Shown: positions 1 to 44,872 of the stretch, one piece after another
Layout: each line of letters starts with the position of its first letter
Position numbering within the stretch: the first letter of the stretch is position 1
Source of the DNA: Chthoniobacter flavus
GTDB lineage: Bacteria > Verrucomicrobiota > Verrucomicrobiia > Chthoniobacterales > JACTMZ01
Length of the DNA: 44,872 bases
Direction: 5' to 3'
Assembly: GCA_945871065.1 (NCBI GenBank)
Contig: CAMBUL010000014.1
Location: 1-44,872 of the forward strand
Position numbers and translations under genes: made by a program
The notes under the pieces: model-generated
What the model saw: only the letters and a program-made list of their open reading frames with translations
Told to the model about the DNA's origin: nothing
Databases searched by the model: none

Positions 1-558
1 GTGACCTTGCTCGACACGATCGAGGAGCACAAATTCACCGCGTGCCTCGGCGGTGGCCGGCGCGACGAAGAGAAGGCACGTGCCAAGGAGCGTTTTTTTT
101 CCCACCGTGACGATTTCGGCCAGTGGGACCCGAAGAACCAGCGTCCGGAGTTGTGGAACCTCTTCAACGGTCGGCACCACCCGGGCGAGCACTTCCGCAT
201 TTTTCCGTTGTCCAATTTTACCGAAATGGACATCTGGATGTATCTGCGGCGTGAAGCGGTCGCCTTGCCCCCGCTCTACTTTGCCCACCAGCGCGAGGTG
301 GTTGCGCGTCATGGCTCACTCCTGGCCGTCACCGAGCACATCACCCTGCTCGAGACCGAGAAACCGGAGAGGAAAACGGTCCGTTTCCGTACCATCGGTG
401 ATGTGACCTGCACCGGCGCGGTCGAATCGAACGCCGCCACCCTGGACGACGTCATCGCGGAGGTCGCCGCCGCGCGTCAGACCGAGCGCGGCACCCGTGC
501 GGACGACAAGCGCTCCGAAACAGCGATGGAAGATCGCAAGAAGGAGGGTTATTTCTGA
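1..558 (+). CDS. cysD: Sulfate adenylyltransferase subunit 2, C-terminal part (5' truncated by window)
   Basis: Small subunit of ATP sulfurylase, which with CysN makes adenosine 5'-phosphosulfate from ATP and sulfate in assimilatory sulfate activation in the cytoplasm. The reading frame is open from the first base, so the start lies outside the window. The 185 residues seen match the last two thirds of CysD (family about 300 aa): RRDEEKARAKER, WDPKNQRPELW, the PLSNFTEMDIW segment, the TGAVESNA motif and the typical GYF C-terminus. The TGA stop overlaps the ATG of the next gene (TGATG), so the two subunits are probably translationally coupled. Confidence in the family is very high. Confidence 0.97.
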   Translation: MTLLDTIEEHKFTACLGGGRRDEEKARAKERFFSHRDDFGQWDPKNQRPELWNLFNGRHHPGEHFRIFPLSNFTEMDIWMYLRREAVALPPLYFAHQREVVARHGSLLAVTEHITLLETEKPERKTVRFRTIGDVTCTGAVESNAATLDDVIAEVAAARQTERGTRADDKRSETAMEDRKKEGYF

Positions 559-1805
559 TGGACCTTCTCCGTTTTGCCACTGCTGGTTCTGTCGATGACG
601 GCAAGTCGACGCTTATCGGCCGCCTGCTTTACGACTCGAAGAGCATTTTCGAGGACCAGTTGAGCGCGGTGGAGGAAAGTTCCCGCCGCCGCGGCGATGC
701 CGTGGTCAACCTCGCGCTGCTCACCGATGGGCTCCGCGCCGAGCGCGAACAGGGCATCACGATCGACGTGGCTTACCGTTACTTTGCCACCCCGCGCCGT
801 AAGTTCATCATTGCCGACACCCCGGGTCACATTCAGTACACGCGCAACATGGTCACGGGTGCTTCCACCGCCGACCTCGCCAACATCCTCATCGACGCGC
901 GCAAAGGGGTTATCGAACAAACCAAACGCCATTCGTTTGTGGCCAACCTCCTCAAAATTCGCCACCTCGCGGTCGCGGTGAACAAGATGGATCTCGTCGA
1001 CTACGACGAAGGGGTTTTCCACCGCATCGTGCAGGAATTCCACGCGTTCGCTTCGCGCCTCGACGACGTCGCCGAAATCACCGCCATCCCTCTCTCCGCG
1101 CTCAACGGTGACAACGTGGTCGACAAGTCGGCTAAAATGCCGTGGTTCAAGGGTCCCTCGCTGCTTTACCACCTGGAGACGGTTTACACCGGCGGGACGG
1201 AAAACCATGTCGATGCGCGCTTCCCCGTGCAGTGGATCATCCGGCCGCAATCCCATGAGCATCACGATTTCCGCGGGTACGCCGGAAGGGTGGCCGGGGG
1301 CGTGTTCAAGCCGGGCGATACGGTCTCCGTCCTGCCCTCCGGGTTTTCCACCACGGTGGAGAAAATCTATCTGCCCGGCGGCAAGGAAATTGCCGAGGCC
1401 TTCGCCCCGCAGTCAGTTGTTCTGACCCTCAAGGACGAGATCGATATCTCGCGCGGCGACATGCTGGTCAAGGCGAACAATCCGCCGAATGTCGGACAGG
1501 ACGTCGAGGCCATGGTTTGCTGGTTTTCCCAAAAACCGATGGAAGTGCGCGGCAAGTATATCCTGCGCCACACGACCAAGGAAACGAAAGCCGTCGTGCA
1601 GGATTTGCGTTACCTAGTGGACATCGAGACATTGCACAAAAAGGAGGGTGTGCCCACGCTTGCCATGAACGATATCGGCCGCGTTTCCCTGCGCACCGCG
1701 ACGCCCCTCTTCTCTGACAGTTACCGTCGTAACCGATTGACGGGATCCTTCATCCTGGTCGATCCCGGCACCCATGAGACGGTGGCGGCCGGGATGATTG
1801 TCTGA
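558..1805 (+). CDS. cysN: Sulfate adenylyltransferase subunit 1 (GTPase)
   Basis: GTPase subunit of ATP sulfurylase; GTP hydrolysis drives APS formation by CysD. The 415 aa carry an EF-Tu-like G domain with G1 GSVDDGKST (residues 10-18), G3 DTPGH (87-91) and G4 NKMD (142-145), followed by the two beta-barrel domains. The protein ends without a fused APS kinase (CysC) domain, unlike NodQ/CysNC proteins, so a separate kinase would be needed for PAPS. It is slightly shorter than E. coli CysN (about 475 aa), as is common for stand-alone versions. A ribosome-binding sequence (aaggaggg) lies just before the start, inside cysD. Confidence 0.97.
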   Translation: MDLLRFATAGSVDDGKSTLIGRLLYDSKSIFEDQLSAVEESSRRRGDAVVNLALLTDGLRAEREQGITIDVAYRYFATPRRKFIIADTPGHIQYTRNMVTGASTADLANILIDARKGVIEQTKRHSFVANLLKIRHLAVAVNKMDLVDYDEGVFHRIVQEFHAFASRLDDVAEITAIPLSALNGDNVVDKSAKMPWFKGPSLLYHLETVYTGGTENHVDARFPVQWIIRPQSHEHHDFRGYAGRVAGGVFKPGDTVSVLPSGFSTTVEKIYLPGGKEIAEAFAPQSVVLTLKDEIDISRGDMLVKANNPPNVGQDVEAMVCWFSQKPMEVRGKYILRHTTKETKAVVQDLRYLVDIETLHKKEGVPTLAMNDIGRVSLRTATPLFSDSYRRNRLTGSFILVDPGTHETVAAGMIV

Positions 1806-1821
1806 GGTGCGTTCCGGGTCT

Positions 1822-2196
1822 TCACGCGCCCCAACGCCCGGCCACCATGAGCAGGGAGAGGGTGAGCATGACAAGTGCCGGCAGCGATTTTTTGAAGGGG
1901 TCGGCGACTTTGATGTGCATGGCGATGGCACCGGCCATGAGCGCGGCGACGACGGATGCGGCGGGCAGGATGAGGACGGGATAAAAGAACCCGGCGAGCA
2001 AGGCGAAGGCCGATGCCACTTTGAGGAATCCGACGAGGTAGCATGACCACGCGGGCAGGCCGTAGGAGGCGAATTCCTCCAGCATGCTGGAGGCCGAGCC
2101 TCCGCGGTAGGCGGTGGCCTTGTTGAAGCGCAGCAGCCAGACGTTGAGCAGGCCACAGCCGACGACGATTTGGCAGATTTGGACGAGGGTTTCCAT
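1822..2196 (-). CDS. DoxX-like small membrane protein
   Basis: A 124-aa integral membrane protein with about four hydrophobic segments. The pattern (NKATAYRGG near the N-terminus, a YGLPAWSCYLVGFLKV helix, then HIKVADPFKKSLPA) is that of DoxX-like/DUF-type quinone-oxidoreductase-associated membrane proteins. The start is placed at the methionine that begins METLVQ; an upstream in-frame start at 2229 would add a polar tail not seen in this family. It converges on cysN with only 16 bases between the stops and is transcribed away from the next DoxX-like gene, 63 bases from that start. The exact function is unknown. Confidence 0.7.
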   Translation of the reverse strand: METLVQICQIVVGCGLLNVWLLRFNKATAYRGGSASSMLEEFASYGLPAWSCYLVGFLKVASAFALLAGFFYPVLILPAASVVAALMAGAIAMHIKVADPFKKSLPALVMLTLSLLMVAGRWGA

Positions 2197-2259
2197 GGAG
2201 AACTGGTGGTTGGACGTGAGCCTACGCACACCCTAGCCTCGGGGTCAGGAGAAATCTGC

Positions 2260-2607
2260 GTGCCCACCCTTACTGTTTTTCTCGAAGCCATCTCCGTGGC
2301 CGCTTTCCTCTTCTACGGGATCGCCTGTTTGCGCTCCCCGAAATTGGAGGTTGAGTTTACCCGCTACCAATTGGCGCGTTGGCGCGTGCTGGTCGGCTGG
2401 CTGGAGATTGCCGGGGCGCTGGGCCTGCTCGCCGGACAATTCTTCCCCTTGCTGAAGGTCGCGGCAGCGGCCGGGCTTGTCCTTCTCATGATTTGCGGTT
2501 TGTGGGCGCGTTGGCGGGTGCGCGACCCGTGGTATGCGATGGCGCCGGCTTTTGTCCTCGGCGTGGTCAACCTTTTCATCATTCTCTCCGCCCTCGATCT
2601 TCTGTGA
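2260..2607 (+). CDS. DoxX-like membrane protein
   Basis: A 115-aa membrane protein with four predicted helices (FLEAISVAAFLFYGIACL; LVGWLEIAGALGLLAGQF; VAAAAGLVLLMICGLWAR; APAFVLGVVNLFIIL), again of DoxX-like character. The GTG at 2260 is chosen because AGGAGA lies seven bases upstream and the hydrophobic core starts a few residues later. Longer forms would run into the oppositely oriented neighbour. Its stop overlaps the likely GTG start of the downstream permease (GTGA), suggesting coupled translation. No catalytic residues can be named. Confidence 0.65.
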   Translation: MPTLTVFLEAISVAAFLFYGIACLRSPKLEVEFTRYQLARWRVLVGWLEIAGALGLLAGQFFPLLKVAAAAGLVLLMICGLWARWRVRDPWYAMAPAFVLGVVNLFIILSALDLL

Positions 2608-3992
2608 ATCCGCCACCGGGCAAGCTGCACGACGCGCACCTTGGGCTGATGCAGTTGGTCGGGCAATGCTTTTGCATCGGCCCGCTCATCGATATTGCGC
2701 TTTTCCTCGGCATCGTGGCCGCCCTGGCCGGCGCGGTCGGCCCGCTCGCCGTCCTACTCGCCTCTTTGGGCATGATCGCTTTTTCCCTCGTTGTGGCATT
2801 TTACGCGTCGGAGACGGGCGGGGCCGGGGCGATGGGCGATTACATTGCGCGTGCTTGGGGCCGGACCGCCGGCCTTGCCGCCCTCGGGGTCTACGTGATT
2901 TCTTTGCTCTTCGCCGGAGCCGCGGGATTCACCATCGTGGTTGGGGACCTCGCCTCGCGTTTCGTGGAGCTTTATTTCGGGGTCGAGTTCCCGTGGTGGG
3001 CCGGTGCCCTGCTGGTGTGTGGAGCCGCGTGGTGGTTCAATGTCCGTGGGGCGGCCGCGGCCACCCAGGTCCAATTGCTCATCGTCGGCGTTTCGGTCAT
3101 CCCGTTCCTGCTCACCGCCGCCGCGGCGATCATCCATGCTGGTCCGGCCAACACCTGGTCGGTCTTCTCATGGAGCAATCCCCACGCCGGTGATCTTTTC
3201 GGTGCCTTGCTTTTTTGCATCCTGCTCTTCGGCGGATTCGAAACGGCGGGATCTCTCGCCGAGGAAACCGGCAATCCGCGCCGCAATATCCCGCGGGCGC
3301 TGGTCGGCACCGTGGTGGCCGCCGCCCTGCTTCTACTTTTCTGCTCCTATGCGGGGACGGTTTATTACGGACCGGACCGCGCGGCCAAGACCTGGGGCGA
3401 GGCGATCGACGGGTTCGCCGTGATGGGCGGGGAGTTGCTCGGGCCGTGGGCGGCGCTTTGGATCCGCGTGGCCGTGCTCGTTGATTTCACCGCGACCTGC
3501 ATTGGCTTCACCGTGGCAGCTTTGCGCGGCATTTATGCTCTGGCTCGCGAGGGCCGGTTGCCGTCGTGGCTCGCCGCGACCAACCGGCGTGGCGCCCCGC
3601 ATCACGCTGCGGCATTGGTCTTGGGCTGCGCCGTGTCGGTCGTGGCCTGCGGCTTGCTGGTGCCTGCTGCCCAGCGGTTCCAGACCCTTTTCGTGGCCGC
3701 CACGGCGCAGGCGCTCTTACTGGTCCTGGTTTATACCGCGCTGGCCTTGGGCGCATTGCGCATGATGTGGCGCAGCGGGCAGAAACAACCTTGGTGGCGA
3801 TGGATTGTTTTCCCCCTGGCCACGGTTGTCCCCCTCCTCGCCCTCTACGGCACCTTTGTTCCTTTCCCGGCCTATCCCGAGCGTTTTGGTTTGTATGCGG
3901 GACTGGCCGCCTTGTTCGCGGTGGGCTGCTGGGTCTGGCGCGTGCGACCACGGGTAGAATCGGGGAGTGAAAAACCGGCCGAGTCGGTCTAA
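2604..3992 (+). CDS. APC-superfamily amino acid permease
   Basis: About 462 aa and about 12 hydrophobic segments. The family pattern is visible in TM1 (CFCIGPLIDIALFLG), in the conserved SETGGAGAMGDYI stretch after TM2, and in FGGFETAGSLAEETGNPRRNIPRA in the middle (as in AdiC/YjeH-type transporters). It probably imports or exchanges an amino acid or polyamine; the substrate cannot be told. The start is taken as the GTG overlapping the previous stop. An ATG at 2649 is an alternative that would remove 15 polar residues. Confidence 0.88.
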   Translation: MNPPPGKLHDAHLGLMQLVGQCFCIGPLIDIALFLGIVAALAGAVGPLAVLLASLGMIAFSLVVAFYASETGGAGAMGDYIARAWGRTAGLAALGVYVISLLFAGAAGFTIVVGDLASRFVELYFGVEFPWWAGALLVCGAAWWFNVRGAAAATQVQLLIVGVSVIPFLLTAAAAIIHAGPANTWSVFSWSNPHAGDLFGALLFCILLFGGFETAGSLAEETGNPRRNIPRALVGTVVAAALLLLFCSYAGTVYYGPDRAAKTWGEAIDGFAVMGGELLGPWAALWIRVAVLVDFTATCIGFTVAALRGIYALAREGRLPSWLAATNRRGAPHHAAALVLGCAVSVVACGLLVPAAQRFQTLFVAATAQALLLVLVYTALALGALRMMWRSGQKQPWWRWIVFPLATVVPLLALYGTFVPFPAYPERFGLYAGLAALFAVGCWVWRVRPRVESGSEKPAESV

Positions 3993-4006
3993 GCTGATGG
4001 CGTTTC

Positions 4007-6400
4007 ATGGCTCGCGCTGATCTCCACCTCCATACCCGACACAGCGCGCGGGCTACCGACTGGCTCCTGCGCAAGGTGGATTTCCCGGCCAGCTGCTCCG
4101 CCCCCGGGGAGCTTTACCGCGTCCTGCGTGAAAAGGGTTTTGATTTTGTCACGTTCACGGACCACGACACGATTGACGGTTGTCTCGAAATCGCGGGGCA
4201 GCCCGGGGCCTTCATTAGTGAAGAAATCACTGCATTTTTTCCCGAGGATGATGTCAAAGTGCACCTCCTTGCCTGGGGGATCACCGAGGCGCAGCACCGG
4301 GAGATACAGTCCCTGCGGCGGGATATCTATGCGCTGGCCGCGTGGCTTAAGGCGAAGGATATCGCGCACGCCGTGGCGCATCCATTCTGGCCGGTCGACG
4401 AGCGGCTCTCCCTCGACCACTGGCAGCGCCTGATTCTTCTCTTCCGGCACTTCGAGACGATCAACGGATTGCGCGACCCGTTGCTTGGCGAGGCGGCCGA
4501 ATTTGCGTTATCCCGACTGACCCCGCAGGACACCACACGGTTTGCGGAGCGGCTCAAACTGGCACCCATCTGGGACGAGCCGTGGCGCAAGGTGTTCACT
4601 GGGGGCTCCGATGACAAAGGGGGTATGTATGAGGGCCGCGCTTGGACCGAGGCGGCAGGTGATTCTCCCGGCGCTTTCCTTGCCGCAGTGCGCCAGGGCC
4701 GGTGCCTTCCCGGCGGGCAAGGGGGCGGCCCGCTCGTCATGGCCCACAGTCTCTACAGTGTCATATTCGAGTTTGCCGGGCAGCGTCTCTCGCAGAATGC
4801 CCAGAAGCCCGCGGCGGACCTGCTCGAGAAAATGGCTGGGCGCTTCATGGAAGGCAAAGATCCGACGCGGTTCACCCTCACGGAGAAGTTGGGGTTTCTC
4901 GCGCAGGGGATTGCCACCGGAAAGATTTGGGAGGTGGCGCTCCCGGGCAATGCGTCCTTGTGGAAAGAACTGGCCGATGCGGTGGGCAAGCCGGGCATGC
5001 GCTCGGCCATCGAGAAAGCGACCGAGGGCGTGATAGCACCGGAACGGCGTGCCTTTCTCACCGCCAACCTGCTGGTCAACCAGCTCGCTTTCCGCTTTTT
5101 TTCCCAGTTCATCGCGCAGCTGCAGGCCGGCCGGCTGGTCGAAAGCCTGCAATTTGTCGGCTCGCTCGTGCCCCTCGCGCTCGGGCTTGCCCCGTATTTT
5201 TACGCGTTCCGTTCGCCGGGGCGCGGGGAGCTGCGTCCGCTCTGCGAAGGCACCTGCGGGGAGGCCCCCGAGAGCCTGCGCAACAAGAGGCGCATCTGGT
5301 TTACCGACACGCTGGAAGACGTGAACGGTGTCTCGACCACCATCCGAAGAATGACCGCGGCAGCCCGTGTCGAGGGATTCGACCTGACCGTGGCCACCTC
5401 GCGCGGCGAGGTCGCCCCGAGCGATATTCCGATCATGAATTTTCCGCCGGTCGGCGAATTCGAGCTGCCCGAATACGAACTGCAAAAACTCAGCTTTCCG
5501 CCCGTGCTGGAAATTGTCGACTACGTGCAGCACGGGGGATTTACCGAGGTCATCATCAGTACGCCTGGACCGATCGGACTCTGTGCTCTGCTTGCGGCGA
5601 AAATTCTCGGATTGAAAACGAGCGGCATTTACCACACCGACTTCCCGCAGTACGTGCGTATTCTGACCGATGACTCTTGGATGGAGACGCTCACTTGGAA
5701 CTACATGCAGTGGTTCTACGAGCAGATGGACATCGTTTACGTCAATTCCGGCGACTACCGGCAGGCGCTGGAGGCGCGCGGGATCAAGGGGGACCGGATC
5801 CATATCCTGCCGCGCGGATTGGACACCGAACTTTTCACGCCATCGCGCCGTGACGAAAACTTTTGGAAGCAGCGCGGCCTGCAAGACGGCGAGATCGGCT
5901 TGCTCTACGCCGGGCGTGTTTCGAAGGAAAAGAAACTCGATCTCTTTGCCGCCGTGGTGAGGAGACTCCGCTCGGACGGACTCCTGGTGCGCGGTCTCGT
6001 GGTCGGACACGGACCGTATTCCGCCGAATTCGAAAAAGCCTTTCCCGAGGGGATTTTTACCGGCTACCTCGCGGGCGAGGAGTTGGCTGCCGCTTATGCT
6101 TCGGCCGATCTTTTTGTCTTCCCCAGCACGACCGACACTTTCGGAAATGTCATTCTTGAAGCGCAAGCATCTGGCCTGCCCTGTGTGGTCTCCGACCAAG
6201 GGGGACCGCGCGAATTGGTGGCCCACGGCGAGGACGGCTTTGTCACCCGCGGCGGCGACCTTGCTGAGCTTTGCGAGGCGGCGCGCCATTTGTGTGCCGA
6301 CCAAGAGCTACGCTCCCAATTGGGCGCGGCGGCGCGGCGCAAGGTGGAGGATCGGAGTTGGCCGAATGCGGCGCGGCGTTTCTGGGAGATCAGCGCTTGA
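4007..6400 (+). CDS. PHP-domain / family 4 glycosyltransferase fusion
   Basis: A 797-aa two-domain protein. Residues 1 to about 180 are a PHP metal-dependent phosphoesterase-like domain: DLHLHT (His7, His9), FTDHDTIDG (His53), SEE (72-73), His86 and AHPFWP. The middle, about 180-420, is helical and unassigned. From about residue 428 a GT-B retaining glycosyltransferase follows: DVNGVSTTIRRM near its start, YHTDFPQY, LPRGLDTELF, LLYAGRVSKEKKLD, then PSTTDTFGNVILEAQASGLP. The usual E-x7-E motif appears as D710-x7-E718. The C-terminal half resembles MgtA/PimB-like alpha-mannosyl/glucosyl transferases acting on lipid acceptors. It follows the permease by 14 bases. Confidence 0.88.
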   Translation: MARADLHLHTRHSARATDWLLRKVDFPASCSAPGELYRVLREKGFDFVTFTDHDTIDGCLEIAGQPGAFISEEITAFFPEDDVKVHLLAWGITEAQHREIQSLRRDIYALAAWLKAKDIAHAVAHPFWPVDERLSLDHWQRLILLFRHFETINGLRDPLLGEAAEFALSRLTPQDTTRFAERLKLAPIWDEPWRKVFTGGSDDKGGMYEGRAWTEAAGDSPGAFLAAVRQGRCLPGGQGGGPLVMAHSLYSVIFEFAGQRLSQNAQKPAADLLEKMAGRFMEGKDPTRFTLTEKLGFLAQGIATGKIWEVALPGNASLWKELADAVGKPGMRSAIEKATEGVIAPERRAFLTANLLVNQLAFRFFSQFIAQLQAGRLVESLQFVGSLVPLALGLAPYFYAFRSPGRGELRPLCEGTCGEAPESLRNKRRIWFTDTLEDVNGVSTTIRRMTAAARVEGFDLTVATSRGEVAPSDIPIMNFPPVGEFELPEYELQKLSFPPVLEIVDYVQHGGFTEVIISTPGPIGLCALLAAKILGLKTSGIYHTDFPQYVRILTDDSWMETLTWNYMQWFYEQMDIVYVNSGDYRQALEARGIKGDRIHILPRGLDTELFTPSRRDENFWKQRGLQDGEIGLLYAGRVSKEKKLDLFAAVVRRLRSDGLLVRGLVVGHGPYSAEFEKAFPEGIFTGYLAGEELAAAYASADLFVFPSTTDTFGNVILEAQASGLPCVVSDQGGPRELVAHGEDGFVTRGGDLAELCEAARHLCADQELRSQLGAAARRKVEDRSWPNAARRFWEISA

Positions 6401-6422
6401 GCTGAGGACGGCGCCCTTTCAG

Positions 6423-6441
6423 CCAGCCGGGACCGGGCTGG
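6423..6441. terminator. Hairpin between convergent genes
   Basis: CCAGCC and GGCTGG, separated by seven bases, lie in the 46-bp gap between two convergent genes. There is no T-run, so it is at best a weak or factor-assisted bidirectional terminator. Confidence 0.4.
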
Positions 6442-6446
6442 ACGGG

Positions 6447-7523
6447 TCAGCGGGAGCTGGTTTCTTCGGCCAACAATTGCCGGATCAGGGGCTCGTAGTC
6501 CCGTCGGGCATTGAGCGAGCGGAGGCGTCCTGCTTTATCAAACACGAAGACGGTGGGCAGCGCGTTGATGCCGAGTCGGCGGGCGAGGGGGTCATCCCAG
6601 CCCGATCCGCTGTAGGCCGTCGGCCAGGAAGACAACGCGAGGGCTTCCAGTGTCTTGGTGCAATTCGCCTCCTTGGTGTCCAAACTTACGGTGGCTACGC
6701 TAAGCACTCCTTGCGGCAGACTGCGGGAAAATTTGGCAAACTCCGCGAGCCAGGCCACGGACGGAGGCGACCACCCGGCCCAAAAAACCAAGGCCACCAC
6801 GCGTCCTTTTTGGGCGGCAAGCGAGAAGTCACGTCCTTGCACCGTGGGGAACGAGACGTCTGCTTCCTTTCCAAGCAAATCCACGCGTTTCAAGTCGTCC
6901 TCAATCCTGCGGCGGGTGCCGTCGTCGCGGGCCAGTTTCGCCGCTTGATCCAGCACCTTGCGTTTGCGGGCCGGTTGGGCGTCGAGCAGGGTGGCCGCCT
7001 CGGCAAGCAAGCGGGCCGCGCGGCGGTCATCCGGGAAATTTCCGGCGAAGTTTTGCGCCGATTCGAGGATGGTGTTGCGCGCCATGGCGGTTTCCCCCGG
7101 GCGCGCCGAGGCGGCGATATTCACGGTTTGCATCGTGATGGTGATGCGCTGGAATGCGGCATCCGCGCGGTAGCGCAAAGGAGCCGACTTCGATCGTTCC
7201 AAAGCGGCCAAGCGTTGGAGGGATTTTTCAATGCGCTTGCGGTCGGAGAGTGATGCGCCGAGGGTCGAGACGACCGAGGTGTATTCGAGTTCGGCCTCGA
7301 AGCGGCGTGGATCGTCGGGAAACTGCTGCAGAAAGGCGGCGAGTACCTTTTCCTGTGCGGCAAGGTGCGACCGCGCGGCTTGCACGATTTTTTCTGGCGA
7401 CTCGGAATCCGGTTGGCCCGGACCTTGCCGCAGTTTCGTTATGGTCGCCCACGCGGCGTCCGCTTCCGGGGCCGCTCGGAGGGTGGCGGGGAAGAGCAAA
7501 GCAAGCAGGAGAAAAGTTTTCAT
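6447..7523 (-). CDS. Exported thioredoxin-fold (TlpA-like) protein lacking the CxxC cysteines
   Basis: A 358-aa exported protein. A signal peptide is clear (residues 1-18, ending at LRAAPE). The middle (about 20-215) is helical and repeat-like. From about 220 on there is an AhpC/TSA-TlpA thioredoxin fold: GRVVALVFWAGWSPPSVAWL around 240-259, a late NALPTVFVFDKAGRL strand (cis-proline loop) and a helical end. At the place where TlpA proteins have WCxxC, this one has serines (Ser252, Ser255), so disulfide chemistry is not expected; a binding or scaffolding role is more likely. The start overlaps the stop of the upstream gene by 4 bases (ATGA). Confidence 0.8.
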   Translation of the reverse strand: MKTFLLLALLFPATLRAAPEADAAWATITKLRQGPGQPDSESPEKIVQAARSHLAAQEKVLAAFLQQFPDDPRRFEAELEYTSVVSTLGASLSDRKRIEKSLQRLAALERSKSAPLRYRADAAFQRITITMQTVNIAASARPGETAMARNTILESAQNFAGNFPDDRRAARLLAEAATLLDAQPARKRKVLDQAAKLARDDGTRRRIEDDLKRVDLLGKEADVSFPTVQGRDFSLAAQKGRVVALVFWAGWSPPSVAWLAEFAKFSRSLPQGVLSVATVSLDTKEANCTKTLEALALSSWPTAYSGSGWDDPLARRLGINALPTVFVFDKAGRLRSLNARRDYEPLIRQLLAEETSSR

Positions 7524-8440
7524 GGTGTTTCGGGGCAGGGGAGGTTGAGGTTGACGATGAGAGGGCGGTGGTCACTCGCTTCGAACCAGTCCTTGCTGCG
7601 GTGCAGACGGGTGCCGGATCGTTGGACCAGAGATCGTAAATTTCCGCTGACCATGACGTAATCGACGCGCGTGTATTCATCGCCTTCCTCCCACCGGTAA
7701 GTCCACTGGTCGCCCTGCCGGTCGGCCAGAGGTAGCACAGTCAAAGACGTGCCGGCTCCGGCCCGGCCGAGCACTCCGGTGACGACCGGAGAATTTTTGC
7801 TGTCGTTGAAGTCACCGTAGACAAGAAGCCGCGTTTGCGGTGCGGATTCGAGGATATCTTCCACGTGGCGCCGAAGGATGAGCGACTCGGCGCGGCGGAA
7901 TTCGGCTTGGTCAAAGTCGGGGACCACACGCGGTGATTTGAGATGGACGCCGAGAATCCGCAACGCGAAGCCGGGCCCGACTTGGACCGTGCAATCGAGA
8001 ATACCGCGCTGCACCCGGCGAGTCACTCCACCCAAGCGGAATGGCCTGCCTGTCTCGTGCCGCACGTCGACCAGAGGGAACCGGCTGAGCAAGGCAAGAT
8101 GCCTTTGCTTGTCGGGTCCGTCGACCCAAGTGCTGTGGGGCAGACAAAGCCCGGCTTTTTCCAGACGCCGCTGCAAGTCGGCGAGGTCCTTCCTCGTACC
8201 GATCTCGCACAGTCCGAGGATATCGGGCGCGATGGTGCGCAGGGTCGATACGACCGCAGCAACGGACTCCGCCGGTTTCGGCGGGGTGAGCGCCGTACCA
8301 TCGCGCGACGGGGTGAGGAGGTAATTGCGGACATTCCACGCTGCGAAAACGATATGCTCCGAGGAAGCCTTGCCGCAATGGGCAGCGGAGGGGAGCAGGG
8401 CCAGCAGCGCGGCCGCGATGATCGCGCGCGGCGGGAGCAC
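7520..8440 (-). CDS. Exported endonuclease/exonuclease/phosphatase-family protein
   Basis: A 306-aa metal-dependent phosphodiesterase of the EEP (DNase I-like) fold, carrying an N-terminal signal sequence (about residues 1-22). Visible active-site motifs are WNVRN (Asn36), the metal-binding Glu79 in LCEIG, GDFND (Asp210, Asn212) and SDHRP (Asp290, His291). All expected catalytic residues are present, so it is probably active outside the cytoplasm on a phosphodiester such as extracellular DNA or a lipid head group. Translation starts at GTG 8440, six bases after the tatA-like gene, and couples into the downstream thioredoxin-like gene. Confidence 0.85.
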   Translation of the reverse strand: MLPPRAIIAAALLALLPSAAHCGKASSEHIVFAAWNVRNYLLTPSRDGTALTPPKPAESVAAVVSTLRTIAPDILGLCEIGTRKDLADLQRRLEKAGLCLPHSTWVDGPDKQRHLALLSRFPLVDVRHETGRPFRLGGVTRRVQRGILDCTVQVGPGFALRILGVHLKSPRVVPDFDQAEFRRAESLILRRHVEDILESAPQTRLLVYGDFNDSKNSPVVTGVLGRAGAGTSLTVLPLADRQGDQWTYRWEEGDEYTRVDYVMVSGNLRSLVQRSGTRLHRSKDWFEASDHRPLIVNLNLPCPETP

Positions 8441-8446
8441 GGGAAA

Positions 8447-8680
8447 TCAGGCCGGCTTGTGCGGCTCTTTGTCCGGAGCTTCTTTGGCTTCGAGGGTGGC
8501 GGCGGTTTTTTTGACTTCGCGGTCAAGTTCCTCGCGGGCCTTGCGGAATTCGTTGATGCTCTGCCCGAGGCCCTTGGCCAACTCCGGCAGGCGCTTGGCC
8601 CCGAAGAGAACCAGAATGATGAGGAGGATGAACAGGATCTCCGGCCATCCGGGGGCGGTGAAGGCGAGCGGGATATTCAT
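8447..8680 (-). CDS. tatA: Twin-arginine translocase TatA/TatE-type subunit
   Basis: A 77-aa protein with the TatA layout: one N-terminal transmembrane helix (GWPEILFILLIILVLF), the FGAKRLPELAKGLG hinge and start of the amphipathic helix, then a charged, lysine/glutamate-rich tail. TatA oligomers form the pore for folded proteins carrying RR signal peptides. The internal ATG at 8680 is chosen over the one at 8728 because TatA begins only a few residues before the helix. No tatB or tatC is adjacent, so the rest of the translocase must be encoded elsewhere. It sits in the long minus-strand run, 82 bases after purT. Confidence 0.9.
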   Translation of the reverse strand: MNIPLAFTAPGWPEILFILLIILVLFGAKRLPELAKGLGQSINEFRKAREELDREVKKTAATLEAKEAPDKEPHKPA

Positions 8681-8762
8681 ACTTCGGAAACTAAGGTGGC
8701 TCGCCCAGGCTTGCAATGGCGAATGCACCCGGGCTGTCTCCGCCCCGTGTCCGCAGAGATCC

Positions 8763-9977
8763 TCAGCTCTTGCGCGGCTTCACCCTTGAGGCGGCCAGCT
8801 TGGCGTTTTCCCGGGCGGTTCCGATATCGGCGGCGCGAGCCAGCGCGACGCCCATGCGCCTGCGCCTGAAGGACTCCGGTTTGCCGAAAAGGCGCAAATC
8901 GCTGCCGGGCACTTGCAAAGCCTCGTCAATCCCCGTGAAGACGATCCCCTCCGCCTCCATCCCGCCGTAGATGACCGCGCTGGCCGCAGGTGAACGCAAG
9001 GTCACATCGACCGGAAGACCAAGGATGGCGCGGGCGTGCAGGTCGAATTCCGATTGGTGCTGGCTGGTTAGTGTGACGAGTCCTGTATCGTGCGGGCGCG
9101 GGCTTACTTCCGAAAACCAGACCCGGTCGCCGGCAACGAAAAGTTCCACACCGAAAATTCCGGTGCCACCGAGAGCGTCGGTGACTTTGCCTGCAATCCG
9201 GCGCGATTCCTCCAAGGCCGTGGTGCTCATCGGGTGCGGCTGCCAGCTTTCGACATAATCACCCGATACCTGCACATGGCCGATTGGCTCGCAAAAATGA
9301 GTTCCGACCGTTCCATCGCTCCCGCGTGCGCGCACCGTCAGCAGTGTGATCTCGTAGTCGAAATTCACCAGACCCTCCACGATAACCCGGTTGGCTTCGA
9401 CCCGGCCGCCGGAAATCGCGTGGTTCCACGCTTTGGCGACATCAGCGGGGCCATCCAGCCTTGATTGGCCCTTGCCGGACGATGACATCACCGGCTTGAC
9501 CAAGCACGGGTATCCGATCTTCGGTTCGTCGCTGTCTTCGATCGCGGCCTCCAATTCGGCGAGGCTTCCGGCAAAGCGGTATGGTGAGGTCGGCAGCCCC
9601 AGTTCTTCGGCGGCCAGGCGGCGGATGCCCTCGCGGTTCATAGTCAATCCCGCGGCCCGGGCTGTCGGGATCACCTTCGTGACACCCTCGTTCTCGAGTT
9701 CGAGGAGCGTCGTCGTGGCAATCGCTTCGATCTCCGGGACAACGAAATCCGGCCTCTCGGAGGTGATCAATTCGCGCAGGGCGGAGGCGTCGGTCATGTC
9801 GATGACCCGCGCGCGGTGCGCCACCTGCTGCCCCGGGGCATTCTTGTAACGGTCTACGGCGGTGACTTCGACGCCCAGACGTTGCAGGGCGATAACAACT
9901 TCTTTGCCGAGTTCCCCTGCGCCTAGCAGCATCACTTTCGTGGCCGTCTTGGACCCCGGTGTTCCGATCGTGATCAT
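8763..9977 (-). CDS. purT: Formate-dependent phosphoribosylglycinamide formyltransferase 2
   Basis: PurT uses formate and ATP to formylate GAR in the third step of purine synthesis, an alternative to folate-dependent PurN. The 404 aa contain the N-terminal [14 protein letters not shown] dinucleotide-like motif and the ATP-grasp core ([49 protein letters not shown]). The length fits E. coli PurT (392 aa). The start ATG at 9977 overlaps the previous stop by one base (TAATG); an upstream extension in the same frame has no PurT character. Confidence 0.95.
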
Positions 9978-10663
9978 TATTTGTGGTAGAGGGTGACCAG
10001 GCGCGCCAGTAGGACCGCGGGATAAAGCTGCCCTACCAGCGCCTCGAGGGTGGTCAGCGAGCGGGCTATGGGATGGATCGGCAGGATGTCGCCAACCCCC
10101 AAGGTGGTGAGCGTAGTGAAGCTGAAATAGAGAAGATCGGAAACTGGCGGCTCCCCAAATTGGGATGATGGTTGGAAGTAAAAGGAAGATGGGTCGAAAA
10201 GGTAAACAAGAACGAAGAGCTCGCCCCACACGATCCCGAGAATGATATAAACCGCCATGGCGCCGCAGATGCGGAAAATGGTGATGCCACCCCCGCTGAA
10301 GACGCGCTGAATGATGAGAAAAGAGAGAACGCTAAAAAAAAGGATCGAGGCAGATGCGGCGATGACATGAACGCTGTGTGCCTGGATTAAAAGATGCAGC
10401 CAGCGCGAAGTGAAAGCGAAGACGGCGAGCGTCACCATGCCCATGCGCACCGCCTTGTGCCGGGTGGTGGCAAGCACGCCGAGAACCAGGACAGCGGAGA
10501 ACGCAGATGCAGCAAGCGGGTTGGTCGTGTCCTTCGCGCAGGCAAGCGGATAGATGATGAACCCGTAGGCGACAAGGACGAGGAGTAGCGCGGCGAGACC
10601 GTGGTCGGTATTGACCCATTTGCGCCAATCTTGACGGGCTTTAATCAAAGGACTGTGGGCCAT
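9977..10663 (-). CDS. Two-pore-helix potassium-channel-like protein
   Basis: A 228-aa membrane protein with about six hydrophobic segments. The last two surround a pore loop with the filter-like sequence [11 protein letters not shown] (canonical K+ channels have TVGYGD), followed by a final helix. This matches the Ion_trans_2 family. No RCK/TrkA cytoplasmic domain follows. It overlaps gpsA by 19 bases at its start and purT by one base at its end, so it is part of the same polycistronic unit; any functional link to phospholipid or purine synthesis is not evident. Confidence 0.8.
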
Positions 10664-11673
10664 GGCGCCGGCTCGTGTTCGCGTTTGGTGTCGCGGGAAA
10701 GGAGGTGGAGTAGGCCGCCGCGCGGGGAGAGTCCGTCGAAAAGAACGGCATGCACTGTATCGAGCAGGGGTGTGTCGACCCCGGTTTTGCGCGCTTCTTC
10801 GTGGGCGCTGCGTGCGGTGGGAACGCCTTCTGCCACCATGACCATCGACTTTTGGATGTCGGCCAGCGATTCGCCCCGTCCCAAACGCTCCCCTAGTCCG
10901 CGATTGCGGCTGTGCACGCTGAAGCAGGTGACAATGAGATCGCCGAGACCGCTCAGGCCGTAGAAAGTTTCCTGCTTTCCGCCGAGCTTCGTACCGAGCC
11001 GGACCAACTCCGCGAGCGAACGTGTGACCAGGGCCGACTTCGCGTTGTCGCCGAGTCCGAGCCCGTCGGAGATGCCCGCGGCGATGGCATAAATGTTTTT
11101 CAGCGCCCCTCCCAACTCGACCCCGGCGACGTCGTCACTCGAGTAAACACGGAAATTGGCGGTCCCGATGAATTCGCGCAGCCCGGCGGCGAGATCATGG
11201 TTGTCCGCGGCAAGCACTGCGGCAGCCGGCGTGCCGCGCGCCACTTCCTCGGCATGGTTCGGCCCGGAAAGGGCGGTCACGGGATTGTCGGGGAAAAACT
11301 CACCGAGCACCTGCGTCATGAGACGTCCGGTATGGTGTTCCAGTCCTTTCGTGCAGCAGACAAGGGGGACGCCCGCGCGCACCCCCGTTGCGGCAAGATC
11401 GCGGGAGATGCCCTTGAGAAATTGGGAGGGCGGCACGACGATGATGACGTCGCCCTGGGCGGCAACGGCGAGGTCCGGCGTGGCCTTGATGTTCTTCGCA
11501 AGGGTAACTCCGGGAAGGAATTTTCGGTTGGAGTGGGCGGTGTTGATTTCTTCCACCTGAGCGGGGTCATGCGCCCAGACGGTGACCGGCAGGCTGTGGC
11601 CGGAGAGCAACTGGGCCAACGCGCTGCCCCAGCCGCCGGCGCCGATGACGGAAATACGTTCTGGTTTTTTCAC
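10645..11673 (-). CDS. gpsA: NAD(P)-dependent glycerol-3-phosphate dehydrogenase
   Basis: Reduces dihydroxyacetone phosphate to sn-glycerol 3-phosphate, the backbone for phospholipids. The 342 aa show the Rossmann motif GAGGWGSALA near the N-terminus, CCTKGLE, SGPNHAEEVARG, the catalytic-lysine region GALKNIYAIAAG, and GLGDLIVTCFS with RNR near the C-terminus. The GTG start (11673) overlaps the plsY stop (GTGA). A much longer open frame extends upstream but is antisense-like plsY sequence and was not used. Its product is the direct substrate of PlsY, encoded by the gene before it. Confidence 0.95.
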   Translation of the reverse strand: MKKPERISVIGAGGWGSALAQLLSGHSLPVTVWAHDPAQVEEINTAHSNRKFLPGVTLAKNIKATPDLAVAAQGDVIIVVPPSQFLKGISRDLAATGVRAGVPLVCCTKGLEHHTGRLMTQVLGEFFPDNPVTALSGPNHAEEVARGTPAAAVLAADNHDLAAGLREFIGTANFRVYSSDDVAGVELGGALKNIYAIAAGISDGLGLGDNAKSALVTRSLAELVRLGTKLGGKQETFYGLSGLGDLIVTCFSVHSRNRGLGERLGRGESLADIQKSMVMVAEGVPTARSAHEEARKTGVDTPLLDTVHAVLFDGLSPRGGLLHLLSRDTKREHEPAPWPTVL

Positions 11674-12281
11674 CCTGGGGTTTTGCGTTCGAAGCGGGGC
11701 TCGGTGCCGTTCCGCAACCGTCCTATGTTGGATCGATGGCGCCAGATGGCCAGCGCGGAAATGGCCACGGAAAAACCGAGGAGCGGCGCATTGCCGCCGG
11801 CGCCGGCGAACCAAAGGGCGCCGACCGCTGGGGGCAGGGCCGCTGCCGCGCAGATCGAGGCGAGGGATACGTAGCGGGAGAAAGGGAAAACGAGAAACCA
11901 GACAACAGCGATGATGAGCACAGCCCAAGGCATCAAAGCGACAAGGACGCCGGCCGAGGTGGCGATTCCTTTCCCGCCTTTGAACCCGAGCCACGGTGTA
12001 TAGTTGTGACCCGCGATGACGGCGACCGCCGCGAGGATGCCGGGCCAGGCGGAAGGTCCGCCGAAATGTGCCACGATCCCGACCGCGGCAAATCCTTTCA
12101 GTGCGTCGATGACGAAGACAAAAATGCCGAGCGGTTTGCCCAGGGTGCGGAAGACATTGGTCGCCCCGATATTGCCGCTGCCGCACTGGCGGATGTCGAT
12201 GCCCTTCGCCCTGGCCACGAGGTAGCCGGTGGGGATCGATCCGAGCAGAAAAGCCAGCAGGATAAGGATGGCGCTGCTCAT
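11670..12281 (-). CDS. plsY: Glycerol-3-phosphate acyltransferase
   Basis: Membrane acyltransferase that transfers an acyl group from acyl-phosphate to glycerol 3-phosphate, giving lysophosphatidate. The 203 aa have the PlsY signature near the N-terminus (GSIPTGYLVARAKG, CGSGNIGATNVFRTLGK) and the GFKGGKGIATSAG loop, with about five membrane helices. It lies between nadE (3-bp gap) and gpsA (4-bp overlap); a plsY-gpsA pair is a common arrangement. Confidence 0.95.
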   Translation of the reverse strand: MSSAILILLAFLLGSIPTGYLVARAKGIDIRQCGSGNIGATNVFRTLGKPLGIFVFVIDALKGFAAVGIVAHFGGPSAWPGILAAVAVIAGHNYTPWLGFKGGKGIATSAGVLVALMPWAVLIIAVVWFLVFPFSRYVSLASICAAAALPPAVGALWFAGAGGNAPLLGFSVAISALAIWRHRSNIGRLRNGTEPRFERKTPG

Positions 12282-12284
12282 GGG

Positions 12285-13916
12285 TCAGGGCCGGAATTTC
12301 TGCGCGATGGGCACGCGGCGGCCGATGCCGAAGGCTTTTGTCGTCACTTTGATCCCCGGAGCGGCTTGCTGGCGTTTGTATTCGTTCGCCTCCACCTTGC
12401 CGGCGACCCAGCGGACGGTGTCCGCATCGAATCCCCGGGCCGCGACTTCGCCGGCGGTCAGTTGCTCTTCGACATAAAGCCGCAGGATTTCATCGAGCAC
12501 CTCGTAGGGTGGGAGCGTGTCTTGGTCCTTTTGGTCCGCCCGCAATTCGGCGCTGGGCGGCTTCTCGATCGTGCCACGCGGGATGATCTCACCGTGGCGG
12601 TTGATGTAGCGGGCCAGCTGGTAGACCATCATTTTGGGCACATCGGAAATGAGGGCCATGCCGCCGGCCATATCGCCGTAAATCGTGCAGTAACCGACGG
12701 CCAGTTCGCTTTTGTTGCCGGTGGAAATGACCATGCGGTTGAACTTGTTGGACAGCGCCATGAGGGTCATGCCGCGCAGGCGCGACTGCAGGTTTTCCTC
12801 CGTGACGTCAGGCGGGTAACCGGTGAAAACCGGCGCGAGTTGCTTTTCCATCGCCTCGAACCCGCCGCCGATCGGGACGTTGTGGCATCCGATACCGAGA
12901 TGCCTGGCCAGCCCGATCGAGTCGTCGATGCTGCCTTGGGACGAGAAGGGTCCGGGCATGGTCACGCCAAGCACATTATCCTGGCCGAGGGCCGCGACAG
13001 CCAAGGCGGCGGTGACCGCCGAATCAATGCCGCCGCTCAGGCCGATGACGACCTGTTTGAAACCGCATTTGCCGAGGTAGTCGCGGAGCCCGAGGACAAG
13101 GGCATCGTGGATATCGGCCACATCGGAGTGTTCGGCTGGAGGACAAGCAACCGCGGCCGGAATGGTGACTAGCGCGTTGACTTCGCGGAAGCCGGGCAGT
13201 GCGGCCGCAAGGTGGCCGTCGGCACTGAAGGCAAGCGAGTGCCCGTCGAAGACGAGTTGGTCATTGCCGCCGACCAGATTGGCGTAAACGAGAGGCACCT
13301 TGAGTCGGCGCGCGATGGCGGCGAGCATGATGCGCCGTTTGACCGGCTTGCCAGCCTCAAAAGGGGAAGCGCTCAAGTTGAGCAGGAGGTCGATGCCGGA
13401 CGCAGCCAATTCGTCGAGCGGACTGCGTCCGTAAAAATCACGGGGCAAATACTCCGCCGTCCAGAGGTCTTCGCAAATCGTGATACCGGTCCGCCGTCCT
13501 GCAATGTCGGCGACGGTCACCTGGGAGGCGGGTTCGAAGTAGCGGCCCTCGTCGAAGACGTCGTAAGTCGGCAGGAGTGATTTGTGCGCGGTGGCCAGGC
13601 GGCGTCCGTTTTGCAAGACCACAGCACTGTTGTGACAGGGGCGACCGTGCGGCGCGGGGTTCGGTTCGACCGTGCCGACGATGAGCGGGACGGAACCGGT
13701 TTCGCCCGCCAGCGCTTCCACCTGGCGCTCGGCCGCTGCAATGAAGCCCGAACGGAAGACGAGGTCCATCGGCGGGTAGCCGCAGACCGCGAGCTCCGGG
13801 GTGATGACAAAATCAGCCCCGGCTTGGACCAACTCGCGGTAGGCACGGAGGATTTTGTCCGTATTACCGGCAAAATCCCCGACCGTCGTGTTGATTTGGG
13901 CAATACCGGCGTTCAA
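12285..13916 (-). CDS. nadE: Glutamine-dependent NAD+ synthetase
   Basis: Last step of NAD synthesis: amidation of deamido-NAD with ammonia released from glutamine. The 543 aa contain an N-terminal nitrilase-type glutaminase domain with the Glu41-Lys112-Cys148 triad (TPELAVCG, AHKSLLPTYD, TICEDLW), and a C-terminal synthetase domain with the PP-loop SGGIDS (294-299) and the STGNKSELAVGYCT segment. The start is a TTG: the first strand GIAQINTTVGD follows it directly and no other start fits. It heads the minus-strand run that continues to position 6447. Confidence 0.95.
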   Translation of the reverse strand: MNAGIAQINTTVGDFAGNTDKILRAYRELVQAGADFVITPELAVCGYPPMDLVFRSGFIAAAERQVEALAGETGSVPLIVGTVEPNPAPHGRPCHNSAVVLQNGRRLATAHKSLLPTYDVFDEGRYFEPASQVTVADIAGRRTGITICEDLWTAEYLPRDFYGRSPLDELAASGIDLLLNLSASPFEAGKPVKRRIMLAAIARRLKVPLVYANLVGGNDQLVFDGHSLAFSADGHLAAALPGFREVNALVTIPAAVACPPAEHSDVADIHDALVLGLRDYLGKCGFKQVVIGLSGGIDSAVTAALAVAALGQDNVLGVTMPGPFSSQGSIDDSIGLARHLGIGCHNVPIGGGFEAMEKQLAPVFTGYPPDVTEENLQSRLRGMTLMALSNKFNRMVISTGNKSELAVGYCTIYGDMAGGMALISDVPKMMVYQLARYINRHGEIIPRGTIEKPPSAELRADQKDQDTLPPYEVLDEILRLYVEEQLTAGEVAARGFDADTVRWVAGKVEANEYKRQQAAPGIKVTTKAFGIGRRVPIAQKFRP

Positions 13917-13995
13917 GGGAGTTGAGGTTGAAGAGATGAGAGTTGAGAGGATTCAACAGCCCCTACGGAAAACTGTAAACTGAACACGGAACACT

Positions 13996-14014
13996 CCCGC
14001 CGCTCCGCGGCGGG
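13996..14014 (-). terminator. GC-rich hairpin directly after the CPBP protease gene
   Basis: A perfect 8-bp stem (CCCGCCGC/GCGGCGGG) with a 3-base loop immediately follows the TGA of the protease gene. No T-tract follows, so it may be a weak terminator or an mRNA-stabilising hairpin ahead of nadE. The remaining bases to 13917 are purine-rich repeats with no gene. Confidence 0.45.
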
Positions 14015-14722
14015 TCACCAGAACCCCCATTGCCCGGTTTGCATGATGTAGAGGCCGAGGCCGAGGTTGGTCACCGCGTGGGCAATAACGCAGCAGGCCA
14101 GGCTGCGGGTCTTAACGGCAAGCAGGTTGTAAATCGCGCCGGTGAGGAGGGCGGGAAGGAAATCGGGCCCGAAGTGCGCGAGGCCGAACATCACGGTGAC
14201 CACGCCGAAGGAAAACCAAGAGAAGGTGCCGAAAGGCACTTTGGTGAAATCTTCTTTGACCAGGTAACGCAGGAGGAATCCGCGCCAGAAAATTTCCTCG
14301 AGCAGCGGGACAACCACGACAAGGCGCACAAACCGCAAGACGAGTGTTCCCCAGTAAAGCGCGGCCGATCCGGCGAAGATATCCGGGTTGAATCCTTCCG
14401 CGCGCGGTTCGGCTCCGAGGAGCCACTGCGGTGAGACCCACAGGGCCAGCACCACCAGTCCGGTCAGGACCGCCATGAGGATGTGCCACGAGGCGTCCCA
14501 ATCGTAAGTTCTCCAGAACCAAAGAACGAGGCCACCGCACAAGATGGTCTGCAGCGGGTAGACCCAGTATTTGGGCTCGGCCAGCCAAAGCGGGGCGTTT
14601 TCCGCCGGGGCGAAAGACTGCGCCAGGGAAATGAGGGCCAGTCCCCCCATGAAGACGGCGAAGGGCAGGACGTAGGCCCAGAGGGTGCGGCGGTCCGAGG
14701 AGTGGTGGCTGGGATTGGTCAT
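14015..14722 (-). CDS. CPBP-family intramembrane protease (PEP-CTERM-associated CAAX type)
   Basis: A 235-aa polytopic membrane protein of the CPBP/Abi family. The catalytic pattern is present: EE-xxx-R in LLEEIFWRGFLLR, a first histidine in VMFGLAHFG and a second in CVIAHAVTNLGLG. The N-terminal part (AYVLPFAVFMGGL, then WVYPLQTILCGG) is like the CAAX-protease-related proteins found with exosortase/PEP-CTERM systems; this is a family resemblance from memory. The start is set at the ATG beginning MTNPSHH; an in-frame ATG at 14779 is less likely. A PEP-CTERM protein occurs in this window (22561-23229), but no exosortase gene was seen. Confidence 0.8.
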   Translation of the reverse strand: MTNPSHHSSDRRTLWAYVLPFAVFMGGLALISLAQSFAPAENAPLWLAEPKYWVYPLQTILCGGLVLWFWRTYDWDASWHILMAVLTGLVVLALWVSPQWLLGAEPRAEGFNPDIFAGSAALYWGTLVLRFVRLVVVVPLLEEIFWRGFLLRYLVKEDFTKVPFGTFSWFSFGVVTVMFGLAHFGPDFLPALLTGAIYNLLAVKTRSLACCVIAHAVTNLGLGLYIMQTGQWGFW

Positions 14723-14791
14723 GCAACCGCTTTTGTGCCGCAAAACCGCCTTGACGGGCAAGCACTGGCCGACGATCACTAAGGTTGGTTC

Positions 14792-14862
14792 GCGGGCATA
14801 GTTTAGTGGTAAAACTCCAGCCTTCCAAGCTGGCTATGAGGGTTCGATTCCCTCTGCCCGCT
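14792..14862 (+). tRNA. tRNA-Gly (anticodon TCC)
   Basis: The cloverleaf can be folded by eye: acceptor GCGGGCA/TGCCCGC, D-arm with AGTTTAGTGGTAAAACT, anticodon stem CCAGC/GCTGG around loop CTTCCAA (anticodon TCC), and T-arm GAGGG-TTCGATT-CCCTC. Discriminator base T. It is intact and not interrupted. Confidence 0.95.
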
Positions 14863-14903
14863 GTCCTTTTCCTCCACCGCCCGATTATCCGCCATCCGCC
14901 ACC

Positions 14904-16046
14904 ATGAAAGCTGTCATCGGCGCGGTTCTGGCACGTTGTCCGCGGGCTTCGGCCGGCCACACCTGCGCGGTCATGAATTGGGTCAAAGGCCTCGAATCGC
15001 TCGGTTGGGAAGTGTGGATCACCGAGCATCTCACGTCCGACGAACTCGAGGGTCCCGAACCGGGGCACGAAGGCAGCCCGCAGGAAGAGTTCTGGCACGA
15101 GACGGCGGCAGAATTCGGTTTGGCCGCTCGCCAGTGCCTGATCATTGACGGAAAGAGTCCCGACCTTGACGCCTTCCGCGAATTTTGCGCGGGCGCGGAT
15201 TTGTTTTTGAATTACTCGGGTCAATTCAAACGCCTCGATCTGCTCGGCGAGCGCATGACCAAGTGTTACCTCGATGTCGATCCCGGTTTCACCCAGCTGT
15301 GGGTCGAGACGTGCGGCACGGATATGAATTTCGCGGGGCACGATTTGTTCCTCACCGTCGGCTCGAATTTTCATTCTCCCCATCTTTGTCTGCCCCGCAC
15401 CGGGCAAGATTGGATCCCGTTGGTCCCTCCCGTGCCGGGCCACTACTGGCGCGAACGTCTCGCTGCGGCCGGCGGTGCGAGTGACCGCGCTGCCTGGACC
15501 ACCGTCTCGCACTGGTACGGCTACAACGATCTCATTTGGGAGGGGAAAACTTACGGCGGTAAACGTGACAGTTTGCATGCCTTGGCCGACCTCCCGCGCC
15601 TGAGCGGAGCGCCCTTTTGTATCGCCAGCGATTTGCAACCGGGATGGGAGGACTACGATCCTTTTCTCAACGGCGGATGGAAGTTGGTTTCCTCCGCGGA
15701 GGTCTGTCGCGATGTCCCCGCTTACTTGCGCTTCATCGCCGGATCGCGCGGCGAAATCGGGGTGGCCAAGGGCGGCTATGTGGTTTCGCGCGGCGGATGG
15801 ATCAGTGATCGCAGCGTGATCTACCTCGCGCTTGGGCGCCCCGTCGTTTTGCAGGACACCGGTTGGCCCGAAGTGGTGCCTTCGCGTCCGGGGCTGTTGC
15901 CTTTCGAAGATGTGAACGGGGCGGCAATGCGCATCGCGGAAGCGGAGAAAAACTTGGACGCGCAAAGCTCCGGTGCGCGCGAGTTGGCCGACACGGTCTT
16001 CAACCCCGCGTCCTCGTTGGCGCCGATTTTCGAGCACCTGCGCTGA
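14904..16046 (+). CDS. GT-B-like glycosyltransferase family protein
   Basis: A 380-aa cytoplasmic protein. The N-terminus (GAVLARCPRASAGHTCAVMNWVKGL) looks like the first beta-alpha unit of a GT-B fold with an active-site glycine/histidine. The C-terminal half contains GEIGVAKGGYVVSRGGWISDRS and YLALGRPVVLQDTGW, typical of the nucleotide-sugar-binding half of GT-B enzymes. No donor or acceptor can be assigned. It lies between two tRNA genes and ends 6 bases before the tRNA-Leu 3' end, in convergent orientation. Confidence 0.65.
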   Translation: MKAVIGAVLARCPRASAGHTCAVMNWVKGLESLGWEVWITEHLTSDELEGPEPGHEGSPQEEFWHETAAEFGLAARQCLIIDGKSPDLDAFREFCAGADLFLNYSGQFKRLDLLGERMTKCYLDVDPGFTQLWVETCGTDMNFAGHDLFLTVGSNFHSPHLCLPRTGQDWIPLVPPVPGHYWRERLAAAGGASDRAAWTTVSHWYGYNDLIWEGKTYGGKRDSLHALADLPRLSGAPFCIASDLQPGWEDYDPFLNGGWKLVSSAEVCRDVPAYLRFIAGSRGEIGVAKGGYVVSRGGWISDRSVIYLALGRPVVLQDTGWPEVVPSRPGLLPFEDVNGAAMRIAEAEKNLDAQSSGARELADTVFNPASSLAPIFEHLR

Positions 16047-16052
16047 GAAGTG

Positions 16053-16134
16053 TGCTCGGGAAGGGAGTCGAACCCTTACTCCTTACGGAACCAGATCCTA
16101 AGTCTGGCGCGTCTGCCAGTTCCGCCACCCGAGC
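16053..16134 (-). tRNA. tRNA-Leu (anticodon TAG), integration target of the element
   Basis: Class II tRNA with acceptor GCTCGGG/CCCGAGC, anticodon loop CTTAGGA within stem CCAGA/TCTGG, a long variable arm and T-arm AAGGG-TTCGACT-CCCTT. Its 5' half (up to the anticodon loop) is the left copy of the 43-bp att repeat, while its 3' half is chromosomal. The gene is complete, but everything upstream of its 5' end, including its promoter, now belongs to the inserted element. Confidence 0.95.
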
Positions 16135-16138
16135 GATA
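16096..16138. repeat. attL (43-bp core repeat, left)
   Basis: Identical over 43 bp to 36602-36644. It includes the tRNA-Leu 5' half from the anticodon loop to the first base, plus 4 bases upstream (gata). Identity stops on both sides (a/c before, a/g after). Confidence 0.95.
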
Positions 16139-16173
16139 AATTCTTATTCATCTGATAGAAAGCGACTTACAGA

Positions 16174-16179
16174 ATAATA
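16174..16179 (-). promoter_or_regulatory. Possible -10 element supplied by the mobile element to tRNA-Leu
   Basis: On the minus strand ATATTATTCTG lies upstream of tRNA-Leu inside the element. The original chromosomal upstream region (36652-36657, beyond attR) carries ATATTATCCTG. The shared TATTAT core suggests that the element brings a replacement promoter, though it is 39 bases rather than 11 bases from the tRNA. No clear -35 was seen. Confidence 0.3.
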
Positions 16180-16210
16180 TGAGCATACTCCCGCAAATTT
16201 ATTTTGCCAT

Positions 16211-16238
16211 TGTGCTACGGAGTGTGCTTCACTTGGCC
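16211..16238. repeat. Sub-terminal repeat, left copy (possible integrase arm site)
   Basis: A 28-bp stretch (tgtgctacgg followed by agtgtgcttcacttggcc) that recurs near the right end at 36460-36486 with one base missing. It contains two tgtgct units and lies directly before the integrase ATG, so it could bind integrase or autoregulate it. Inference only. Confidence 0.6.
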
Positions 16239-16239
16239 C

Positions 16240-17487
16240 ATGAGCACTCCTCGCAAAACCACCCGGAAAGTCACCCCCGAGACCAAGTTCGTTCCGGTCT
16301 TCCACAAGAACGGCCACCGCATTGAAGGCCTTTGGCAGCGCGGTTCCCGCTTCTACGGCCAGCTCCGAGTCCTCAAGAACGGGATAAAGCGGCCCACCAG
16401 AATCGCGCTGAGGGACGCCAACACCGTACCCCAAGCCGTGGAGAGGCTGGCCGAGGAGCGGCAGAAGAACCGCGAGGGCGAATTGGTGATCATCCAGCAT
16501 TCCCCCAAGCTAATCGACGCCATCAAGCAATACAAGGAGAGCACCAACTGGAAGCTCAAGCGGGAGGCGACCAGAGTAAGTGACAGAGGTTACCTGAACC
16601 GGTGGACCGTCGAGTTGGGCAACCAGAAGGCGGACAACATCCAACCGGCCATGATCTACGGCGTCCGCGACAAGCTCTTCACCGAGGGCAAGCACCCGAG
16701 GACGATCAACCTCTACGTGGGCGGACTTATGCAGGTGCTCCGCTTCTGCCATGAACGGGGCCAGCTCAAGCGTGTCCCCAAGATCGAGCGTCTGGAGGCA
16801 CCCAAGCCGCGCCGTCAGAGCTACTTCCCGGACCATCTGTTTGAGCAGCTCTTGGATAATTGCCGGCCCGAGGTGAACAAGAACGCGCCTCAGATGCGGG
16901 ACTTCCTCCGATTCCTCGCACTCACTGGAACCCGAGAGCAGGAGGCTACGGCCATCGCGTGGCGCGACATTGATTTTGAGGGCCGGCGCGTGGTGATCGG
17001 GGCGAACATGGAGACCAAGAACGGCGAGACCCGCGACCTCGACATGAGCGACGAGCTGATTGAGCTGCTCGCCGAGATGAAGGCTCGGCGGCAACCGGAT
17101 TCACAGTGGCTCTTCCCGTCTCCGCAACGGGGCAAGAAGGACGAGCACGTGAAGAACTTCCGCGCCTGTCTCAACGCCGTGCGCGGCACTCCGCGACCCA
17201 TCACCAAGGCGTGGAAAGGCCGGCGACCCAAGACCGAGGAGGTGAACAGTCAGCTCGCACACGTGGGCTTTCATACCCTCCGGCACCTCTTCATCTCCAA
17301 GTGCGTCATGGCCGGCGTCCCCTACATGACGATTGCCGAGTGGGTAGGCCACCAGGACGGCGGCGTGCTGATCGGCAAGGTCTACGGCCACCTCTGCAAA
17401 GATCACAAGGCGGACATGGCGAAGAAGCTCAGTCTCTTCAAGAAGCCCGAGAACGTGGTCGAGCTTCCACAACAAGCCGCCGGCTGA
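16240..17487 (+). CDS. int: Tyrosine recombinase (integrase)
   Basis: A 415-aa phage-type integrase that would catalyse site-specific insertion and excision at tRNA-Leu. It has a basic N-terminal arm-binding region, a SAM-like core-binding domain (about 95-185) and a C-terminal catalytic domain. Catalytic residues are Arg232 (TGTREQEA), Lys260 (METKNGE), His345-x-x-Arg348 (HTLRH), His371 (WVGHQ) and the nucleophile Tyr382 (GKVYGHL). All are intact, so it should be active. The ATG at 16240 is preferred over one 36 bases earlier because the extension is repeat sequence. Reading away from attL is the usual arrangement. Confidence 0.93.
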   Translation: MSTPRKTTRKVTPETKFVPVFHKNGHRIEGLWQRGSRFYGQLRVLKNGIKRPTRIALRDANTVPQAVERLAEERQKNREGELVIIQHSPKLIDAIKQYKESTNWKLKREATRVSDRGYLNRWTVELGNQKADNIQPAMIYGVRDKLFTEGKHPRTINLYVGGLMQVLRFCHERGQLKRVPKIERLEAPKPRRQSYFPDHLFEQLLDNCRPEVNKNAPQMRDFLRFLALTGTREQEATAIAWRDIDFEGRRVVIGANMETKNGETRDLDMSDELIELLAEMKARRQPDSQWLFPSPQRGKKDEHVKNFRACLNAVRGTPRPITKAWKGRRPKTEEVNSQLAHVGFHTLRHLFISKCVMAGVPYMTIAEWVGHQDGGVLIGKVYGHLCKDHKADMAKKLSLFKKPENVVELPQQAAG

Positions 17488-17698
17488 ACACCCATCTAGT
17501 CAAGAGGGCGGCGGAGGGGGTTCGCAAATCGTTGAACATCAATACCCTCCGACCGAATCCCTTGGATGGCTTTTTCGGCAAAAGACTATGACACACGCAG
17601 GGCTCGCTTTGGCGTTGCTGAACCTAGCTTAGAAGCCTTGAATACGAGCGAGGCTGCCGGATTGCCCAGCAATCATGGCGCCGATGTGAAATTCTCTA

Positions 17699-18916
17699 AT
17701 GGAAATTCTTGTCTTAATAGGAATCGTCGGCGCGATCGCCCTGTGGATCTGGATCACAGTGCTTAAAGACAGAGCCGGCAGATACACTGACCTTCGCAAG
17801 CAGCACGATGAGTTATGGAAAAAAGTCAGCGACATTGATGAATACGCCCGCATAATTAGAAACGAAGTTGCGCAAGAGCGCTCGGCGATGAGGACGGAAC
17901 TGGCCGCAGACCGCCTCAAACTCGATGCAAGGGAGCGAGCCTTAGACGAGCAGGTGGCAGCGGTTCAGAGGATTGCTACGGAGAAATCGGTTGGCTTCCC
18001 TTGGTTGGCTAAAGCATATGCGGATTTCTTTGCGCTCGAAGACGAGCGCATCGCGGACTCCTTGAAACGTAAGCAGAGGCCTGCGCGGAAATCCGCCGAA
18101 TTGGTTCAGGAGGCCAAGAGGAGGAGGCGCGATGCAGAGATCCGCGCAAGAGTCGCAGAGTACCAAATTCAATACTACGAATCTCTTTTCCCGTGGCTTG
18201 TAGACCTAAAGAGCGAAGACCTTGAGGACGCCGCTATCAGCCTAGCGGCCCCGGCAAACCTAGAGGGGGGCGCCGAGGAAGACCCCGCAAAACGGTGGCT
18301 TTCCGAGCAGGAATACGCCGCGATGCCTTCAGCGGAAAAATTCCAAAGGGCACTCGACAGATATTGGACGAGCAGAAAATCAAAATGGCAACTGGGTAGA
18401 GACTACGAGCGATACGTGGGCTGGCTATACGAGAAAGACGGCCACGCCGTCAGCTACCACGGAATTATTAAGGGCTTTGACGACCTTGGCAGAGACCTTT
18501 TAGCGACCAAGAATGGCGCTGTCCAAGTGGTGCAGTGCAAGTATTGGAGCAAGGAAAAGACCATCCACGAAAAACACATCTTCCAGCTCTACGGAACAAT
18601 GGTGGCTTACGGCCTCGATAACCCCAACGAACCTGTGAGCGGGCACTTTGTCACGTCAACATCCCTGTCTGACCGTGCCAAGAAGTTCGCAGAATACCTA
18701 GGTATCCACGTTACAGAGCAGCGGACGTTGGAGCGGTATCCTTGTATTAAGTGCAACATTTCCGAACGAACTCAAGAGAAGATCTACCACCTGCCTTTCG
18801 ACCAGCAATACGATTCAACGGTCATTGAGCCAGATCGTGGAGAATTGTTCGCTGCAAGCGTGGCAGATGCTGAGGGTCTTGGCTTTAGAAGAGCATTTAG
18901 GTATCGCGGCGCGTAA
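17699..18916 (+). CDS. Membrane-anchored coiled-coil protein with Mrr-like restriction endonuclease domain
   Basis: A 405-aa protein with three parts: an N-terminal transmembrane helix (residues 2-22), a long charged coiled coil (about 28-150) and a C-terminal PD-(D/E)xK nuclease of the Mrr_cat type. The nuclease shows Glu237 in GRDYERYVG, Asp266 in GRDLL and Gln279-Cys-Lys281 in QCKYW, with a HGIIKGFDDLGRD lead-in. The catalytic set is intact. Mrr-like enzymes cut modified or foreign DNA; anchoring to the membrane suggests that DNA is attacked at entry. The 211 bases upstream hold no recognisable gene. Probably defence cargo of the element. Confidence 0.8.
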   Translation: MEILVLIGIVGAIALWIWITVLKDRAGRYTDLRKQHDELWKKVSDIDEYARIIRNEVAQERSAMRTELAADRLKLDARERALDEQVAAVQRIATEKSVGFPWLAKAYADFFALEDERIADSLKRKQRPARKSAELVQEAKRRRRDAEIRARVAEYQIQYYESLFPWLVDLKSEDLEDAAISLAAPANLEGGAEEDPAKRWLSEQEYAAMPSAEKFQRALDRYWTSRKSKWQLGRDYERYVGWLYEKDGHAVSYHGIIKGFDDLGRDLLATKNGAVQVVQCKYWSKEKTIHEKHIFQLYGTMVAYGLDNPNEPVSGHFVTSTSLSDRAKKFAEYLGIHVTEQRTLERYPCIKCNISERTQEKIYHLPFDQQYDSTVIEPDRGELFAASVADAEGLGFRRAFRYRGA

Positions 18917-18937
18917 CATCGCCTTACGGAGCGCGCA

Positions 18938-19423
18938 ATGCCCCTCTCACCCCTCGACCAGCTTCATCTAAACACCGCCGCCGGCTTCCTCCAGATCGGC
19001 GAGCCGATGGATGCCTGGAACGAACTGGAGATGATCGCGCCGCTCAACCGGGCGAAGACTGAAGTGCTCACCGTGCGCCTCGCCGTCTGCCGCGCCCTCA
19101 AGGATTGGGAGCAAGCCGAGGAGATCGCCCGCACGCTCATCCGGCGTGAACCCGGCAACGTCATGCACGTCGTCGCTCTGGCCGAAGCCGTGGGTCACCG
19201 CGAGGGGCCGGCCGCTTCGGCGGCAGTCTATGAGTTCGCTATCGTGCAGTTTCCCGACTTTGCACCGCTGCGGGTGTCGCTGGCGGTGGAATTGGTGAAA
19301 GCGGGGCAAATCCAAGACGCCAAACGGGTTGTGAAGATGGCGTGTGAGCTAGACCCGGATCTGAGGCTGGTGGTGCTGGATCATCCGGGGTTGGACGCCA
19401 TATGCTTAGAATCTTGTTGTTGA
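18938..19423 (+). CDS. TPR-like helical repeat protein
   Basis: A 161-aa protein built of paired helices with TPR spacing ([76 protein letters not shown]). No signal peptide. It is probably a protein-protein adaptor. It starts 21 bases after the nuclease gene and stops four bases before the DnaJ-domain gene, so the three probably form an operon. Confidence 0.7.
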
Positions 19424-19427
19424 TCCG

Positions 19428-20780
19428 ATGCAGCGTATCCCCACCCACTACGACACGTTGAAAGTCGCGCAGGACGCGCCGACCGAAGTCATCAAGAGCG
19501 CCTATCGCGCACTTGCTAGGAAATACCACCCTGACAGCAATCCCGACTTGGAGGAGGCCGTAAAAGCGATGCAGGCCCTCAACCAAGCTTTTGAGGTGCT
19601 CATCGATCCGGTCCAGCGAAAAGCGCACGACGAGTGGATAGACCAACAGACGGCTAGCCAGTCAGCAGGAGCAAGCCGCCAACCATACCGAGACGCTGGC
19701 ATTTCCTCGGCAAAGAATCGGCAGAAAGGTCATGCACGCAAATCTCCTTTCGCGGGCCAATTTTGGCCAAAGGCAGACAAACTTTCGCCGAGCGCCGTTA
19801 TGCTCATTGTGGCTTTGGCGGCCGCTTTGATCGCCCTTGTTGTTATCGCGCTAGAAACTCAAGGCAGATCATCCAAAACAAGGGCGCCGGCCAGCGAGTC
19901 AACACCGTTGCCGACTCCCGCATTTACACCTACGCCCACACCCATTGCCACACCGACAGTCACACCGACTCCATCGCCAACTCCGACTCCAACTCCGACT
20001 CCAACGCCAGAGCCAACGCCAACACCTACGCCCACACCGACGCCAACACCAGAGCCAACACCTACACCCACGCCTACGCCTACACCGACACCTACACCGG
20101 CGCCTGCATTGGCCCCAAGACGAGGATTCACAGCCTACTCCGAAGCGATAAACATCGATTTTGGAGTCGGAGGCGCCCAGCGCCAACTTCGTAAGCGCGA
20201 GTTGGCCGGGTTATTTCGTTCATCCAAGTGGAACACCGCATCCGGAGCATCCGGAACGATGTCCAACCCGGTCACGAGCCAGGGCAAACCGACGGCGGCG
20301 GTGATCAGTTGGTCTGCCAACAACCTTTACCAAGTGCAGGACGTGAGAATCGGTGACGACGACGGAAACTTCACCATGATGTTCGGCTATCTGGACACGG
20401 CCAACACCTCCACCACCGAAGTCCGTGTCGAAAATATTCCCGAAAGCTTCGTCGCCGACGGCTACGACCTGATTGTCTATGTCGATGGCTCCAACGGTTC
20501 GCGGAGCCGCGTGGGACTCTATGAGGTCGTCGTGTCGGGGCGCGAACCGGTGACGAAATTCGTGAAGGACGGCGCCGGCAAATCCTTCGACGGCAAGTTC
20601 GTCGAGGCGGACACGGCAACGGCGCCAACAACGGCAGCCGATGGCATTCAGGGGAATGCGATAGTTTTCCGAAACATGAAGGCCCGCGAATTTGCGCTGC
20701 TGGCAAAAGGGGAAATCGGAGAGGGTTTTAACCGCGCCCCTATCAACGGGATACAAATCGTGAAGCTCGCCGAGGAATAA
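19428..20780 (+). CDS. DnaJ-domain membrane protein with Pro/Thr stalk and exported C-terminal domain
   Basis: A 450-aa chimera. Residues 5-70 are a J domain with intact HPD (34-36), which stimulates Hsp70 ATPase. A transmembrane helix follows (about 121-142), then a Pro-Thr dipeptide repeat stalk (about 158-225) and a C-terminal domain (about 228-450) of beta character, with [25 protein letters not shown] and [21 protein letters not shown]. Similar C-terminal modules occur in exported proteins of Verrucomicrobia and Planctomycetes (memory of the pattern). The topology implied is J domain inside and beta domain outside the membrane. Its partner Hsp70 is not encoded nearby. Confidence 0.75.
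19908..20104 (+). repeat. Pro-Thr coding tandem repeat
   Basis: Short units of the type ccgacgccaaca and acacctacgccc encode the PT stalk of the DnaJ-domain protein. The same kind of repeat, in opposite orientation, encodes a stalk at 35154-35280. Such repeats can expand or shrink by slippage. Confidence 0.85.
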
Positions 20781-20821
20781 GCTCCATCGCCAATCCCCAC
20801 GCTGTGTGAGGCCGATTCACT

Positions 20822-21234
20822 TCGAAATGCCGACCGTCTCTGCGGCAAGCTATTCCCTTCCAAGGGCCGATCCCGCCGCAATACCAACTCACCGAAACGC
20901 CGTCAGCATCCTACCTGCGGCGAACCGAATGGAACGTCCGCGATTCGGACGGCACGGTCATCTTCACGGTTGCCGCTGAGCTGGCCGGCGGGAGCAAGCG
21001 CACGGCTGACTTCGCGGAGAAACACGGCAAGCCGTGGCTGCACCTCAGTGAGCGCGGCAGCTACGAGAGCGCCGGTGAGCGACTGGCAGTCTTCGTCCGC
21101 GAGAATGACATTAAGGTACTCAACGTGGCGGGCAGCCGAGGGTCGAAGGAGCCGGGTGTGGCGGCGCTTGTGAAGCTGGCGCTGGATGATGCGTTTTATC
21201 CGAGGGCGGAGGCGATGGTGGTGCGGGGATAGCC
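20822..21234 (+). pseudogene. Remnant of a putative molybdenum-carrier (YpsA-like) gene
   Basis: The frame read from 20822 gives IPPQYQLTETPSAS, RRTEWNVRDSDGTVIFTVA, GGSKRTADFAEKHGKPWLHL and VLNVAGSRGSKEPGVAALVKLA, matching the middle and C-terminal part of the putative molybdenum carrier family (PF12694-like, Rossmann fold, usually about 150-170 aa). The N-terminal third, including the SGGQTGxDRxAL nucleotide-binding motif, is missing. A 2-base insertion (gcgc at about 21179-21182) shifts the frame: the expected ending LDDAFYPRAEAMVVRG is found in another frame, stopping at 21234. It is a decayed gene, not expected to work. Confidence 0.75.
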
Positions 21235-21240
21235 GCGAGT

Positions 21241-21272
21241 AGAGGTCCCGGGTTCAAATCCCGGCAGCCCGA
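21241..21272 (+). other. tRNA 3'-end fragment (T-arm and acceptor 3' strand)
   Basis: A perfect T-arm (CCGGG-TTCAAAT-CCCGG) followed by a 7-nt acceptor strand CAGCCCG, discriminator A and a short T-run. No matching CGGGCTG acceptor strand or anticodon arm lies upstream; that DNA belongs to the molybdenum-carrier remnant. A similar 3' end occurs on the minus strand at 44689-44715. Probably a scar of a past integration event. Confidence 0.7.
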
Positions 21273-21372
21273 TTTTCCGCACTTTGGGAAATCTTCTTCG
21301 GTCTGAGGAGGTTCGCGAGGATGCGGGGTTTCGGAGGTTTCGCAGTTCGCGGGGAGTTCGTGACGGGGCGCC

Positions 21373-21741
21373 TCATTTGGCCATCATAAATCTGAATCGG
21401 CATCGGTCTTGAGAGTCATCGATCCAGAAGCCCCATTCACCGTATTCGTAAAACTTCGACTGGGCGTCATCGTGGTCGGGAACTCGCACCAAGTGGCTGA
21501 CGAACTTGTCGTGGTCGGCCGAGTCAAAAGCGAACTTTCCTTCCGAACAGTTTGAGTCCAGATCGTTCTCCATAGCGATCTCCCGGCTTGAGGCGGGAAT
21601 GATCTCGGGAAGCCAGCCCCTGGCAAAGGGCGTGTCGGCCTCAGCCTCTGCTCTAGTAGAGTATGACAACCGCACTGATTCGTCGCATCCCACAAGCAGG
21701 ATCGCCGTGAGCGCGAGGATTGCGTTGGCGCATGAAATCAT
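21373..21741 (-). CDS. Cassette-borne lipoprotein of unknown function
   Basis: A 122-aa protein with a lipoprotein signal (MISCANAILALTAILLVGC, lipobox LVGC), then LSYSTRAEAEADTPFARGWLPEIIPASS and ENDLDSNCSEGKFAFDSADHDKF. The RGWLPE.IP.S.....NDLD.N...G.F.F pattern recurs in unnamed bacterial proteins. The ATG at 21741 lies 6 bases past the attC site at 21748-21934, exactly where a cassette ORF should start. No attC is visible after its stop, so this is the last, possibly truncated, cassette. Confidence 0.7.
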   Translation of the reverse strand: MISCANAILALTAILLVGCDESVRLSYSTRAEAEADTPFARGWLPEIIPASSREIAMENDLDSNCSEGKFAFDSADHDKFVSHLVRVPDHDDAQSKFYEYGEWGFWIDDSQDRCRFRFMMAK

Positions 21742-21747
21742 TTTTTC

Positions 21748-21934
21748 AGCGAACCCCAAGCTCAGCGACTCCGGGTTGGGGGCGCGGCTCTGAGCACGCC
21801 GGCGCATGGCGAAGGCGCGGGCTGTGCCGGGCTTCATGGCGGGCCGCACAGCGCGTGACTGAGCCGGTCGGATGAGAGCCGCGCGTGGTAACTGAACGCC
21901 AAAGCCCGAGGTTCGCTGCAGCGCATGGTTAGGC
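21748..21934 (-). repeat. attC site 1
   Basis: On the minus strand: R'' box GCCTAAC, then CATGCGCTGCAGCGAACCTC, and at the other end AGTCGCTGAGCTTGGGGTT with R' box GTTCGCT. The arms GCTGCAGCGAACCTCGGG and CCCGGAGTCGCTGAGC pair with a few extrahelical bases, as required for single-strand recombination. The 187-bp site has inner stems (GCGCGGCTCT/AGAGCCGCGC; CTGTGC/GCACAG). Confidence 0.8.
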
Positions 21935-21945
21935 GACTTTTGGAC

Positions 21946-22386
21946 TCACCTCACCCCGCCCGCTGCTTTTTCGGTGGTTCCGCTCTCGGCGCGCTCAACC
22001 GTTCCGACGATCTTGCCGCCGGGTTTGGTGATCGCGATCTCAACCGGCGCAGGCCGCCCCGTTCCGGCCATGACCGACACATTGAACACCTCGACTGCAC
22101 CCTCCATGCGAAGCGTCGGTCTCTTAATGTTCGACCTAGTCGTGATGATGGGCGCCTTCGTCTGCGGCACTGTGGCCTGCAATTGGTAGGTGCCCGCCTC
22201 CAGGTTATCGAAGGCGAACCTGCCAGCCTTGTCAGTCGCCGCGTGCATTGCCCGCCCGTCGGGCTTTTTCTGGACGATGATGTCAATGCCGGGGATCGGA
22301 TTTGGTGCTGATGCGCTGCCTTCCCTAAGGCCGAGAAAAACAGCCGCGATGACCGCGACTTTTGCTGCTGCGTGTGTGATTTTCAT
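21946..22386 (-). CDS. Cassette-borne exported protein with carboxypeptidase-regulatory-like domain
   Basis: A 146-aa protein with an N-terminal signal peptide (about residues 1-26) and a beta-sandwich of the carboxypeptidase-regulatory/SpaA type: GIDIIVQKKPDGRAMHAATD, KAGRFAFDNLEAGTYQLQAT. Such domains are extracellular modules without catalytic residues. The stop lies 11 bases from attC 1 and the start 55 bases from attC 2, so it occupies one complete cassette. Its function is unknown. Confidence 0.75.
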   Translation of the reverse strand: MKITHAAAKVAVIAAVFLGLREGSASAPNPIPGIDIIVQKKPDGRAMHAATDKAGRFAFDNLEAGTYQLQATVPQTKAPIITTRSNIKRPTLRMEGAVEVFNVSVMAGTGRPAPVEIAITKPGGKIVGTVERAESGTTEKAAGGVR

Positions 22387-22440
22387 AGGTTTGTTTGCTT
22401 TGGTTTGGTTATTGTGGATGTGGGTGATTGTTTCAGAGTC

Positions 22441-22566
22441 GCCTAACGACCAAGCTCAGCGACCGCCGCCGGAAACGCCCGGTCGGCTGCAACAATCGCT
22501 GCCAAATTACCTGAACCGACCAACTGCCCAGCGGGGCGGCGGTTCGCTGCAGCGCTCTGGTTAGAC
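22441..22566 (-). repeat. attC site 2
   Basis: On the minus strand the site runs from R'' GTCTAAC to R' GTTAGGC (126 bp); both boxes fit the consensus RYYYAAC...GTTRRRY. The L arms GCTGCAGCGAACCGCCGCC and GGCGGCGGTCGCTGAGC pair with extrahelical bases, and an inner GGTCGG/CCGACC stem is present. The TAA stop of the PEP-CTERM gene lies inside the R'' box. Confidence 0.88.
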
Positions 22567-23229
22567 GGCATTTTTCAATCTCCGTCTCCTTGTGGCTATG
22601 AAAACCAGCAAGCAACCTGAAAACAGTAGCGCATAGGCTGAAGGCTCTGGAACTGCCATGACCTCGATGCGCGTAATGTCCCACGAAGTTCCAGATGGGC
22701 CGCCCTGATAAACTCTGAGAGTGCGAATCTCGCTCCAGTCTGGCTCGGGCGCGTTCGGACTAAACCAAGCATCGGCTAATGACACCCAAGTATTCTGGTT
22801 GCCACCTTTCTCAAAAAGACCGCCTTGATCGAAGATGGACCATGAAGAGCCAAAGTGAGCAACCGTAAACCAAGAGTCAAAATCTGATGGTGCGTCTGTG
22901 CCACTGATGCGAATAGATGAGCCAGGCCCTAAGCTCAGACCGGTGATGTCGTACTCAAAGGAAACAAACGCTTGGGTGTTTGGCAAATTTCGGAGAGAAG
23001 CCATCCCGCTACCGATGTCGAGGGTCACTGACCCGATACCCGACTGTGCTTGGAATGTCACCTTCCGCTGCCCACCGTAAACACCAGATAAGCCGCTTGC
23101 AGTGTCGGTGATGCTTTGATTTGGCGCTGCGACATTGAAGTGGCGTGTGCCTTGAGAAAAATCATCAATCAGGGCGATCTGGGCCTGCGTGCCTGTGATA
23201 GCAGCGAGAAGCAAGAGTAGTGATTTCAT
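22561..23229 (-). CDS. Cassette-borne PEP-CTERM exported protein
   Basis: A 222-aa protein with a signal peptide (MKSLLLLLAAITGTQA), a beta-rich body (IDDFSQGTRHFNV; SFEYDITGLSLGPGSSIRIS; WFTVAHFGSSWSIFDQGG) and a C-terminal sorting signal: VPEP, a hydrophobic helix and the arginine cluster RRRR. This tripartite tail is recognised by exosortase, which cuts it and anchors or releases the protein outside the cell. The ATG at 23229 follows attC 3 by 35 bases. An earlier in-frame start would lie inside attC and was not used. Confidence 0.85.
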   Translation of the reverse strand: MKSLLLLLAAITGTQAQIALIDDFSQGTRHFNVAAPNQSITDTASGLSGVYGGQRKVTFQAQSGIGSVTLDIGSGMASLRNLPNTQAFVSFEYDITGLSLGPGSSIRISGTDAPSDFDSWFTVAHFGSSWSIFDQGGLFEKGGNQNTWVSLADAWFSPNAPEPDWSEIRTLRVYQGGPSGTSWDITRIEVMAVPEPSAYALLFSGCLLVFIATRRRRLKNAV

Positions 23230-23264
23230 TGGAGTGGTGACATGGTTCGTGGCGATGTGATGCC

Positions 23265-23379
23265 GTCTAACGTCCGCGACCACCAACAGCCGCTTGCTTC
23301 TGGCGCGACTTCTTGCGTAAGCAAGAATCGTGACAGAAGTCCCGAAGGGACGGCTGTTTGGTGCATCGCTCTGTTCGCA
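23265..23379 (-). repeat. attC site 3
   Basis: A 115-bp site. On the plus strand GTCTAAC begins it and GTTCGCA ends it. The arms GCGACCACCAACAGCCG and CGGCTGTTTGGTGCATCGC pair with extra bases on one side. The centre is a long imperfect hairpin ending in TTCTTGC-gtaa-GCAAGAA. The R box next to the upstream gene is degenerate compared with consensus. Confidence 0.8.
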
Positions 23380-23380
23380 T

Positions 23381-23854
23381 TTATTTGAAGAGAGTGGATG
23401 CGGCATATCTAGCAATCCAAATGAAGGCGACAATAAATGATATGGACAGCGCAACAATCTTGAGCTCGACGGAAGGGCCGTCTGATGGTCGCCTTGCCCA
23501 CTGAATCAAGAAAAACCCCGCAACAACGAGAACTGCACCTACATAGGTGTAAATGTGCTCAGTAGAGCTTTGCCAGAAATAGAGGAAAACAACAATGACT
23601 CCCGCAAGCTGAATTAGCCAACCAAGAATGATTGCTGGTCCGCGGCATATCTCCCGAATTCTGCAAAACAGTTGAGTCTTCTGTAGGGTTGGAACAATTA
23701 ACGATATCAGAATCAAAAAGCAGAATGCTAAGAAAGCATATAGCGCAATGCCCTTTACTTCCTCAGTATTGTCTTTCTTCGTGCAGGAAGCAAGAAGGGT
23801 GAAAACTAAAACGGGGATTGAGGATAAGCTACTTTTTAAGTTCTTTGTAAACAT
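23381..23854 (-). CDS. Cassette-borne lipoprotein/membrane protein
   Basis: A 157-aa protein with a lipoprotein-type N-terminus (FTLLASC) and then about four transmembrane helices (ALYAFLAFCFLILISLIV; AIILGWLIQLAGVIVVFLYF; YTYVGAVLVVAGFFLI; VALSISFIVAFIWIARYAA). The stop abuts attC 3. Base composition is clearly more AT-rich than the rest of the window, which points to a separate origin. It overlaps the upstream small gene by 26 bases. Function not recognised. Confidence 0.6.
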   Translation of the reverse strand: MFTKNLKSSLSSIPVLVFTLLASCTKKDNTEEVKGIALYAFLAFCFLILISLIVPTLQKTQLFCRIREICRGPAIILGWLIQLAGVIVVFLYFWQSSTEHIYTYVGAVLVVAGFFLIQWARRPSDGPSVELKIVALSISFIVAFIWIARYAASTLFK

Positions 23855-24059
23855 TCTTTATCCATCGAACAAGTGACACAAGATTCGGCAAAACAAAAAG
23901 ACCGATCACAATGCCAAAGATCAGCCATGGAATAGGTTCCTTTATCCAATCGGGAGGTAAAAAGTATCCTGCACCAAGTATCGCAATGATGCAGATTGTC
24001 CAAATGACAATTATCGGGATGGCCCCGGATTGACTCCTTCTATAGTTTGGTGACTTCAT
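23829..24059 (-). CDS. Small two-helix membrane protein
   Basis: A 76-aa protein with two hydrophobic helices (IPIIVIWTICIIAILGAGYF; WLIFGIVIGLFVLPNLVSLV) and a basic C-terminus. AT-rich like its downstream partner and overlapping it, so the two probably form one two-gene cassette. Twelve bases or more upstream a TGCGAAC box at 24077-24083 may be a degraded attC end. Function unknown. Confidence 0.5.
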   Translation of the reverse strand: MKSPNYRRSQSGAIPIIVIWTICIIAILGAGYFLPPDWIKEPIPWLIFGIVIGLFVLPNLVSLVRWIKNVYKELKK

Positions 24060-24207
24060 AAGGTGGATTTGTTTTTTGCGAACGTATAGTATACGACAGT
24101 TCGTTAATATTGGGTTTTACGACTGGTCGCATATTACCTGTAAGTGAGAGGCAGTTGTAAGATTAGCAGATGCTACGGTCAGCGATCATTTTGATTACTA
24201 CCGCTTT

Positions 24208-24477
24208 TCACGCAGCTTTCAAGGAGACTATCTCCAAAGCCTCCCTCACCAACTCCTCAAAGCAAAGAACAGACTCATTCTGCTGAATCTTTCTGACAAT
24301 CTTCTGCTTTACTGAGCCCAAAGACTCTTTCTGTCTGAGTCGGTAAACGAGTTCAATGTCGAGGTAGCCTTTTGCATCAACGTCTCGGAGGAGTAATTGG
24401 CTGGCAGCCAAGGTGATGACAGCTATGACGCGCGTTAACATTGCCGCCCACCACGCCCCGGCATGAAATACCGCCAT
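24208..24477 (-). CDS. Hypothetical small protein
   Basis: An 89-aa product (or 77 aa if it starts at the ATG at 24441, which puts a hydrophobic segment LTRVIAVITLAASQLLL at the very N-terminus). The rest is charged: YRLRQKESLGSVKQKIVRKIQQNESV. It is in the same orientation as the cassettes but no attC delimits it. The 148 bases to the next gene on the left hold only short palindromic AT-rich DNA. Not recognised; may not be a real gene. Confidence 0.35.
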   Translation of the reverse strand: MAVFHAGAWWAAMLTRVIAVITLAASQLLLRDVDAKGYLDIELVYRLRQKESLGSVKQKIVRKIQQNESVLCFEELVREALEIVSLKAA

Positions 24478-24558
24478 GGCGAAAGTCCGAAAGACCGAGC
24501 AGACGCCGCAACTTAATGCGTCATAAGGCGCGGTTGGCCTTCCATAGGGGCTCCGAAC

Positions 24559-25683
24559 GTGCCATCAAAGGGCTCGATAGTCCTAACTCAGATGGCCACC
24601 GATGCTCCAACTAAAGCTGCCCGCGAGATGGAACGAGCTCAAGCGCGTGCCATAAAGGAAGAAGCGCGGCGACTCAAAGAGGAGCAGAAGGAGCTGGCCC
24701 GCCAGGCAGCAGAGGCAGAGAGGAGGGCGGCCCAAGCTGAAGTCGAGGCTTTTGAGAGTCATCTCGGCGAGTTGACGGGCGCACACAGGGTCATGCCTCA
24801 GTTCTACAATTGGTCCGCCCAACACTTTTCGCTGCCACCCCACCCGCCGGTATTTCACACAAAGAACCACTTGCGCGAAGCGGTGGAAACCGCGCTTTTA
24901 ACGCAAGAATACGAAGGATTGGAAGGGCGGTTGAGCGTGGCATGGAGCAAGGACGAGCAGTGGTATTACGAAAGCTACAGCGCTTACGAGTTGCGATACG
25001 GACGATGGGCACGGCTAAAAACTCTAGCCCAAGAACTGCATGCGGGAGACGCGAACGCAGTGGTTAATGCTCATGCTGAGTTGGAGGCTCAAGGCTTCTC
25101 GCATGCCGGCACGGAAGGGCTAGTCCTGCAGCCGTGCGATGCTCGGCGGCTCTATGTTGCGCTGCGTGTAGCGGGACGTGATATAACGCCGGGAGAAGTC
25201 AAAACACTCACCCAATCCGGTAAAGTAGCGGTAAAAACGATGGCCAAAAACCGTGCACGCGAAATCTACGAAGATTACGTATGCAGTAGCTGCCTTGCAG
25301 TCGCTCGCCGCTTATTCGGCACTCTTCCGCTGGCCGAAATAATTGTCACTGCGTACGTCCCCAGCTTGAGCGCGATTAGCGGGAATGAGACCGACGTGTC
25401 CATTGCATCAGTTCACTTTACCAAAAAGAAATTTGGTGCCTTGAACTTCGACAACCTAGACCCGTCAGACGCGCTGCAGAGCTTCCGGCATGCTGGCGAC
25501 ATGCGTGCCTCGCGAAGGGGCGAAGACTTTACTCCGATCCGACCGTTAGCATTTGAAAGTGTAAGCCAAAGCGAGTCGCCAGCAGTAGAGGTTCAGTCAC
25601 TCACCGCCCAAATCAAGGCACTGCGAGCGGCCTTCAACAAATTTCAAATCAAAAGCAATCGGACCATTGCTACTGCCCCTTAA
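24559..25683 (+). CDS. Coiled-coil protein of unknown function, partner of the membrane nuclease
   Basis: A 374-aa cytoplasmic protein. Residues about 12-70 are a highly charged coiled coil. A globular part follows with YNWSAQHFSLPPHPPVFHTK, DEQWYYESYSAYELRYGRW and, near 230-310, YEDYVCSSCLAVARRLFGTLPLAEIIVTAYVP and SIASVHFTKKKFGALNFDNLDP. No known catalytic motif was recognised. It stops 14 bases before the DUF4041-like nuclease gene, so the two are probably co-transcribed and may act together. An internal ATG at 24592 is an alternative start. Confidence 0.6.
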   Translation: MPSKGSIVLTQMATDAPTKAAREMERAQARAIKEEARRLKEEQKELARQAAEAERRAAQAEVEAFESHLGELTGAHRVMPQFYNWSAQHFSLPPHPPVFHTKNHLREAVETALLTQEYEGLEGRLSVAWSKDEQWYYESYSAYELRYGRWARLKTLAQELHAGDANAVVNAHAELEAQGFSHAGTEGLVLQPCDARRLYVALRVAGRDITPGEVKTLTQSGKVAVKTMAKNRAREIYEDYVCSSCLAVARRLFGTLPLAEIIVTAYVPSLSAISGNETDVSIASVHFTKKKFGALNFDNLDPSDALQSFRHAGDMRASRRGEDFTPIRPLAFESVSQSESPAVEVQSLTAQIKALRAAFNKFQIKSNRTIATAP

Positions 25684-25697
25684 ACCTCTCAAGAATA

Positions 25698-27446
25698 ATG
25701 CAACTCACAATCGCCATTTTCATCGTTGCGCTAATCGCAGCTGTAATCGTCCTTTACTTGCTGAAAAACAGAGCGGACAAGAAACTCCGTGCTGCTCAGA
25801 ATAGTTGCAAGGCCGAGCTTGACGCCGTAAACGCGCGCTACGCCGAGGACGCACAACGCATTCAGCAAGACTACGCACAGAGACTTGCTGCCTTGGAAGA
25901 AGAAGCAGGAAAAATCCGAGTGCACTACGAGGAGGCGGCGCGGCAGGCACAGGAAGCTTCACAAGAAGCACTAACAAAAGCGCAAGTTGAGCTAGCAAGT
26001 CTCAGTAAATATGCGGACCTGCGCGATGCTGAGGCCGAGGTCGCTGCCCGACTAACGCAAGCAATCGCAGACGCCGAAGCCCTGTATGCGGAGGCAACGG
26101 CTTCGGTCGAAGCTGCAAGCCAAATTGCCAATTTGGAGAAGCGCGAGGCGCAGGAGCGGGCGCGTGAGATTTACAGCCAAGCAGAAGCTTTGATGGTACA
26201 AGCCAACAGCGATGCGGGCAAACTACTGGCTGCCGCTGAAGCGCGCGCCCATGAAGTCGGTGGAGAGGCCTACGAGGCTCTCCAGAGCAAGGTTGCTCTC
26301 GACCAAGCGGTCCGGGCGATCAGCAATGTTATTGATGGCTACGGCGACCGCTACGTCGTGCCCACACACAGTGCAATCGACGACCTAGCGGCCGACTTTG
26401 GCCACCTCGCTGCTGGTGAGTCGCTGCGCATAGCACGGGAAAACTCCCGCCAAATGGTGCTTAGGGGCGAGGCCGCTGCCTGCGACTACGCCGAAAGTGA
26501 GCGGAGAACAACAGCCGTACGGTTCGTGATAGATGCCTTTAACGGGCGCGTAGAGGGCGTATTGAGCCGCGCAAAGCACGACAACCATGGAACGTTGGAG
26601 CAGGAAATTAGGGACGCCTTTGCGCTGGTCAACCTGAACGGGGTCGCCTTTAGAAACGCGCGGATTCAACAGCTTTATTTGGATGCACGGCTGACCGAGC
26701 TTCATTGGGCAGTCGCTGCTCAAGAATTAAAGCGCAAGGAACGCGAAGAGCAGCGCCAGATTCAGGATCAGATCAGGGAGGAGGAAAAGGCGCGGCGGGA
26801 CTTTGAGCGTGCCCAACAAGAGGCCGCCCGCGAGGAGGAGCTGATTCGCAGAGCAATGGAGAAGGCACAAGAACAGGTCTCGCAAGCAACCGAGGAGGAG
26901 CGCCGAAAGATTGAGGCACAACTTGCCGAGTTGCAGCAGAAGCTGACCGAGGCAGAGGCGAAGAGCCAGCGGGCGCTGTCGATGGCTCAACAGACCCGCG
27001 CCGGCAACGTTTACATCATCTCAAACGCGGGGTCGTTCGGGGATGACGTGCTGAAAATCGGCATGACCCGACGCCTTGAGCCTTTCGACCGGATCAAAGA
27101 GCTTGGCGATGCTTCCGTGCCGTTTGAGTTTGATGTTCACGCCATGATTCGCAGTGATGATGCCCCGACACTGGAGCGCGAGATGCACGCCGCATTTGAA
27201 GACCACCGGCTTAACAAAGTGAACTACCGTAAGGAGTTCTTCCGTGTGCCGCTGCAGACGGTCCGAGAGTTCGTTGCGATGCGACAGCTTGAGGCGACAT
27301 TTACCATGACTGCTGAAGCCCGCGAATATCGGGAGTCCGTGGCATTGGCCAAAATGACTCCTGAGGAACAGGCGCGCTACCACATCAGCGAAGATAGGGG
27401 GACGGCGAGTGCTAGAGTATTGGCGGCGGCCATGGATCTGGGCTGA
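25698..27446 (+). CDS. Membrane-anchored DUF4041 / GIY-YIG (T5orf172-type) nuclease, SNIPE-like
   Basis: A 582-aa protein with an N-terminal transmembrane helix (residues 3-22), a long coiled coil (about 25-205), a DUF4041-like central region (about 205-345, VRAISNVIDGYGDRYVVP through IQQLYLDARLTELHW), a second coiled coil (345-430), and a GIY-YIG-type nuclease: NVYIISN (Tyr439), KIGMTRR (Arg458), EREMH (Glu495, His497). TM-DUF4041-GIY-YIG is the architecture I recall for SNIPE, a phage-defence protein reported to cut incoming phage DNA at the membrane; that is from memory and not checked. It is co-transcribed with the preceding coiled-coil gene. Confidence 0.8.
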   Translation: MQLTIAIFIVALIAAVIVLYLLKNRADKKLRAAQNSCKAELDAVNARYAEDAQRIQQDYAQRLAALEEEAGKIRVHYEEAARQAQEASQEALTKAQVELASLSKYADLRDAEAEVAARLTQAIADAEALYAEATASVEAASQIANLEKREAQERAREIYSQAEALMVQANSDAGKLLAAAEARAHEVGGEAYEALQSKVALDQAVRAISNVIDGYGDRYVVPTHSAIDDLAADFGHLAAGESLRIARENSRQMVLRGEAAACDYAESERRTTAVRFVIDAFNGRVEGVLSRAKHDNHGTLEQEIRDAFALVNLNGVAFRNARIQQLYLDARLTELHWAVAAQELKRKEREEQRQIQDQIREEEKARRDFERAQQEAAREEELIRRAMEKAQEQVSQATEEERRKIEAQLAELQQKLTEAEAKSQRALSMAQQTRAGNVYIISNAGSFGDDVLKIGMTRRLEPFDRIKELGDASVPFEFDVHAMIRSDDAPTLEREMHAAFEDHRLNKVNYRKEFFRVPLQTVREFVAMRQLEATFTMTAEAREYRESVALAKMTPEEQARYHISEDRGTASARVLAAAMDLG

Positions 27447-27549
27447 GGCGAGCACCAAAAACATGGCGGGGCGGGGATCTGACAATACTTGATCAATCAA
27501 TCCCCCGGAACGATCCCTGGTCTCAGAAAAATTTTCAAAAGGACTTTTT

Positions 27550-28443
27550 ATGAAAAAGAAGCGACCCCCCAAGAAGTTGTCGCTGCCATCGGAGCCAGAG
27601 CCGGCAGCAACTACTTGGACATACGAGTCGATTAACTTTGAGGTCGCCGCCCGGAATCGCAAGCCGAGGAAGGGCCAAAGTAAAACCAAATGGGCCAAGC
27701 AGGTGGCGGCTATGGCGAAGCGAATGCGCCTTGCACAGGAGGAGCACGACCGAATTCAGCATGAAGTTTGGGAGTTGGTGAACCGCCAAGTAAGCGACGA
27801 GTCTGAGGCGATTAAACTTATCCGTTATCAGTCCGCCGGTCTAACTTCCTATGCGGAGGAGTTACGTAATAAGGCGCTGGCAGGCGACCCGTTAGCGGCA
27901 TTCGCGGCCGATCAACTGTTTCAGGCGACAGAGCAAATGGTCAAAGCCCTGTGCGAGATTGCAGGGACCCGGAGCAATTCGCCGGTGTCGGAATCCGCTG
28001 CTGCAAAGCATGCGGCTGAAGGCCTGCACACCGTCCACGCGCACACACAACGTGAGTTAGAAATGTTGCGCAAGCGGGAAGCTCGCAGGACGCTCGCAAA
28101 ATCTAGCGCCCACTACGACAAGGACTACCGTAATTTCTGCGAGGATGTTTTAGACGCGGCTATGGATCACTTCAGCCGAAGCAACGAGGTATTTGAAGCT
28201 GAGGTTTTACCAAAACATCCGTTTGCTATCGGCAATGGCAAAGCCGCTGATGTGCTTAGGAGCCAATGGGTTCGCCTGCTTACGCGCATCATGAAGCGGA
28301 GGCATGAGGCCGGCGACTTCAAGACTCCCTGGCGTAGTCGTCAGACGCAGACGAGCCGCATATTCAATGAACTGTGGGATGAGCGCGTCGAGGCTCGGGC
28401 ACGCAAGCACACGAGAAAATATAAGCTCAACTTGCCCGAGTAG
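27550..28443 (+). CDS. Basic hypothetical protein
   Basis: A 297-aa soluble, basic protein. N-terminus MKKKRPPKKLSLPSEPE is disordered; the rest is helical, with KWAKQVAAMAKRMRLAQEEHD, DPLAAFAADQLFQATEQMVKALCEIAG, HYDKDYRNFCEDVLDAAMDHF and a C-terminal basic cluster. No enzyme motif recognised. It could bind nucleic acid. It lies between the nuclease pair and the replication operon, 103 bases after the nuclease gene, with a palindromic TTGATCAA in that gap. Confidence 0.55.
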   Translation: MKKKRPPKKLSLPSEPEPAATTWTYESINFEVAARNRKPRKGQSKTKWAKQVAAMAKRMRLAQEEHDRIQHEVWELVNRQVSDESEAIKLIRYQSAGLTSYAEELRNKALAGDPLAAFAADQLFQATEQMVKALCEIAGTRSNSPVSESAAAKHAAEGLHTVHAHTQRELEMLRKREARRTLAKSSAHYDKDYRNFCEDVLDAAMDHFSRSNEVFEAEVLPKHPFAIGNGKAADVLRSQWVRLLTRIMKRRHEAGDFKTPWRSRQTQTSRIFNELWDERVEARARKHTRKYKLNLPE

Positions 28444-28446
28444 CAC

Positions 28447-28502
28447 TGCGGTAATTTTTCGGGACATTTACCGCAAGTTGTTGATCAACAATGTGTTGCG
28501 GT
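28447..28502. promoter_or_regulatory. Nested palindromes upstream of the HTH/replication operon
   Basis: Three dyads are packed into 56 bp: TGCGGTAA/TTACCGCA (28447-28454, 28468-28475), a perfect 14-bp palindrome TTGTTGATCAACAA (28478-28491), and ACCGCAA/TTGCGGT (28470-28476, 28496-28502) flanking it. They lie between the previous stop and the HTH gene, as expected for an operator bound by a dimeric regulator, possibly the HTH protein itself. The first dyad could also terminate the gene before it. Confidence 0.5.
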
Positions 28503-28536
28503 TTCAATTAGGGCGGGACTAAAGCAGATTGGGTGC

Positions 28537-28920
28537 ATGGACACATATTCCATGCAAACACACGAAGTACCACACGCACCGTTCACTCCTTCCACGCTGT
28601 TTGGCGTCACGGAGTCGGGCGAAGATACAGGCATTGTCCCCGGTCTGATGGCCTTGGACAAATTCATCGAAGGCATCGGCGTTACCCGCGAGACGCTCGT
28701 TAAGTGGCGCCGGCAGGGGCTGCTTGAGACCTGCAACATCTACGGCCGACTCTACGTCACAACGGAGGAGGTGTTACGTTTCAAGCGCAGGGTCATGTCC
28801 GGCGAGTTCGCCAAGTGCATCAAGCGCCCACAACGGGAGCAGCAGCTGGCGGACATTGCCGGCGAGGACAACGACAATGCGGAGTGCGCCTCGGCGGATC
28901 TCGTAAGGGAGGCACGATAA
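28537..28920 (+). CDS. Small helix-turn-helix DNA-binding protein (excisionase/MerR-like)
   Basis: A 127-aa protein with a winged-helix/MerR-like motif in the middle: ALDKFIEGIGVTRETLVKWRRQGLLET followed by the wing NIYGRLYVTTEEVLRFKRRV. Proteins of this size and type act as excisionases or as regulators of replication genes in integrative elements. The stop overlaps the ATG of the replication protein (TAATG), so translation is coupled and the two act in one module. It may bind the nested palindromes just upstream or the repeats at the element ends. Confidence 0.75.
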   Translation: MDTYSMQTHEVPHAPFTPSTLFGVTESGEDTGIVPGLMALDKFIEGIGVTRETLVKWRRQGLLETCNIYGRLYVTTEEVLRFKRRVMSGEFAKCIKRPQREQQLADIAGEDNDNAECASADLVREAR

Positions 28921-31900
28921 TGCACGCCACCGTGGATGGGCCACCGGACAACCTCCTCGACGCTGCAAGGTTCTACCGTGAGCGCCACGGATGGGCCGTA
29001 CATCCCCTGCATGGGCCGGCCGAGGGCAGCGAGAGGGAGAGAGGCAAGAAGCCCAAGTTGGCCGGCTACAACAAGCCGGACTACCAAGGATTGGACACGG
29101 ACGCCGCACTGGTGGCCGCATTCGGTAACGGCAAGGGCAGCAACCTCGGCATCGTGGTGCGTCCGCCCCATGTGGTGATCGATCTCGACAGCAAGAGGGA
29201 CGCCGGCGAGAGCGTCCGCGCATGGCTGGCCGAGCGGCCCGAGCTGGCGGAAGTGCCACGGGAGCGCACGGCCGGCGGGGCGCACCTACACTTCATCTGC
29301 AGGGACGCGCCCAAGCTCGACGGTGGCAAGCAAGTGGAGCAGCTCAACGAGTTCGTCACGGCGGAGATCTTTACGGGTCCGAGCAACATGGTGATCAGTC
29401 CGAGCGTCCACCCGAGCGGCCAGCGTTACGCATGGGAGGTCTTCCGCGAGGACTTCCCCGAGGTGCGCTGGCAGTTCCTGGTGGAGACATTCAAGGCGCC
29501 GGTGCAGGCACGGTCGAAAGGTCGCGGAGACGTGACTACGCTCGACGTGGAGGCATTTGCGAGGGATCTCGGCATCTATGGCCGGCGGATTCCGGGCGTG
29601 GACAACTTGGGGCGAGTTCGCCACACGATACAATGCCCGTGGCATGAATTGCACACGCTCAAGGGGACGGCACGTGAGTCCGGCACGGTGCTCTTTGAGC
29701 CAAAAGATGGTGCTCCGCCGGCCTTTGATTGTCAGCACGCGCACTGCCAGACCAAGACGATCAGTGACGTGATGAGGTGGGCTGAGGAGCAGAAGCACGG
29801 AGTGATCGACGCGCACTGTGCCAAGCAACAGGACAGGCCGGCGCACACGCCACCGATCACCACGATAGACGGCAAGCCGGCGCTCATGCTCCCGTGCGAC
29901 GATTGGACGATAGGACAATTCTCAGACCAACTTGGGCGCATCCTCTCGGCGTCCGGCGTCTACGAGCGCAGCGGCATACCCTTTACGGTCAACGCGACCA
30001 CGCACCAGTGCGAGCCGGTCACGGCGGACTTTCTGCGAACATGGGCGGAGAACTCCGTGGCGTGCTTCACAACACGGGGACACGGGCGCAACGAGTTCAA
30101 GGTCTGCAAGACCATGAGCATCGACACGGCACGGGCCGTGATCGCCTCACAGCAATTCTCCAAGCACCTCAAACCCCTGTCGCACGTTGCAATGGTGCGG
30201 ACGCCAGTCCTACGGGCAAGCGGCGACATTGTGCTACGGCCTCGGGGCTACGACCAAGAGTCCCAAGTCTACACGGCCACGGACGCCATCGATTTTGACG
30301 AGCACATGGACTTCCCCCGAGCCAAGCAAGTGCTCGACGATCTCCTCAAGGAGTTTCCGTTTGCGGAGGACGGCGGGAGGAGCAGGGCCGTGGCGATCTC
30401 CGCCATGCTGGCCGTCTACGGCAACGGTCTGATCACCGCCGGCGCCACCCGCCCGTGCTTCATCTACCTCGGCAACATGGAGGGCAGCGGTAAGACCCTG
30501 CTCGCACGCATCGCGGCGCTACCCTACGGCAATGTCCCGGTAACGGGCGGCCCATCGAAGGACGAGGAGTGGGACAAGCTGCTCCTGTCCATCGTGATCG
30601 GCGGCCGGCGCATCGTGATCTTTGACAATGTGCGCGGCCACCTCGCCAGCCAGCACCTTGAGCGGTATCTGACGAGCAGTAGCTACTCCGGGCGCATCCT
30701 TGGGGTCAGTAAGGAGTTTGAGGGCGAGGCCGGCGCTATTGTCTGCATCACCGGCAACCGTCTGACCGTCTCGCCGGATCTCCGCCGGCGCTCCCTTTTT
30801 GTGGAGCTATTCTGCCATGAGCTTTCCGCCGAGCGGCGAAGGTTCACCCGCATCCTCGATGAGCCAGCACTGACCAAATTGAGGCCGGACGCGCTGGCCG
30901 CGCTCCACGCTCTCGTGCGCCACTGGGACAGCAAGGGGCGGCCTCCGGGGCGCAACAAGCACGCCAGCTTCCCGAGATGGGCCGAGGCCATCGGCGGCAT
31001 CATGGAGGCGGCCGGCTACGCAAACCCCTGCCAACTCCCCGTGATCGATGACATGGGCGACACGGACGCCGCAGACATTCAGACCCTCTGCTCCATGATG
31101 CCGGTGGGGAAACGCTTTGAGTTCTCCGATCTGGCCGAGCTGTGCGTCGAGCATGGGTTGTTTGAGCGGGTCACGGAGCGGCGGGACGGTGAGGATCTCG
31201 ACAAGGCGGCCAAGACGGCGCTCGGGCGGGTTCTCAAGGGCTACCATGCCCGAACCACGGTGGCCGGACCTCCCGCGCTACACTTCCTTGTCCAGGGTAA
31301 GGGACACTCACGGTTCTTCACGATGAAGCCCGCCACCGGCGTACATGATCGACATGATCAACATGATGGTATCGCCAATAATGAAAACACACAAAACCCC
31401 CATAAGCCGCAGGATCATGTTCATCATGCTGATCATGCACCGGACAACACGAATAACGTGAAGTTAAGCACTCAAACCCCACCTGCACCCGTTCGCTACG
31501 TCTACGTCACGTCCCAGGATGTGCTGGCCGAGATCGCCCAAGACCTCACCAAGGCCGACAAAATGCTGGCCTTGGATCTGGAAACCTACGGGCAAGACCC
31601 GCTTAATCCGCGCAAAGGTGAGATCCGCACGCTTACCGTGGCTCGCCGGGGCGGAACCCCGTGGATCATCGACCTCAAGGCCATCGGCTACGACCTCGGT
31701 CCGGTCAAACAGGAGCTGCTCAAGCGTCCCCTAATCATCCACAACGCACGCTTTGACTTGGGCTGGCTGGCCGAGAAGCTGCAGATCCGGCCCATTGGCG
31801 TCGATACGTTGTCCCTCTCCCGTCTGCTCACGGCCGGCACGAATGACGGTAATGACCTCGGTGCAGTGCTCAAGCGCCACCTCGGTGTTGATGCACCCAA

Positions 31901-33197
31901 ACACCTCGGCCGGTCCGACTGGGGTGGTATGATGCTGTTTGAGGATCAACTTGAGTACGCCGCACGGGACGTGGCGCATCTCCATGACCTCGGCGGCAAG
32001 CTGGCGTCCGAGATCAAGGCCGCCGGCATGATGGACGTGATGAGTCTGGAAATCCATGTCCTGCAGGTGGTCCGCAACATGACCGCTACCGGGTTCGCCG
32101 TGGACGTGGGGAGGCTCGGCGCAATCAACACCAGGGCCAGCGCAGAGGCGGGCACGGCAGCCAAAACCCTGCAGGGAAAGCTCGGCCCGATCAACATGGC
32201 CTCTCCCAAGCAGCTGATGAAGGCACTCAAGGGCGCCGGTCATGGCGTGGAGAGCACGGACAACGAGGCGCTGCAGGGCATTAAGGACAAGGAGCTGGCC
32301 GCCGGCATCATAGCCTACCGCGAGTCCGAGAAGCTGGCACAACAGGCGCAAAGTCTGCTCGACGCCACCCACAACGGGCGCATCCATGCGGACTACGATC
32401 CAACCGGCACGGCCACGGGGCGCTTCTCCTGCAAGCGGCCGAATCTGCAGAATGTTTCACGGGGCGAACTGCGAGACTGCTTCATCGCATCCCCCGGCAA
32501 GCTGCTTGTGGTCTGCGACTACTCACAAGTCGAGTTGAGGCTGGCGGCGTACATAGCCAAGGACGAGAGAATGCTGACCGCCTTCCGTGACGGCATCGAT
32601 CTGCACGCTGCCACGGCGGCCATCGTGTTGGACAAGGCGCCGGCTGACGTGACCAAGCAGGACCGACAACTCGCCAAGGCGGTCAACTTTGGCCTCATCT
32701 ATGGGCAGTCCGCCCGAGGTCTGGTGCGCTACGCAAAATCCTTGTACGGCGTTGAGCTGTCCGAAAAACGGGCGCACGAGATCCGCGACAGGTTCTTCCG
32801 GGCGTACGCCGGCCTCGCACGCTGGCACAAGGTGGCAACACAGGATGCCCGAGGATTCGTAAGCGCAGAGGCGCGAACCCTGCTTGGCCGGCGACAGCAA
32901 CTCCTCGACGGCGACTGGTGGCCGCGCTTCACCCGTCTGGTCAACACGCCGGTGCAGGGTACGGCGGCGGACGGCATCAAGAAGGCGCTGGTTCGCCTCG
33001 CTCAGGCACTACCCGTGGGCGCACAGGTGGTGGCAACGATCCACGACGAGATCGTGGTCGAGTGTGAGGAGGCACAAGCGCCGGACGTGCTCGCCATGAC
33101 CAAGACCACGATGATCGAAGGCATGGCGGAGATCGCCAAGGACTGTCCAGTGGAAGTTGAGGGCGGCGTTGGTAAGACTTGGGGGTCCGCCAAGTGA
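28920..33197 (+). CDS. Fused PrimPol primase - AAA+ helicase - DEDDy exonuclease - family A DNA polymerase
   Basis: A 1425-aa replication protein. (1) Residues about 10-220: PrimPol domain with VIDLDS (Asp88, Asp90) and AHLHF (His122, His124). (2) About 235-280: Cys/His cluster (Cys239, His242, Cys271, Cys276), possibly zinc-binding. (3) About 470-720: AAA+ domain with Walker A NMEGSGKT (Lys525), Walker B RIVIFDN (Asp569) and sensor/arginine region CITGNRLTVSPDLRRRS. (4) His/Asp-rich linker about 800-850. (5) About 880-1030: 3'-5' exonuclease, LDLET (Asp886, Glu888), NARFDLGWL, YAARDVAHL. (6) About 1040-1425: PolA-type polymerase, motif A CDYSQVELR (Asp1200), motif B Arg1249/Lys1253/Tyr1261, motif C HDE (1375-1377). 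Every key residue seen is intact. GGGAGG lies upstream of the start. Confidence 0.92.
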   Translation: MHATVDGPPDNLLDAARFYRERHGWAVHPLHGPAEGSERERGKKPKLAGYNKPDYQGLDTDAALVAAFGNGKGSNLGIVVRPPHVVIDLDSKRDAGESVRAWLAERPELAEVPRERTAGGAHLHFICRDAPKLDGGKQVEQLNEFVTAEIFTGPSNMVISPSVHPSGQRYAWEVFREDFPEVRWQFLVETFKAPVQARSKGRGDVTTLDVEAFARDLGIYGRRIPGVDNLGRVRHTIQCPWHELHTLKGTARESGTVLFEPKDGAPPAFDCQHAHCQTKTISDVMRWAEEQKHGVIDAHCAKQQDRPAHTPPITTIDGKPALMLPCDDWTIGQFSDQLGRILSASGVYERSGIPFTVNATTHQCEPVTADFLRTWAENSVACFTTRGHGRNEFKVCKTMSIDTARAVIASQQFSKHLKPLSHVAMVRTPVLRASGDIVLRPRGYDQESQVYTATDAIDFDEHMDFPRAKQVLDDLLKEFPFAEDGGRSRAVAISAMLAVYGNGLITAGATRPCFIYLGNMEGSGKTLLARIAALPYGNVPVTGGPSKDEEWDKLLLSIVIGGRRIVIFDNVRGHLASQHLERYLTSSSYSGRILGVSKEFEGEAGAIVCITGNRLTVSPDLRRRSLFVELFCHELSAERRRFTRILDEPALTKLRPDALAALHALVRHWDSKGRPPGRNKHASFPRWAEAIGGIMEAAGYANPCQLPVIDDMGDTDAADIQTLCSMMPVGKRFEFSDLAELCVEHGLFERVTERRDGEDLDKAAKTALGRVLKGYHARTTVAGPPALHFLVQGKGHSRFFTMKPATGVHDRHDQHDGIANNENTQNPHKPQDHVHHADHAPDNTNNVKLSTQTPPAPVRYVYVTSQDVLAEIAQDLTKADKMLALDLETYGQDPLNPRKGEIRTLTVARRGGTPWIIDLKAIGYDLGPVKQELLKRPLIIHNARFDLGWLAEKLQIRPIGVDTLSLSRLLTAGTNDGNDLGAVLKRHLGVDAPKHLGRSDWGGMMLFEDQLEYAARDVAHLHDLGGKLASEIKAAGMMDVMSLEIHVLQVVRNMTATGFAVDVGRLGAINTRASAEAGTAAKTLQGKLGPINMASPKQLMKALKGAGHGVESTDNEALQGIKDKELAAGIIAYRESEKLAQQAQSLLDATHNGRIHADYDPTGTATGRFSCKRPNLQNVSRGELRDCFIASPGKLLVVCDYSQVELRLAAYIAKDERMLTAFRDGIDLHAATAAIVLDKAPADVTKQDRQLAKAVNFGLIYGQSARGLVRYAKSLYGVELSEKRAHEIRDRFFRAYAGLARWHKVATQDARGFVSAEARTLLGRRQQLLDGDWWPRFTRLVNTPVQGTAADGIKKALVRLAQALPVGAQVVATIHDEIVVECEEAQAPDVLAMTKTTMIEGMAEIAKDCPVEVEGGVGKTWGSAK
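31343..31439. repeat. Inverted cluster of 9-bp repeats within the replication gene (candidate origin)
   Basis: Three direct 9-bp units (acatgatc/g, starts 31343, 31352, 31361) and, 44 bases on, three units in inverted orientation (gatcatg-type, starts 31413, 31422, 31431). The spacer is AT-rich (aataatgaaaacacacaaaa) in otherwise GC-rich DNA. The units encode an HDR/HDQ/HDG and HVH/HAD linker between helicase and exonuclease domains, so a protein-level reason is also possible. Confidence 0.6.
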
Positions 33198-33210
33198 AAT
33201 CCATTAAGGA

Positions 33211-36048
33211 CTATTGCGCGGCGTTTCTCCAGAGTCGAAACCCCTGATGGGTGTAGTACACCGTATCCGATGAAACCCTGTTTGTAATGCGACACTGAGC
33301 CGCGCCACTTATATAAGCACCGCCACGCACGACGTAATAGAACGAGAGACCATCAAATCGAGAAAACGTAATCTCCGCAATATTTCCACTCATGTCGTGT
33401 AAACCAAGTTCATTAGATTTTTTCGTGCCTACTGCTTTAAACGACCCTCCAAAAGTGGTGTTAGAATAATACCAACCCAATTCATTTATCCCGCCGACCC
33501 CACTGTACAAGCTTGGCTCGTCCCTTACGCCACCGATGGCCGCCCATTCCCATTCAGCTTCTGTAGGTAAGCGGTAACCGTTAGCGTTAGTGTTATTGGT
33601 AACTCCGCTGCCGTAACCTCGACCACGAAACGGTCCCCCAACATCCGCATATACGGGCTGTAAATTCTCCATTTCGCTTTTGGCGTTGCACCAGCTCACA
33701 GCGTTGTTTTGCATGACCCCATAAGCCGGTAAATTGGTAGAGGTGGAGTTTGTGATTTTCTGTAAGTGACTTACTAAGCCGTCGAATGTGTACCCGTTAG
33801 AGATTGCCCAAGCGTGCACTCGCTGCCAGTCGGCAACAGTGACCTCATACTTACCAACAAAGGCGTTCGACACCGTGCGACCAGCTATCGGCGAGCTCGG
33901 TGTTAGCGTTCCGCCGGCCACGTAAACCATTCCGCTAGGAGCACCTGTTCCGGTTCCGCTAAGGACAACAGACGCACCGCCTCCACTGGCTGTCCATTGG
34001 ATGCTTAGCAGCCCAGGGTAAACGCCGGTTTCAAGCGGCTCAAACGTGATTGGGATCTGTTGAGTCTCGCCCGCGCTTAAAGTTCCGGTCCAAGAACCTG
34101 AGTAATTCGCAGGCACAGCAATGCGTGTGATGGTGAGGCTTTCGGGACTGTTGTTTTTAATGGTGAGAAATAGAGTCTTCATGTCGCCGATCTCGACTGG
34201 CCCGTAATTAAGCGCTGAGTCGATGCTAATTGGCGCACCCGCTATGCGGACGAGGCGCATGCCAACACTCGGCACAATTGTTTGTGTAGGCGAATCGTAG
34301 GCTCCACGGTCTGCTACTGAGCAGCTCGCCGCCCCCGAACGAAAAGATCCGCCACGAAAAGCTCTCCAAGAATCATAACCAAAATCCCAGAGCCATTCGT
34401 CCACATTGCCACTCATATCGTACACTCCCAGCTCGTTAGGGTTTTTTGTGCCGACTGGCTGCGTCTTTCCCCCAGAGTTATCCCTATACCAAGCAATGAA
34501 ATCTGCGTCATTCGACCCACTGTAAACATAGCCTAGGCTTTGTGATCCTCCCCGCGCCGCCCATTCCCACTCAATTTCAGTCGGCAGGCGGTAGCCAGAC
34601 GCATTCGCATTCATGCTAACTCGCGCGAAATCTTCCCGCGCCGGGTTCCCTTCTCGGAACGTCTGTCCGTCCAGTTGAAATGCAGGCTCCAAGCCCTCCC
34701 TCTCGCTCTTGGCATTGCACCATTTGATTGCGTCGTTCCAGCTCACACCACGCACTGGATTGGCCATACCATCAAAGATCGGTGAGCTTTGGAAAGAGTA
34801 CCCATTGCTGGACGCCCAAGCCGACACCAATTGCCATACATCCTGAGTGATCTCGGTTACGGATATTAGGAACGGCGCAACTTTCTCGCCGGATAGCGCA
34901 GACGAGTTCGGCAGCACGCCGCCTGGGACCAAGACCATCGGCGGGACCAGCTGTGGGCTCCATTTCAGCCGATAGAACCCAGATCTTGCATTACCTGTGG
35001 CGTGTTCAAATAAGCCCGACCCATTGTTTGTGGAGACAGCTAGCCAGCCCAAAGACAAATCCGAAGTGTACTCAAGAATGCTCACGCCAGTGTATACCGC
35101 ATCCCAAGAAATGGTAGTACTGCCGGGCGCCCTCGTAATGCGCAAGTCGGGCGTCGACGTAGGCGTGGGCGTCGGCGTCGGCGTCGGCGTTGGCGTAGGT
35201 GTCGGTGTAGGCGTAGGTGTCGGCGTGGGCGTAGGTGTAGGCGTTGGCGTGGGCGCAGGCGTCGGTGTGGGTGTAGGCTGAGGAGTTGACGCGGGGAGTG
35301 CGGCAAGTAGAAGCGCTACTTTCAGCTCGTCTGGGTCTTCGCTTGGCGTCTTCGCGGAATTTTTGGTGACGTAAGCCACGGCCGAAACCAAACCAGTGGC
35401 GATGCTCTTGCGGTAAATTATCGGAGGAGTAGACGCACTCGGGTTGTAGGCACTCTGAGAGCCAAAGGCGGACCCATAGCTGCTCAACGAATTGTATATA
35501 CTTGTGGAGCTGGTCGCCGAGCCATGCTGGCCAGCCTCGTTAATTATCGAAAGCGAGTTGGCCGTGTCCGGGTAAGTGAACCCAAGTCGGGTGCCATCGT
35601 TGGCCTCAATCAAGGTTTGAAACGTGGGCGTGCTAAAAAATTGGCTGTGGTAGCTCCAGTTATCGAGGACGTCTAACCCGACTAGAAGGAAGTCGGGGTC
35701 CAAGCCGCCGTTGACAGTTCGGTTTTTAGTCAGAAACCCGACGATAATGAGCGAGTTGTTAACGATCAGCGGCGGTCGCGAGGCGTAGGAACTGTACGCG
35801 CTGAGCGTGGAATAAGTACTACCGTAAGTAGAATAGCTGTTGCGGATGCTTGTGGAGGAGGAGGCGCTGCCGTAACTGCCAAATCTGTTCCTAATCGAGT
35901 CGCCAACTGTGCTCCGCGAAATAACTCCGAGGAACTGTGGCGGTTCCTCGTCGGAGTACAGCGCGCAACCAATGAATTGATCGAGAATAGTAGCCGGTTG
36001 AGCGAGGGTCGCAGACGCTGTGAGGATTAGCACGAGGAACCAGCGCAT
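33211..36048 (-). CDS. Large exported protein with two FGE/SUMF1-like domains
   Basis: A 945-aa exported protein. A signal peptide (MRWFLVLILTASATLA) supports the start at 36048. The N-terminal region holds two similar Ser/Tyr/Gly-rich modules (SSSTSIRNSYSTYGS...ASRPPLIV and SSTSIYNSLSSYGS...ASTPPIIY). A Pro-Thr stalk follows, then a first FGE-sulfatase (SUMF1) domain ending in the YDMSGNVDEWLWD and FRGGSF motifs, an Ig-like domain (KNNSPESLTITRIAVP...SGTG), and a second SUMF1 domain (NANGYRLPTEAEWEWAA, LHDMSGNIAE, VRGGAY). Bacterial SUMF1-like domains are often ligand-binding C-type-lectin folds rather than enzymes. Convergent with the replication gene, 13 bases apart. Confidence 0.8.
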   Translation of the reverse strand: MRWFLVLILTASATLAQPATILDQFIGCALYSDEEPPQFLGVISRSTVGDSIRNRFGSYGSASSSTSIRNSYSTYGSTYSTLSAYSSYASRPPLIVNNSLIIVGFLTKNRTVNGGLDPDFLLVGLDVLDNWSYHSQFFSTPTFQTLIEANDGTRLGFTYPDTANSLSIINEAGQHGSATSSTSIYNSLSSYGSAFGSQSAYNPSASTPPIIYRKSIATGLVSAVAYVTKNSAKTPSEDPDELKVALLLAALPASTPQPTPTPTPAPTPTPTPTPTPTPTPTPTPTPTPTPTPTPTPTSTPDLRITRAPGSTTISWDAVYTGVSILEYTSDLSLGWLAVSTNNGSGLFEHATGNARSGFYRLKWSPQLVPPMVLVPGGVLPNSSALSGEKVAPFLISVTEITQDVWQLVSAWASSNGYSFQSSPIFDGMANPVRGVSWNDAIKWCNAKSEREGLEPAFQLDGQTFREGNPAREDFARVSMNANASGYRLPTEIEWEWAARGGSQSLGYVYSGSNDADFIAWYRDNSGGKTQPVGTKNPNELGVYDMSGNVDEWLWDFGYDSWRAFRGGSFRSGAASCSVADRGAYDSPTQTIVPSVGMRLVRIAGAPISIDSALNYGPVEIGDMKTLFLTIKNNSPESLTITRIAVPANYSGSWTGTLSAGETQQIPITFEPLETGVYPGLLSIQWTASGGGASVVLSGTGTGAPSGMVYVAGGTLTPSSPIAGRTVSNAFVGKYEVTVADWQRVHAWAISNGYTFDGLVSHLQKITNSTSTNLPAYGVMQNNAVSWCNAKSEMENLQPVYADVGGPFRGRGYGSGVTNNTNANGYRLPTEAEWEWAAIGGVRDEPSLYSGVGGINELGWYYSNTTFGGSFKAVGTKKSNELGLHDMSGNIAEITFSRFDGLSFYYVVRGGAYISGAAQCRITNRVSSDTVYYTHQGFRLWRNAAQ
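35154..35280 (-). repeat. Pro-Thr coding tandem repeat (second copy type)
   Basis: Repeats of the type ggcgtgggcgtc and ggtgtaggcgta encode the PT stalk on the minus strand. They resemble, in reverse complement, the repeats at 19908-20104. Confidence 0.85.
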
Positions 36049-36255
36049 GACCCTCACACTTCGACCGGACCGCCTCCAACGCAAGTAAATGCGCATAAGT
36101 ATTATCACCTATAGTTCGCAACTCTCTGGTGCTGTGTGGGTTGCGGGCAGGTGCGTGCAACGGCCACAAGTAACCCGTGGCAAATGGCGTAGATATAACA
36201 GCATTTAACCACACGCTTTTTGATCTGCATCCCTCTGTTATTCAACGATTTGTGG

Positions 36256-36323
36256 CACTTAAAGCATTAGCAGTAGCCACACTTAAAGAAGTAGCAATCC
36301 GCCGGCGGTGGCCACGCTTAAAG
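36256..36323. repeat. Three cacttaaag repeats near the right end of the element
   Basis: CACTTAAAG at 36256-36264 and 36280-36288 and CGCTTAAAG at 36315-36323, the last two preceded by gcca. Spacing is 24 and 35 bases. The 36049-36601 stretch around them holds no credible gene; it is probably the element's attachment-site arm and control region. Possible integrase or excisionase binding sites. Confidence 0.5.
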
Positions 36324-36459
36324 ATCCGCAACTGCCACGCGAAAGGCAGATAGCGGAAGGGCAAGAGCAGCCGGCATAGACGAGCGGGCCGAAAGCGTAG
36401 CGCGAGGGAGCCTCCGGGCAACCGGTCGTGGGCCTCAAGCGAATCCGAGAAAAGGCGAG

Positions 36460-36486
36460 TGTGCTACGAGTGTGCTTCACTTGGCC
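36460..36486. repeat. Sub-terminal repeat, right copy
   Basis: A 27-bp copy (tgtgctacg followed by agtgtgcttcacttggcc) of the sequence at 16211-16238, in the same orientation, 115 bases inside attR. It contains two gagtgtgct units 12 bases apart. Confidence 0.6.
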
Positions 36487-36601
36487 GAAACTCCTACGTC
36501 ATTTCCCGCGAGGCACTTTCGCCCGTGAAGCCAGTATTCATGCGGGTTCGCGAGCTTTTCTTCTCACGTCGATTCACGTCGATCTTACCCTAAAATCTGT
36601 C

Positions 36602-36644
36602 TCCTAAGTCTGGCGCGTCTGCCAGTTCCGCCACCCGAGCGATA
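36602..36644. repeat. attR (43-bp core repeat, right)
   Basis: Exact copy of 16096-16138. It leaves a 5' half of tRNA-Leu (minus strand, ending in the anticodon loop) next to the chromosomal upstream region of that tRNA, which holds an ATATTATCCTG -10-like sequence at 36650-36660. Confidence 0.95.
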
Positions 36645-36737
36645 GATCAGGATAATATCAGGCAACGGGCCCCTGGCGAGGGTGGAGCTTGGTTGGGTTT
36701 GACTTACCAGCGGGCCCGGTGTTCCGGGGCGGCCGCA

Positions 36738-37349
36738 TTATGGTTGGCCGGCGGGTTTGGTGTGGCGCCGCTCGGCTTCTGCGACGATGGCGTCGACGGT
36801 GTTGGAGGCTTCCTTGATGGCGTGGCCGCGCAGGCCGGCGACCAGGGAGGTGGCCGGTTCGACGTGGTTGGCGTAGCAGATGACCGCACTGTCGCCGTGC
36901 GGTTCGACCCGCAATTTGCCGACCGCGGATTTGGCGAAGAGGGATTCGAGGAGATTCCAGTGCACGGTGTAGCCCTCGGGCGTCTTTTCGTAGCGGTTGC
37001 GCACCAGGTAGCTGATGGTGAAGAGGACCGGCAGCTTTACGGTGTAACGCACGTCCTTGGTATTGGCGTCCGGTTCATTTTCCACCACGGCGGACTTCAG
37101 GTTGTCGATGAAGCTGTCGGCGTTTTCGTAGTCGAGGAAGAGGGCGGTCACTCCCTCCGGAGTGGCTTTCACTTTCCGGTAAATGCGAACTTCGGGCCAG
37201 GTGGCCCCGGGTTTTTCCACCGTGATGAGAACGGCTTGACCGGACTCGAGTTTGTCGCGGTCGGCTGCGGACAATTCCTCGACCATGGCGGATTGTGCCG
37301 GCGCGGTGAGGGCGACGGCGGTGACGAACAAGAAGAGAATTTTGCGCAT
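36738..37349 (-). CDS. Exported START/SRPBCC-like protein
   Basis: A 203-aa protein with a signal peptide ([21 protein letters not shown]) and a body with the helix-grip pattern of START/SRPBCC lipid-binding domains: [59 protein letters not shown] and a long C-terminal helix [20 protein letters not shown]. It may bind a lipid or hydrophobic ligand in the periplasm. The ATG at 37349 is chosen because it begins the signal peptide. It is divergent from trmD and is the first chromosomal gene beyond attR. Confidence 0.7.
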
Positions 37350-37429
37350 GGGAAAGTGGACCGAGAGGCGAAAGGGTTCGTTCATTCCTTATCTGGTTGC
37401 CTGACGGGCGGCGTGATAGCAAGAAATCC

Positions 37430-38101
37430 GTGCAGATCGACATCCTTACCCTTTTTCCGGCCATGGGCGAGGGTTTGCTCGGCGAAAGCATGCTGCGCAT
37501 CGCCCGGGAAAATGGCGCGGCCGACATCCGCCTACGCAATCTCCGCGATTGGGCGCCGGGCAAACACCGGGTGACCGACGAACCGCCCTACGGTGGCGGC
37601 GCCGGCATGGTGCTCAAGGTCGAGCCAATCGCCATGGCGTTGGAGGAACTCCGTCAACCGGCCTCGCGGGTCATTCTCCTTTCCGCGCAGGGCCGGCGCT
37701 TCGACCAGGCCGCGGCCAAGCGTTTGGCCGGGGAAAAGCATCTCATCATGATCTCCGGGCACTACGAGGGGATCGACCAGCGGGTGGCCGAGCATTTGGT
37801 CGACGAGGAAATTTCGCTCGGCGATTACATTCTGACCAATGGCACGCTGGCCGCGCTGGTCGTCACGGATGCCGTGGTGCGACTGCTGCCCGGCGTGCTC
37901 GGCGACGAGCAATCGGCGGCCGACGAATCGTTCTCCCACGGACTCCTCGAATATCCGCACTACACGCGACCGGCCGAATTCCGCGGTTGGAAGGTGCCGG
38001 ACATTTTGCTCTCCGGAAATCATGCGGCGATCGAAGCGTGGCGCCGCGAGCAGGCGCGTGTACGCACGCGCGACCGCCGTCCGGATCTGGGTTCCGGGTA
38101 G
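37430..38101 (+). CDS. trmD: tRNA (guanine-37-N1)-methyltransferase
   Basis: Methylates G37 of tRNAs that read CNN-type codons, including the tRNA-Leu class, using S-adenosylmethionine; essential for reading-frame maintenance. The 223 aa show QIDILTLFP at the start, the trefoil-knot SAM-binding segments [23 protein letters not shown] and [11 protein letters not shown], and [15 protein letters not shown]. The GTG at 37430 directly precedes the conserved first strand; a TTG 33 bases earlier would add a basic tail. The usual partners rpsP, rimM and rplS are not adjacent. Confidence 0.95.
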
Positions 38102-38297
38102 GACGCGGCGGTGCCCGTCGCGCCGCGAAACTCTCCTTTGGTGTGGTGCCGGCTTGCCCCGGGGTTAACCGGGTAGCCGTGAATATTGGCTATGAACAAA
38201 AGCTTCCCGCCTTGGACGGTCTGCCGGTGGGATTCCGTGACACGGAAAGGTATCCGTGTAATTTGATACAGGCGTTTTATCCTTGGCCCGCTTCCGC

Positions 38298-39431
38298 ATG
38301 AAACTGAAATCGTTCCTCTTCGCGCTCGCCTTCCTCCTTGTCACGGTCGGTGTTGTGGCCGGAGTGAAGGCGCTCCAGATCGGGAGGTTGATTTCCTCCG
38401 GCGAGGAGGGTGGGGGTCCGCCGGTCGAGACGGTCAGCACCGCGCCCGTGACCAAGGAACGCAGGGAGCGCTCGGTCGAGTCGGTGGGTTCGCTGCGTGC
38501 CGTGCAGGGTGCCGACTTGAGCACGGAAGAGTCCGGGATGGTGACGAAAATCTTTTTCAAAAACGGGCAGGAAGTGAAGGAAGGTGACTTGCTGCTGGAG
38601 CTCGACACGCAAACCGAGCAGGCGAACCTGCGATCGGCCGAAGCGGAAGCCGATCTGGCCCGCACGGTTTACGACCGCACAAAACAACTGCGGATCAACA
38701 GCACCGTGCCGCAATCGGAGATGGACGCGGCCGAGTCGAATTTGCGCAAGATGACCGCCCTGGTCGAGCAACTGCGCTCGACCATCCGGGAGAAGCAACT
38801 GCGCGCCCCTTTCACCGGACGTCTCGGTATCCGCGAAGCCAACCTCGGGCAGTTCGTCGACCAAGGGGACAAAATCGTTTCCCTGCAATCCCTCGACCCG
38901 ATCTTCGTCGACTTCCTCCTCCCTCAGCAATTGCTCTCCCAACTCACCCCGGGACGCCCGCTGCGGGTCATCACCGATGTCTATCCCGACAAATTTTTCG
39001 ACGGCGAACTTACCGCGGTGAACACAGAAATCGACCCGGTGACGCGCAACATCCGCCTCCAGGGCACGCTGAGCAATCCGGGTGGCCTCCTCCGCCCCGG
39101 CATGTTCGGACGCATTCTGCTTTCCCTGGGCGAAGCTTCCGAAGTGACATCCATCCCGCTCACCGCCGTGGTGGCCGCGACCTATGGGGATTCGGTTTTC
39201 GTGATCGAGGAAAAAACCGGTGAGGACGGCGTGACGAAGACCGTCGCCACCCAGCGGTTCATCCGCACGGGTCGCGCCGAAGGGGATTTCATTGCGGTGA
39301 CCGAGGGGTTGCAACCTGGGGAGACGGTGGTCTCGGCCGGTGCTTTTAAATTGCGCAATGGTTCCGTCGTTGAGGTGAACAATGACATGGCGCCGCGTCC
39401 GGAGCGGCAGCCGCGTCCGGAGGATTCATGA
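38298..39431 (+). CDS. RND efflux periplasmic adaptor (membrane fusion protein)
   Basis: A 377-aa MexA/AcrA-type adaptor that links the inner-membrane pump to an outer-membrane channel. It has an N-terminal membrane anchor (FLFALAFLLVTVGVVAG), the lipoyl half-motifs (GMVTKIFFKNGQEVKEGDLLLELD; LRAPFTGRLGIREANLGQFVDQGD), an alpha-helical hairpin between them (about 110-160) and the beta-barrel domain (DPVTRNIRLQGTL). The ATG at 38298 is preferred over a TTG 15 bases earlier. Its stop overlaps the pump gene (ATGA). The 196 bases upstream hold no gene. Confidence 0.93.
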   Translation: MKLKSFLFALAFLLVTVGVVAGVKALQIGRLISSGEEGGGPPVETVSTAPVTKERRERSVESVGSLRAVQGADLSTEESGMVTKIFFKNGQEVKEGDLLLELDTQTEQANLRSAEAEADLARTVYDRTKQLRINSTVPQSEMDAAESNLRKMTALVEQLRSTIREKQLRAPFTGRLGIREANLGQFVDQGDKIVSLQSLDPIFVDFLLPQQLLSQLTPGRPLRVITDVYPDKFFDGELTAVNTEIDPVTRNIRLQGTLSNPGGLLRPGMFGRILLSLGEASEVTSIPLTAVVAATYGDSVFVIEEKTGEDGVTKTVATQRFIRTGRAEGDFIAVTEGLQPGETVVSAGAFKLRNGSVVEVNNDMAPRPERQPRPEDS

Positions 39432-42400
39432 GCCTGCGGCACTTGGGACGGCGCGGCGGGGGTGGCGGATCGGGTTCGTTCACCGATATGTTCATTGAAC
39501 GGCCCGTGGTGGCCGCCGTGGTCGCTTTGCTCATCATTGTGCTCGGACTGCAGGCTTTGCTCAGCCTCAATGTGCGCCAATACCCGCGCAGCGACAACGC
39601 CTCGGTCACCGTGACCACAGTCTACATCGGCGCGAGCGCCGATCTGGTGCGGGGGTTCATCACCACGCCGCTGGAGCGCGTTATCTCGGGGTCGGACGGC
39701 ATCGACTACGTCGAGTCGCAAAGTTCGCCCGGTCGCTCGGTCATCACCGCGCGGCTCAAACTCAATTACGATTCGACCAAAGCCTTGGCCGAGATCAGCT
39801 CGAAAGTGGACCAGGTGCGCAACGACCTGCCGCCCGAGGCCGAGGTGCCGGTCATCAATATCGTCAACGCCGACTCGGAGCGCGCCGCGGCCTATCTCCG
39901 TTTCACCTCCGACATTCTCGAGCCCAACGAAATCACCGACTACCTCGCCCGTGTCATCCAGCCGCGGTTCTCCGCCATCCCCGGGGTACAGCGCGCCGAA
40001 ATCCTCGGCGGGCGCGTCTTTGCCATGCGCATCTGGCTCAAGCCCGACCGGATGGCCGCGCTCAATGTCAGTCCTGCGCAAATCCGCCAGGCCCTGGCCG
40101 GCAACAACTATCTCTCGGCCGTCGGCCAGACCAAAGGCTCGCTGGTCACGGTCAATCTGACCGCCAACACCGACCTCAACTCGGCAGAAGAGTTCGAGCA
40201 ACTGGTCATCCGCGAGAGTGACGGAGCGATCGTGCGGCTCAAGGACGTGGCCGACGTGGTGCTCGGCGCGGAGGACTACGATTCCGAAGTGCGTTTCTCG
40301 GGCGAGAAAGCCGTCTTCATGGGGATCTGGGTGCTGCCCAATGCCAATGCCTTGGATGTGCTCACCGGGGTGCGGACCGAATTGGAGGAAATCAACCGCG
40401 ACCTGCCGGCCGGCCTGGAGGGCGGCATCGGTTACGATTCCACGGTCTACATCCGCGACTCGATCGATGAAGTGCTCAAGACTCTGGCCGAGACACTGCT
40501 TATCGTGGTGGCGGTTATCTTCCTCTTCATGGGCTCGCTGCGGGCCGTGGTTGTGCCGGTCGCCGCCATTCCCCTGTCTATCATCGGCGCATTTTTCCTA
40601 ATGCAGATGGCCGGGTTCACGGTCAATCTGCTGACCCTCCTCGCCATTGTTCTGTGCGTCGGCATCGTGGTCGATGATGCCATCGTGATGGTCGAAAACA
40701 TCGAACGGCATTTGTCCGAAGGTATGAAACCCTTCGATGCCGCGATCAAGGGTGCGCGCGAGTTGGTCGGTCCGGTCATTTCCATGACCATCACCTTGGC
40801 CGTGGTCTATGCGCCGATCGGCTTCCAAGGCGGTCTGACCGGCGCCCTCTTCCGCGAGTTCGCCTTCACCCTGGCCGGTGCGGTCCTTGTCTCGGGCATT
40901 GTCGCGCTGACTGTTTCGCCGGTCATGTGCGCCAAAATGCTCAAGCCCGGTATGGAGGACCACGGCTTTGCCCGGCTGGTCAACCGTGGCTTCGCCCGCC
41001 TGCGCGACATCTACGGCCGCGCGCTCGACGCCGTCCTGGCCGCACGACCGGCGGCTTATTTCGTGTGGGCGGTCATCGCCCTGCTCTGCATCCCGATGTT
41101 CCGCATGTCGCCGTCCGAACTGGCCCCCTCCGAAGACCAGGGAATTATTTTCGGCATCGTCGACGCGCCGGCCAACGCCACGGTGGAAGAAACCGCGCGT
41201 TATGCCGAAGCGGCCAACGACATTTTCTTCAGCGAGCCCGAGACCGACTTTTCCTTCCAGCTGACCCAGCCGTCATCCGGCTTCAGCGGCATGCGCCTCA
41301 AACCATGGAGCGAACGCGAGCGCACGCCGAACGAGATCCTGCCCGGACTCGCCGCCAAACTGGACCGGATTGCCGGCATCAGCGTCCGCGCGGTGACTCC
41401 GCCCTCCTTGCCCGGCGGCGGCAACTTCCCCGTCGAATTCATCATCGCCTCGACGGCCGAGCCCGAGCAGATCCTCGAGATCGCCCGCACGCTGCAGCAA
41501 AAAGCGGCGGCCAGCGGCATGTTCGCCTTCCCGCCGATCATCGACACCAAGATCGACCAGCCGGAAGCCGAATTCCTCATCGACCGCGACAAGGTGGCCT
41601 CCCTCGGGCTGAACCTCCGTCAAGTCGGCGAGGACATCTCCGCCATGGTCGGCGGCAATTATGTCAACCGCTTCAACATCGGCGGCCGGAGCTACAAGGT
41701 TATTCCGCAAATCCAGCGCGCGGGACGGCTCAATCCCGACCAGCTTGAGAGCATTTACGTGACCGGCCCCGACGGACGACTCATGCCGCTCGGTGCGGTG
41801 GCCACGATCAAGCAATCGGCCCAACCGCGTTCGCTCAACCGTTTCCAGCAACTCAACGCGGTGAAGTTGAGCGGCGTGGCCATCCGTCCGCTCGACCAGG
41901 CCCTGCGGTTCCTCGAGGACGAAGCGACGAAAATCATGCCGCCGGGCTACGCCATCGATTATACCGGCGAATCGCGCCAGTTGCGGACGGAAGGCAACAA
42001 GTTTCTCCCCGCTTTTGCTTTGGCCCTCGTGCTTATTTTTCTGGTCCTCTCCGCCCAGTTCAACAGCTTCCGCGATCCATTCATCATCCTCCTTGGTTCG
42101 GTCCCTCTGGCCCTCTTCGGCGCCCTGGTTTTCACCTTTTTGAAAATGCCCGCACCGAACGTCCCGTTCTGGACCGACGGATGGACGACGACGATGAACA
42201 TCTATTCGCAGGTGGGACTGGTCACTCTGGTCGGCCTCATTGCCAAGCACGGCATCCTCATCGTCGAGTTCGCCAACCAGCGCCAGCGCGCCGGAGTGAA
42301 CAAACTCGAGGCCGTGCGCGAAGCATCGCGGGTGCGTTTCCGTCCGATTCTCATGACCACCATGGCTACCGTGGCCGGACACTTCCCGCTTGTTCTGGTC

Positions 42401-42580
42401 AGCGGCGCGGGGGCGGCCGCGCGCAATTCGATCGGCCTTGTGCTCGTCGGAGGCATGGCCATCGGGACGATTTTCACCCTCTTTCTCATTCCCTGCCTTT
42501 ACATGCTGATGGCCAAGAACACGGCAAAGCAGTCGCGAAACCCCTACGATGTTCCAGCCACGGAACCCGCCAAGGCTTGA
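39428..42580 (+). CDS. RND (HAE1-family) multidrug efflux pump
   Basis: A 1050-aa inner-membrane proton-drug antiporter. It has the two-fold RND layout: TM1 (RPVVAAVVALLIIVLGL), a large periplasmic loop, TM2-TM6 with the proton-relay pair Asp416-Asp417 (VVDDAIVMVENIERH), TM7, a second loop and TM8-TM12 with GLIAKHGILIVEFANQ. The sequence is closer to MexK/MdtB-like pumps than to AcrB. Substrates cannot be inferred. No outer-membrane factor gene follows, so TolC-like function is provided elsewhere. Downstream, 516 bases lack a gene. Confidence 0.95.
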   Translation: MSLRHLGRRGGGGGSGSFTDMFIERPVVAAVVALLIIVLGLQALLSLNVRQYPRSDNASVTVTTVYIGASADLVRGFITTPLERVISGSDGIDYVESQSSPGRSVITARLKLNYDSTKALAEISSKVDQVRNDLPPEAEVPVINIVNADSERAAAYLRFTSDILEPNEITDYLARVIQPRFSAIPGVQRAEILGGRVFAMRIWLKPDRMAALNVSPAQIRQALAGNNYLSAVGQTKGSLVTVNLTANTDLNSAEEFEQLVIRESDGAIVRLKDVADVVLGAEDYDSEVRFSGEKAVFMGIWVLPNANALDVLTGVRTELEEINRDLPAGLEGGIGYDSTVYIRDSIDEVLKTLAETLLIVVAVIFLFMGSLRAVVVPVAAIPLSIIGAFFLMQMAGFTVNLLTLLAIVLCVGIVVDDAIVMVENIERHLSEGMKPFDAAIKGARELVGPVISMTITLAVVYAPIGFQGGLTGALFREFAFTLAGAVLVSGIVALTVSPVMCAKMLKPGMEDHGFARLVNRGFARLRDIYGRALDAVLAARPAAYFVWAVIALLCIPMFRMSPSELAPSEDQGIIFGIVDAPANATVEETARYAEAANDIFFSEPETDFSFQLTQPSSGFSGMRLKPWSERERTPNEILPGLAAKLDRIAGISVRAVTPPSLPGGGNFPVEFIIASTAEPEQILEIARTLQQKAAASGMFAFPPIIDTKIDQPEAEFLIDRDKVASLGLNLRQVGEDISAMVGGNYVNRFNIGGRSYKVIPQIQRAGRLNPDQLESIYVTGPDGRLMPLGAVATIKQSAQPRSLNRFQQLNAVKLSGVAIRPLDQALRFLEDEATKIMPPGYAIDYTGESRQLRTEGNKFLPAFALALVLIFLVLSAQFNSFRDPFIILLGSVPLALFGALVFTFLKMPAPNVPFWTDGWTTTMNIYSQVGLVTLVGLIAKHGILIVEFANQRQRAGVNKLEAVREASRVRFRPILMTTMATVAGHFPLVLVSGAGAAARNSIGLVLVGGMAIGTIFTLFLIPCLYMLMAKNTAKQSRNPYDVPATEPAKA

Positions 42581-42820
42581 TCGGCGTAATTTCTCCGCTT
42601 GTAGCGGCGGTCAGTCACCGCCGGAACCTCCCAGCGCCAAAGGTGCTGACACAAGAGGTGGATCGCACCCTCCGGGCGCGATGTTCGTTTGGAAAATCGC
42701 AATGGAACCGGAGCGAAGCGCAGATGGCCCTTAGTCCCTGAACCCGCGCATTGGTGGGTGTGTGCTGGGAGTAACTGGGGCCGGCGTCGACTGCGAGCTT
42801 GGGCAGACAGAGGTCAGAAA

Positions 42821-42959
42821 GCCACGGATGGAAGAGGATGCCAGAAGATGGTGTTCGCGCCGCTGACACGGCGCAAACACAGTCCTCGGAGAGATGCCAT
42901 GAGTGGGGCGCGTGTCAGCGCGTCCCGCTTATCCTCTTTCATCTTCTTCCATCCGTGGC
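42821..42959. repeat. Inverted repeat in the gene-free region after the RND pump
   Basis: A 20-bp sequence gccacggatggaagaggatg (42821-42840) and its complement at 42940-42959 match at 19 of 20 positions, enclosing 99 bases. The wider 42581-43096 stretch has no credible gene. 'ccacggatgg' repeats of this type are frequent in verrucomicrobial genomes (memory). Possibly a REP/BIME-like or miniature element, or a long hairpin in the transcript. Confidence 0.6.
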
Positions 42960-43096
42960 CTGTCTTTATTCCCTTTCGAGAGAGTAACTCTCATTGAGTT
43001 AGCAGGGAGGCAAACATCGCGATCCACCTGGGCTGAATGGAAGGTGATACCTTTGCGCTTGACCGCGCACCTCGACTGGAATCACCTGCGGAGGAC

Positions 43097-43522
43097 ATGA
43101 AATACTTCCTTTTGCTCCTTCCCGCCGCCTTGTTGTTTTCCGGTTGTGCCACGTCACCGCAGTCTGGTGATGCCACGCTGATGCAGCGTTTCAAGCAGGC
43201 CGACGCCGACGGGAACGGTCAGCTTTCCCGCACCGAATTTTCCGATGCCCTCATCACGGACGCCTATCCGCTTTATGACAAGACCGGCAAAGGATATTTC
43301 ACCCTGCAGGAGTTTGTCGCCGGGGGTGGCACGGAGGCATCCTTCCGCGACCTTGACCGCAGCGGCACCGGACGCGTTACGCTGGCTGACGTCAAAGTCA
43401 ACCAGCGCGCCCGCGATCAGTTTTCCCTGCCCTTCGACGGAGCCGATACCCAGCGCAGCGGTTCCCTGACCTACGACGAGTTTATGGTCTACCGTGCGGC
43501 CGCCGCGCCTTACGTGCGCTGA
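43097..43522 (+). CDS. EF-hand lipoprotein
   Basis: A 141-aa lipoprotein: signal sequence MKYFLLLLPAALLFSGC with the lipidated Cys17. Four EF-hand-like loops follow: DADGNGQLSRTEF, YDKTGKGYFTLQEF, LDRSGTGRVTLADV and TQRSGSLTYDEF. The first matches a canonical calcium loop; the others are more degenerate. Probably an envelope calcium-binding protein. The start follows a good ribosome-binding site (gcggagga). The stop overlaps the next ATG (TGATG). Confidence 0.85.
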   Translation: MKYFLLLLPAALLFSGCATSPQSGDATLMQRFKQADADGNGQLSRTEFSDALITDAYPLYDKTGKGYFTLQEFVAGGGTEASFRDLDRSGTGRVTLADVKVNQRARDQFSLPFDGADTQRSGSLTYDEFMVYRAAAAPYVR

Positions 43523-43959
43523 TGCCCCCTTTGGATTCCCGCGATTTTTACGAGGCGCTACAGCTCGCGGTCAGCCCGGTGATCCTCATCTCGGCCTACG
43601 GTTTGCTCCTGCTCAGTATGACCAACCGCTTGGGCCGCGCCATCGATCGGGCGCGGCAATTGGCCCGGGACGGGTCGCCCGGCAAAACAGAGCAAATCGC
43701 CATCATTGCGCGGCGGGCAGTGTGGATCCGTCAATCCATTGTCTTTGTCTGCCTCGCCCTTCTGGCCGCCGCACTGTTGGTCCTGGTGCTTTTTGCCTCG
43801 GTGTTGCTGGAAACCGGCATCGCGCCGGCGGTTGCCTTCCTTTTTATCGTCAGCGTGGTTTGCCTGATCATCGGACTGGCTTACTTCCTGGTCGACATTT
43901 TCGCCTCGCTCCATGCCATGCAGGCCGAACTGGAATCGGAGCGCGACGGGGAGCGCTGA
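43522..43959 (+). CDS. DUF2721-family membrane protein
   Basis: A 145-aa membrane protein with three helices (AVSPVILISAYGLLLLSM; SIVFVCLALLAAALLVLVLF; AFLFIVSVVCLIIGLAYFLV). TNRLGRAIDRARQL after helix 1 is the signature of the DUF2721 family. Function is unknown. It is translationally coupled to the EF-hand lipoprotein gene. Confidence 0.85.
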   Translation: MPPLDSRDFYEALQLAVSPVILISAYGLLLLSMTNRLGRAIDRARQLARDGSPGKTEQIAIIARRAVWIRQSIVFVCLALLAAALLVLVLFASVLLETGIAPAVAFLFIVSVVCLIIGLAYFLVDIFASLHAMQAELESERDGER

Positions 43960-43962
43960 GGA

Positions 43963-43982
43963 GCGGCAGAGATTCCTGCCGC
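43963..43982. terminator. Hairpin between convergent genes
   Basis: GCGGCAG and CTGCCGC with a 6-base loop directly after the DUF2721 stop and before the end of the PIN-toxin gene. No T-tract on either strand; a weak terminator candidate. Confidence 0.4.
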
Positions 43983-44026
43983 AAAGCGAAAAAGTCTTCC
44001 CAAGCTTTGCCAAGCGGGCCGCCGGC

Positions 44027-44440
44027 TTACCCGGGGCAAACCACGGGAAGCTTCTGCGCACGGAAACGTCGGTAGACGGTGAAATCGGCCCGGTCGGTGG
44101 TGATAACCTTGGCGTCCGGATACACCTCCGAGAGAACCACGAGGGACGCATCGGCTGCGTCCATGGCTTCATATTTGAGCATCAAGGTTTGGGTGCGCTC
44201 AAGGTGGTCGGGCCAGGGCTGAAGCAGACGGATGGCGCCCAAGCGCACGAGCGTGAGCAGGGCATGGGCCGGACGCGTATTGCCGCCTAGATTCCAACAG
44301 GCTTCGCCCAGGATGATTTCGCTGGTGTGGAGAGGTCCGCGAACCTTCGACAACACGGAGCAACTCCACGCATGCCATTGGTCGGATGCGTTCAGCCAGC
44401 CAATGAGCGACCCCGCGTCAACGAGCGCTCGGACGGGCAT
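44027..44440 (-). CDS. vapC: PIN-domain toxin (VapC-like)
   Basis: A 137-aa PIN-domain ribonuclease-type toxin. The acidic active-site residues are visible: Asp8 (ALVDAGSLIGWL), Glu41/Glu46 (SEIILGEACW), Asp94 and Asp97 (EAMDAADASLVVL), Asp116 and Asp119 (TTDRADF). Type II VapC toxins cleave tRNA or rRNA until bound by VapB. Its start overlaps the antitoxin gene by 23 bases, so the pair is co-translated. Confidence 0.85.
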   Translation of the reverse strand: MPVRALVDAGSLIGWLNASDQWHAWSCSVLSKVRGPLHTSEIILGEACWNLGGNTRPAHALLTLVRLGAIRLLQPWPDHLERTQTLMLKYEAMDAADASLVVLSEVYPDAKVITTDRADFTVYRRFRAQKLPVVCPG

Positions 44441-44642
44441 ATCCCTCCCTCATGGAAAGGTCAGCAGGCCCATGAAACATTCCTCGGTAGGGTGCAGCCA
44501 AATTGGCGAAGTCGGTGCCGCTGTCCAGTTCCTTGGCCAGCGCCCGGCGGACGGTTTCGGAAAATCCCTCCTGCTGGGCCGCCGCGCGTTTGCGCAACTT
44601 TTGATTCATCGAATCGGGAATCTTGATTGTCACGGTCTTCAT
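44418..44642 (-). CDS. vapB: Ribbon-helix-helix antitoxin (VapB-like)
   Basis: A 74-aa protein. The N-terminal half has the ribbon-helix-helix pattern (VTIKIPDSMNQKLRKRAAA, then FSETVRRALAKEL), which dimerises and binds the operator. The flexible C-terminal tail (AAPYRGMFHGPADLSMREGYA) would occupy the toxin's active site. It precedes the toxin gene, the normal order, and probably represses both. Confidence 0.85.
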   Translation of the reverse strand: MKTVTIKIPDSMNQKLRKRAAAQQEGFSETVRRALAKELDSGTDFANLAAPYRGMFHGPADLSMREGYARPSAR

Positions 44643-44688
44643 GTATTACCCAAGGTATGACCAACGGTTTGCAAGGCAAACGGAAAAA

Positions 44689-44715
44689 TCGGGCTGCCGG
44701 GATAAGAACCCGCGG
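44689..44715 (-). other. Second tRNA 3'-end-like fragment
   Basis: On the minus strand GCGGG-TTCTTAT-CCCGG, then CAGCCCG, discriminator A and a T-run. It matches the fragment at 21241-21272, including the flanking gatttt.ccg, but the T-loop lacks the usual A58 and one T-stem pair is broken. No complete tRNA can be folded. It sits between vapB and the transposase end. Confidence 0.5.
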
Positions 44716-44736
44716 CTTCCGCTCGGCTAGAGCATT

Positions 44737-44872
44737 TTAAATAAAGCTATAGCCGCATGCGGCAAACCAACCGCGGGCATCGGAGGCGGTGACGGCCTCC
44801 AGTGCTTGGGCCAGAGCAGCCAGGAGATCCTCGTGGGTTCGAGTTGCGGCCTTGCGCAAGAGCGCCTTGATC
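44737..44872 (-). CDS. IS630-family transposase, C-terminal end (runs off the window)
   Basis: The minus-strand frame entering from the right edge reads IKALLRKAATRTHEDLLAAL, then ALEAVTASDARGWFAACGYSFI and a TAA stop at 44737-44739. This is the usual end of IS630-type DDE transposases (KxLRKAAxRT...W/YFxxxGY). Only 44 residues are in view, so whether the element is intact cannot be said. Confidence 0.7.
   Translation of the reverse strand, partial: IKALLRKAATRTHEDLLAALAQALEAVTASDARGWFAACGYSFI

Follow-up and report, generated by a model that had tools for sequence, protein, structure and literature searches.

The DNA analysed here (the window, 44,872 nucleotides of Chthoniobacter flavus) raises the question what kind of element lies between two copies of a piece of tRNA-Leu, and how it is fitted to the tRNA gene that it has entered. 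The first-pass annotation of the sequence had placed an element of about 20.5 kb between exact 43-bp repeats in tRNA-Leu. A repeat search of the window recovered a direct repeat of 46 nt (16096-16141 and 36602-36647) with a single mismatch at position 44; its exact core of 43 nt (16096-16138 and 36602-36644) recurs at a spacing of 20,506 bp, just as had been claimed, and a chance origin of this match is ruled out. What the annotation did not contain is the identity of the repeat: it corresponds to bases -3 to 39 of tRNA-Leu(UAG), i.e. the 5' half of the gene including the anticodon. The features at the two ends are the following:

16052-16134, minus strand: restored tRNA-Leu(UAG) (ARAGORN), its 5' half (16096-16134) within the repeat
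16096-16138, no strand: attL core, the copy of the 43-nt repeat on the left, covering bases -3 to 39 of the tRNA (repeat search)
16210-16239, plus strand: left arm-type site, made up of TGTGCT units in imperfect tandem with a 12-nt period (19 nt recur exactly at the opposite end; the tandem repeat scores 7/8, which is not significant by itself)
36456-36486, plus strand: right arm-type site, repeating the left one in direct orientation and placed 116-134 nt ahead of the core (repeat comparison of the two ends)
36602-36644, no strand: attR core, displaced tRNA 5' half adjoining the native tRNA upstream region (repeat and empty-site alignment)
36645-36737, minus strand: native tRNA-Leu upstream region, severed from the tRNA, with a -10-like TATTAT (continuous with the tRNA in the same-genus genomes G004 and G007; promoter score p 0.054)

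The element thus lies on the promoter side of tRNA-Leu(UAG): a new 5' half has been restored beside the integrase gene (int), and the old 5' half stayed behind at 36602-36737, attached to the native upstream region, where the right repeat copy is not recognised as a tRNA gene by ARAGORN. Because the repeat, and hence the end of the element, is the tRNA 5' half, tRNA-Leu(UAG) is separated from its native promoter. In this genome (95% complete) a search with the tRNA region met no second UAG gene: its other matches were the CAA and CAG genes, and the UAA gene lies on C89. With the restored tRNA and the displaced fragment as its bounds and an integrase inside, the element is a tRNA-gene integrative island, and it shares with the islands described in the Islander survey (PMC4383910) the tyrosine integrase, the tDNA fragment repeat, the restored tRNA and a repeat that includes the anticodon loop. 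It differs from the islands as they are described there in that it is the 5' half that has been displaced and that the divergent layout extends across the whole integrase group (see below). By the count of that survey 5'-half placement is rare, with 159 5'-fragment islands among 3,919, the unit counted being islands and not loci.

A comparison with relatives lacking the element, which the first-pass annotation had proposed as a check, yielded uninterrupted sites: in G007 and G004 the two flanks, once joined, align over their full length, with 93% and 89% identity respectively. In G001 the tRNA and the downstream gene are separated by 57 nt. In G002, G005, G006, G008 and G010 other DNA, containing no match to the window integrase, lies between the tRNA and the downstream genes; the stretch read in G003 holds no tRNA and G009 gave no match. 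That the element was found in one genome only, and that there is no direct evidence of excision, would fit a genomic island that has become fixed, in which the cargo is what matters and the mobility genes are relics. We consider this improbable in view of the exact repeats, the intact integrase motifs, a replicase with all its motifs and the precision of the empty sites in relatives at 89-93% identity. The element may still be mobile at present, though no packaging or transfer gene was recognised in it.

The preference for a tRNA 5' half is a property of the integrase type. A search at E 1e-40 retrieved 27 integrase places in 24 of the 374 genomes of the class (L119 and L122 are apparently near copies; L130 is the second integrase of the window's own genome and adjoins tRNA-Leu(UAA)), and in a sample of 377 genomes of the phylum, searched at 1e-25, matches occurred only in the genome itself and in two genomes of the same class. 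At 23 of the 27 loci a tRNA gene (18 Leu, 2 Met, 2 Gln and 1 Arg) stands beside int in divergent orientation with its 5' end toward int, and the only further tRNA in these loci is a more distant tRNA-Gly in that of the window; no tRNA was found at the remaining four. Thirteen loci had longer flanks, and in seven of these a displaced copy of the 5' half (about bases 1 to 38 of the tRNA) closes the element, giving units of 3.4-27.3 kb (20.5, 27.3, 6.1, 6.05, 8.7, 6.4 and 3.4 kb). Six of the displaced copies measure 43, 40, 38, 42, 38 and 43 nt, and the seventh is interrupted (24+17 nt). Every copy ends at tRNA base 37-39, and the duplications occur at tRNA-Leu, -Met and -Arg. No distal repeat was found in the other six loci, some of which lie on short contigs (G572, G448) and others of which were searched to about 38 kb.

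A described parallel concerns archaea: according to a review (PMC8371274), 5'-half sites are in archaea unique to the pTN3-like integrases and are seldom met in bacteria, and the tRNA is said there to be expressed from the integrase promoter. The pTN3-like integrases, as presented in that source, and the window share the 5' half of a tRNA gene as attB, at tRNA-Leu also in the case of pTN3. In contrast to these, the window element is bacterial and carries arm-type tandem repeats and an HTH partner, and its int is not split on integration: the core does not lie within int but ends at 16138, and int starts at 16204 or 16240. A literature search at the level of listings returned neither this bacterial 5'-half integrase family nor this AEP-PolA fusion.

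The attachment regions have a common anatomy as well. Arm-type repeats shared by both ends were found in six of the seven delimited elements, at distances of 46-116 nt inward from the left core and 116-155 nt ahead of the right core. Their best scores are 13-23, where the null maxima are 11-12; G602 has an inverted pair as its best one, the direct pair scoring 12, and in G473 the score does not exceed chance. The spacer between tRNA and int holds a tandem repeat, mostly with a 12-nt period, that is perfect (8/8) in 18 of the 23 tRNA-bearing loci (shuffle fraction ≤0.02 in each) and 7/8 in the other five, including the window, where it is individually not significant. In 15 of the 23 loci (0.4 expected) a box ACTT[AG]C was also seen no more than 45 nt from the tRNA, in 13 cases at 17-19 nt from the tRNA 5' end. 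Toward int a promoter signal is significant across 22 loci (p 2e-5), in the layout TTGAC, arms, second hexamer, with the start codon mostly 6-8 nt further. Toward the tRNA no sigma70-like promoter was found in the 70 nt upstream in the 23 loci (Fisher p 0.91), using a sigma70 matrix of approximate values; because of this a promoter swap follows from the map only. For KplE1, regulation of int via an overlap of the attachment region with the int promoter has been described (PMC2951348). The idea that genes of the element capture the native tRNA promoter was dropped: in the window the FGE gene lies downstream of that promoter, but the ORF nearest attR in the sibling elements has either orientation.

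The genes between the repeats for which a description could be given are:

16204-17487, plus strand: tyrosine integrase, start probably ATG at 16240 (PF00589, 2.4e-19; phrog_1, 6.3e-50; catalytic motifs)
17699-18916, plus strand: Mrr_cat restriction-endonuclease-like protein with a hydrophobic N terminus (PF04471, 2.6e-9; weak 'sunset' domain below cut-off)
18938-19423, plus strand: TPR protein (PF13428)
19428-20780, plus strand: J-domain protein with Thr-Pro repeats (PF00226, 1.3e-18)
22561-23457, minus strand: PEP-CTERM-like surface protein (PF07589 just below cut-off; TIGR02595, 22.4 bits against a cut-off of 16)
24559-25683, plus strand: uncharacterised protein of the phrog_38135 family (PHROG match)
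25698-27446, plus strand: SNIPE / PD-Lambda-1 homologue, hydrophobic N terminus, DUF4041 and GIY-YIG (PADLOC PD-Lambda-1, 2e-108; PF13250, PF13455, PF10544)
27550-28443, plus strand: uncharacterised protein of no family (Pfam, PHROG, PADLOC and further family searches without match)
28537-28920, plus strand: small HTH protein, candidate excisionase (PF12728, 3.9e-5, below cut-off; phrog_66, 0.0026; recurrent in integrase loci)
28920-33197, plus strand: replicase with Prim-Pol (AEP), P-loop NTPase, DNA_pol_A_exo1 and DNA_pol_A (Pfam, motifs and fold; listed as ORF 28815-33197)
33211-36108, minus strand: large protein with two FGE-sulfatase stretches, an ASH domain and Thr-Pro repeats (PF03781, 6.3e-55)

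This inventory agrees with the earlier description of an adjacent intact integrase, a replication protein of the element's own (here identified by its Pfam domains) and an absence of transfer or virion genes. A Pfam scan of 18 element ORFs showed no recognisable relaxase, conjugation, capsid or terminase protein, which sets the element apart from ICEs and IMEs, and with Pfam and PHROG no virion, terminase or lysis gene was recognised, which sets it apart from prophages. The cargo includes a SNIPE / PD-Lambda-1 homologue that contains both DUF4041 and GIY-YIG and has in common with the family, as described in PMC13190303, the N-terminal hydrophobic stretch (here a possible transmembrane anchor), the DUF4041 domain and the GIY-YIG nuclease; against the PDB it gave a single match at chance level. 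This protein, and probably the Mrr-like nuclease, would guard host and element against phages. Weak PADLOC matches of the TPR and J-domain proteins were set aside as repeat or low-complexity matches. The Thr-Pro repeat coding in two genes (window 19910-20105 and 35158-35295) results in long inverted repeats. FGE-sulfatase surface-type genes were seen both in the window element and near the second integrase of the same type in this genome (L153:31-720).

The replicase is the second unusual part of the element. Its start at ATG 28920 is preceded by GGGAGG and gives a protein of 1,425 aa, in which Prim-Pol, the exonuclease and PolA (PF00476) are Pfam matches above cut-off. The P-loop region has the motifs GNMEGSGKT and IFDN and PHROG matches to large phage proteins of unnamed function. 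A structure model of the N-terminal 870 residues had a mean pLDDT of 53.5, mostly below 50 beyond about residue 475, and only the AEP match was taken from it: the best Foldseek match of the AEP fold is pRN1 ORF904 (E 7.5e-6), and NrS-1 is also similar. Since confidence was low for this model in the NTPase part, the term helicase rests on the Walker-type motifs and on the PHROG matches of unnamed function. The PolA part has as its best PDB match 8jrb (an entry named DNA polymerase I), followed by the apicoplast PREX polymerases; an alignment profile (A3) gave no match among PDB sequences.

Nine further full-length fusions were found in seven genomes, all Verrucomicrobia (G048, G066, L077, G470 with two, G485, G550 with two, and G465), besides one in G576 that is cut off by its contig; the loci L076 and L078, from Verrucomicrobia MAGs, are those of G066 and G048 again. 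In the G465 fusion (L101:8207-12982) a BT4734-like_N domain stands in place of Prim-Pol, and one G550 copy (L102:6694-11937) is without part of Prim-Pol and has about 340 aa of extra in-frame sequence, intein-like, at polymerase motif B. In the relatives L071, L072, L077, L096-L099, L101 and L102, GKD and FAN replace Walker A and B, which are canonical in the window protein. By eye, the replicase-bearing elements in L071 and L073 (G048) and L072 (G066) seem to hold type I restriction or other defence-like genes. By tblastn none of 4,490 phage and 141 plasmid records covers 80% of the replicase, the phage and plasmid matches listed concerning the exonuclease-PolA part only. With the single replicase protein neither IMG/VR nor the genome contigs gave a relative; with an alignment (A2), IMG/VR yielded a single weak match over part of the query (L079, residues 10-172) and the genome contigs three loci, all Verrucomicrobia (two patterns only; other phyla are possible).

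AEP-helicase fusions as such are known, e.g. in the PrimPol-PV1 supergroup (PMC5862659). GP55 of lactococcal phage 1706 (PMC12205980) resembles the window replicase in that a single chain combines an AEP primase with a helicase, a 3'-5' exonuclease and a polymerase; the polymerase of GP55 is of family B, whereas that of the window is of family A (PF00476). A C-terminal proofreading family-A polymerase after a P-loop helicase-like region is shared with the Pol polyprotein of pyrovirus OS3173 and with PREX (PMC7689252), and OS3173 has, in the same account, Cas4-like nuclease and helicase genes nearby, like several replicase relatives. The description of OS3173 Pol in that source names DUF927 and primase/helicase motifs and not an AEP domain, whereas the window Prim-Pol is backed by Pfam and by fold.

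Cas4-like nuclease and PIF1 helicase genes lie beside several replicase relatives, a GpA terminase occurs in L096, and one G470 fusion is near a phage terminase. These settings of the replicase (PIF1 helicase; GpA terminase for L096) look viral, as would be expected if the window element were the remnant of an L096/L097-type temperate phage in which int and replicase were retained and the virion genes lost. We hold such decay to be decidedly improbable, in that no virion remnant was seen in the element with Pfam and PHROG, two examined replicase relatives adjoin other recombinases (in G048 one of the serine type, next to tRNA-Glu; in G066 a tyrosine integrase, close to tRNA-Phe), and int and the HTH gene accompany small elements of several replication types while the HTH gene is present in none of ten replicase-relative loci.

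The HTH counts come from a profile built from four of these proteins, which detects the gene in 11 of the 13 integrase loci, seven of them outside the seed, and gave no match in 11 other loci (the ten replicase relatives and L153); the protein found no match among plasmids. In the window the HTH stop overlaps the replicase start as TAATG, and in several loci the gene lies ahead of replication-type genes, with an overlap of 8 nt in G473. The int-HTH pair recurs while the replication genes differ among the elements: rolling-circle REP_ORF2-G2P (G602, G609), DUF5906/primase-helicase (G473, a weak match), AAA_25 helicase-like (G469, G528) and a weak DNA polymerase match (G612), where for G609 and G612, which have no distal repeat, the replication gene is near int and not within a delimited element. 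We take the HTH protein to be a candidate excisionase, i.e. a putative directionality factor.

The first-pass annotation had offered 'satellite or integrative plasmid', and its second half fits the element. A phage satellite would be excised on infection by a helper, copied by its own replicase and packaged in helper virions, and it could draw on a satellite-like sibling in G469 (L147:8177-11255, same integrase type, tRNA-Met, 8.7 kb) with matches to TerS, scaffold and ClpP-like head-protease proteins, on the anti-phage SNIPE homologue in the window element and on the terminase near this replicase type in G470. Packaging or capsid-remodelling genes, as in PICI-like satellites, are present in that sibling, but no packaging, capsid-size, capsid or terminase gene is recognised in the window element, and no helper phage is known; we therefore regard a satellite as possible, if somewhat unlikely.

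It is probable, in our judgement, that the window holds a 20.5-kb integrative replicon at the 5' half of tRNA-Leu(UAG) that works as follows. Int would pair attP with attB, with strand exchange in the anticodon loop, and the arm-type repeats are placed where binding of Int would also regulate int. The HTH protein would act as directionality factor, and the overlap of its gene with the start of the replicase would cause both excision and replication to be switched on together. The excised circle would be copied by the all-in-one replicase. In the integrated state, transcription of the tRNA would have to start in the short spacer between tRNA and int or come from antisense to int, and candidate routes from cell to cell are packaging by a helper phage, mobilisation in trans and transformation.

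In size the element is an ordinary island; two of its parts are unusual, namely a group-wide 5'-half integration system and an AEP-NTPase-exonuclease-PolA replicase. New beyond the first-pass annotation are the 5'-half target, the integrase family, the four-domain replicase related to phage-type proteins and the SNIPE-type gene. More tentatively, with a confidence slightly short of even, we propose a verrucomicrobial family of integrative replicons in which one int-HTH module serves tRNA 5' halves, insertion takes over an often single-copy tRNA (a built-in addiction) and replication cores are freely swapped, the core in the window being a single-chain AEP-NTPase-exonuclease-PolA replisome that would copy the circle with little help from the host. 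According to published accounts the tRNA keeps its promoter with nearly all bacterial tRNA-targeting elements, and this integrase group consistently takes the 5' half. The dependence of the host on the element becomes directly testable, as a tRNA would fall silent if the spacer between tRNA and int were lost or decayed. The single-chain PolA replicase places a second polymerase family beside the recently described four-in-one replicases and is a candidate for amplifying DNA with no primers supplied. Finally, the family supplies integrases with predictable tRNA sites for a phylum that is poor in genetic tools.

Follow-up and report, generated by a model that had tools for sequence, protein, structure and literature searches.

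A stand-alone attI heading an integrase-less cassette array on a tRNA-Leu island, a candidate docking site for an integron integrase acting in trans

The new analysis describes a cassette array that begins with a genuine attI recombination site and has no integron integrase gene, intI, beside it. Sequence comparisons suggest that this stand-alone attI is probably a docking site on a mobile island, served in trans by a single IntI whose gene lies on another contig of the genome. The array lies in the window, that is, the whole stretch of 44,872 bases under study, which is contig C14 of a 2.53-Mb draft genome (120 contigs; 95% complete, 0.6% contamination). The usual description of an integron is one attI next to one intI, with intI-less arrays regarded as debris. 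The comparisons cover 213 genomes of the order, which are draft MAGs and are labelled G000 (the window's genome), G004, G005, G007, G008, G010, G040, G092 and so on.

The window attI and the integrase of the same genome

The feature on which the argument turns is the following:
24083-24157, minus strand: stand-alone attI of 75 bp, 97% identical to the attI beside intI on contig C23

Base 24083 is the last of attI and base 24082 the first of the cassette that follows. An earlier note on this DNA had placed the right limit of the array at 24083, which coincides with this crossover base. Compared with contig C23, positions 24075-24165 are 95% identical over 91 bp, and the 75-bp core is 97% identical. 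The C23 copy directly adjoins an intact intI (2545-3891) on one side and the first cassette on the other, and the segment also adjoins intI in G008 and G005. The C23 gene is the one intact intI that emerged when, as the earlier note had advised, intI was sought elsewhere in the genome. Its product scores 419.7 bits against TIGR02249 (cut-off 265) and is the only protein of the genome above that cut-off. Residues 135-448 align with the solved structure of Vibrio IntI4 (2a3v), IntI-specific insert included, an alignment that spans what we take to be the HxxR and Tyr motifs; an additional stretch of about 130 aa precedes them at the N terminus. The C23 integron type has shuffled its cassettes: its first one, encoding a signal peptidase, recurs at 95% identity as the fourth in the integron of G008. 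A third attI of the genome, on contig C76, adjoins the 5' piece of a broken intI that carries a premature stop and a truncation.

No intI was found anywhere in the 44,872-base window by family-profile search and tblastn, which bears out the earlier note's claim of an array without a neighbouring integrase gene, and tblastn with the C23 IntI detected no intI piece next to the window attI. Likewise, a search for decayed intI DNA beyond the window attI gave no significant signal, with 46 of 500 shuffles scoring as high; the same search gave 2/500 at the topA-locus copy of G004 and 8/500 at the C20 copy of G005, where decay of an intI is conceivable. A scan of 23800-24560 returned no sigma-70-like promoter in the attI region and no terminator. 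Among viral contigs there was no exact match to the attI and no relative of two element proteins, and among plasmids the array matched nothing.

With an attI at its head, no intI beside that attI, and three attC sites with zero IntI above cut-off in the 44.9-kb contig, the array falls within the definition of a CALIN (a cluster of attC sites without an integron integrase) and outside that of a complete integron. It is thus an attI-led array without intI and not a bare CALIN. The earlier note had called it CALIN-type, which holds for the attC array and the absent intI; the genuine attI at 24083-24157 was overlooked, and a plain CALIN it is not.

attC sites, cassettes and the tRNA-Leu element

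The array comprises the following features, listed from the attI onwards:
23271-24082, minus strand: cassette 1, 812 bp, bounded by the attI and attC crossover bases
24059-23832 and 23854-23381, minus strand: ORFs of cassette 1 (76 aa; 157 aa, membrane-like)
23265-23379, minus strand: attC site C, the attC of cassette 1, containing the R' of cassette 2; 64.6 bits in the held-out model
22447-23270, minus strand: cassette 2, 824 bp, own-start pairing 10/10 nt
22441-22566, minus strand: attC site B, the attC of cassette 2; 48.7 bits in the held-out model
21754-22446, minus strand: cassette 3, 693 bp, own-start pairing 10/10 nt
21748-21934, minus strand: attC site A, the attC of cassette 3; 15.9-19.6 bits in the held-out model, borderline, perhaps damaged at R'
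21373-21741, minus strand: ORF beyond the last attC, without a recognisable attC of its own
21232-21372, plus strand: 3'-end fragment of a tRNA-Pro gene with about 100 bp, at the far end of the array

Covarying stems and the cassette rule described below show that the three attC sites are real, with site A borderline. Each separates two minus-strand ORFs, lying after the stop of one and ahead of the start of the next, and R and L arms are present in all three. Crude arm-pairing scans of the window ranked the set of C, B and A at 1, 3 and 6 (1, 2 and 4 after rescoring). Because these scans failed to separate the three sites from chance, covariance models and the own-start rule were used. Of our own models, R1 and R2, the latter was built from 13 attC sites of G004, G005, G007 and G008 and none from the window's genome, so as to avoid circularity. 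In a search of the window, R2 scores site C at 64.6 bits (E 8e-15), site B at 48.7 bits (E 1e-10) and a partial fit to site A at 15.9 bits (E 0.04); the full site A reaches 19.6 bits (E 0.03 over 333 kb) and is therefore borderline by the model alone. The earlier note had named scores below threshold at all three sites as the result that would overturn its reading; with our own model, C and B score high.

The stem evidence comes from an alignment of 18 sites from the window's genome and four relatives, C, B and A among them. In this alignment, 67 cells are changed on both sides of the stem compared with 24.0 in shuffles, and 87.3% of cells are paired compared with 30-36% when partners are slid. 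Bottom-strand folding is clearly better than in shuffles for C (z -5.7), moderately so for A (-2.6) and weakly for B (-1.5). Site C is 83% identical to an attC in the intI-bearing array of G008. Site A is 94% identical over 174 bp to G040:C117:70563-70736, from a genome of another family, in a region with five strong R2 hits for attC, all in the same orientation. The 3' junction (R') of A is about 3 nt shorter than in the G040 copy, and A may therefore be damaged.

When a circular cassette is inserted, its R'' still matches its own first bases, which now lie at the previous junction. This own-start pairing was examined at 27 sites from nine loci: R'' pairs with the start of its own cassette at 122 of 189 positions and with the neighbour's start at 73, while none of 10,000 shuffles reaches 122 (mean 74.5, maximum 98). 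All rows were kept, including two poorly anchored L067 rows that count against the rule. All three window sites obey it: pairing with the own cassette start covers 10/10 nt at B and A and, at C, the 7 nt of the R box, the pairs of R'' and start being GCCGTCTAAC with GTTAGACGGC, GTCGCCTAAC with GTTAGGCGAC, and TGCGAAC with GTTCGCA, the last reflecting the start TTCGCA of cassette 1 against its own R''. Scores, covariation and pairing thus uphold what the earlier note had seen, namely three attC sites in the same orientation, each between ORFs.

The cassette 2 ORF (23229-22561) encodes an exported protein with a weak PEP-CTERM match, and that of cassette 3 (22386-21946) a protein with a carboxypeptidase-regulatory-like domain (PF13620). 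The earlier note had let the array run from 21373; site A is weak, however, and no attC could be recognised for the ORF at 21373-21741. None was detected below 21373 either, and this ORF may be a fourth, truncated cassette whose attC has been lost, or else what originally flanked the attI on the right. The adjoining segment 21232-21372 resembles contig C72 over 136 bp (85%), at a place 0.9 kb away from an intact tRNA-Pro(ggg).

Among the matches listed, 70 of the 213 genomes, the window's own included, match the array region; the listed matches in other genomes are attC-sized and fall on the three attC sites and not on the ORFs, which is weak evidence on the ORFs because two candidates were scored per genome. 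Within the same two candidates per genome, no relative was found that keeps the ORFs together, the other outcome that the earlier note had said would count against it.

The array is carried by an element integrated in a tRNA gene, as the earlier note had recognised, with these landmarks:
16052-16134, minus strand: tRNA-Leu (anticodon tag), the integration target, detected by ARAGORN and Rfam RF00005
16096-16141: left copy of a 46-bp direct repeat, in the 5' half of the tRNA-Leu gene
16204-17487, plus strand: tyrosine recombinase of the element, 427 aa (PF00589, 69.8 bits; PHROG integrase)
36602-36647: right copy of the repeat (98% identical), where the 20.5-kb element ends

At gathering cut-offs, Rfam reports two tRNAs in the window and nothing else. 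The 427-aa recombinase was considered as an IntI and rejected, with 26.7 bits against TIGR02249 compared with the cut-off of 265. The long left flank of the element is present in four relatives. In two of these, G007 and G004, the flanks are contiguous and the repeat occurs once, an unoccupied site; in G008 and G010 other DNA comes after the tRNA. Direct repeats together with an unoccupied site in relatives identify a tRNA-integrated element, and the array is therefore cargo of the 20.5-kb element.

Stand-alone attI copies and competing explanations

The window attI is one of many. An 86-bp attI query against the 213 genomes, with intI status judged by tblastn with the C23 IntI, locates 17 attI places in seven genomes (three in G000, four each in G004 and G005, two each in G007 and G008, one each in G010 and G092, the last a genome of another family). 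An intact or contig-cut intI adjoins attI at 3/17 (C23 of the window's genome, G008 C46, G005 C33) and a broken one at 4/17 (C76 of the window's genome, G004 C1:184774, G005 C42, G010 C19), whereas 10/17 have no intI homology beside them, counting two weak matches of 44-47 bp. Stand-alone attI is thus recurrent. Cassettes with attC follow it at G007 C36, G004 C23, G007 C71 and G008 C52, sites that helped to build R2; the G092 copy is followed by a weak attC of 19.5 bits, with own-start pairing of 9/9 nt by inspection. G007 has stand-alone attI with cassettes and zero intI above cut-off in a genome that is 88% complete.

The attI also stands out from its surroundings. The G007 and G008 cores are 86% identical compared with 57% in the adjoining 75 bp, and in the set of G007, G004 and G092 attI is 87-88% identical compared with 54-66% in the flank; G007 against G005 is a less clear pair (attI 78%, flank 57%). 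A decayed stand-alone attI in G004, a genome without an intact intI, shows 67-70% compared with 48-65% in its flank.

One locus, whose neighbour gene is, judging by the look of the protein, presumably topA, allows the same site to be compared between species. G004, G007 and G008 share a left flank of 3.6-3.8 kb (83-93%) without intI as well as the right flank, and G005 has only the right flank in common. Between attI and the right flank, G007 carries one cassette, G008 two apparent cassettes, G005 another insert and G004 a degenerate stretch. This pattern supports, without proving, loading in trans; differential loss from a larger ancestral array could also have left differing residues. A search for an ancestral topA locus without attI found none: topA and the right-flank gene lie apart in G010 and G002, and the contigs of G003 and G009 end between the two, so that insertion of attI alone is not demonstrable.

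The available data are compatible with a model in which the complete integron on C23 makes IntI, which would recognise, in trans, both the window attI and the attC sites as folded bottom strands. The integrase would insert circular cassettes at G^TT, between 24083 and 24082, and excise them in trans by attC x attC recombination. Subsequently, the element's own recombinase would move attI and cassettes together between genomes. An integrase acting in trans had already been proposed in the earlier note, and the intact C23 IntI (419.7 bits) with its 97% identical attI makes the proposal plausible. The attI sequence, the attC structures, the limits of cassettes and element, the unoccupied sites and the intact intI on C23 are observed; we infer that the C23 IntI acts on this site, that the array was loaded in trans, not before loss of a local intI, and that the 20.5-kb element still moves. 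Counted for the docking-site reading were the 97% attI identity, the alignment of the C23 IntI with Vibrio IntI4, the own-start rule at 3/3 sites, shuffling in the C23 type, the likeness of site C to the G008 attC, recurrence at 10/17 places, the topA inserts, attI identity above that of the flanks and the unoccupied tRNA-Leu in G007 and G004. Counted against it were the four broken-intI places, so that intI loss does occur here, the draft state of the MAGs, the decayed G004 attI, G007 without intI and the lack of a detected sigma-70-like promoter.

The window by itself does not distinguish cassettes gained in trans from cassettes gained in cis before intI was lost. The strongest competitor is a relic: the element would once have held a complete integron that acquired all of the cassettes in cis, after which a deletion at the start codon or close to it removed intI and left the array frozen. 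Broken intI genes beside attI at 4/17 places, C76 of the same genome among them, fit this history, as do the damaged look of site A and of the array end and the decay of some stand-alone attI copies. Yet the DNA beyond the window attI has no significant likeness to intI DNA (46/500 shuffles) or to IntI protein, the topA locus lacks intI in three species while its cassette content differs, and attI is conserved far beyond its flanks. We favour the docking site serviced in trans, and regard the frozen relic as possible and on the unlikely side.

An assembly chimera, a false join of array and element through the attI repeat of another integron copy, is very unlikely. The attI is a three-copy repeat in a draft genome, with the other two copies close to contig ends, and all three agree in the attI bases nearest the array, so that a join inside the repeat is conceivable. 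Independent assemblies (G004, G007, G008, G005, G092) nevertheless also contain stand-alone attI with private flanks, and substitutions private to the window copy on its intI side show that the stand-alone flank is not a copy of C23 or C76. Least probable of all is an ordinary CALIN, the 75 bp at its head resembling attI by chance or serving as a transcription signal. In its favour, CALINs occur commonly and attI has been poorly characterised outside class 1 (PMC9024848). Against it, the 75 bp hold the attI position beside an intact or contig-cut intI in three genomes, each time ending at the crossover base, and the own-start rule holds for the first cassettes at stand-alone copies (G092 by inspection); the position and identity of the segment refute this reading unless the C23 segment itself is not an attI.

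Beyond the docking site in the window, the results raise the more tentative idea of a distributed integron, in which one IntI would service several stand-alone attI sites on the chromosome and on mobile islands. The attI module itself might then spread between members of the genus and also to another family (G092), perhaps by forming the terminal site of attI-type cassettes that insert at secondary sites.

Relation to known systems

A conserved intI-less attI with different cassettes at one locus in each species offers a natural test of IntI acting on a distant attI over evolutionary time. Additionally, an attI on a mobile island would let the island gather cassettes in each host with a compatible IntI and carry them on. 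Literature searches returned no attI that recurs as a conserved module across loci and species, phrase searches being noisy ('atti' words) and absence from print thus not established, and, in partly noisy searches, no attI-led array carried by a tRNA island in a genome whose intI lies elsewhere. Attested in print, by contrast, is the attI-led array that lacks intI as such.

With other tRNA-integrated genomic islands that encode a tyrosine recombinase, the element shares a recombinase by the tRNA gene, direct repeats and an unoccupied site in relatives; it differs in that the target is the 5' half of tRNA-Leu and the cargo includes an attI-led cassette array. The complete integron of C23 has the same attI and the same type of attC, and differs from the window in the intact intI beside its attI. 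CALINs have been reported to be mobilisable in trans (PMC9668308, PMC12444791), and attI outside class 1 goes undetected by IntegronFinder (PMC9024848); the window array differs from a CALIN by the full attI at its head, as is also the case in several relatives at unrelated loci.

The delta-attI-type cassettes of class 1 and 2 integrons (PMC12901181) resemble the window in that attI sequences are detached from intI and used as recombination sites, there recombined by IntI1. In those cassettes a partial, rarely complete attI follows the cassette ORF inside an integron, whereas in the window a full attI heads an intI-less array. The Shewanella prophage M16-3 (PMC9892861) is likewise a mobile element that carries a CALIN, and this CALIN has an attI of its own that matches the one in a complete integron. 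In M16-3 the complete integron resides in the same prophage, while the window's intI lies on another contig, and, unlike the arrangement described there, the window type of stand-alone attI recurs at several chromosomal loci and in several species.

Cargo of the tRNA-Leu element

Beyond the cassette array, three genes of the tyrosine-recombinase island in tRNA-Leu(tag) stand out by their domain content:

17699-18916, gene for an Mrr-type endonuclease
25698-27446, gene whose product combines T5orf172 and DUF4041 domains and is strongly matched by PADLOC to the PD-Lambda-1 defence family (2e-108)
28815-33197, fusion protein of 1460 aa

Because it carries both the PD-Lambda-1-like protein and the Mrr-type endonuclease gene, the element may, judging from these sequence matches, also be a defence island. 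The fusion protein begins with a primase-polymerase domain, continues through a middle region, and also contains a DNA polymerase of family A together with its exonuclease; it is possibly a replication protein of the element.

Recombinases and insertions at tRNA-Leu genes

The C. flavus assembly encodes a second recombinase on contig C89 (844-2148), which is 53% identical to that of the element across the C-terminal part and adjoins another tRNA-Leu gene, tRNA-Leu(taa), at 2213-2297. In the related genome G008, the same tRNA-Leu that the element targets (locus L115) is followed by 39 bp of the 46-bp repeat and then by unrelated DNA, and part of the right flank lies further along. This tRNA gene has probably been the target of a different insertion in G008.

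The far end of the array and other attC sites

Directly adjoining the far end of the array, positions 21232-21372 hold the 3'-end fragment of a tRNA-Pro together with about 100 bp. This module is also present on contig C72, 0.9 kb from an intact tRNA-Pro(ggg) (C72:7944 and C72:8862), and may be either a dispersed repeat or an att scar left by another element. Our covariance model R1 additionally places attC sites on contigs C28 (two), C2 (three) and C24 (one) of the same assembly (loci L099-L101). The attI search of this genome returned no attI on these three contigs, whose sites are plain CALINs that coexist with the attI-led array.

Integron integrases in the genus

In this genus, intI has been broken repeatedly, since C-terminal fragments occur in the related genomes G004 and G010 (L082 6080-6372, L083 5738-6030 and L075 4112-4298). 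The intact integrase on contig C23 (L016 2545-3891) carries an N-terminal extension of approximately 130 residues, which gives a second, weak SAM-like match and lies outside the portion that aligns with the solved Vibrio IntI4 (2a3v).

Follow-up and report, generated by a model that had tools for sequence, protein, structure and literature searches.

The window, by which we mean the whole 44,872-nucleotide stretch of DNA analysed, contains an integrated element in which a single open reading frame encodes a primase, a helicase, a proofreading exonuclease and a family A DNA polymerase. With a probability of roughly 0.7, this protein is both the replication initiator and the replicase of the element, and inverted iterons in the linker between its helicase and exonuclease are the replication origin. 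The frame is 1425 codons long with zero internal stops; its ATG, which overlaps the stop codon of an upstream HTH gene, is preceded by a good ribosome site (AAGGGAGG). The replicase, its domains and its neighbor are laid out as follows:

28537–28920, plus strand: small HTH protein, 127 aa (PF12728, E 3.9e-5, under Pfam's own cut-off), adjoining the 5′ end of the replicase gene and overlapping its start
28920–33197, plus strand: four-domain replicase, 1425 aa (single ORF plus Pfam and PHROGs matches)
28968–29438, plus strand: Prim-Pol (AEP) domain, residues 17–173 (PF09250, E 1.8e-12)
29634–29747, plus strand: CPWxxxH...CxHxHC Zn-binding-like motif, residues 239–276 (alignment)
30186–31034, plus strand: SF3 (D5-like) AAA+ helicase core, residues ~423–705 (phrog_10537 / phrog_29234, model, motifs)
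31059–31337, plus strand: predicted winged-helix-like domain, residues ~714–806 (helix-helix-helix-strand-strand in the AlphaFold model)
31497–32015, plus strand: DEDDy 3′–5′ exonuclease domain, residues 860–1032 (DNA_pol_A_exo1, PF01612, E 1.7e-16)
32154–33185, plus strand: family A DNA polymerase domain, residues 1079–1422 (DNA_pol_A, PF00476, E 6.9e-78)

A preliminary description had read PrimPol, AAA+, DEDDy exonuclease and PolA modules in one frame with their key residues intact, and Pfam, PHROGs, the structural model and the motifs agree with it. Pfam finds the Prim-Pol, exonuclease and polymerase folds, and the catalytic residues expected of each domain are all present and mostly conserved in relatives: D88/D90, H122 and E149 in the primase (conserved in relatives); D886, E888, D946, Y1013 and D1017 in the exonuclease, which has the full proofreading DEDDy set; and D1200, R1249, K1253, H1375 and D1376 in the polymerase, which has family A motifs A, B and C. 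Judged by these residues, the protein probably possesses the enzymatic activities of all its domains. Between primase and helicase, C239, H245, C271, H275 and C276 are invariant in an alignment of four homologues and presumably bind zinc. The AAA+ domain has no Pfam match, and PHROGs and structure were used in its place: residues about 423–705 match families annotated as phage ATPases of unknown function (E to 4.5e-31), and the motifs are canonical, with Walker A GNMEGSGKT (K525/T526), Walker B IVIFDN (D569), sensor 1 ITGN and arginine finger PDLRRR. An AlphaFold model of residues 1–830 (31 aligned relatives; mean pLDDT 84.6, pTM 0.54), searched against the PDB with Foldseek, matches poxvirus D5/E5 and the ASFV PrimPol (E 2e-9 to 1e-7, prob 1.00); thus, as modeled, the N-terminal half is a primase-helicase composed of an AEP domain and a D5-like SF3/AAA+ domain. 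The C-terminal half is not an ortholog of DNA polymerase I (PolA1), because the FEN-like N-terminal 5′–3′ exonuclease is absent from the 1425 residues by Pfam; nor is it TV-Pol, a minimal PolA-like core that is never fused to a nuclease (PMC2579912), since the window polymerase is joined to a DEDDy exonuclease.

A search for other proteins joining PrimPol and Pol A yielded 22 further intact four-domain ORFs, of about 1460–1675 aa, from Verrucomicrobiota genomes and viral contigs, and most of these relatives are 36–41% identical to the window protein over nearly the full length. Twelve were read directly (L013, L020, L021, L023–L025, L027, L029, L033, L037, L039 and L044, among which L020 and L029 are near copies within one genome), seven lie in viral contigs (L099–L102, L104, L105 and L108), and the remaining three are L131, L136 and L137, with L131 judged by match span and frame length only. 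The four-domain architecture is therefore real and conserved, not an artefact. Its N-terminus can differ: L014 starts with a BT4734-like primase (PF08800, E 1.7e-22) and L028 resembles L014, which indicates an exchange of the primase. Among the viral contigs with a four-domain replicase, one is a tailed phage, encoding terminase, portal, head protease and major head protein/capsid; two further contigs, scanned jointly, gave terminase and portal matches. None of 50,697 phage records or 72,556 plasmid records contained a homologue of the whole window protein (P0001) at 80% coverage, and its relative P0002 from G040, at the same coverage, had no match among the phage records either.

What lies at the seam between the two halves? 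The linker peptide between helicase and exonuclease is different in each member, yet contains short repeated tripeptides. At the DNA level, ~9-bp units stand three in tandem, followed by an AT-rich spacer and then by the same units inverted, as in the window:

31344–31367, plus strand: iteron array arm 1, CATGATCGA CATGATCAA CATGAT (inverted-repeat analysis)
31368–31413, no strand: AT-rich spacer, 46 bp, 48% GC as against 63% for the gene
31414–31437, minus strand: iteron array arm 2, the inverted copy of arm 1, ATCATGTTCATCATGCTGATCATG (inverted-repeat analysis)

This is the strongest close inverted repeat in the element, reached by 0 of 300 dinucleotide shuffles and 1 of 300 synonymous-codon shuffles, and a 135-bp segment at the seam falls within the most AT-rich 0.1% of the gene. 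With 21 of its 24 positions paired, the window array ranks with the weaker ones in the family. In 25 of 28 members (the exceptions are L024, L037 and L049), no inverted repeat elsewhere in the gene surpasses the one in the linker, and equal-length control segments reach the linker score in 16 of 861 cases. Spacers across fused members are mostly 82–103 bp with 29–51% GC, in genes of 54–66% GC. The sequence of the iteron unit varies between members, and the two arms of one member match each other better than they match the arms of others in 646 of 650 comparisons, which, like the other repeat comparisons, are non-independent because the members are related. A protein-level meaning of the repeats (GDVGDV, HDxHDx) was rejected: the DNA repeat is inverted, its sequence is member-specific, and it is non-coding beside some stand-alone helicases.

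Those stand-alone genes show where the repeat belongs. The stand-alone SF3 helicases nearest the window module have the same inverted arrangement at their 3′ ends: within the gene end in L016, right after the stop codon in L132 (whose repeat has the CATGATC core in common with the window) and about 35 bp past the stop in L133. Their spacers (38, 56 and 59 bp, respectively) are near the 46 bp of the window, as against 82–120 bp in nearly all other fused members. Exo-PolA genes with another primase-helicase partner (L106, L107 and L032) have no such repeat. Among 36 more distant stand-alone relatives, a fresh set in which several are near copies of one another, the best inverted repeat of the locus lies in the 3′ region in 11, with 1–2 expected, and in many it does not; the array is missing from the stand-alone helicases L018, L019 and L008, L139 has a short palindrome only, and the stand-alone helicase homologue of the cultured Akkermansia phage Moulinsart has no such array. 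The inverted iterons thus go with the SF3 module, be it fused to a polymerase or not, and are sometimes non-coding.

Known SF3 and initiator systems suggest what such an arrangement may do. Plasmid pRN1 depends on a stem-loop of 100 nt situated immediately 3′ of its AEP-SF3-winged-helix gene, with the pairing conserved and the sequence not (PMC4234260); its ORF904 resembles the window protein in having AEP, SF3 and winged-helix domains (the last only predicted in the window) and an inverted repeat immediately after the part that encodes the helicase, but ORF904 lacks an exonuclease and PolA and its origin is non-coding, whereas the window protein has both domains and its repeat is translated. 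SaPI Rep and SCCmec Cch2, self-loading helicases encoded by integrated elements, bind iterons that lie immediately downstream of the helicase gene (PMC7581432), and SaPI5 Rep is among the structural matches of a sister of the window protein; in these systems the iterons lie outside the coding sequence and no polymerase is fused, unlike in the window. Phage lambda has its ori inside gene O (PMC3985674), as proposed here, although O is not a helicase, primase or polymerase. From these precedents we infer that the seam (31344–31437) is the origin of the element, located inside the gene and now translated, and that the predicted winged-helix-like domain, by analogy with pRN1, SaPI and Cch2, binds it.

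On the preferred reading, replication would begin after excision of the element, when the winged-helix end of the SF3 module would bind the inverted ~9-bp iterons, which sit just 3′ of the helicase-coding part of the replicase's own gene. The SF3 module would then assemble hexameric rings at the iterons and melt the AT-rich spacer; primers would come from the AEP domain, and the exonuclease-polymerase half would extend them with proofreading while the SF3 helicase unwinds ahead of it. How could an origin come to be translated? Apparently, an in-frame fusion connected a stand-alone SF3 helicase gene, with an origin at its 3′ end, to an exo-PolA gene lying downstream, and the former origin would now be translated as a disordered linker.

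The window helicase nonetheless seems to have a history of its own. Its AAA core is 50% identical to that of the stand-alone protein P0005, whereas identity to the AAA core of other fused members is about 30%; for its primase and polymerase, identity to other fused members is 46–59% and 43–53%, respectively. In the unrooted SF3 tree, the window groups with the stand-alone helicases (98/98) and a single fused clade is rejected (p-AU 0.013); in the polymerase tree, it lies within the clade of the fused family (100/99). The SF3 module with its origin thus seems, from these comparisons, to have been acquired by a cassette swap with stand-alone replicons of the same hosts or by an independent fusion. 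The ATP sites divide likewise: the window and the stand-alone genes have GK[TS] in Walker A and D-N in Walker B, and in all 29 other fused members the site is rearranged, with an Asp beside the Walker A lysine (GKD) and Ala or Gly-Asn where the Walker B acid would stand. A Pif1/Dda helicase gene lies directly upstream in 16 of the 21 other members with usable upstream DNA, one of them visible only in part, the exceptions being L105 and four members with shorter upstream sequence; there is no Pif1/Dda gene upstream of the window replicase. Plausibly, then, most members hand unwinding to Pif1/Dda and the window protein keeps it. We give even odds to the extended scheme in which the linker is a translated origin, helicase and origin are exchanged as a cassette, the majority AAA+ may only recognize the origin while Pif1/Dda unwinds, and the window protein does everything alone. 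It is unlikely that the window AAA+ is instead ancestral for the four-domain family, with the GKD/no-acid form derived and no swap: the canonical Walker motifs common to the window and the stand-alone helicases, as well as the unrooted SF3 tree, would fit this history, but the nesting of the window SF3 among stand-alone genes, the rejection of one fused clade and the contrast between its AAA core and its other domains argue against it, and an ancestral fusion would require later splitting in the stand-alone lineages.

Other explanations concern the repeat, the role of the protein or the gene itself. If the replicase is real, could the linker repeat be an RNA hairpin, with the origin elsewhere? 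A hairpin might slow ribosomes between the two halves or control whether primase-helicase and polymerase are made as separate products. The arms of many phage members pair in register, down to differences between single units (0.88 for their own register vs. 0.54 after a 9-bp slide), the window strand folds, as DNA, somewhat better than shuffles (z −2.4), and the halves of L034 are read in two frames, which overlap within the spacer. However, the pRN1 origin itself needs a stem, so in-register pairing does not decide between hairpin and origin, and an RNA role is distinctly improbable given that the repeats of L132 and L133 lie past the stop codon of a stand-alone helicase, where there is no ribosome, that the repeat tracks the SF3 module and not the polymerase, and that tandem ~9-bp units with an AT-rich spacer resemble known SF3 origins. 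There is also little to recommend a repair or accessory primase-polymerase that acts in repriming while the host replisome copies the element. PrimPols can act in repair, the element-borne Ppol of Thermus was reportedly dispensable for replication of its element (PMC7693054), and the host presumably has DnaB and Pol III; against this stand the intact proofreading and polymerase motifs, the initiator-type SF3 helicase, the origin-like iterons in the same gene and the occurrence of the same protein in a tailed-phage contig, where it forms the replication module. Hosts without chromosomal PolA would likewise fit an element that brings its own, with no proof in this. As for an assembly chimera or a frame error joining two genes, it can be all but dismissed: the window genome is a draft, and frames are split or shifted in L034, L038 and L040, yet the 22 other loci with the four domains in one frame, most of them related to the window protein over nearly its whole length, refute it for the family and rule out a stop hidden between the halves, a possibility raised in the preliminary description, as a general explanation.

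The preferred reading, an initiator and replicase with its origin in the linker, builds on a four-in-one idea that has precedents, of which the window protein is a PolA-based variant. In GP55 of lactococcal phage 1706, a single chain likewise contains helicase, AEP primase, exonuclease and polymerase, and the part of its report available records all four activities in vitro (PMC12205980); that part gives the order as helicase-primase-aHD-PolB, with a family B polymerase where the window has family A, and describes no in-gene origin, in contrast to the candidate origin in the window gene. In the PDB, the best matches of the window polymerase half include PREX polymerases, with which it shares the combination of a 3′–5′ exonuclease and a family A polymerase. 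The PREX primase is of the TOPRIM type and its helicase is DnaB-like. These are unrelated to the Prim-Pol (PF09250) and SF3/D5 folds of the window, and PREX, which carries primase, helicase, 3′–5′ exonuclease and family A polymerase in one polypeptide of apicomplexan plastids (PMC8113025), is encoded by a nuclear gene and matured by proteolysis, whereas the window gene resides on a bacterial integrated element. The AEP-then-D5-like SF3 order matches primase-helicases of the D5, pRN1 and SaPI5 type; poxvirus D5/E5 and ASFV PrimPol have the fold of residues 1–830, but belong to eukaryotic viruses and lack a fused polymerase. PolA3 enzymes, mobile, prophage-associated family A polymerases, resemble the C-terminal half by description (exonuclease and polymerase, intact proofreading motif, no 5′–3′ nuclease); the available main text mentions no primase or PrimPol (PMC12926913), which is fused in the window protein. 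The preliminary description, which knew of no protein with all four joined, therefore needs a qualification on the general idea but not on the AEP, SF3 and PolA combination: as far as a search of the open, non-preprint literature reaches, AEP-SF3-exo-PolA is new, and so is an origin in the seam.

If the preferred reading is true, one gene would be initiator, helicase, primase, proofreading polymerase and origin at once, almost a minimal self-contained replicon, with uses in cell-free and synthetic DNA replication; it would also show how translation through an origin can give rise to a multi-enzyme replicase. The contrast in Walker motifs between the window and its 29 fused relatives would offer a testable case of helicase loss and compensation. 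The origin-like iterons, the distinct AAA+ ancestry and the Walker changes seen in every other member found are additions to the preliminary description.

The element that carries the gene has the following boundaries:

16096–36647, no strand: whole integrated element, about 20.5 kb (terminal direct repeats plus integrase)
16096–16141, no strand: left attachment-site repeat, covering the 5′ half of a tRNA-Leu gene
16204–17487, plus strand: tyrosine integrase, just inside the left end (PF00589, E 2.4e-19; phrog_1, E 6.3e-50)
36602–36647, no strand: right attachment-site repeat, 98% identical to the left over 46 nt

The 46-bp direct repeat duplicates the 5′ half of the tRNA-Leu gene (16052–16134, minus strand), and Rfam finds only tRNA on the element. 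The element may excise and replicate autonomously. No virion genes were recognized among the element ORFs scanned with Pfam and PHROGs, and no SSB, ligase, primer-removal nuclease or topoisomerase among those scanned with Pfam; hence, of the earlier proposal that one protein replicates the element alone, the family data support a mobile-element replicase, but not full autonomy. The host belongs to the Chthoniobacterales (Verrucomicrobiota), with a draft genome of 120 contigs, and what this order lacks adds to the significance of the replicase. PF00476 is absent from 46 of 57 genomes of the order, with the matches in the remainder resembling mobile-element genes, and 213 genomes (two best candidates per genome scored) gave no DNA polymerase I-like match at E 1e-30. 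Loss of Pol I in part of the Verrucomicrobia has already been published (PMC12926913), and the host order appears, by these searches, to be without DNA polymerase I altogether, in which case the element could not borrow it. The cargo of the element includes, at 25698–27446, a close match to the PD-Lambda-1 defence protein (E 2e-108).

Relatives of the replicase differ in their modules. Two loci, L014 (7062-11837) and L028 (10731-15599), have its chassis of helicase, exonuclease and family A polymerase, but in them the N-terminal primase has been replaced, by a BT4734-like primase (PF08800) in L014 and a similar one in L028; this is a natural exchange of primase modules. On the viral contigs L106 (4790-6868) and L107 (6744-8747), different upstream genes partner the same exonuclease-polymerase clade; read by eye, the upstream gene looks like a putative AEP primase with a RecA-like helicase. 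At a further locus, L034 (9566-12363), the helicase and the exonuclease-polymerase half lie in different frames that overlap within the spacer between perfect 31-bp arms; the offset is a frame error or else a split or frameshift that occurs naturally.

The SF3 module varies too. Its ATP site is altered in 29 relatives (e.g., the viral contig L108 and the loci L013 and L136): Walker A reads GKD and the Walker B acid is missing (HLAN/HFAN, HLGN/HIGN), a pattern that resembles a relocation of the metal-binding acid. A Pif1/Dda gene lies upstream in 16 of the 21 altered-Walker relatives with upstream DNA.

PF00476 was not found in 46 of 57 genomes of the window's order, and the matches in the remaining genomes resemble mobile-element genes; chromosomal DNA polymerase I thus appears to be missing from genomes of this order (57 and 213 genomes surveyed). 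Its loss has already been published for part of Verrucomicrobia (PMC12926913).

The element is integrated in the 5' half of tRNA-Leu, from the anticodon loop to the 5' end (16052-16141 and 36602-36647); the usual integration point in tRNA genes is the 3' end. Where does the 5' half of this tRNA come from? It must come from the element, which possibly supplies a promoter as well.

The element is also predicted to carry defence cargo: 25698-27446 closely matches the PD-Lambda-1 phage-defence protein (DUF4041 + T5orf172; E 2e-108). Other genes include three consecutive ones and a large one at the right end:

17699-18916, Mrr-type endonuclease
18938-19423, TPR protein
19428-20780, DnaJ-domain protein
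33211-36108, minus strand, large FGE-sulfatase-domain protein with an ASH domain

The row of three is a possible further defence cluster; its DnaJ-domain protein weakly matches PD-T4-6. Internal repeats of the FGE-sulfatase-domain protein gene recur, inverted, at 19.9-20.1 kb. Just beyond the element, at 42821-42960, lies a 20-bp inverted repeat with a 99-bp spacer, the only close inverted repeat of the window to outscore the seam, the inverted iteron arrays in the helicase/exonuclease linker DNA.
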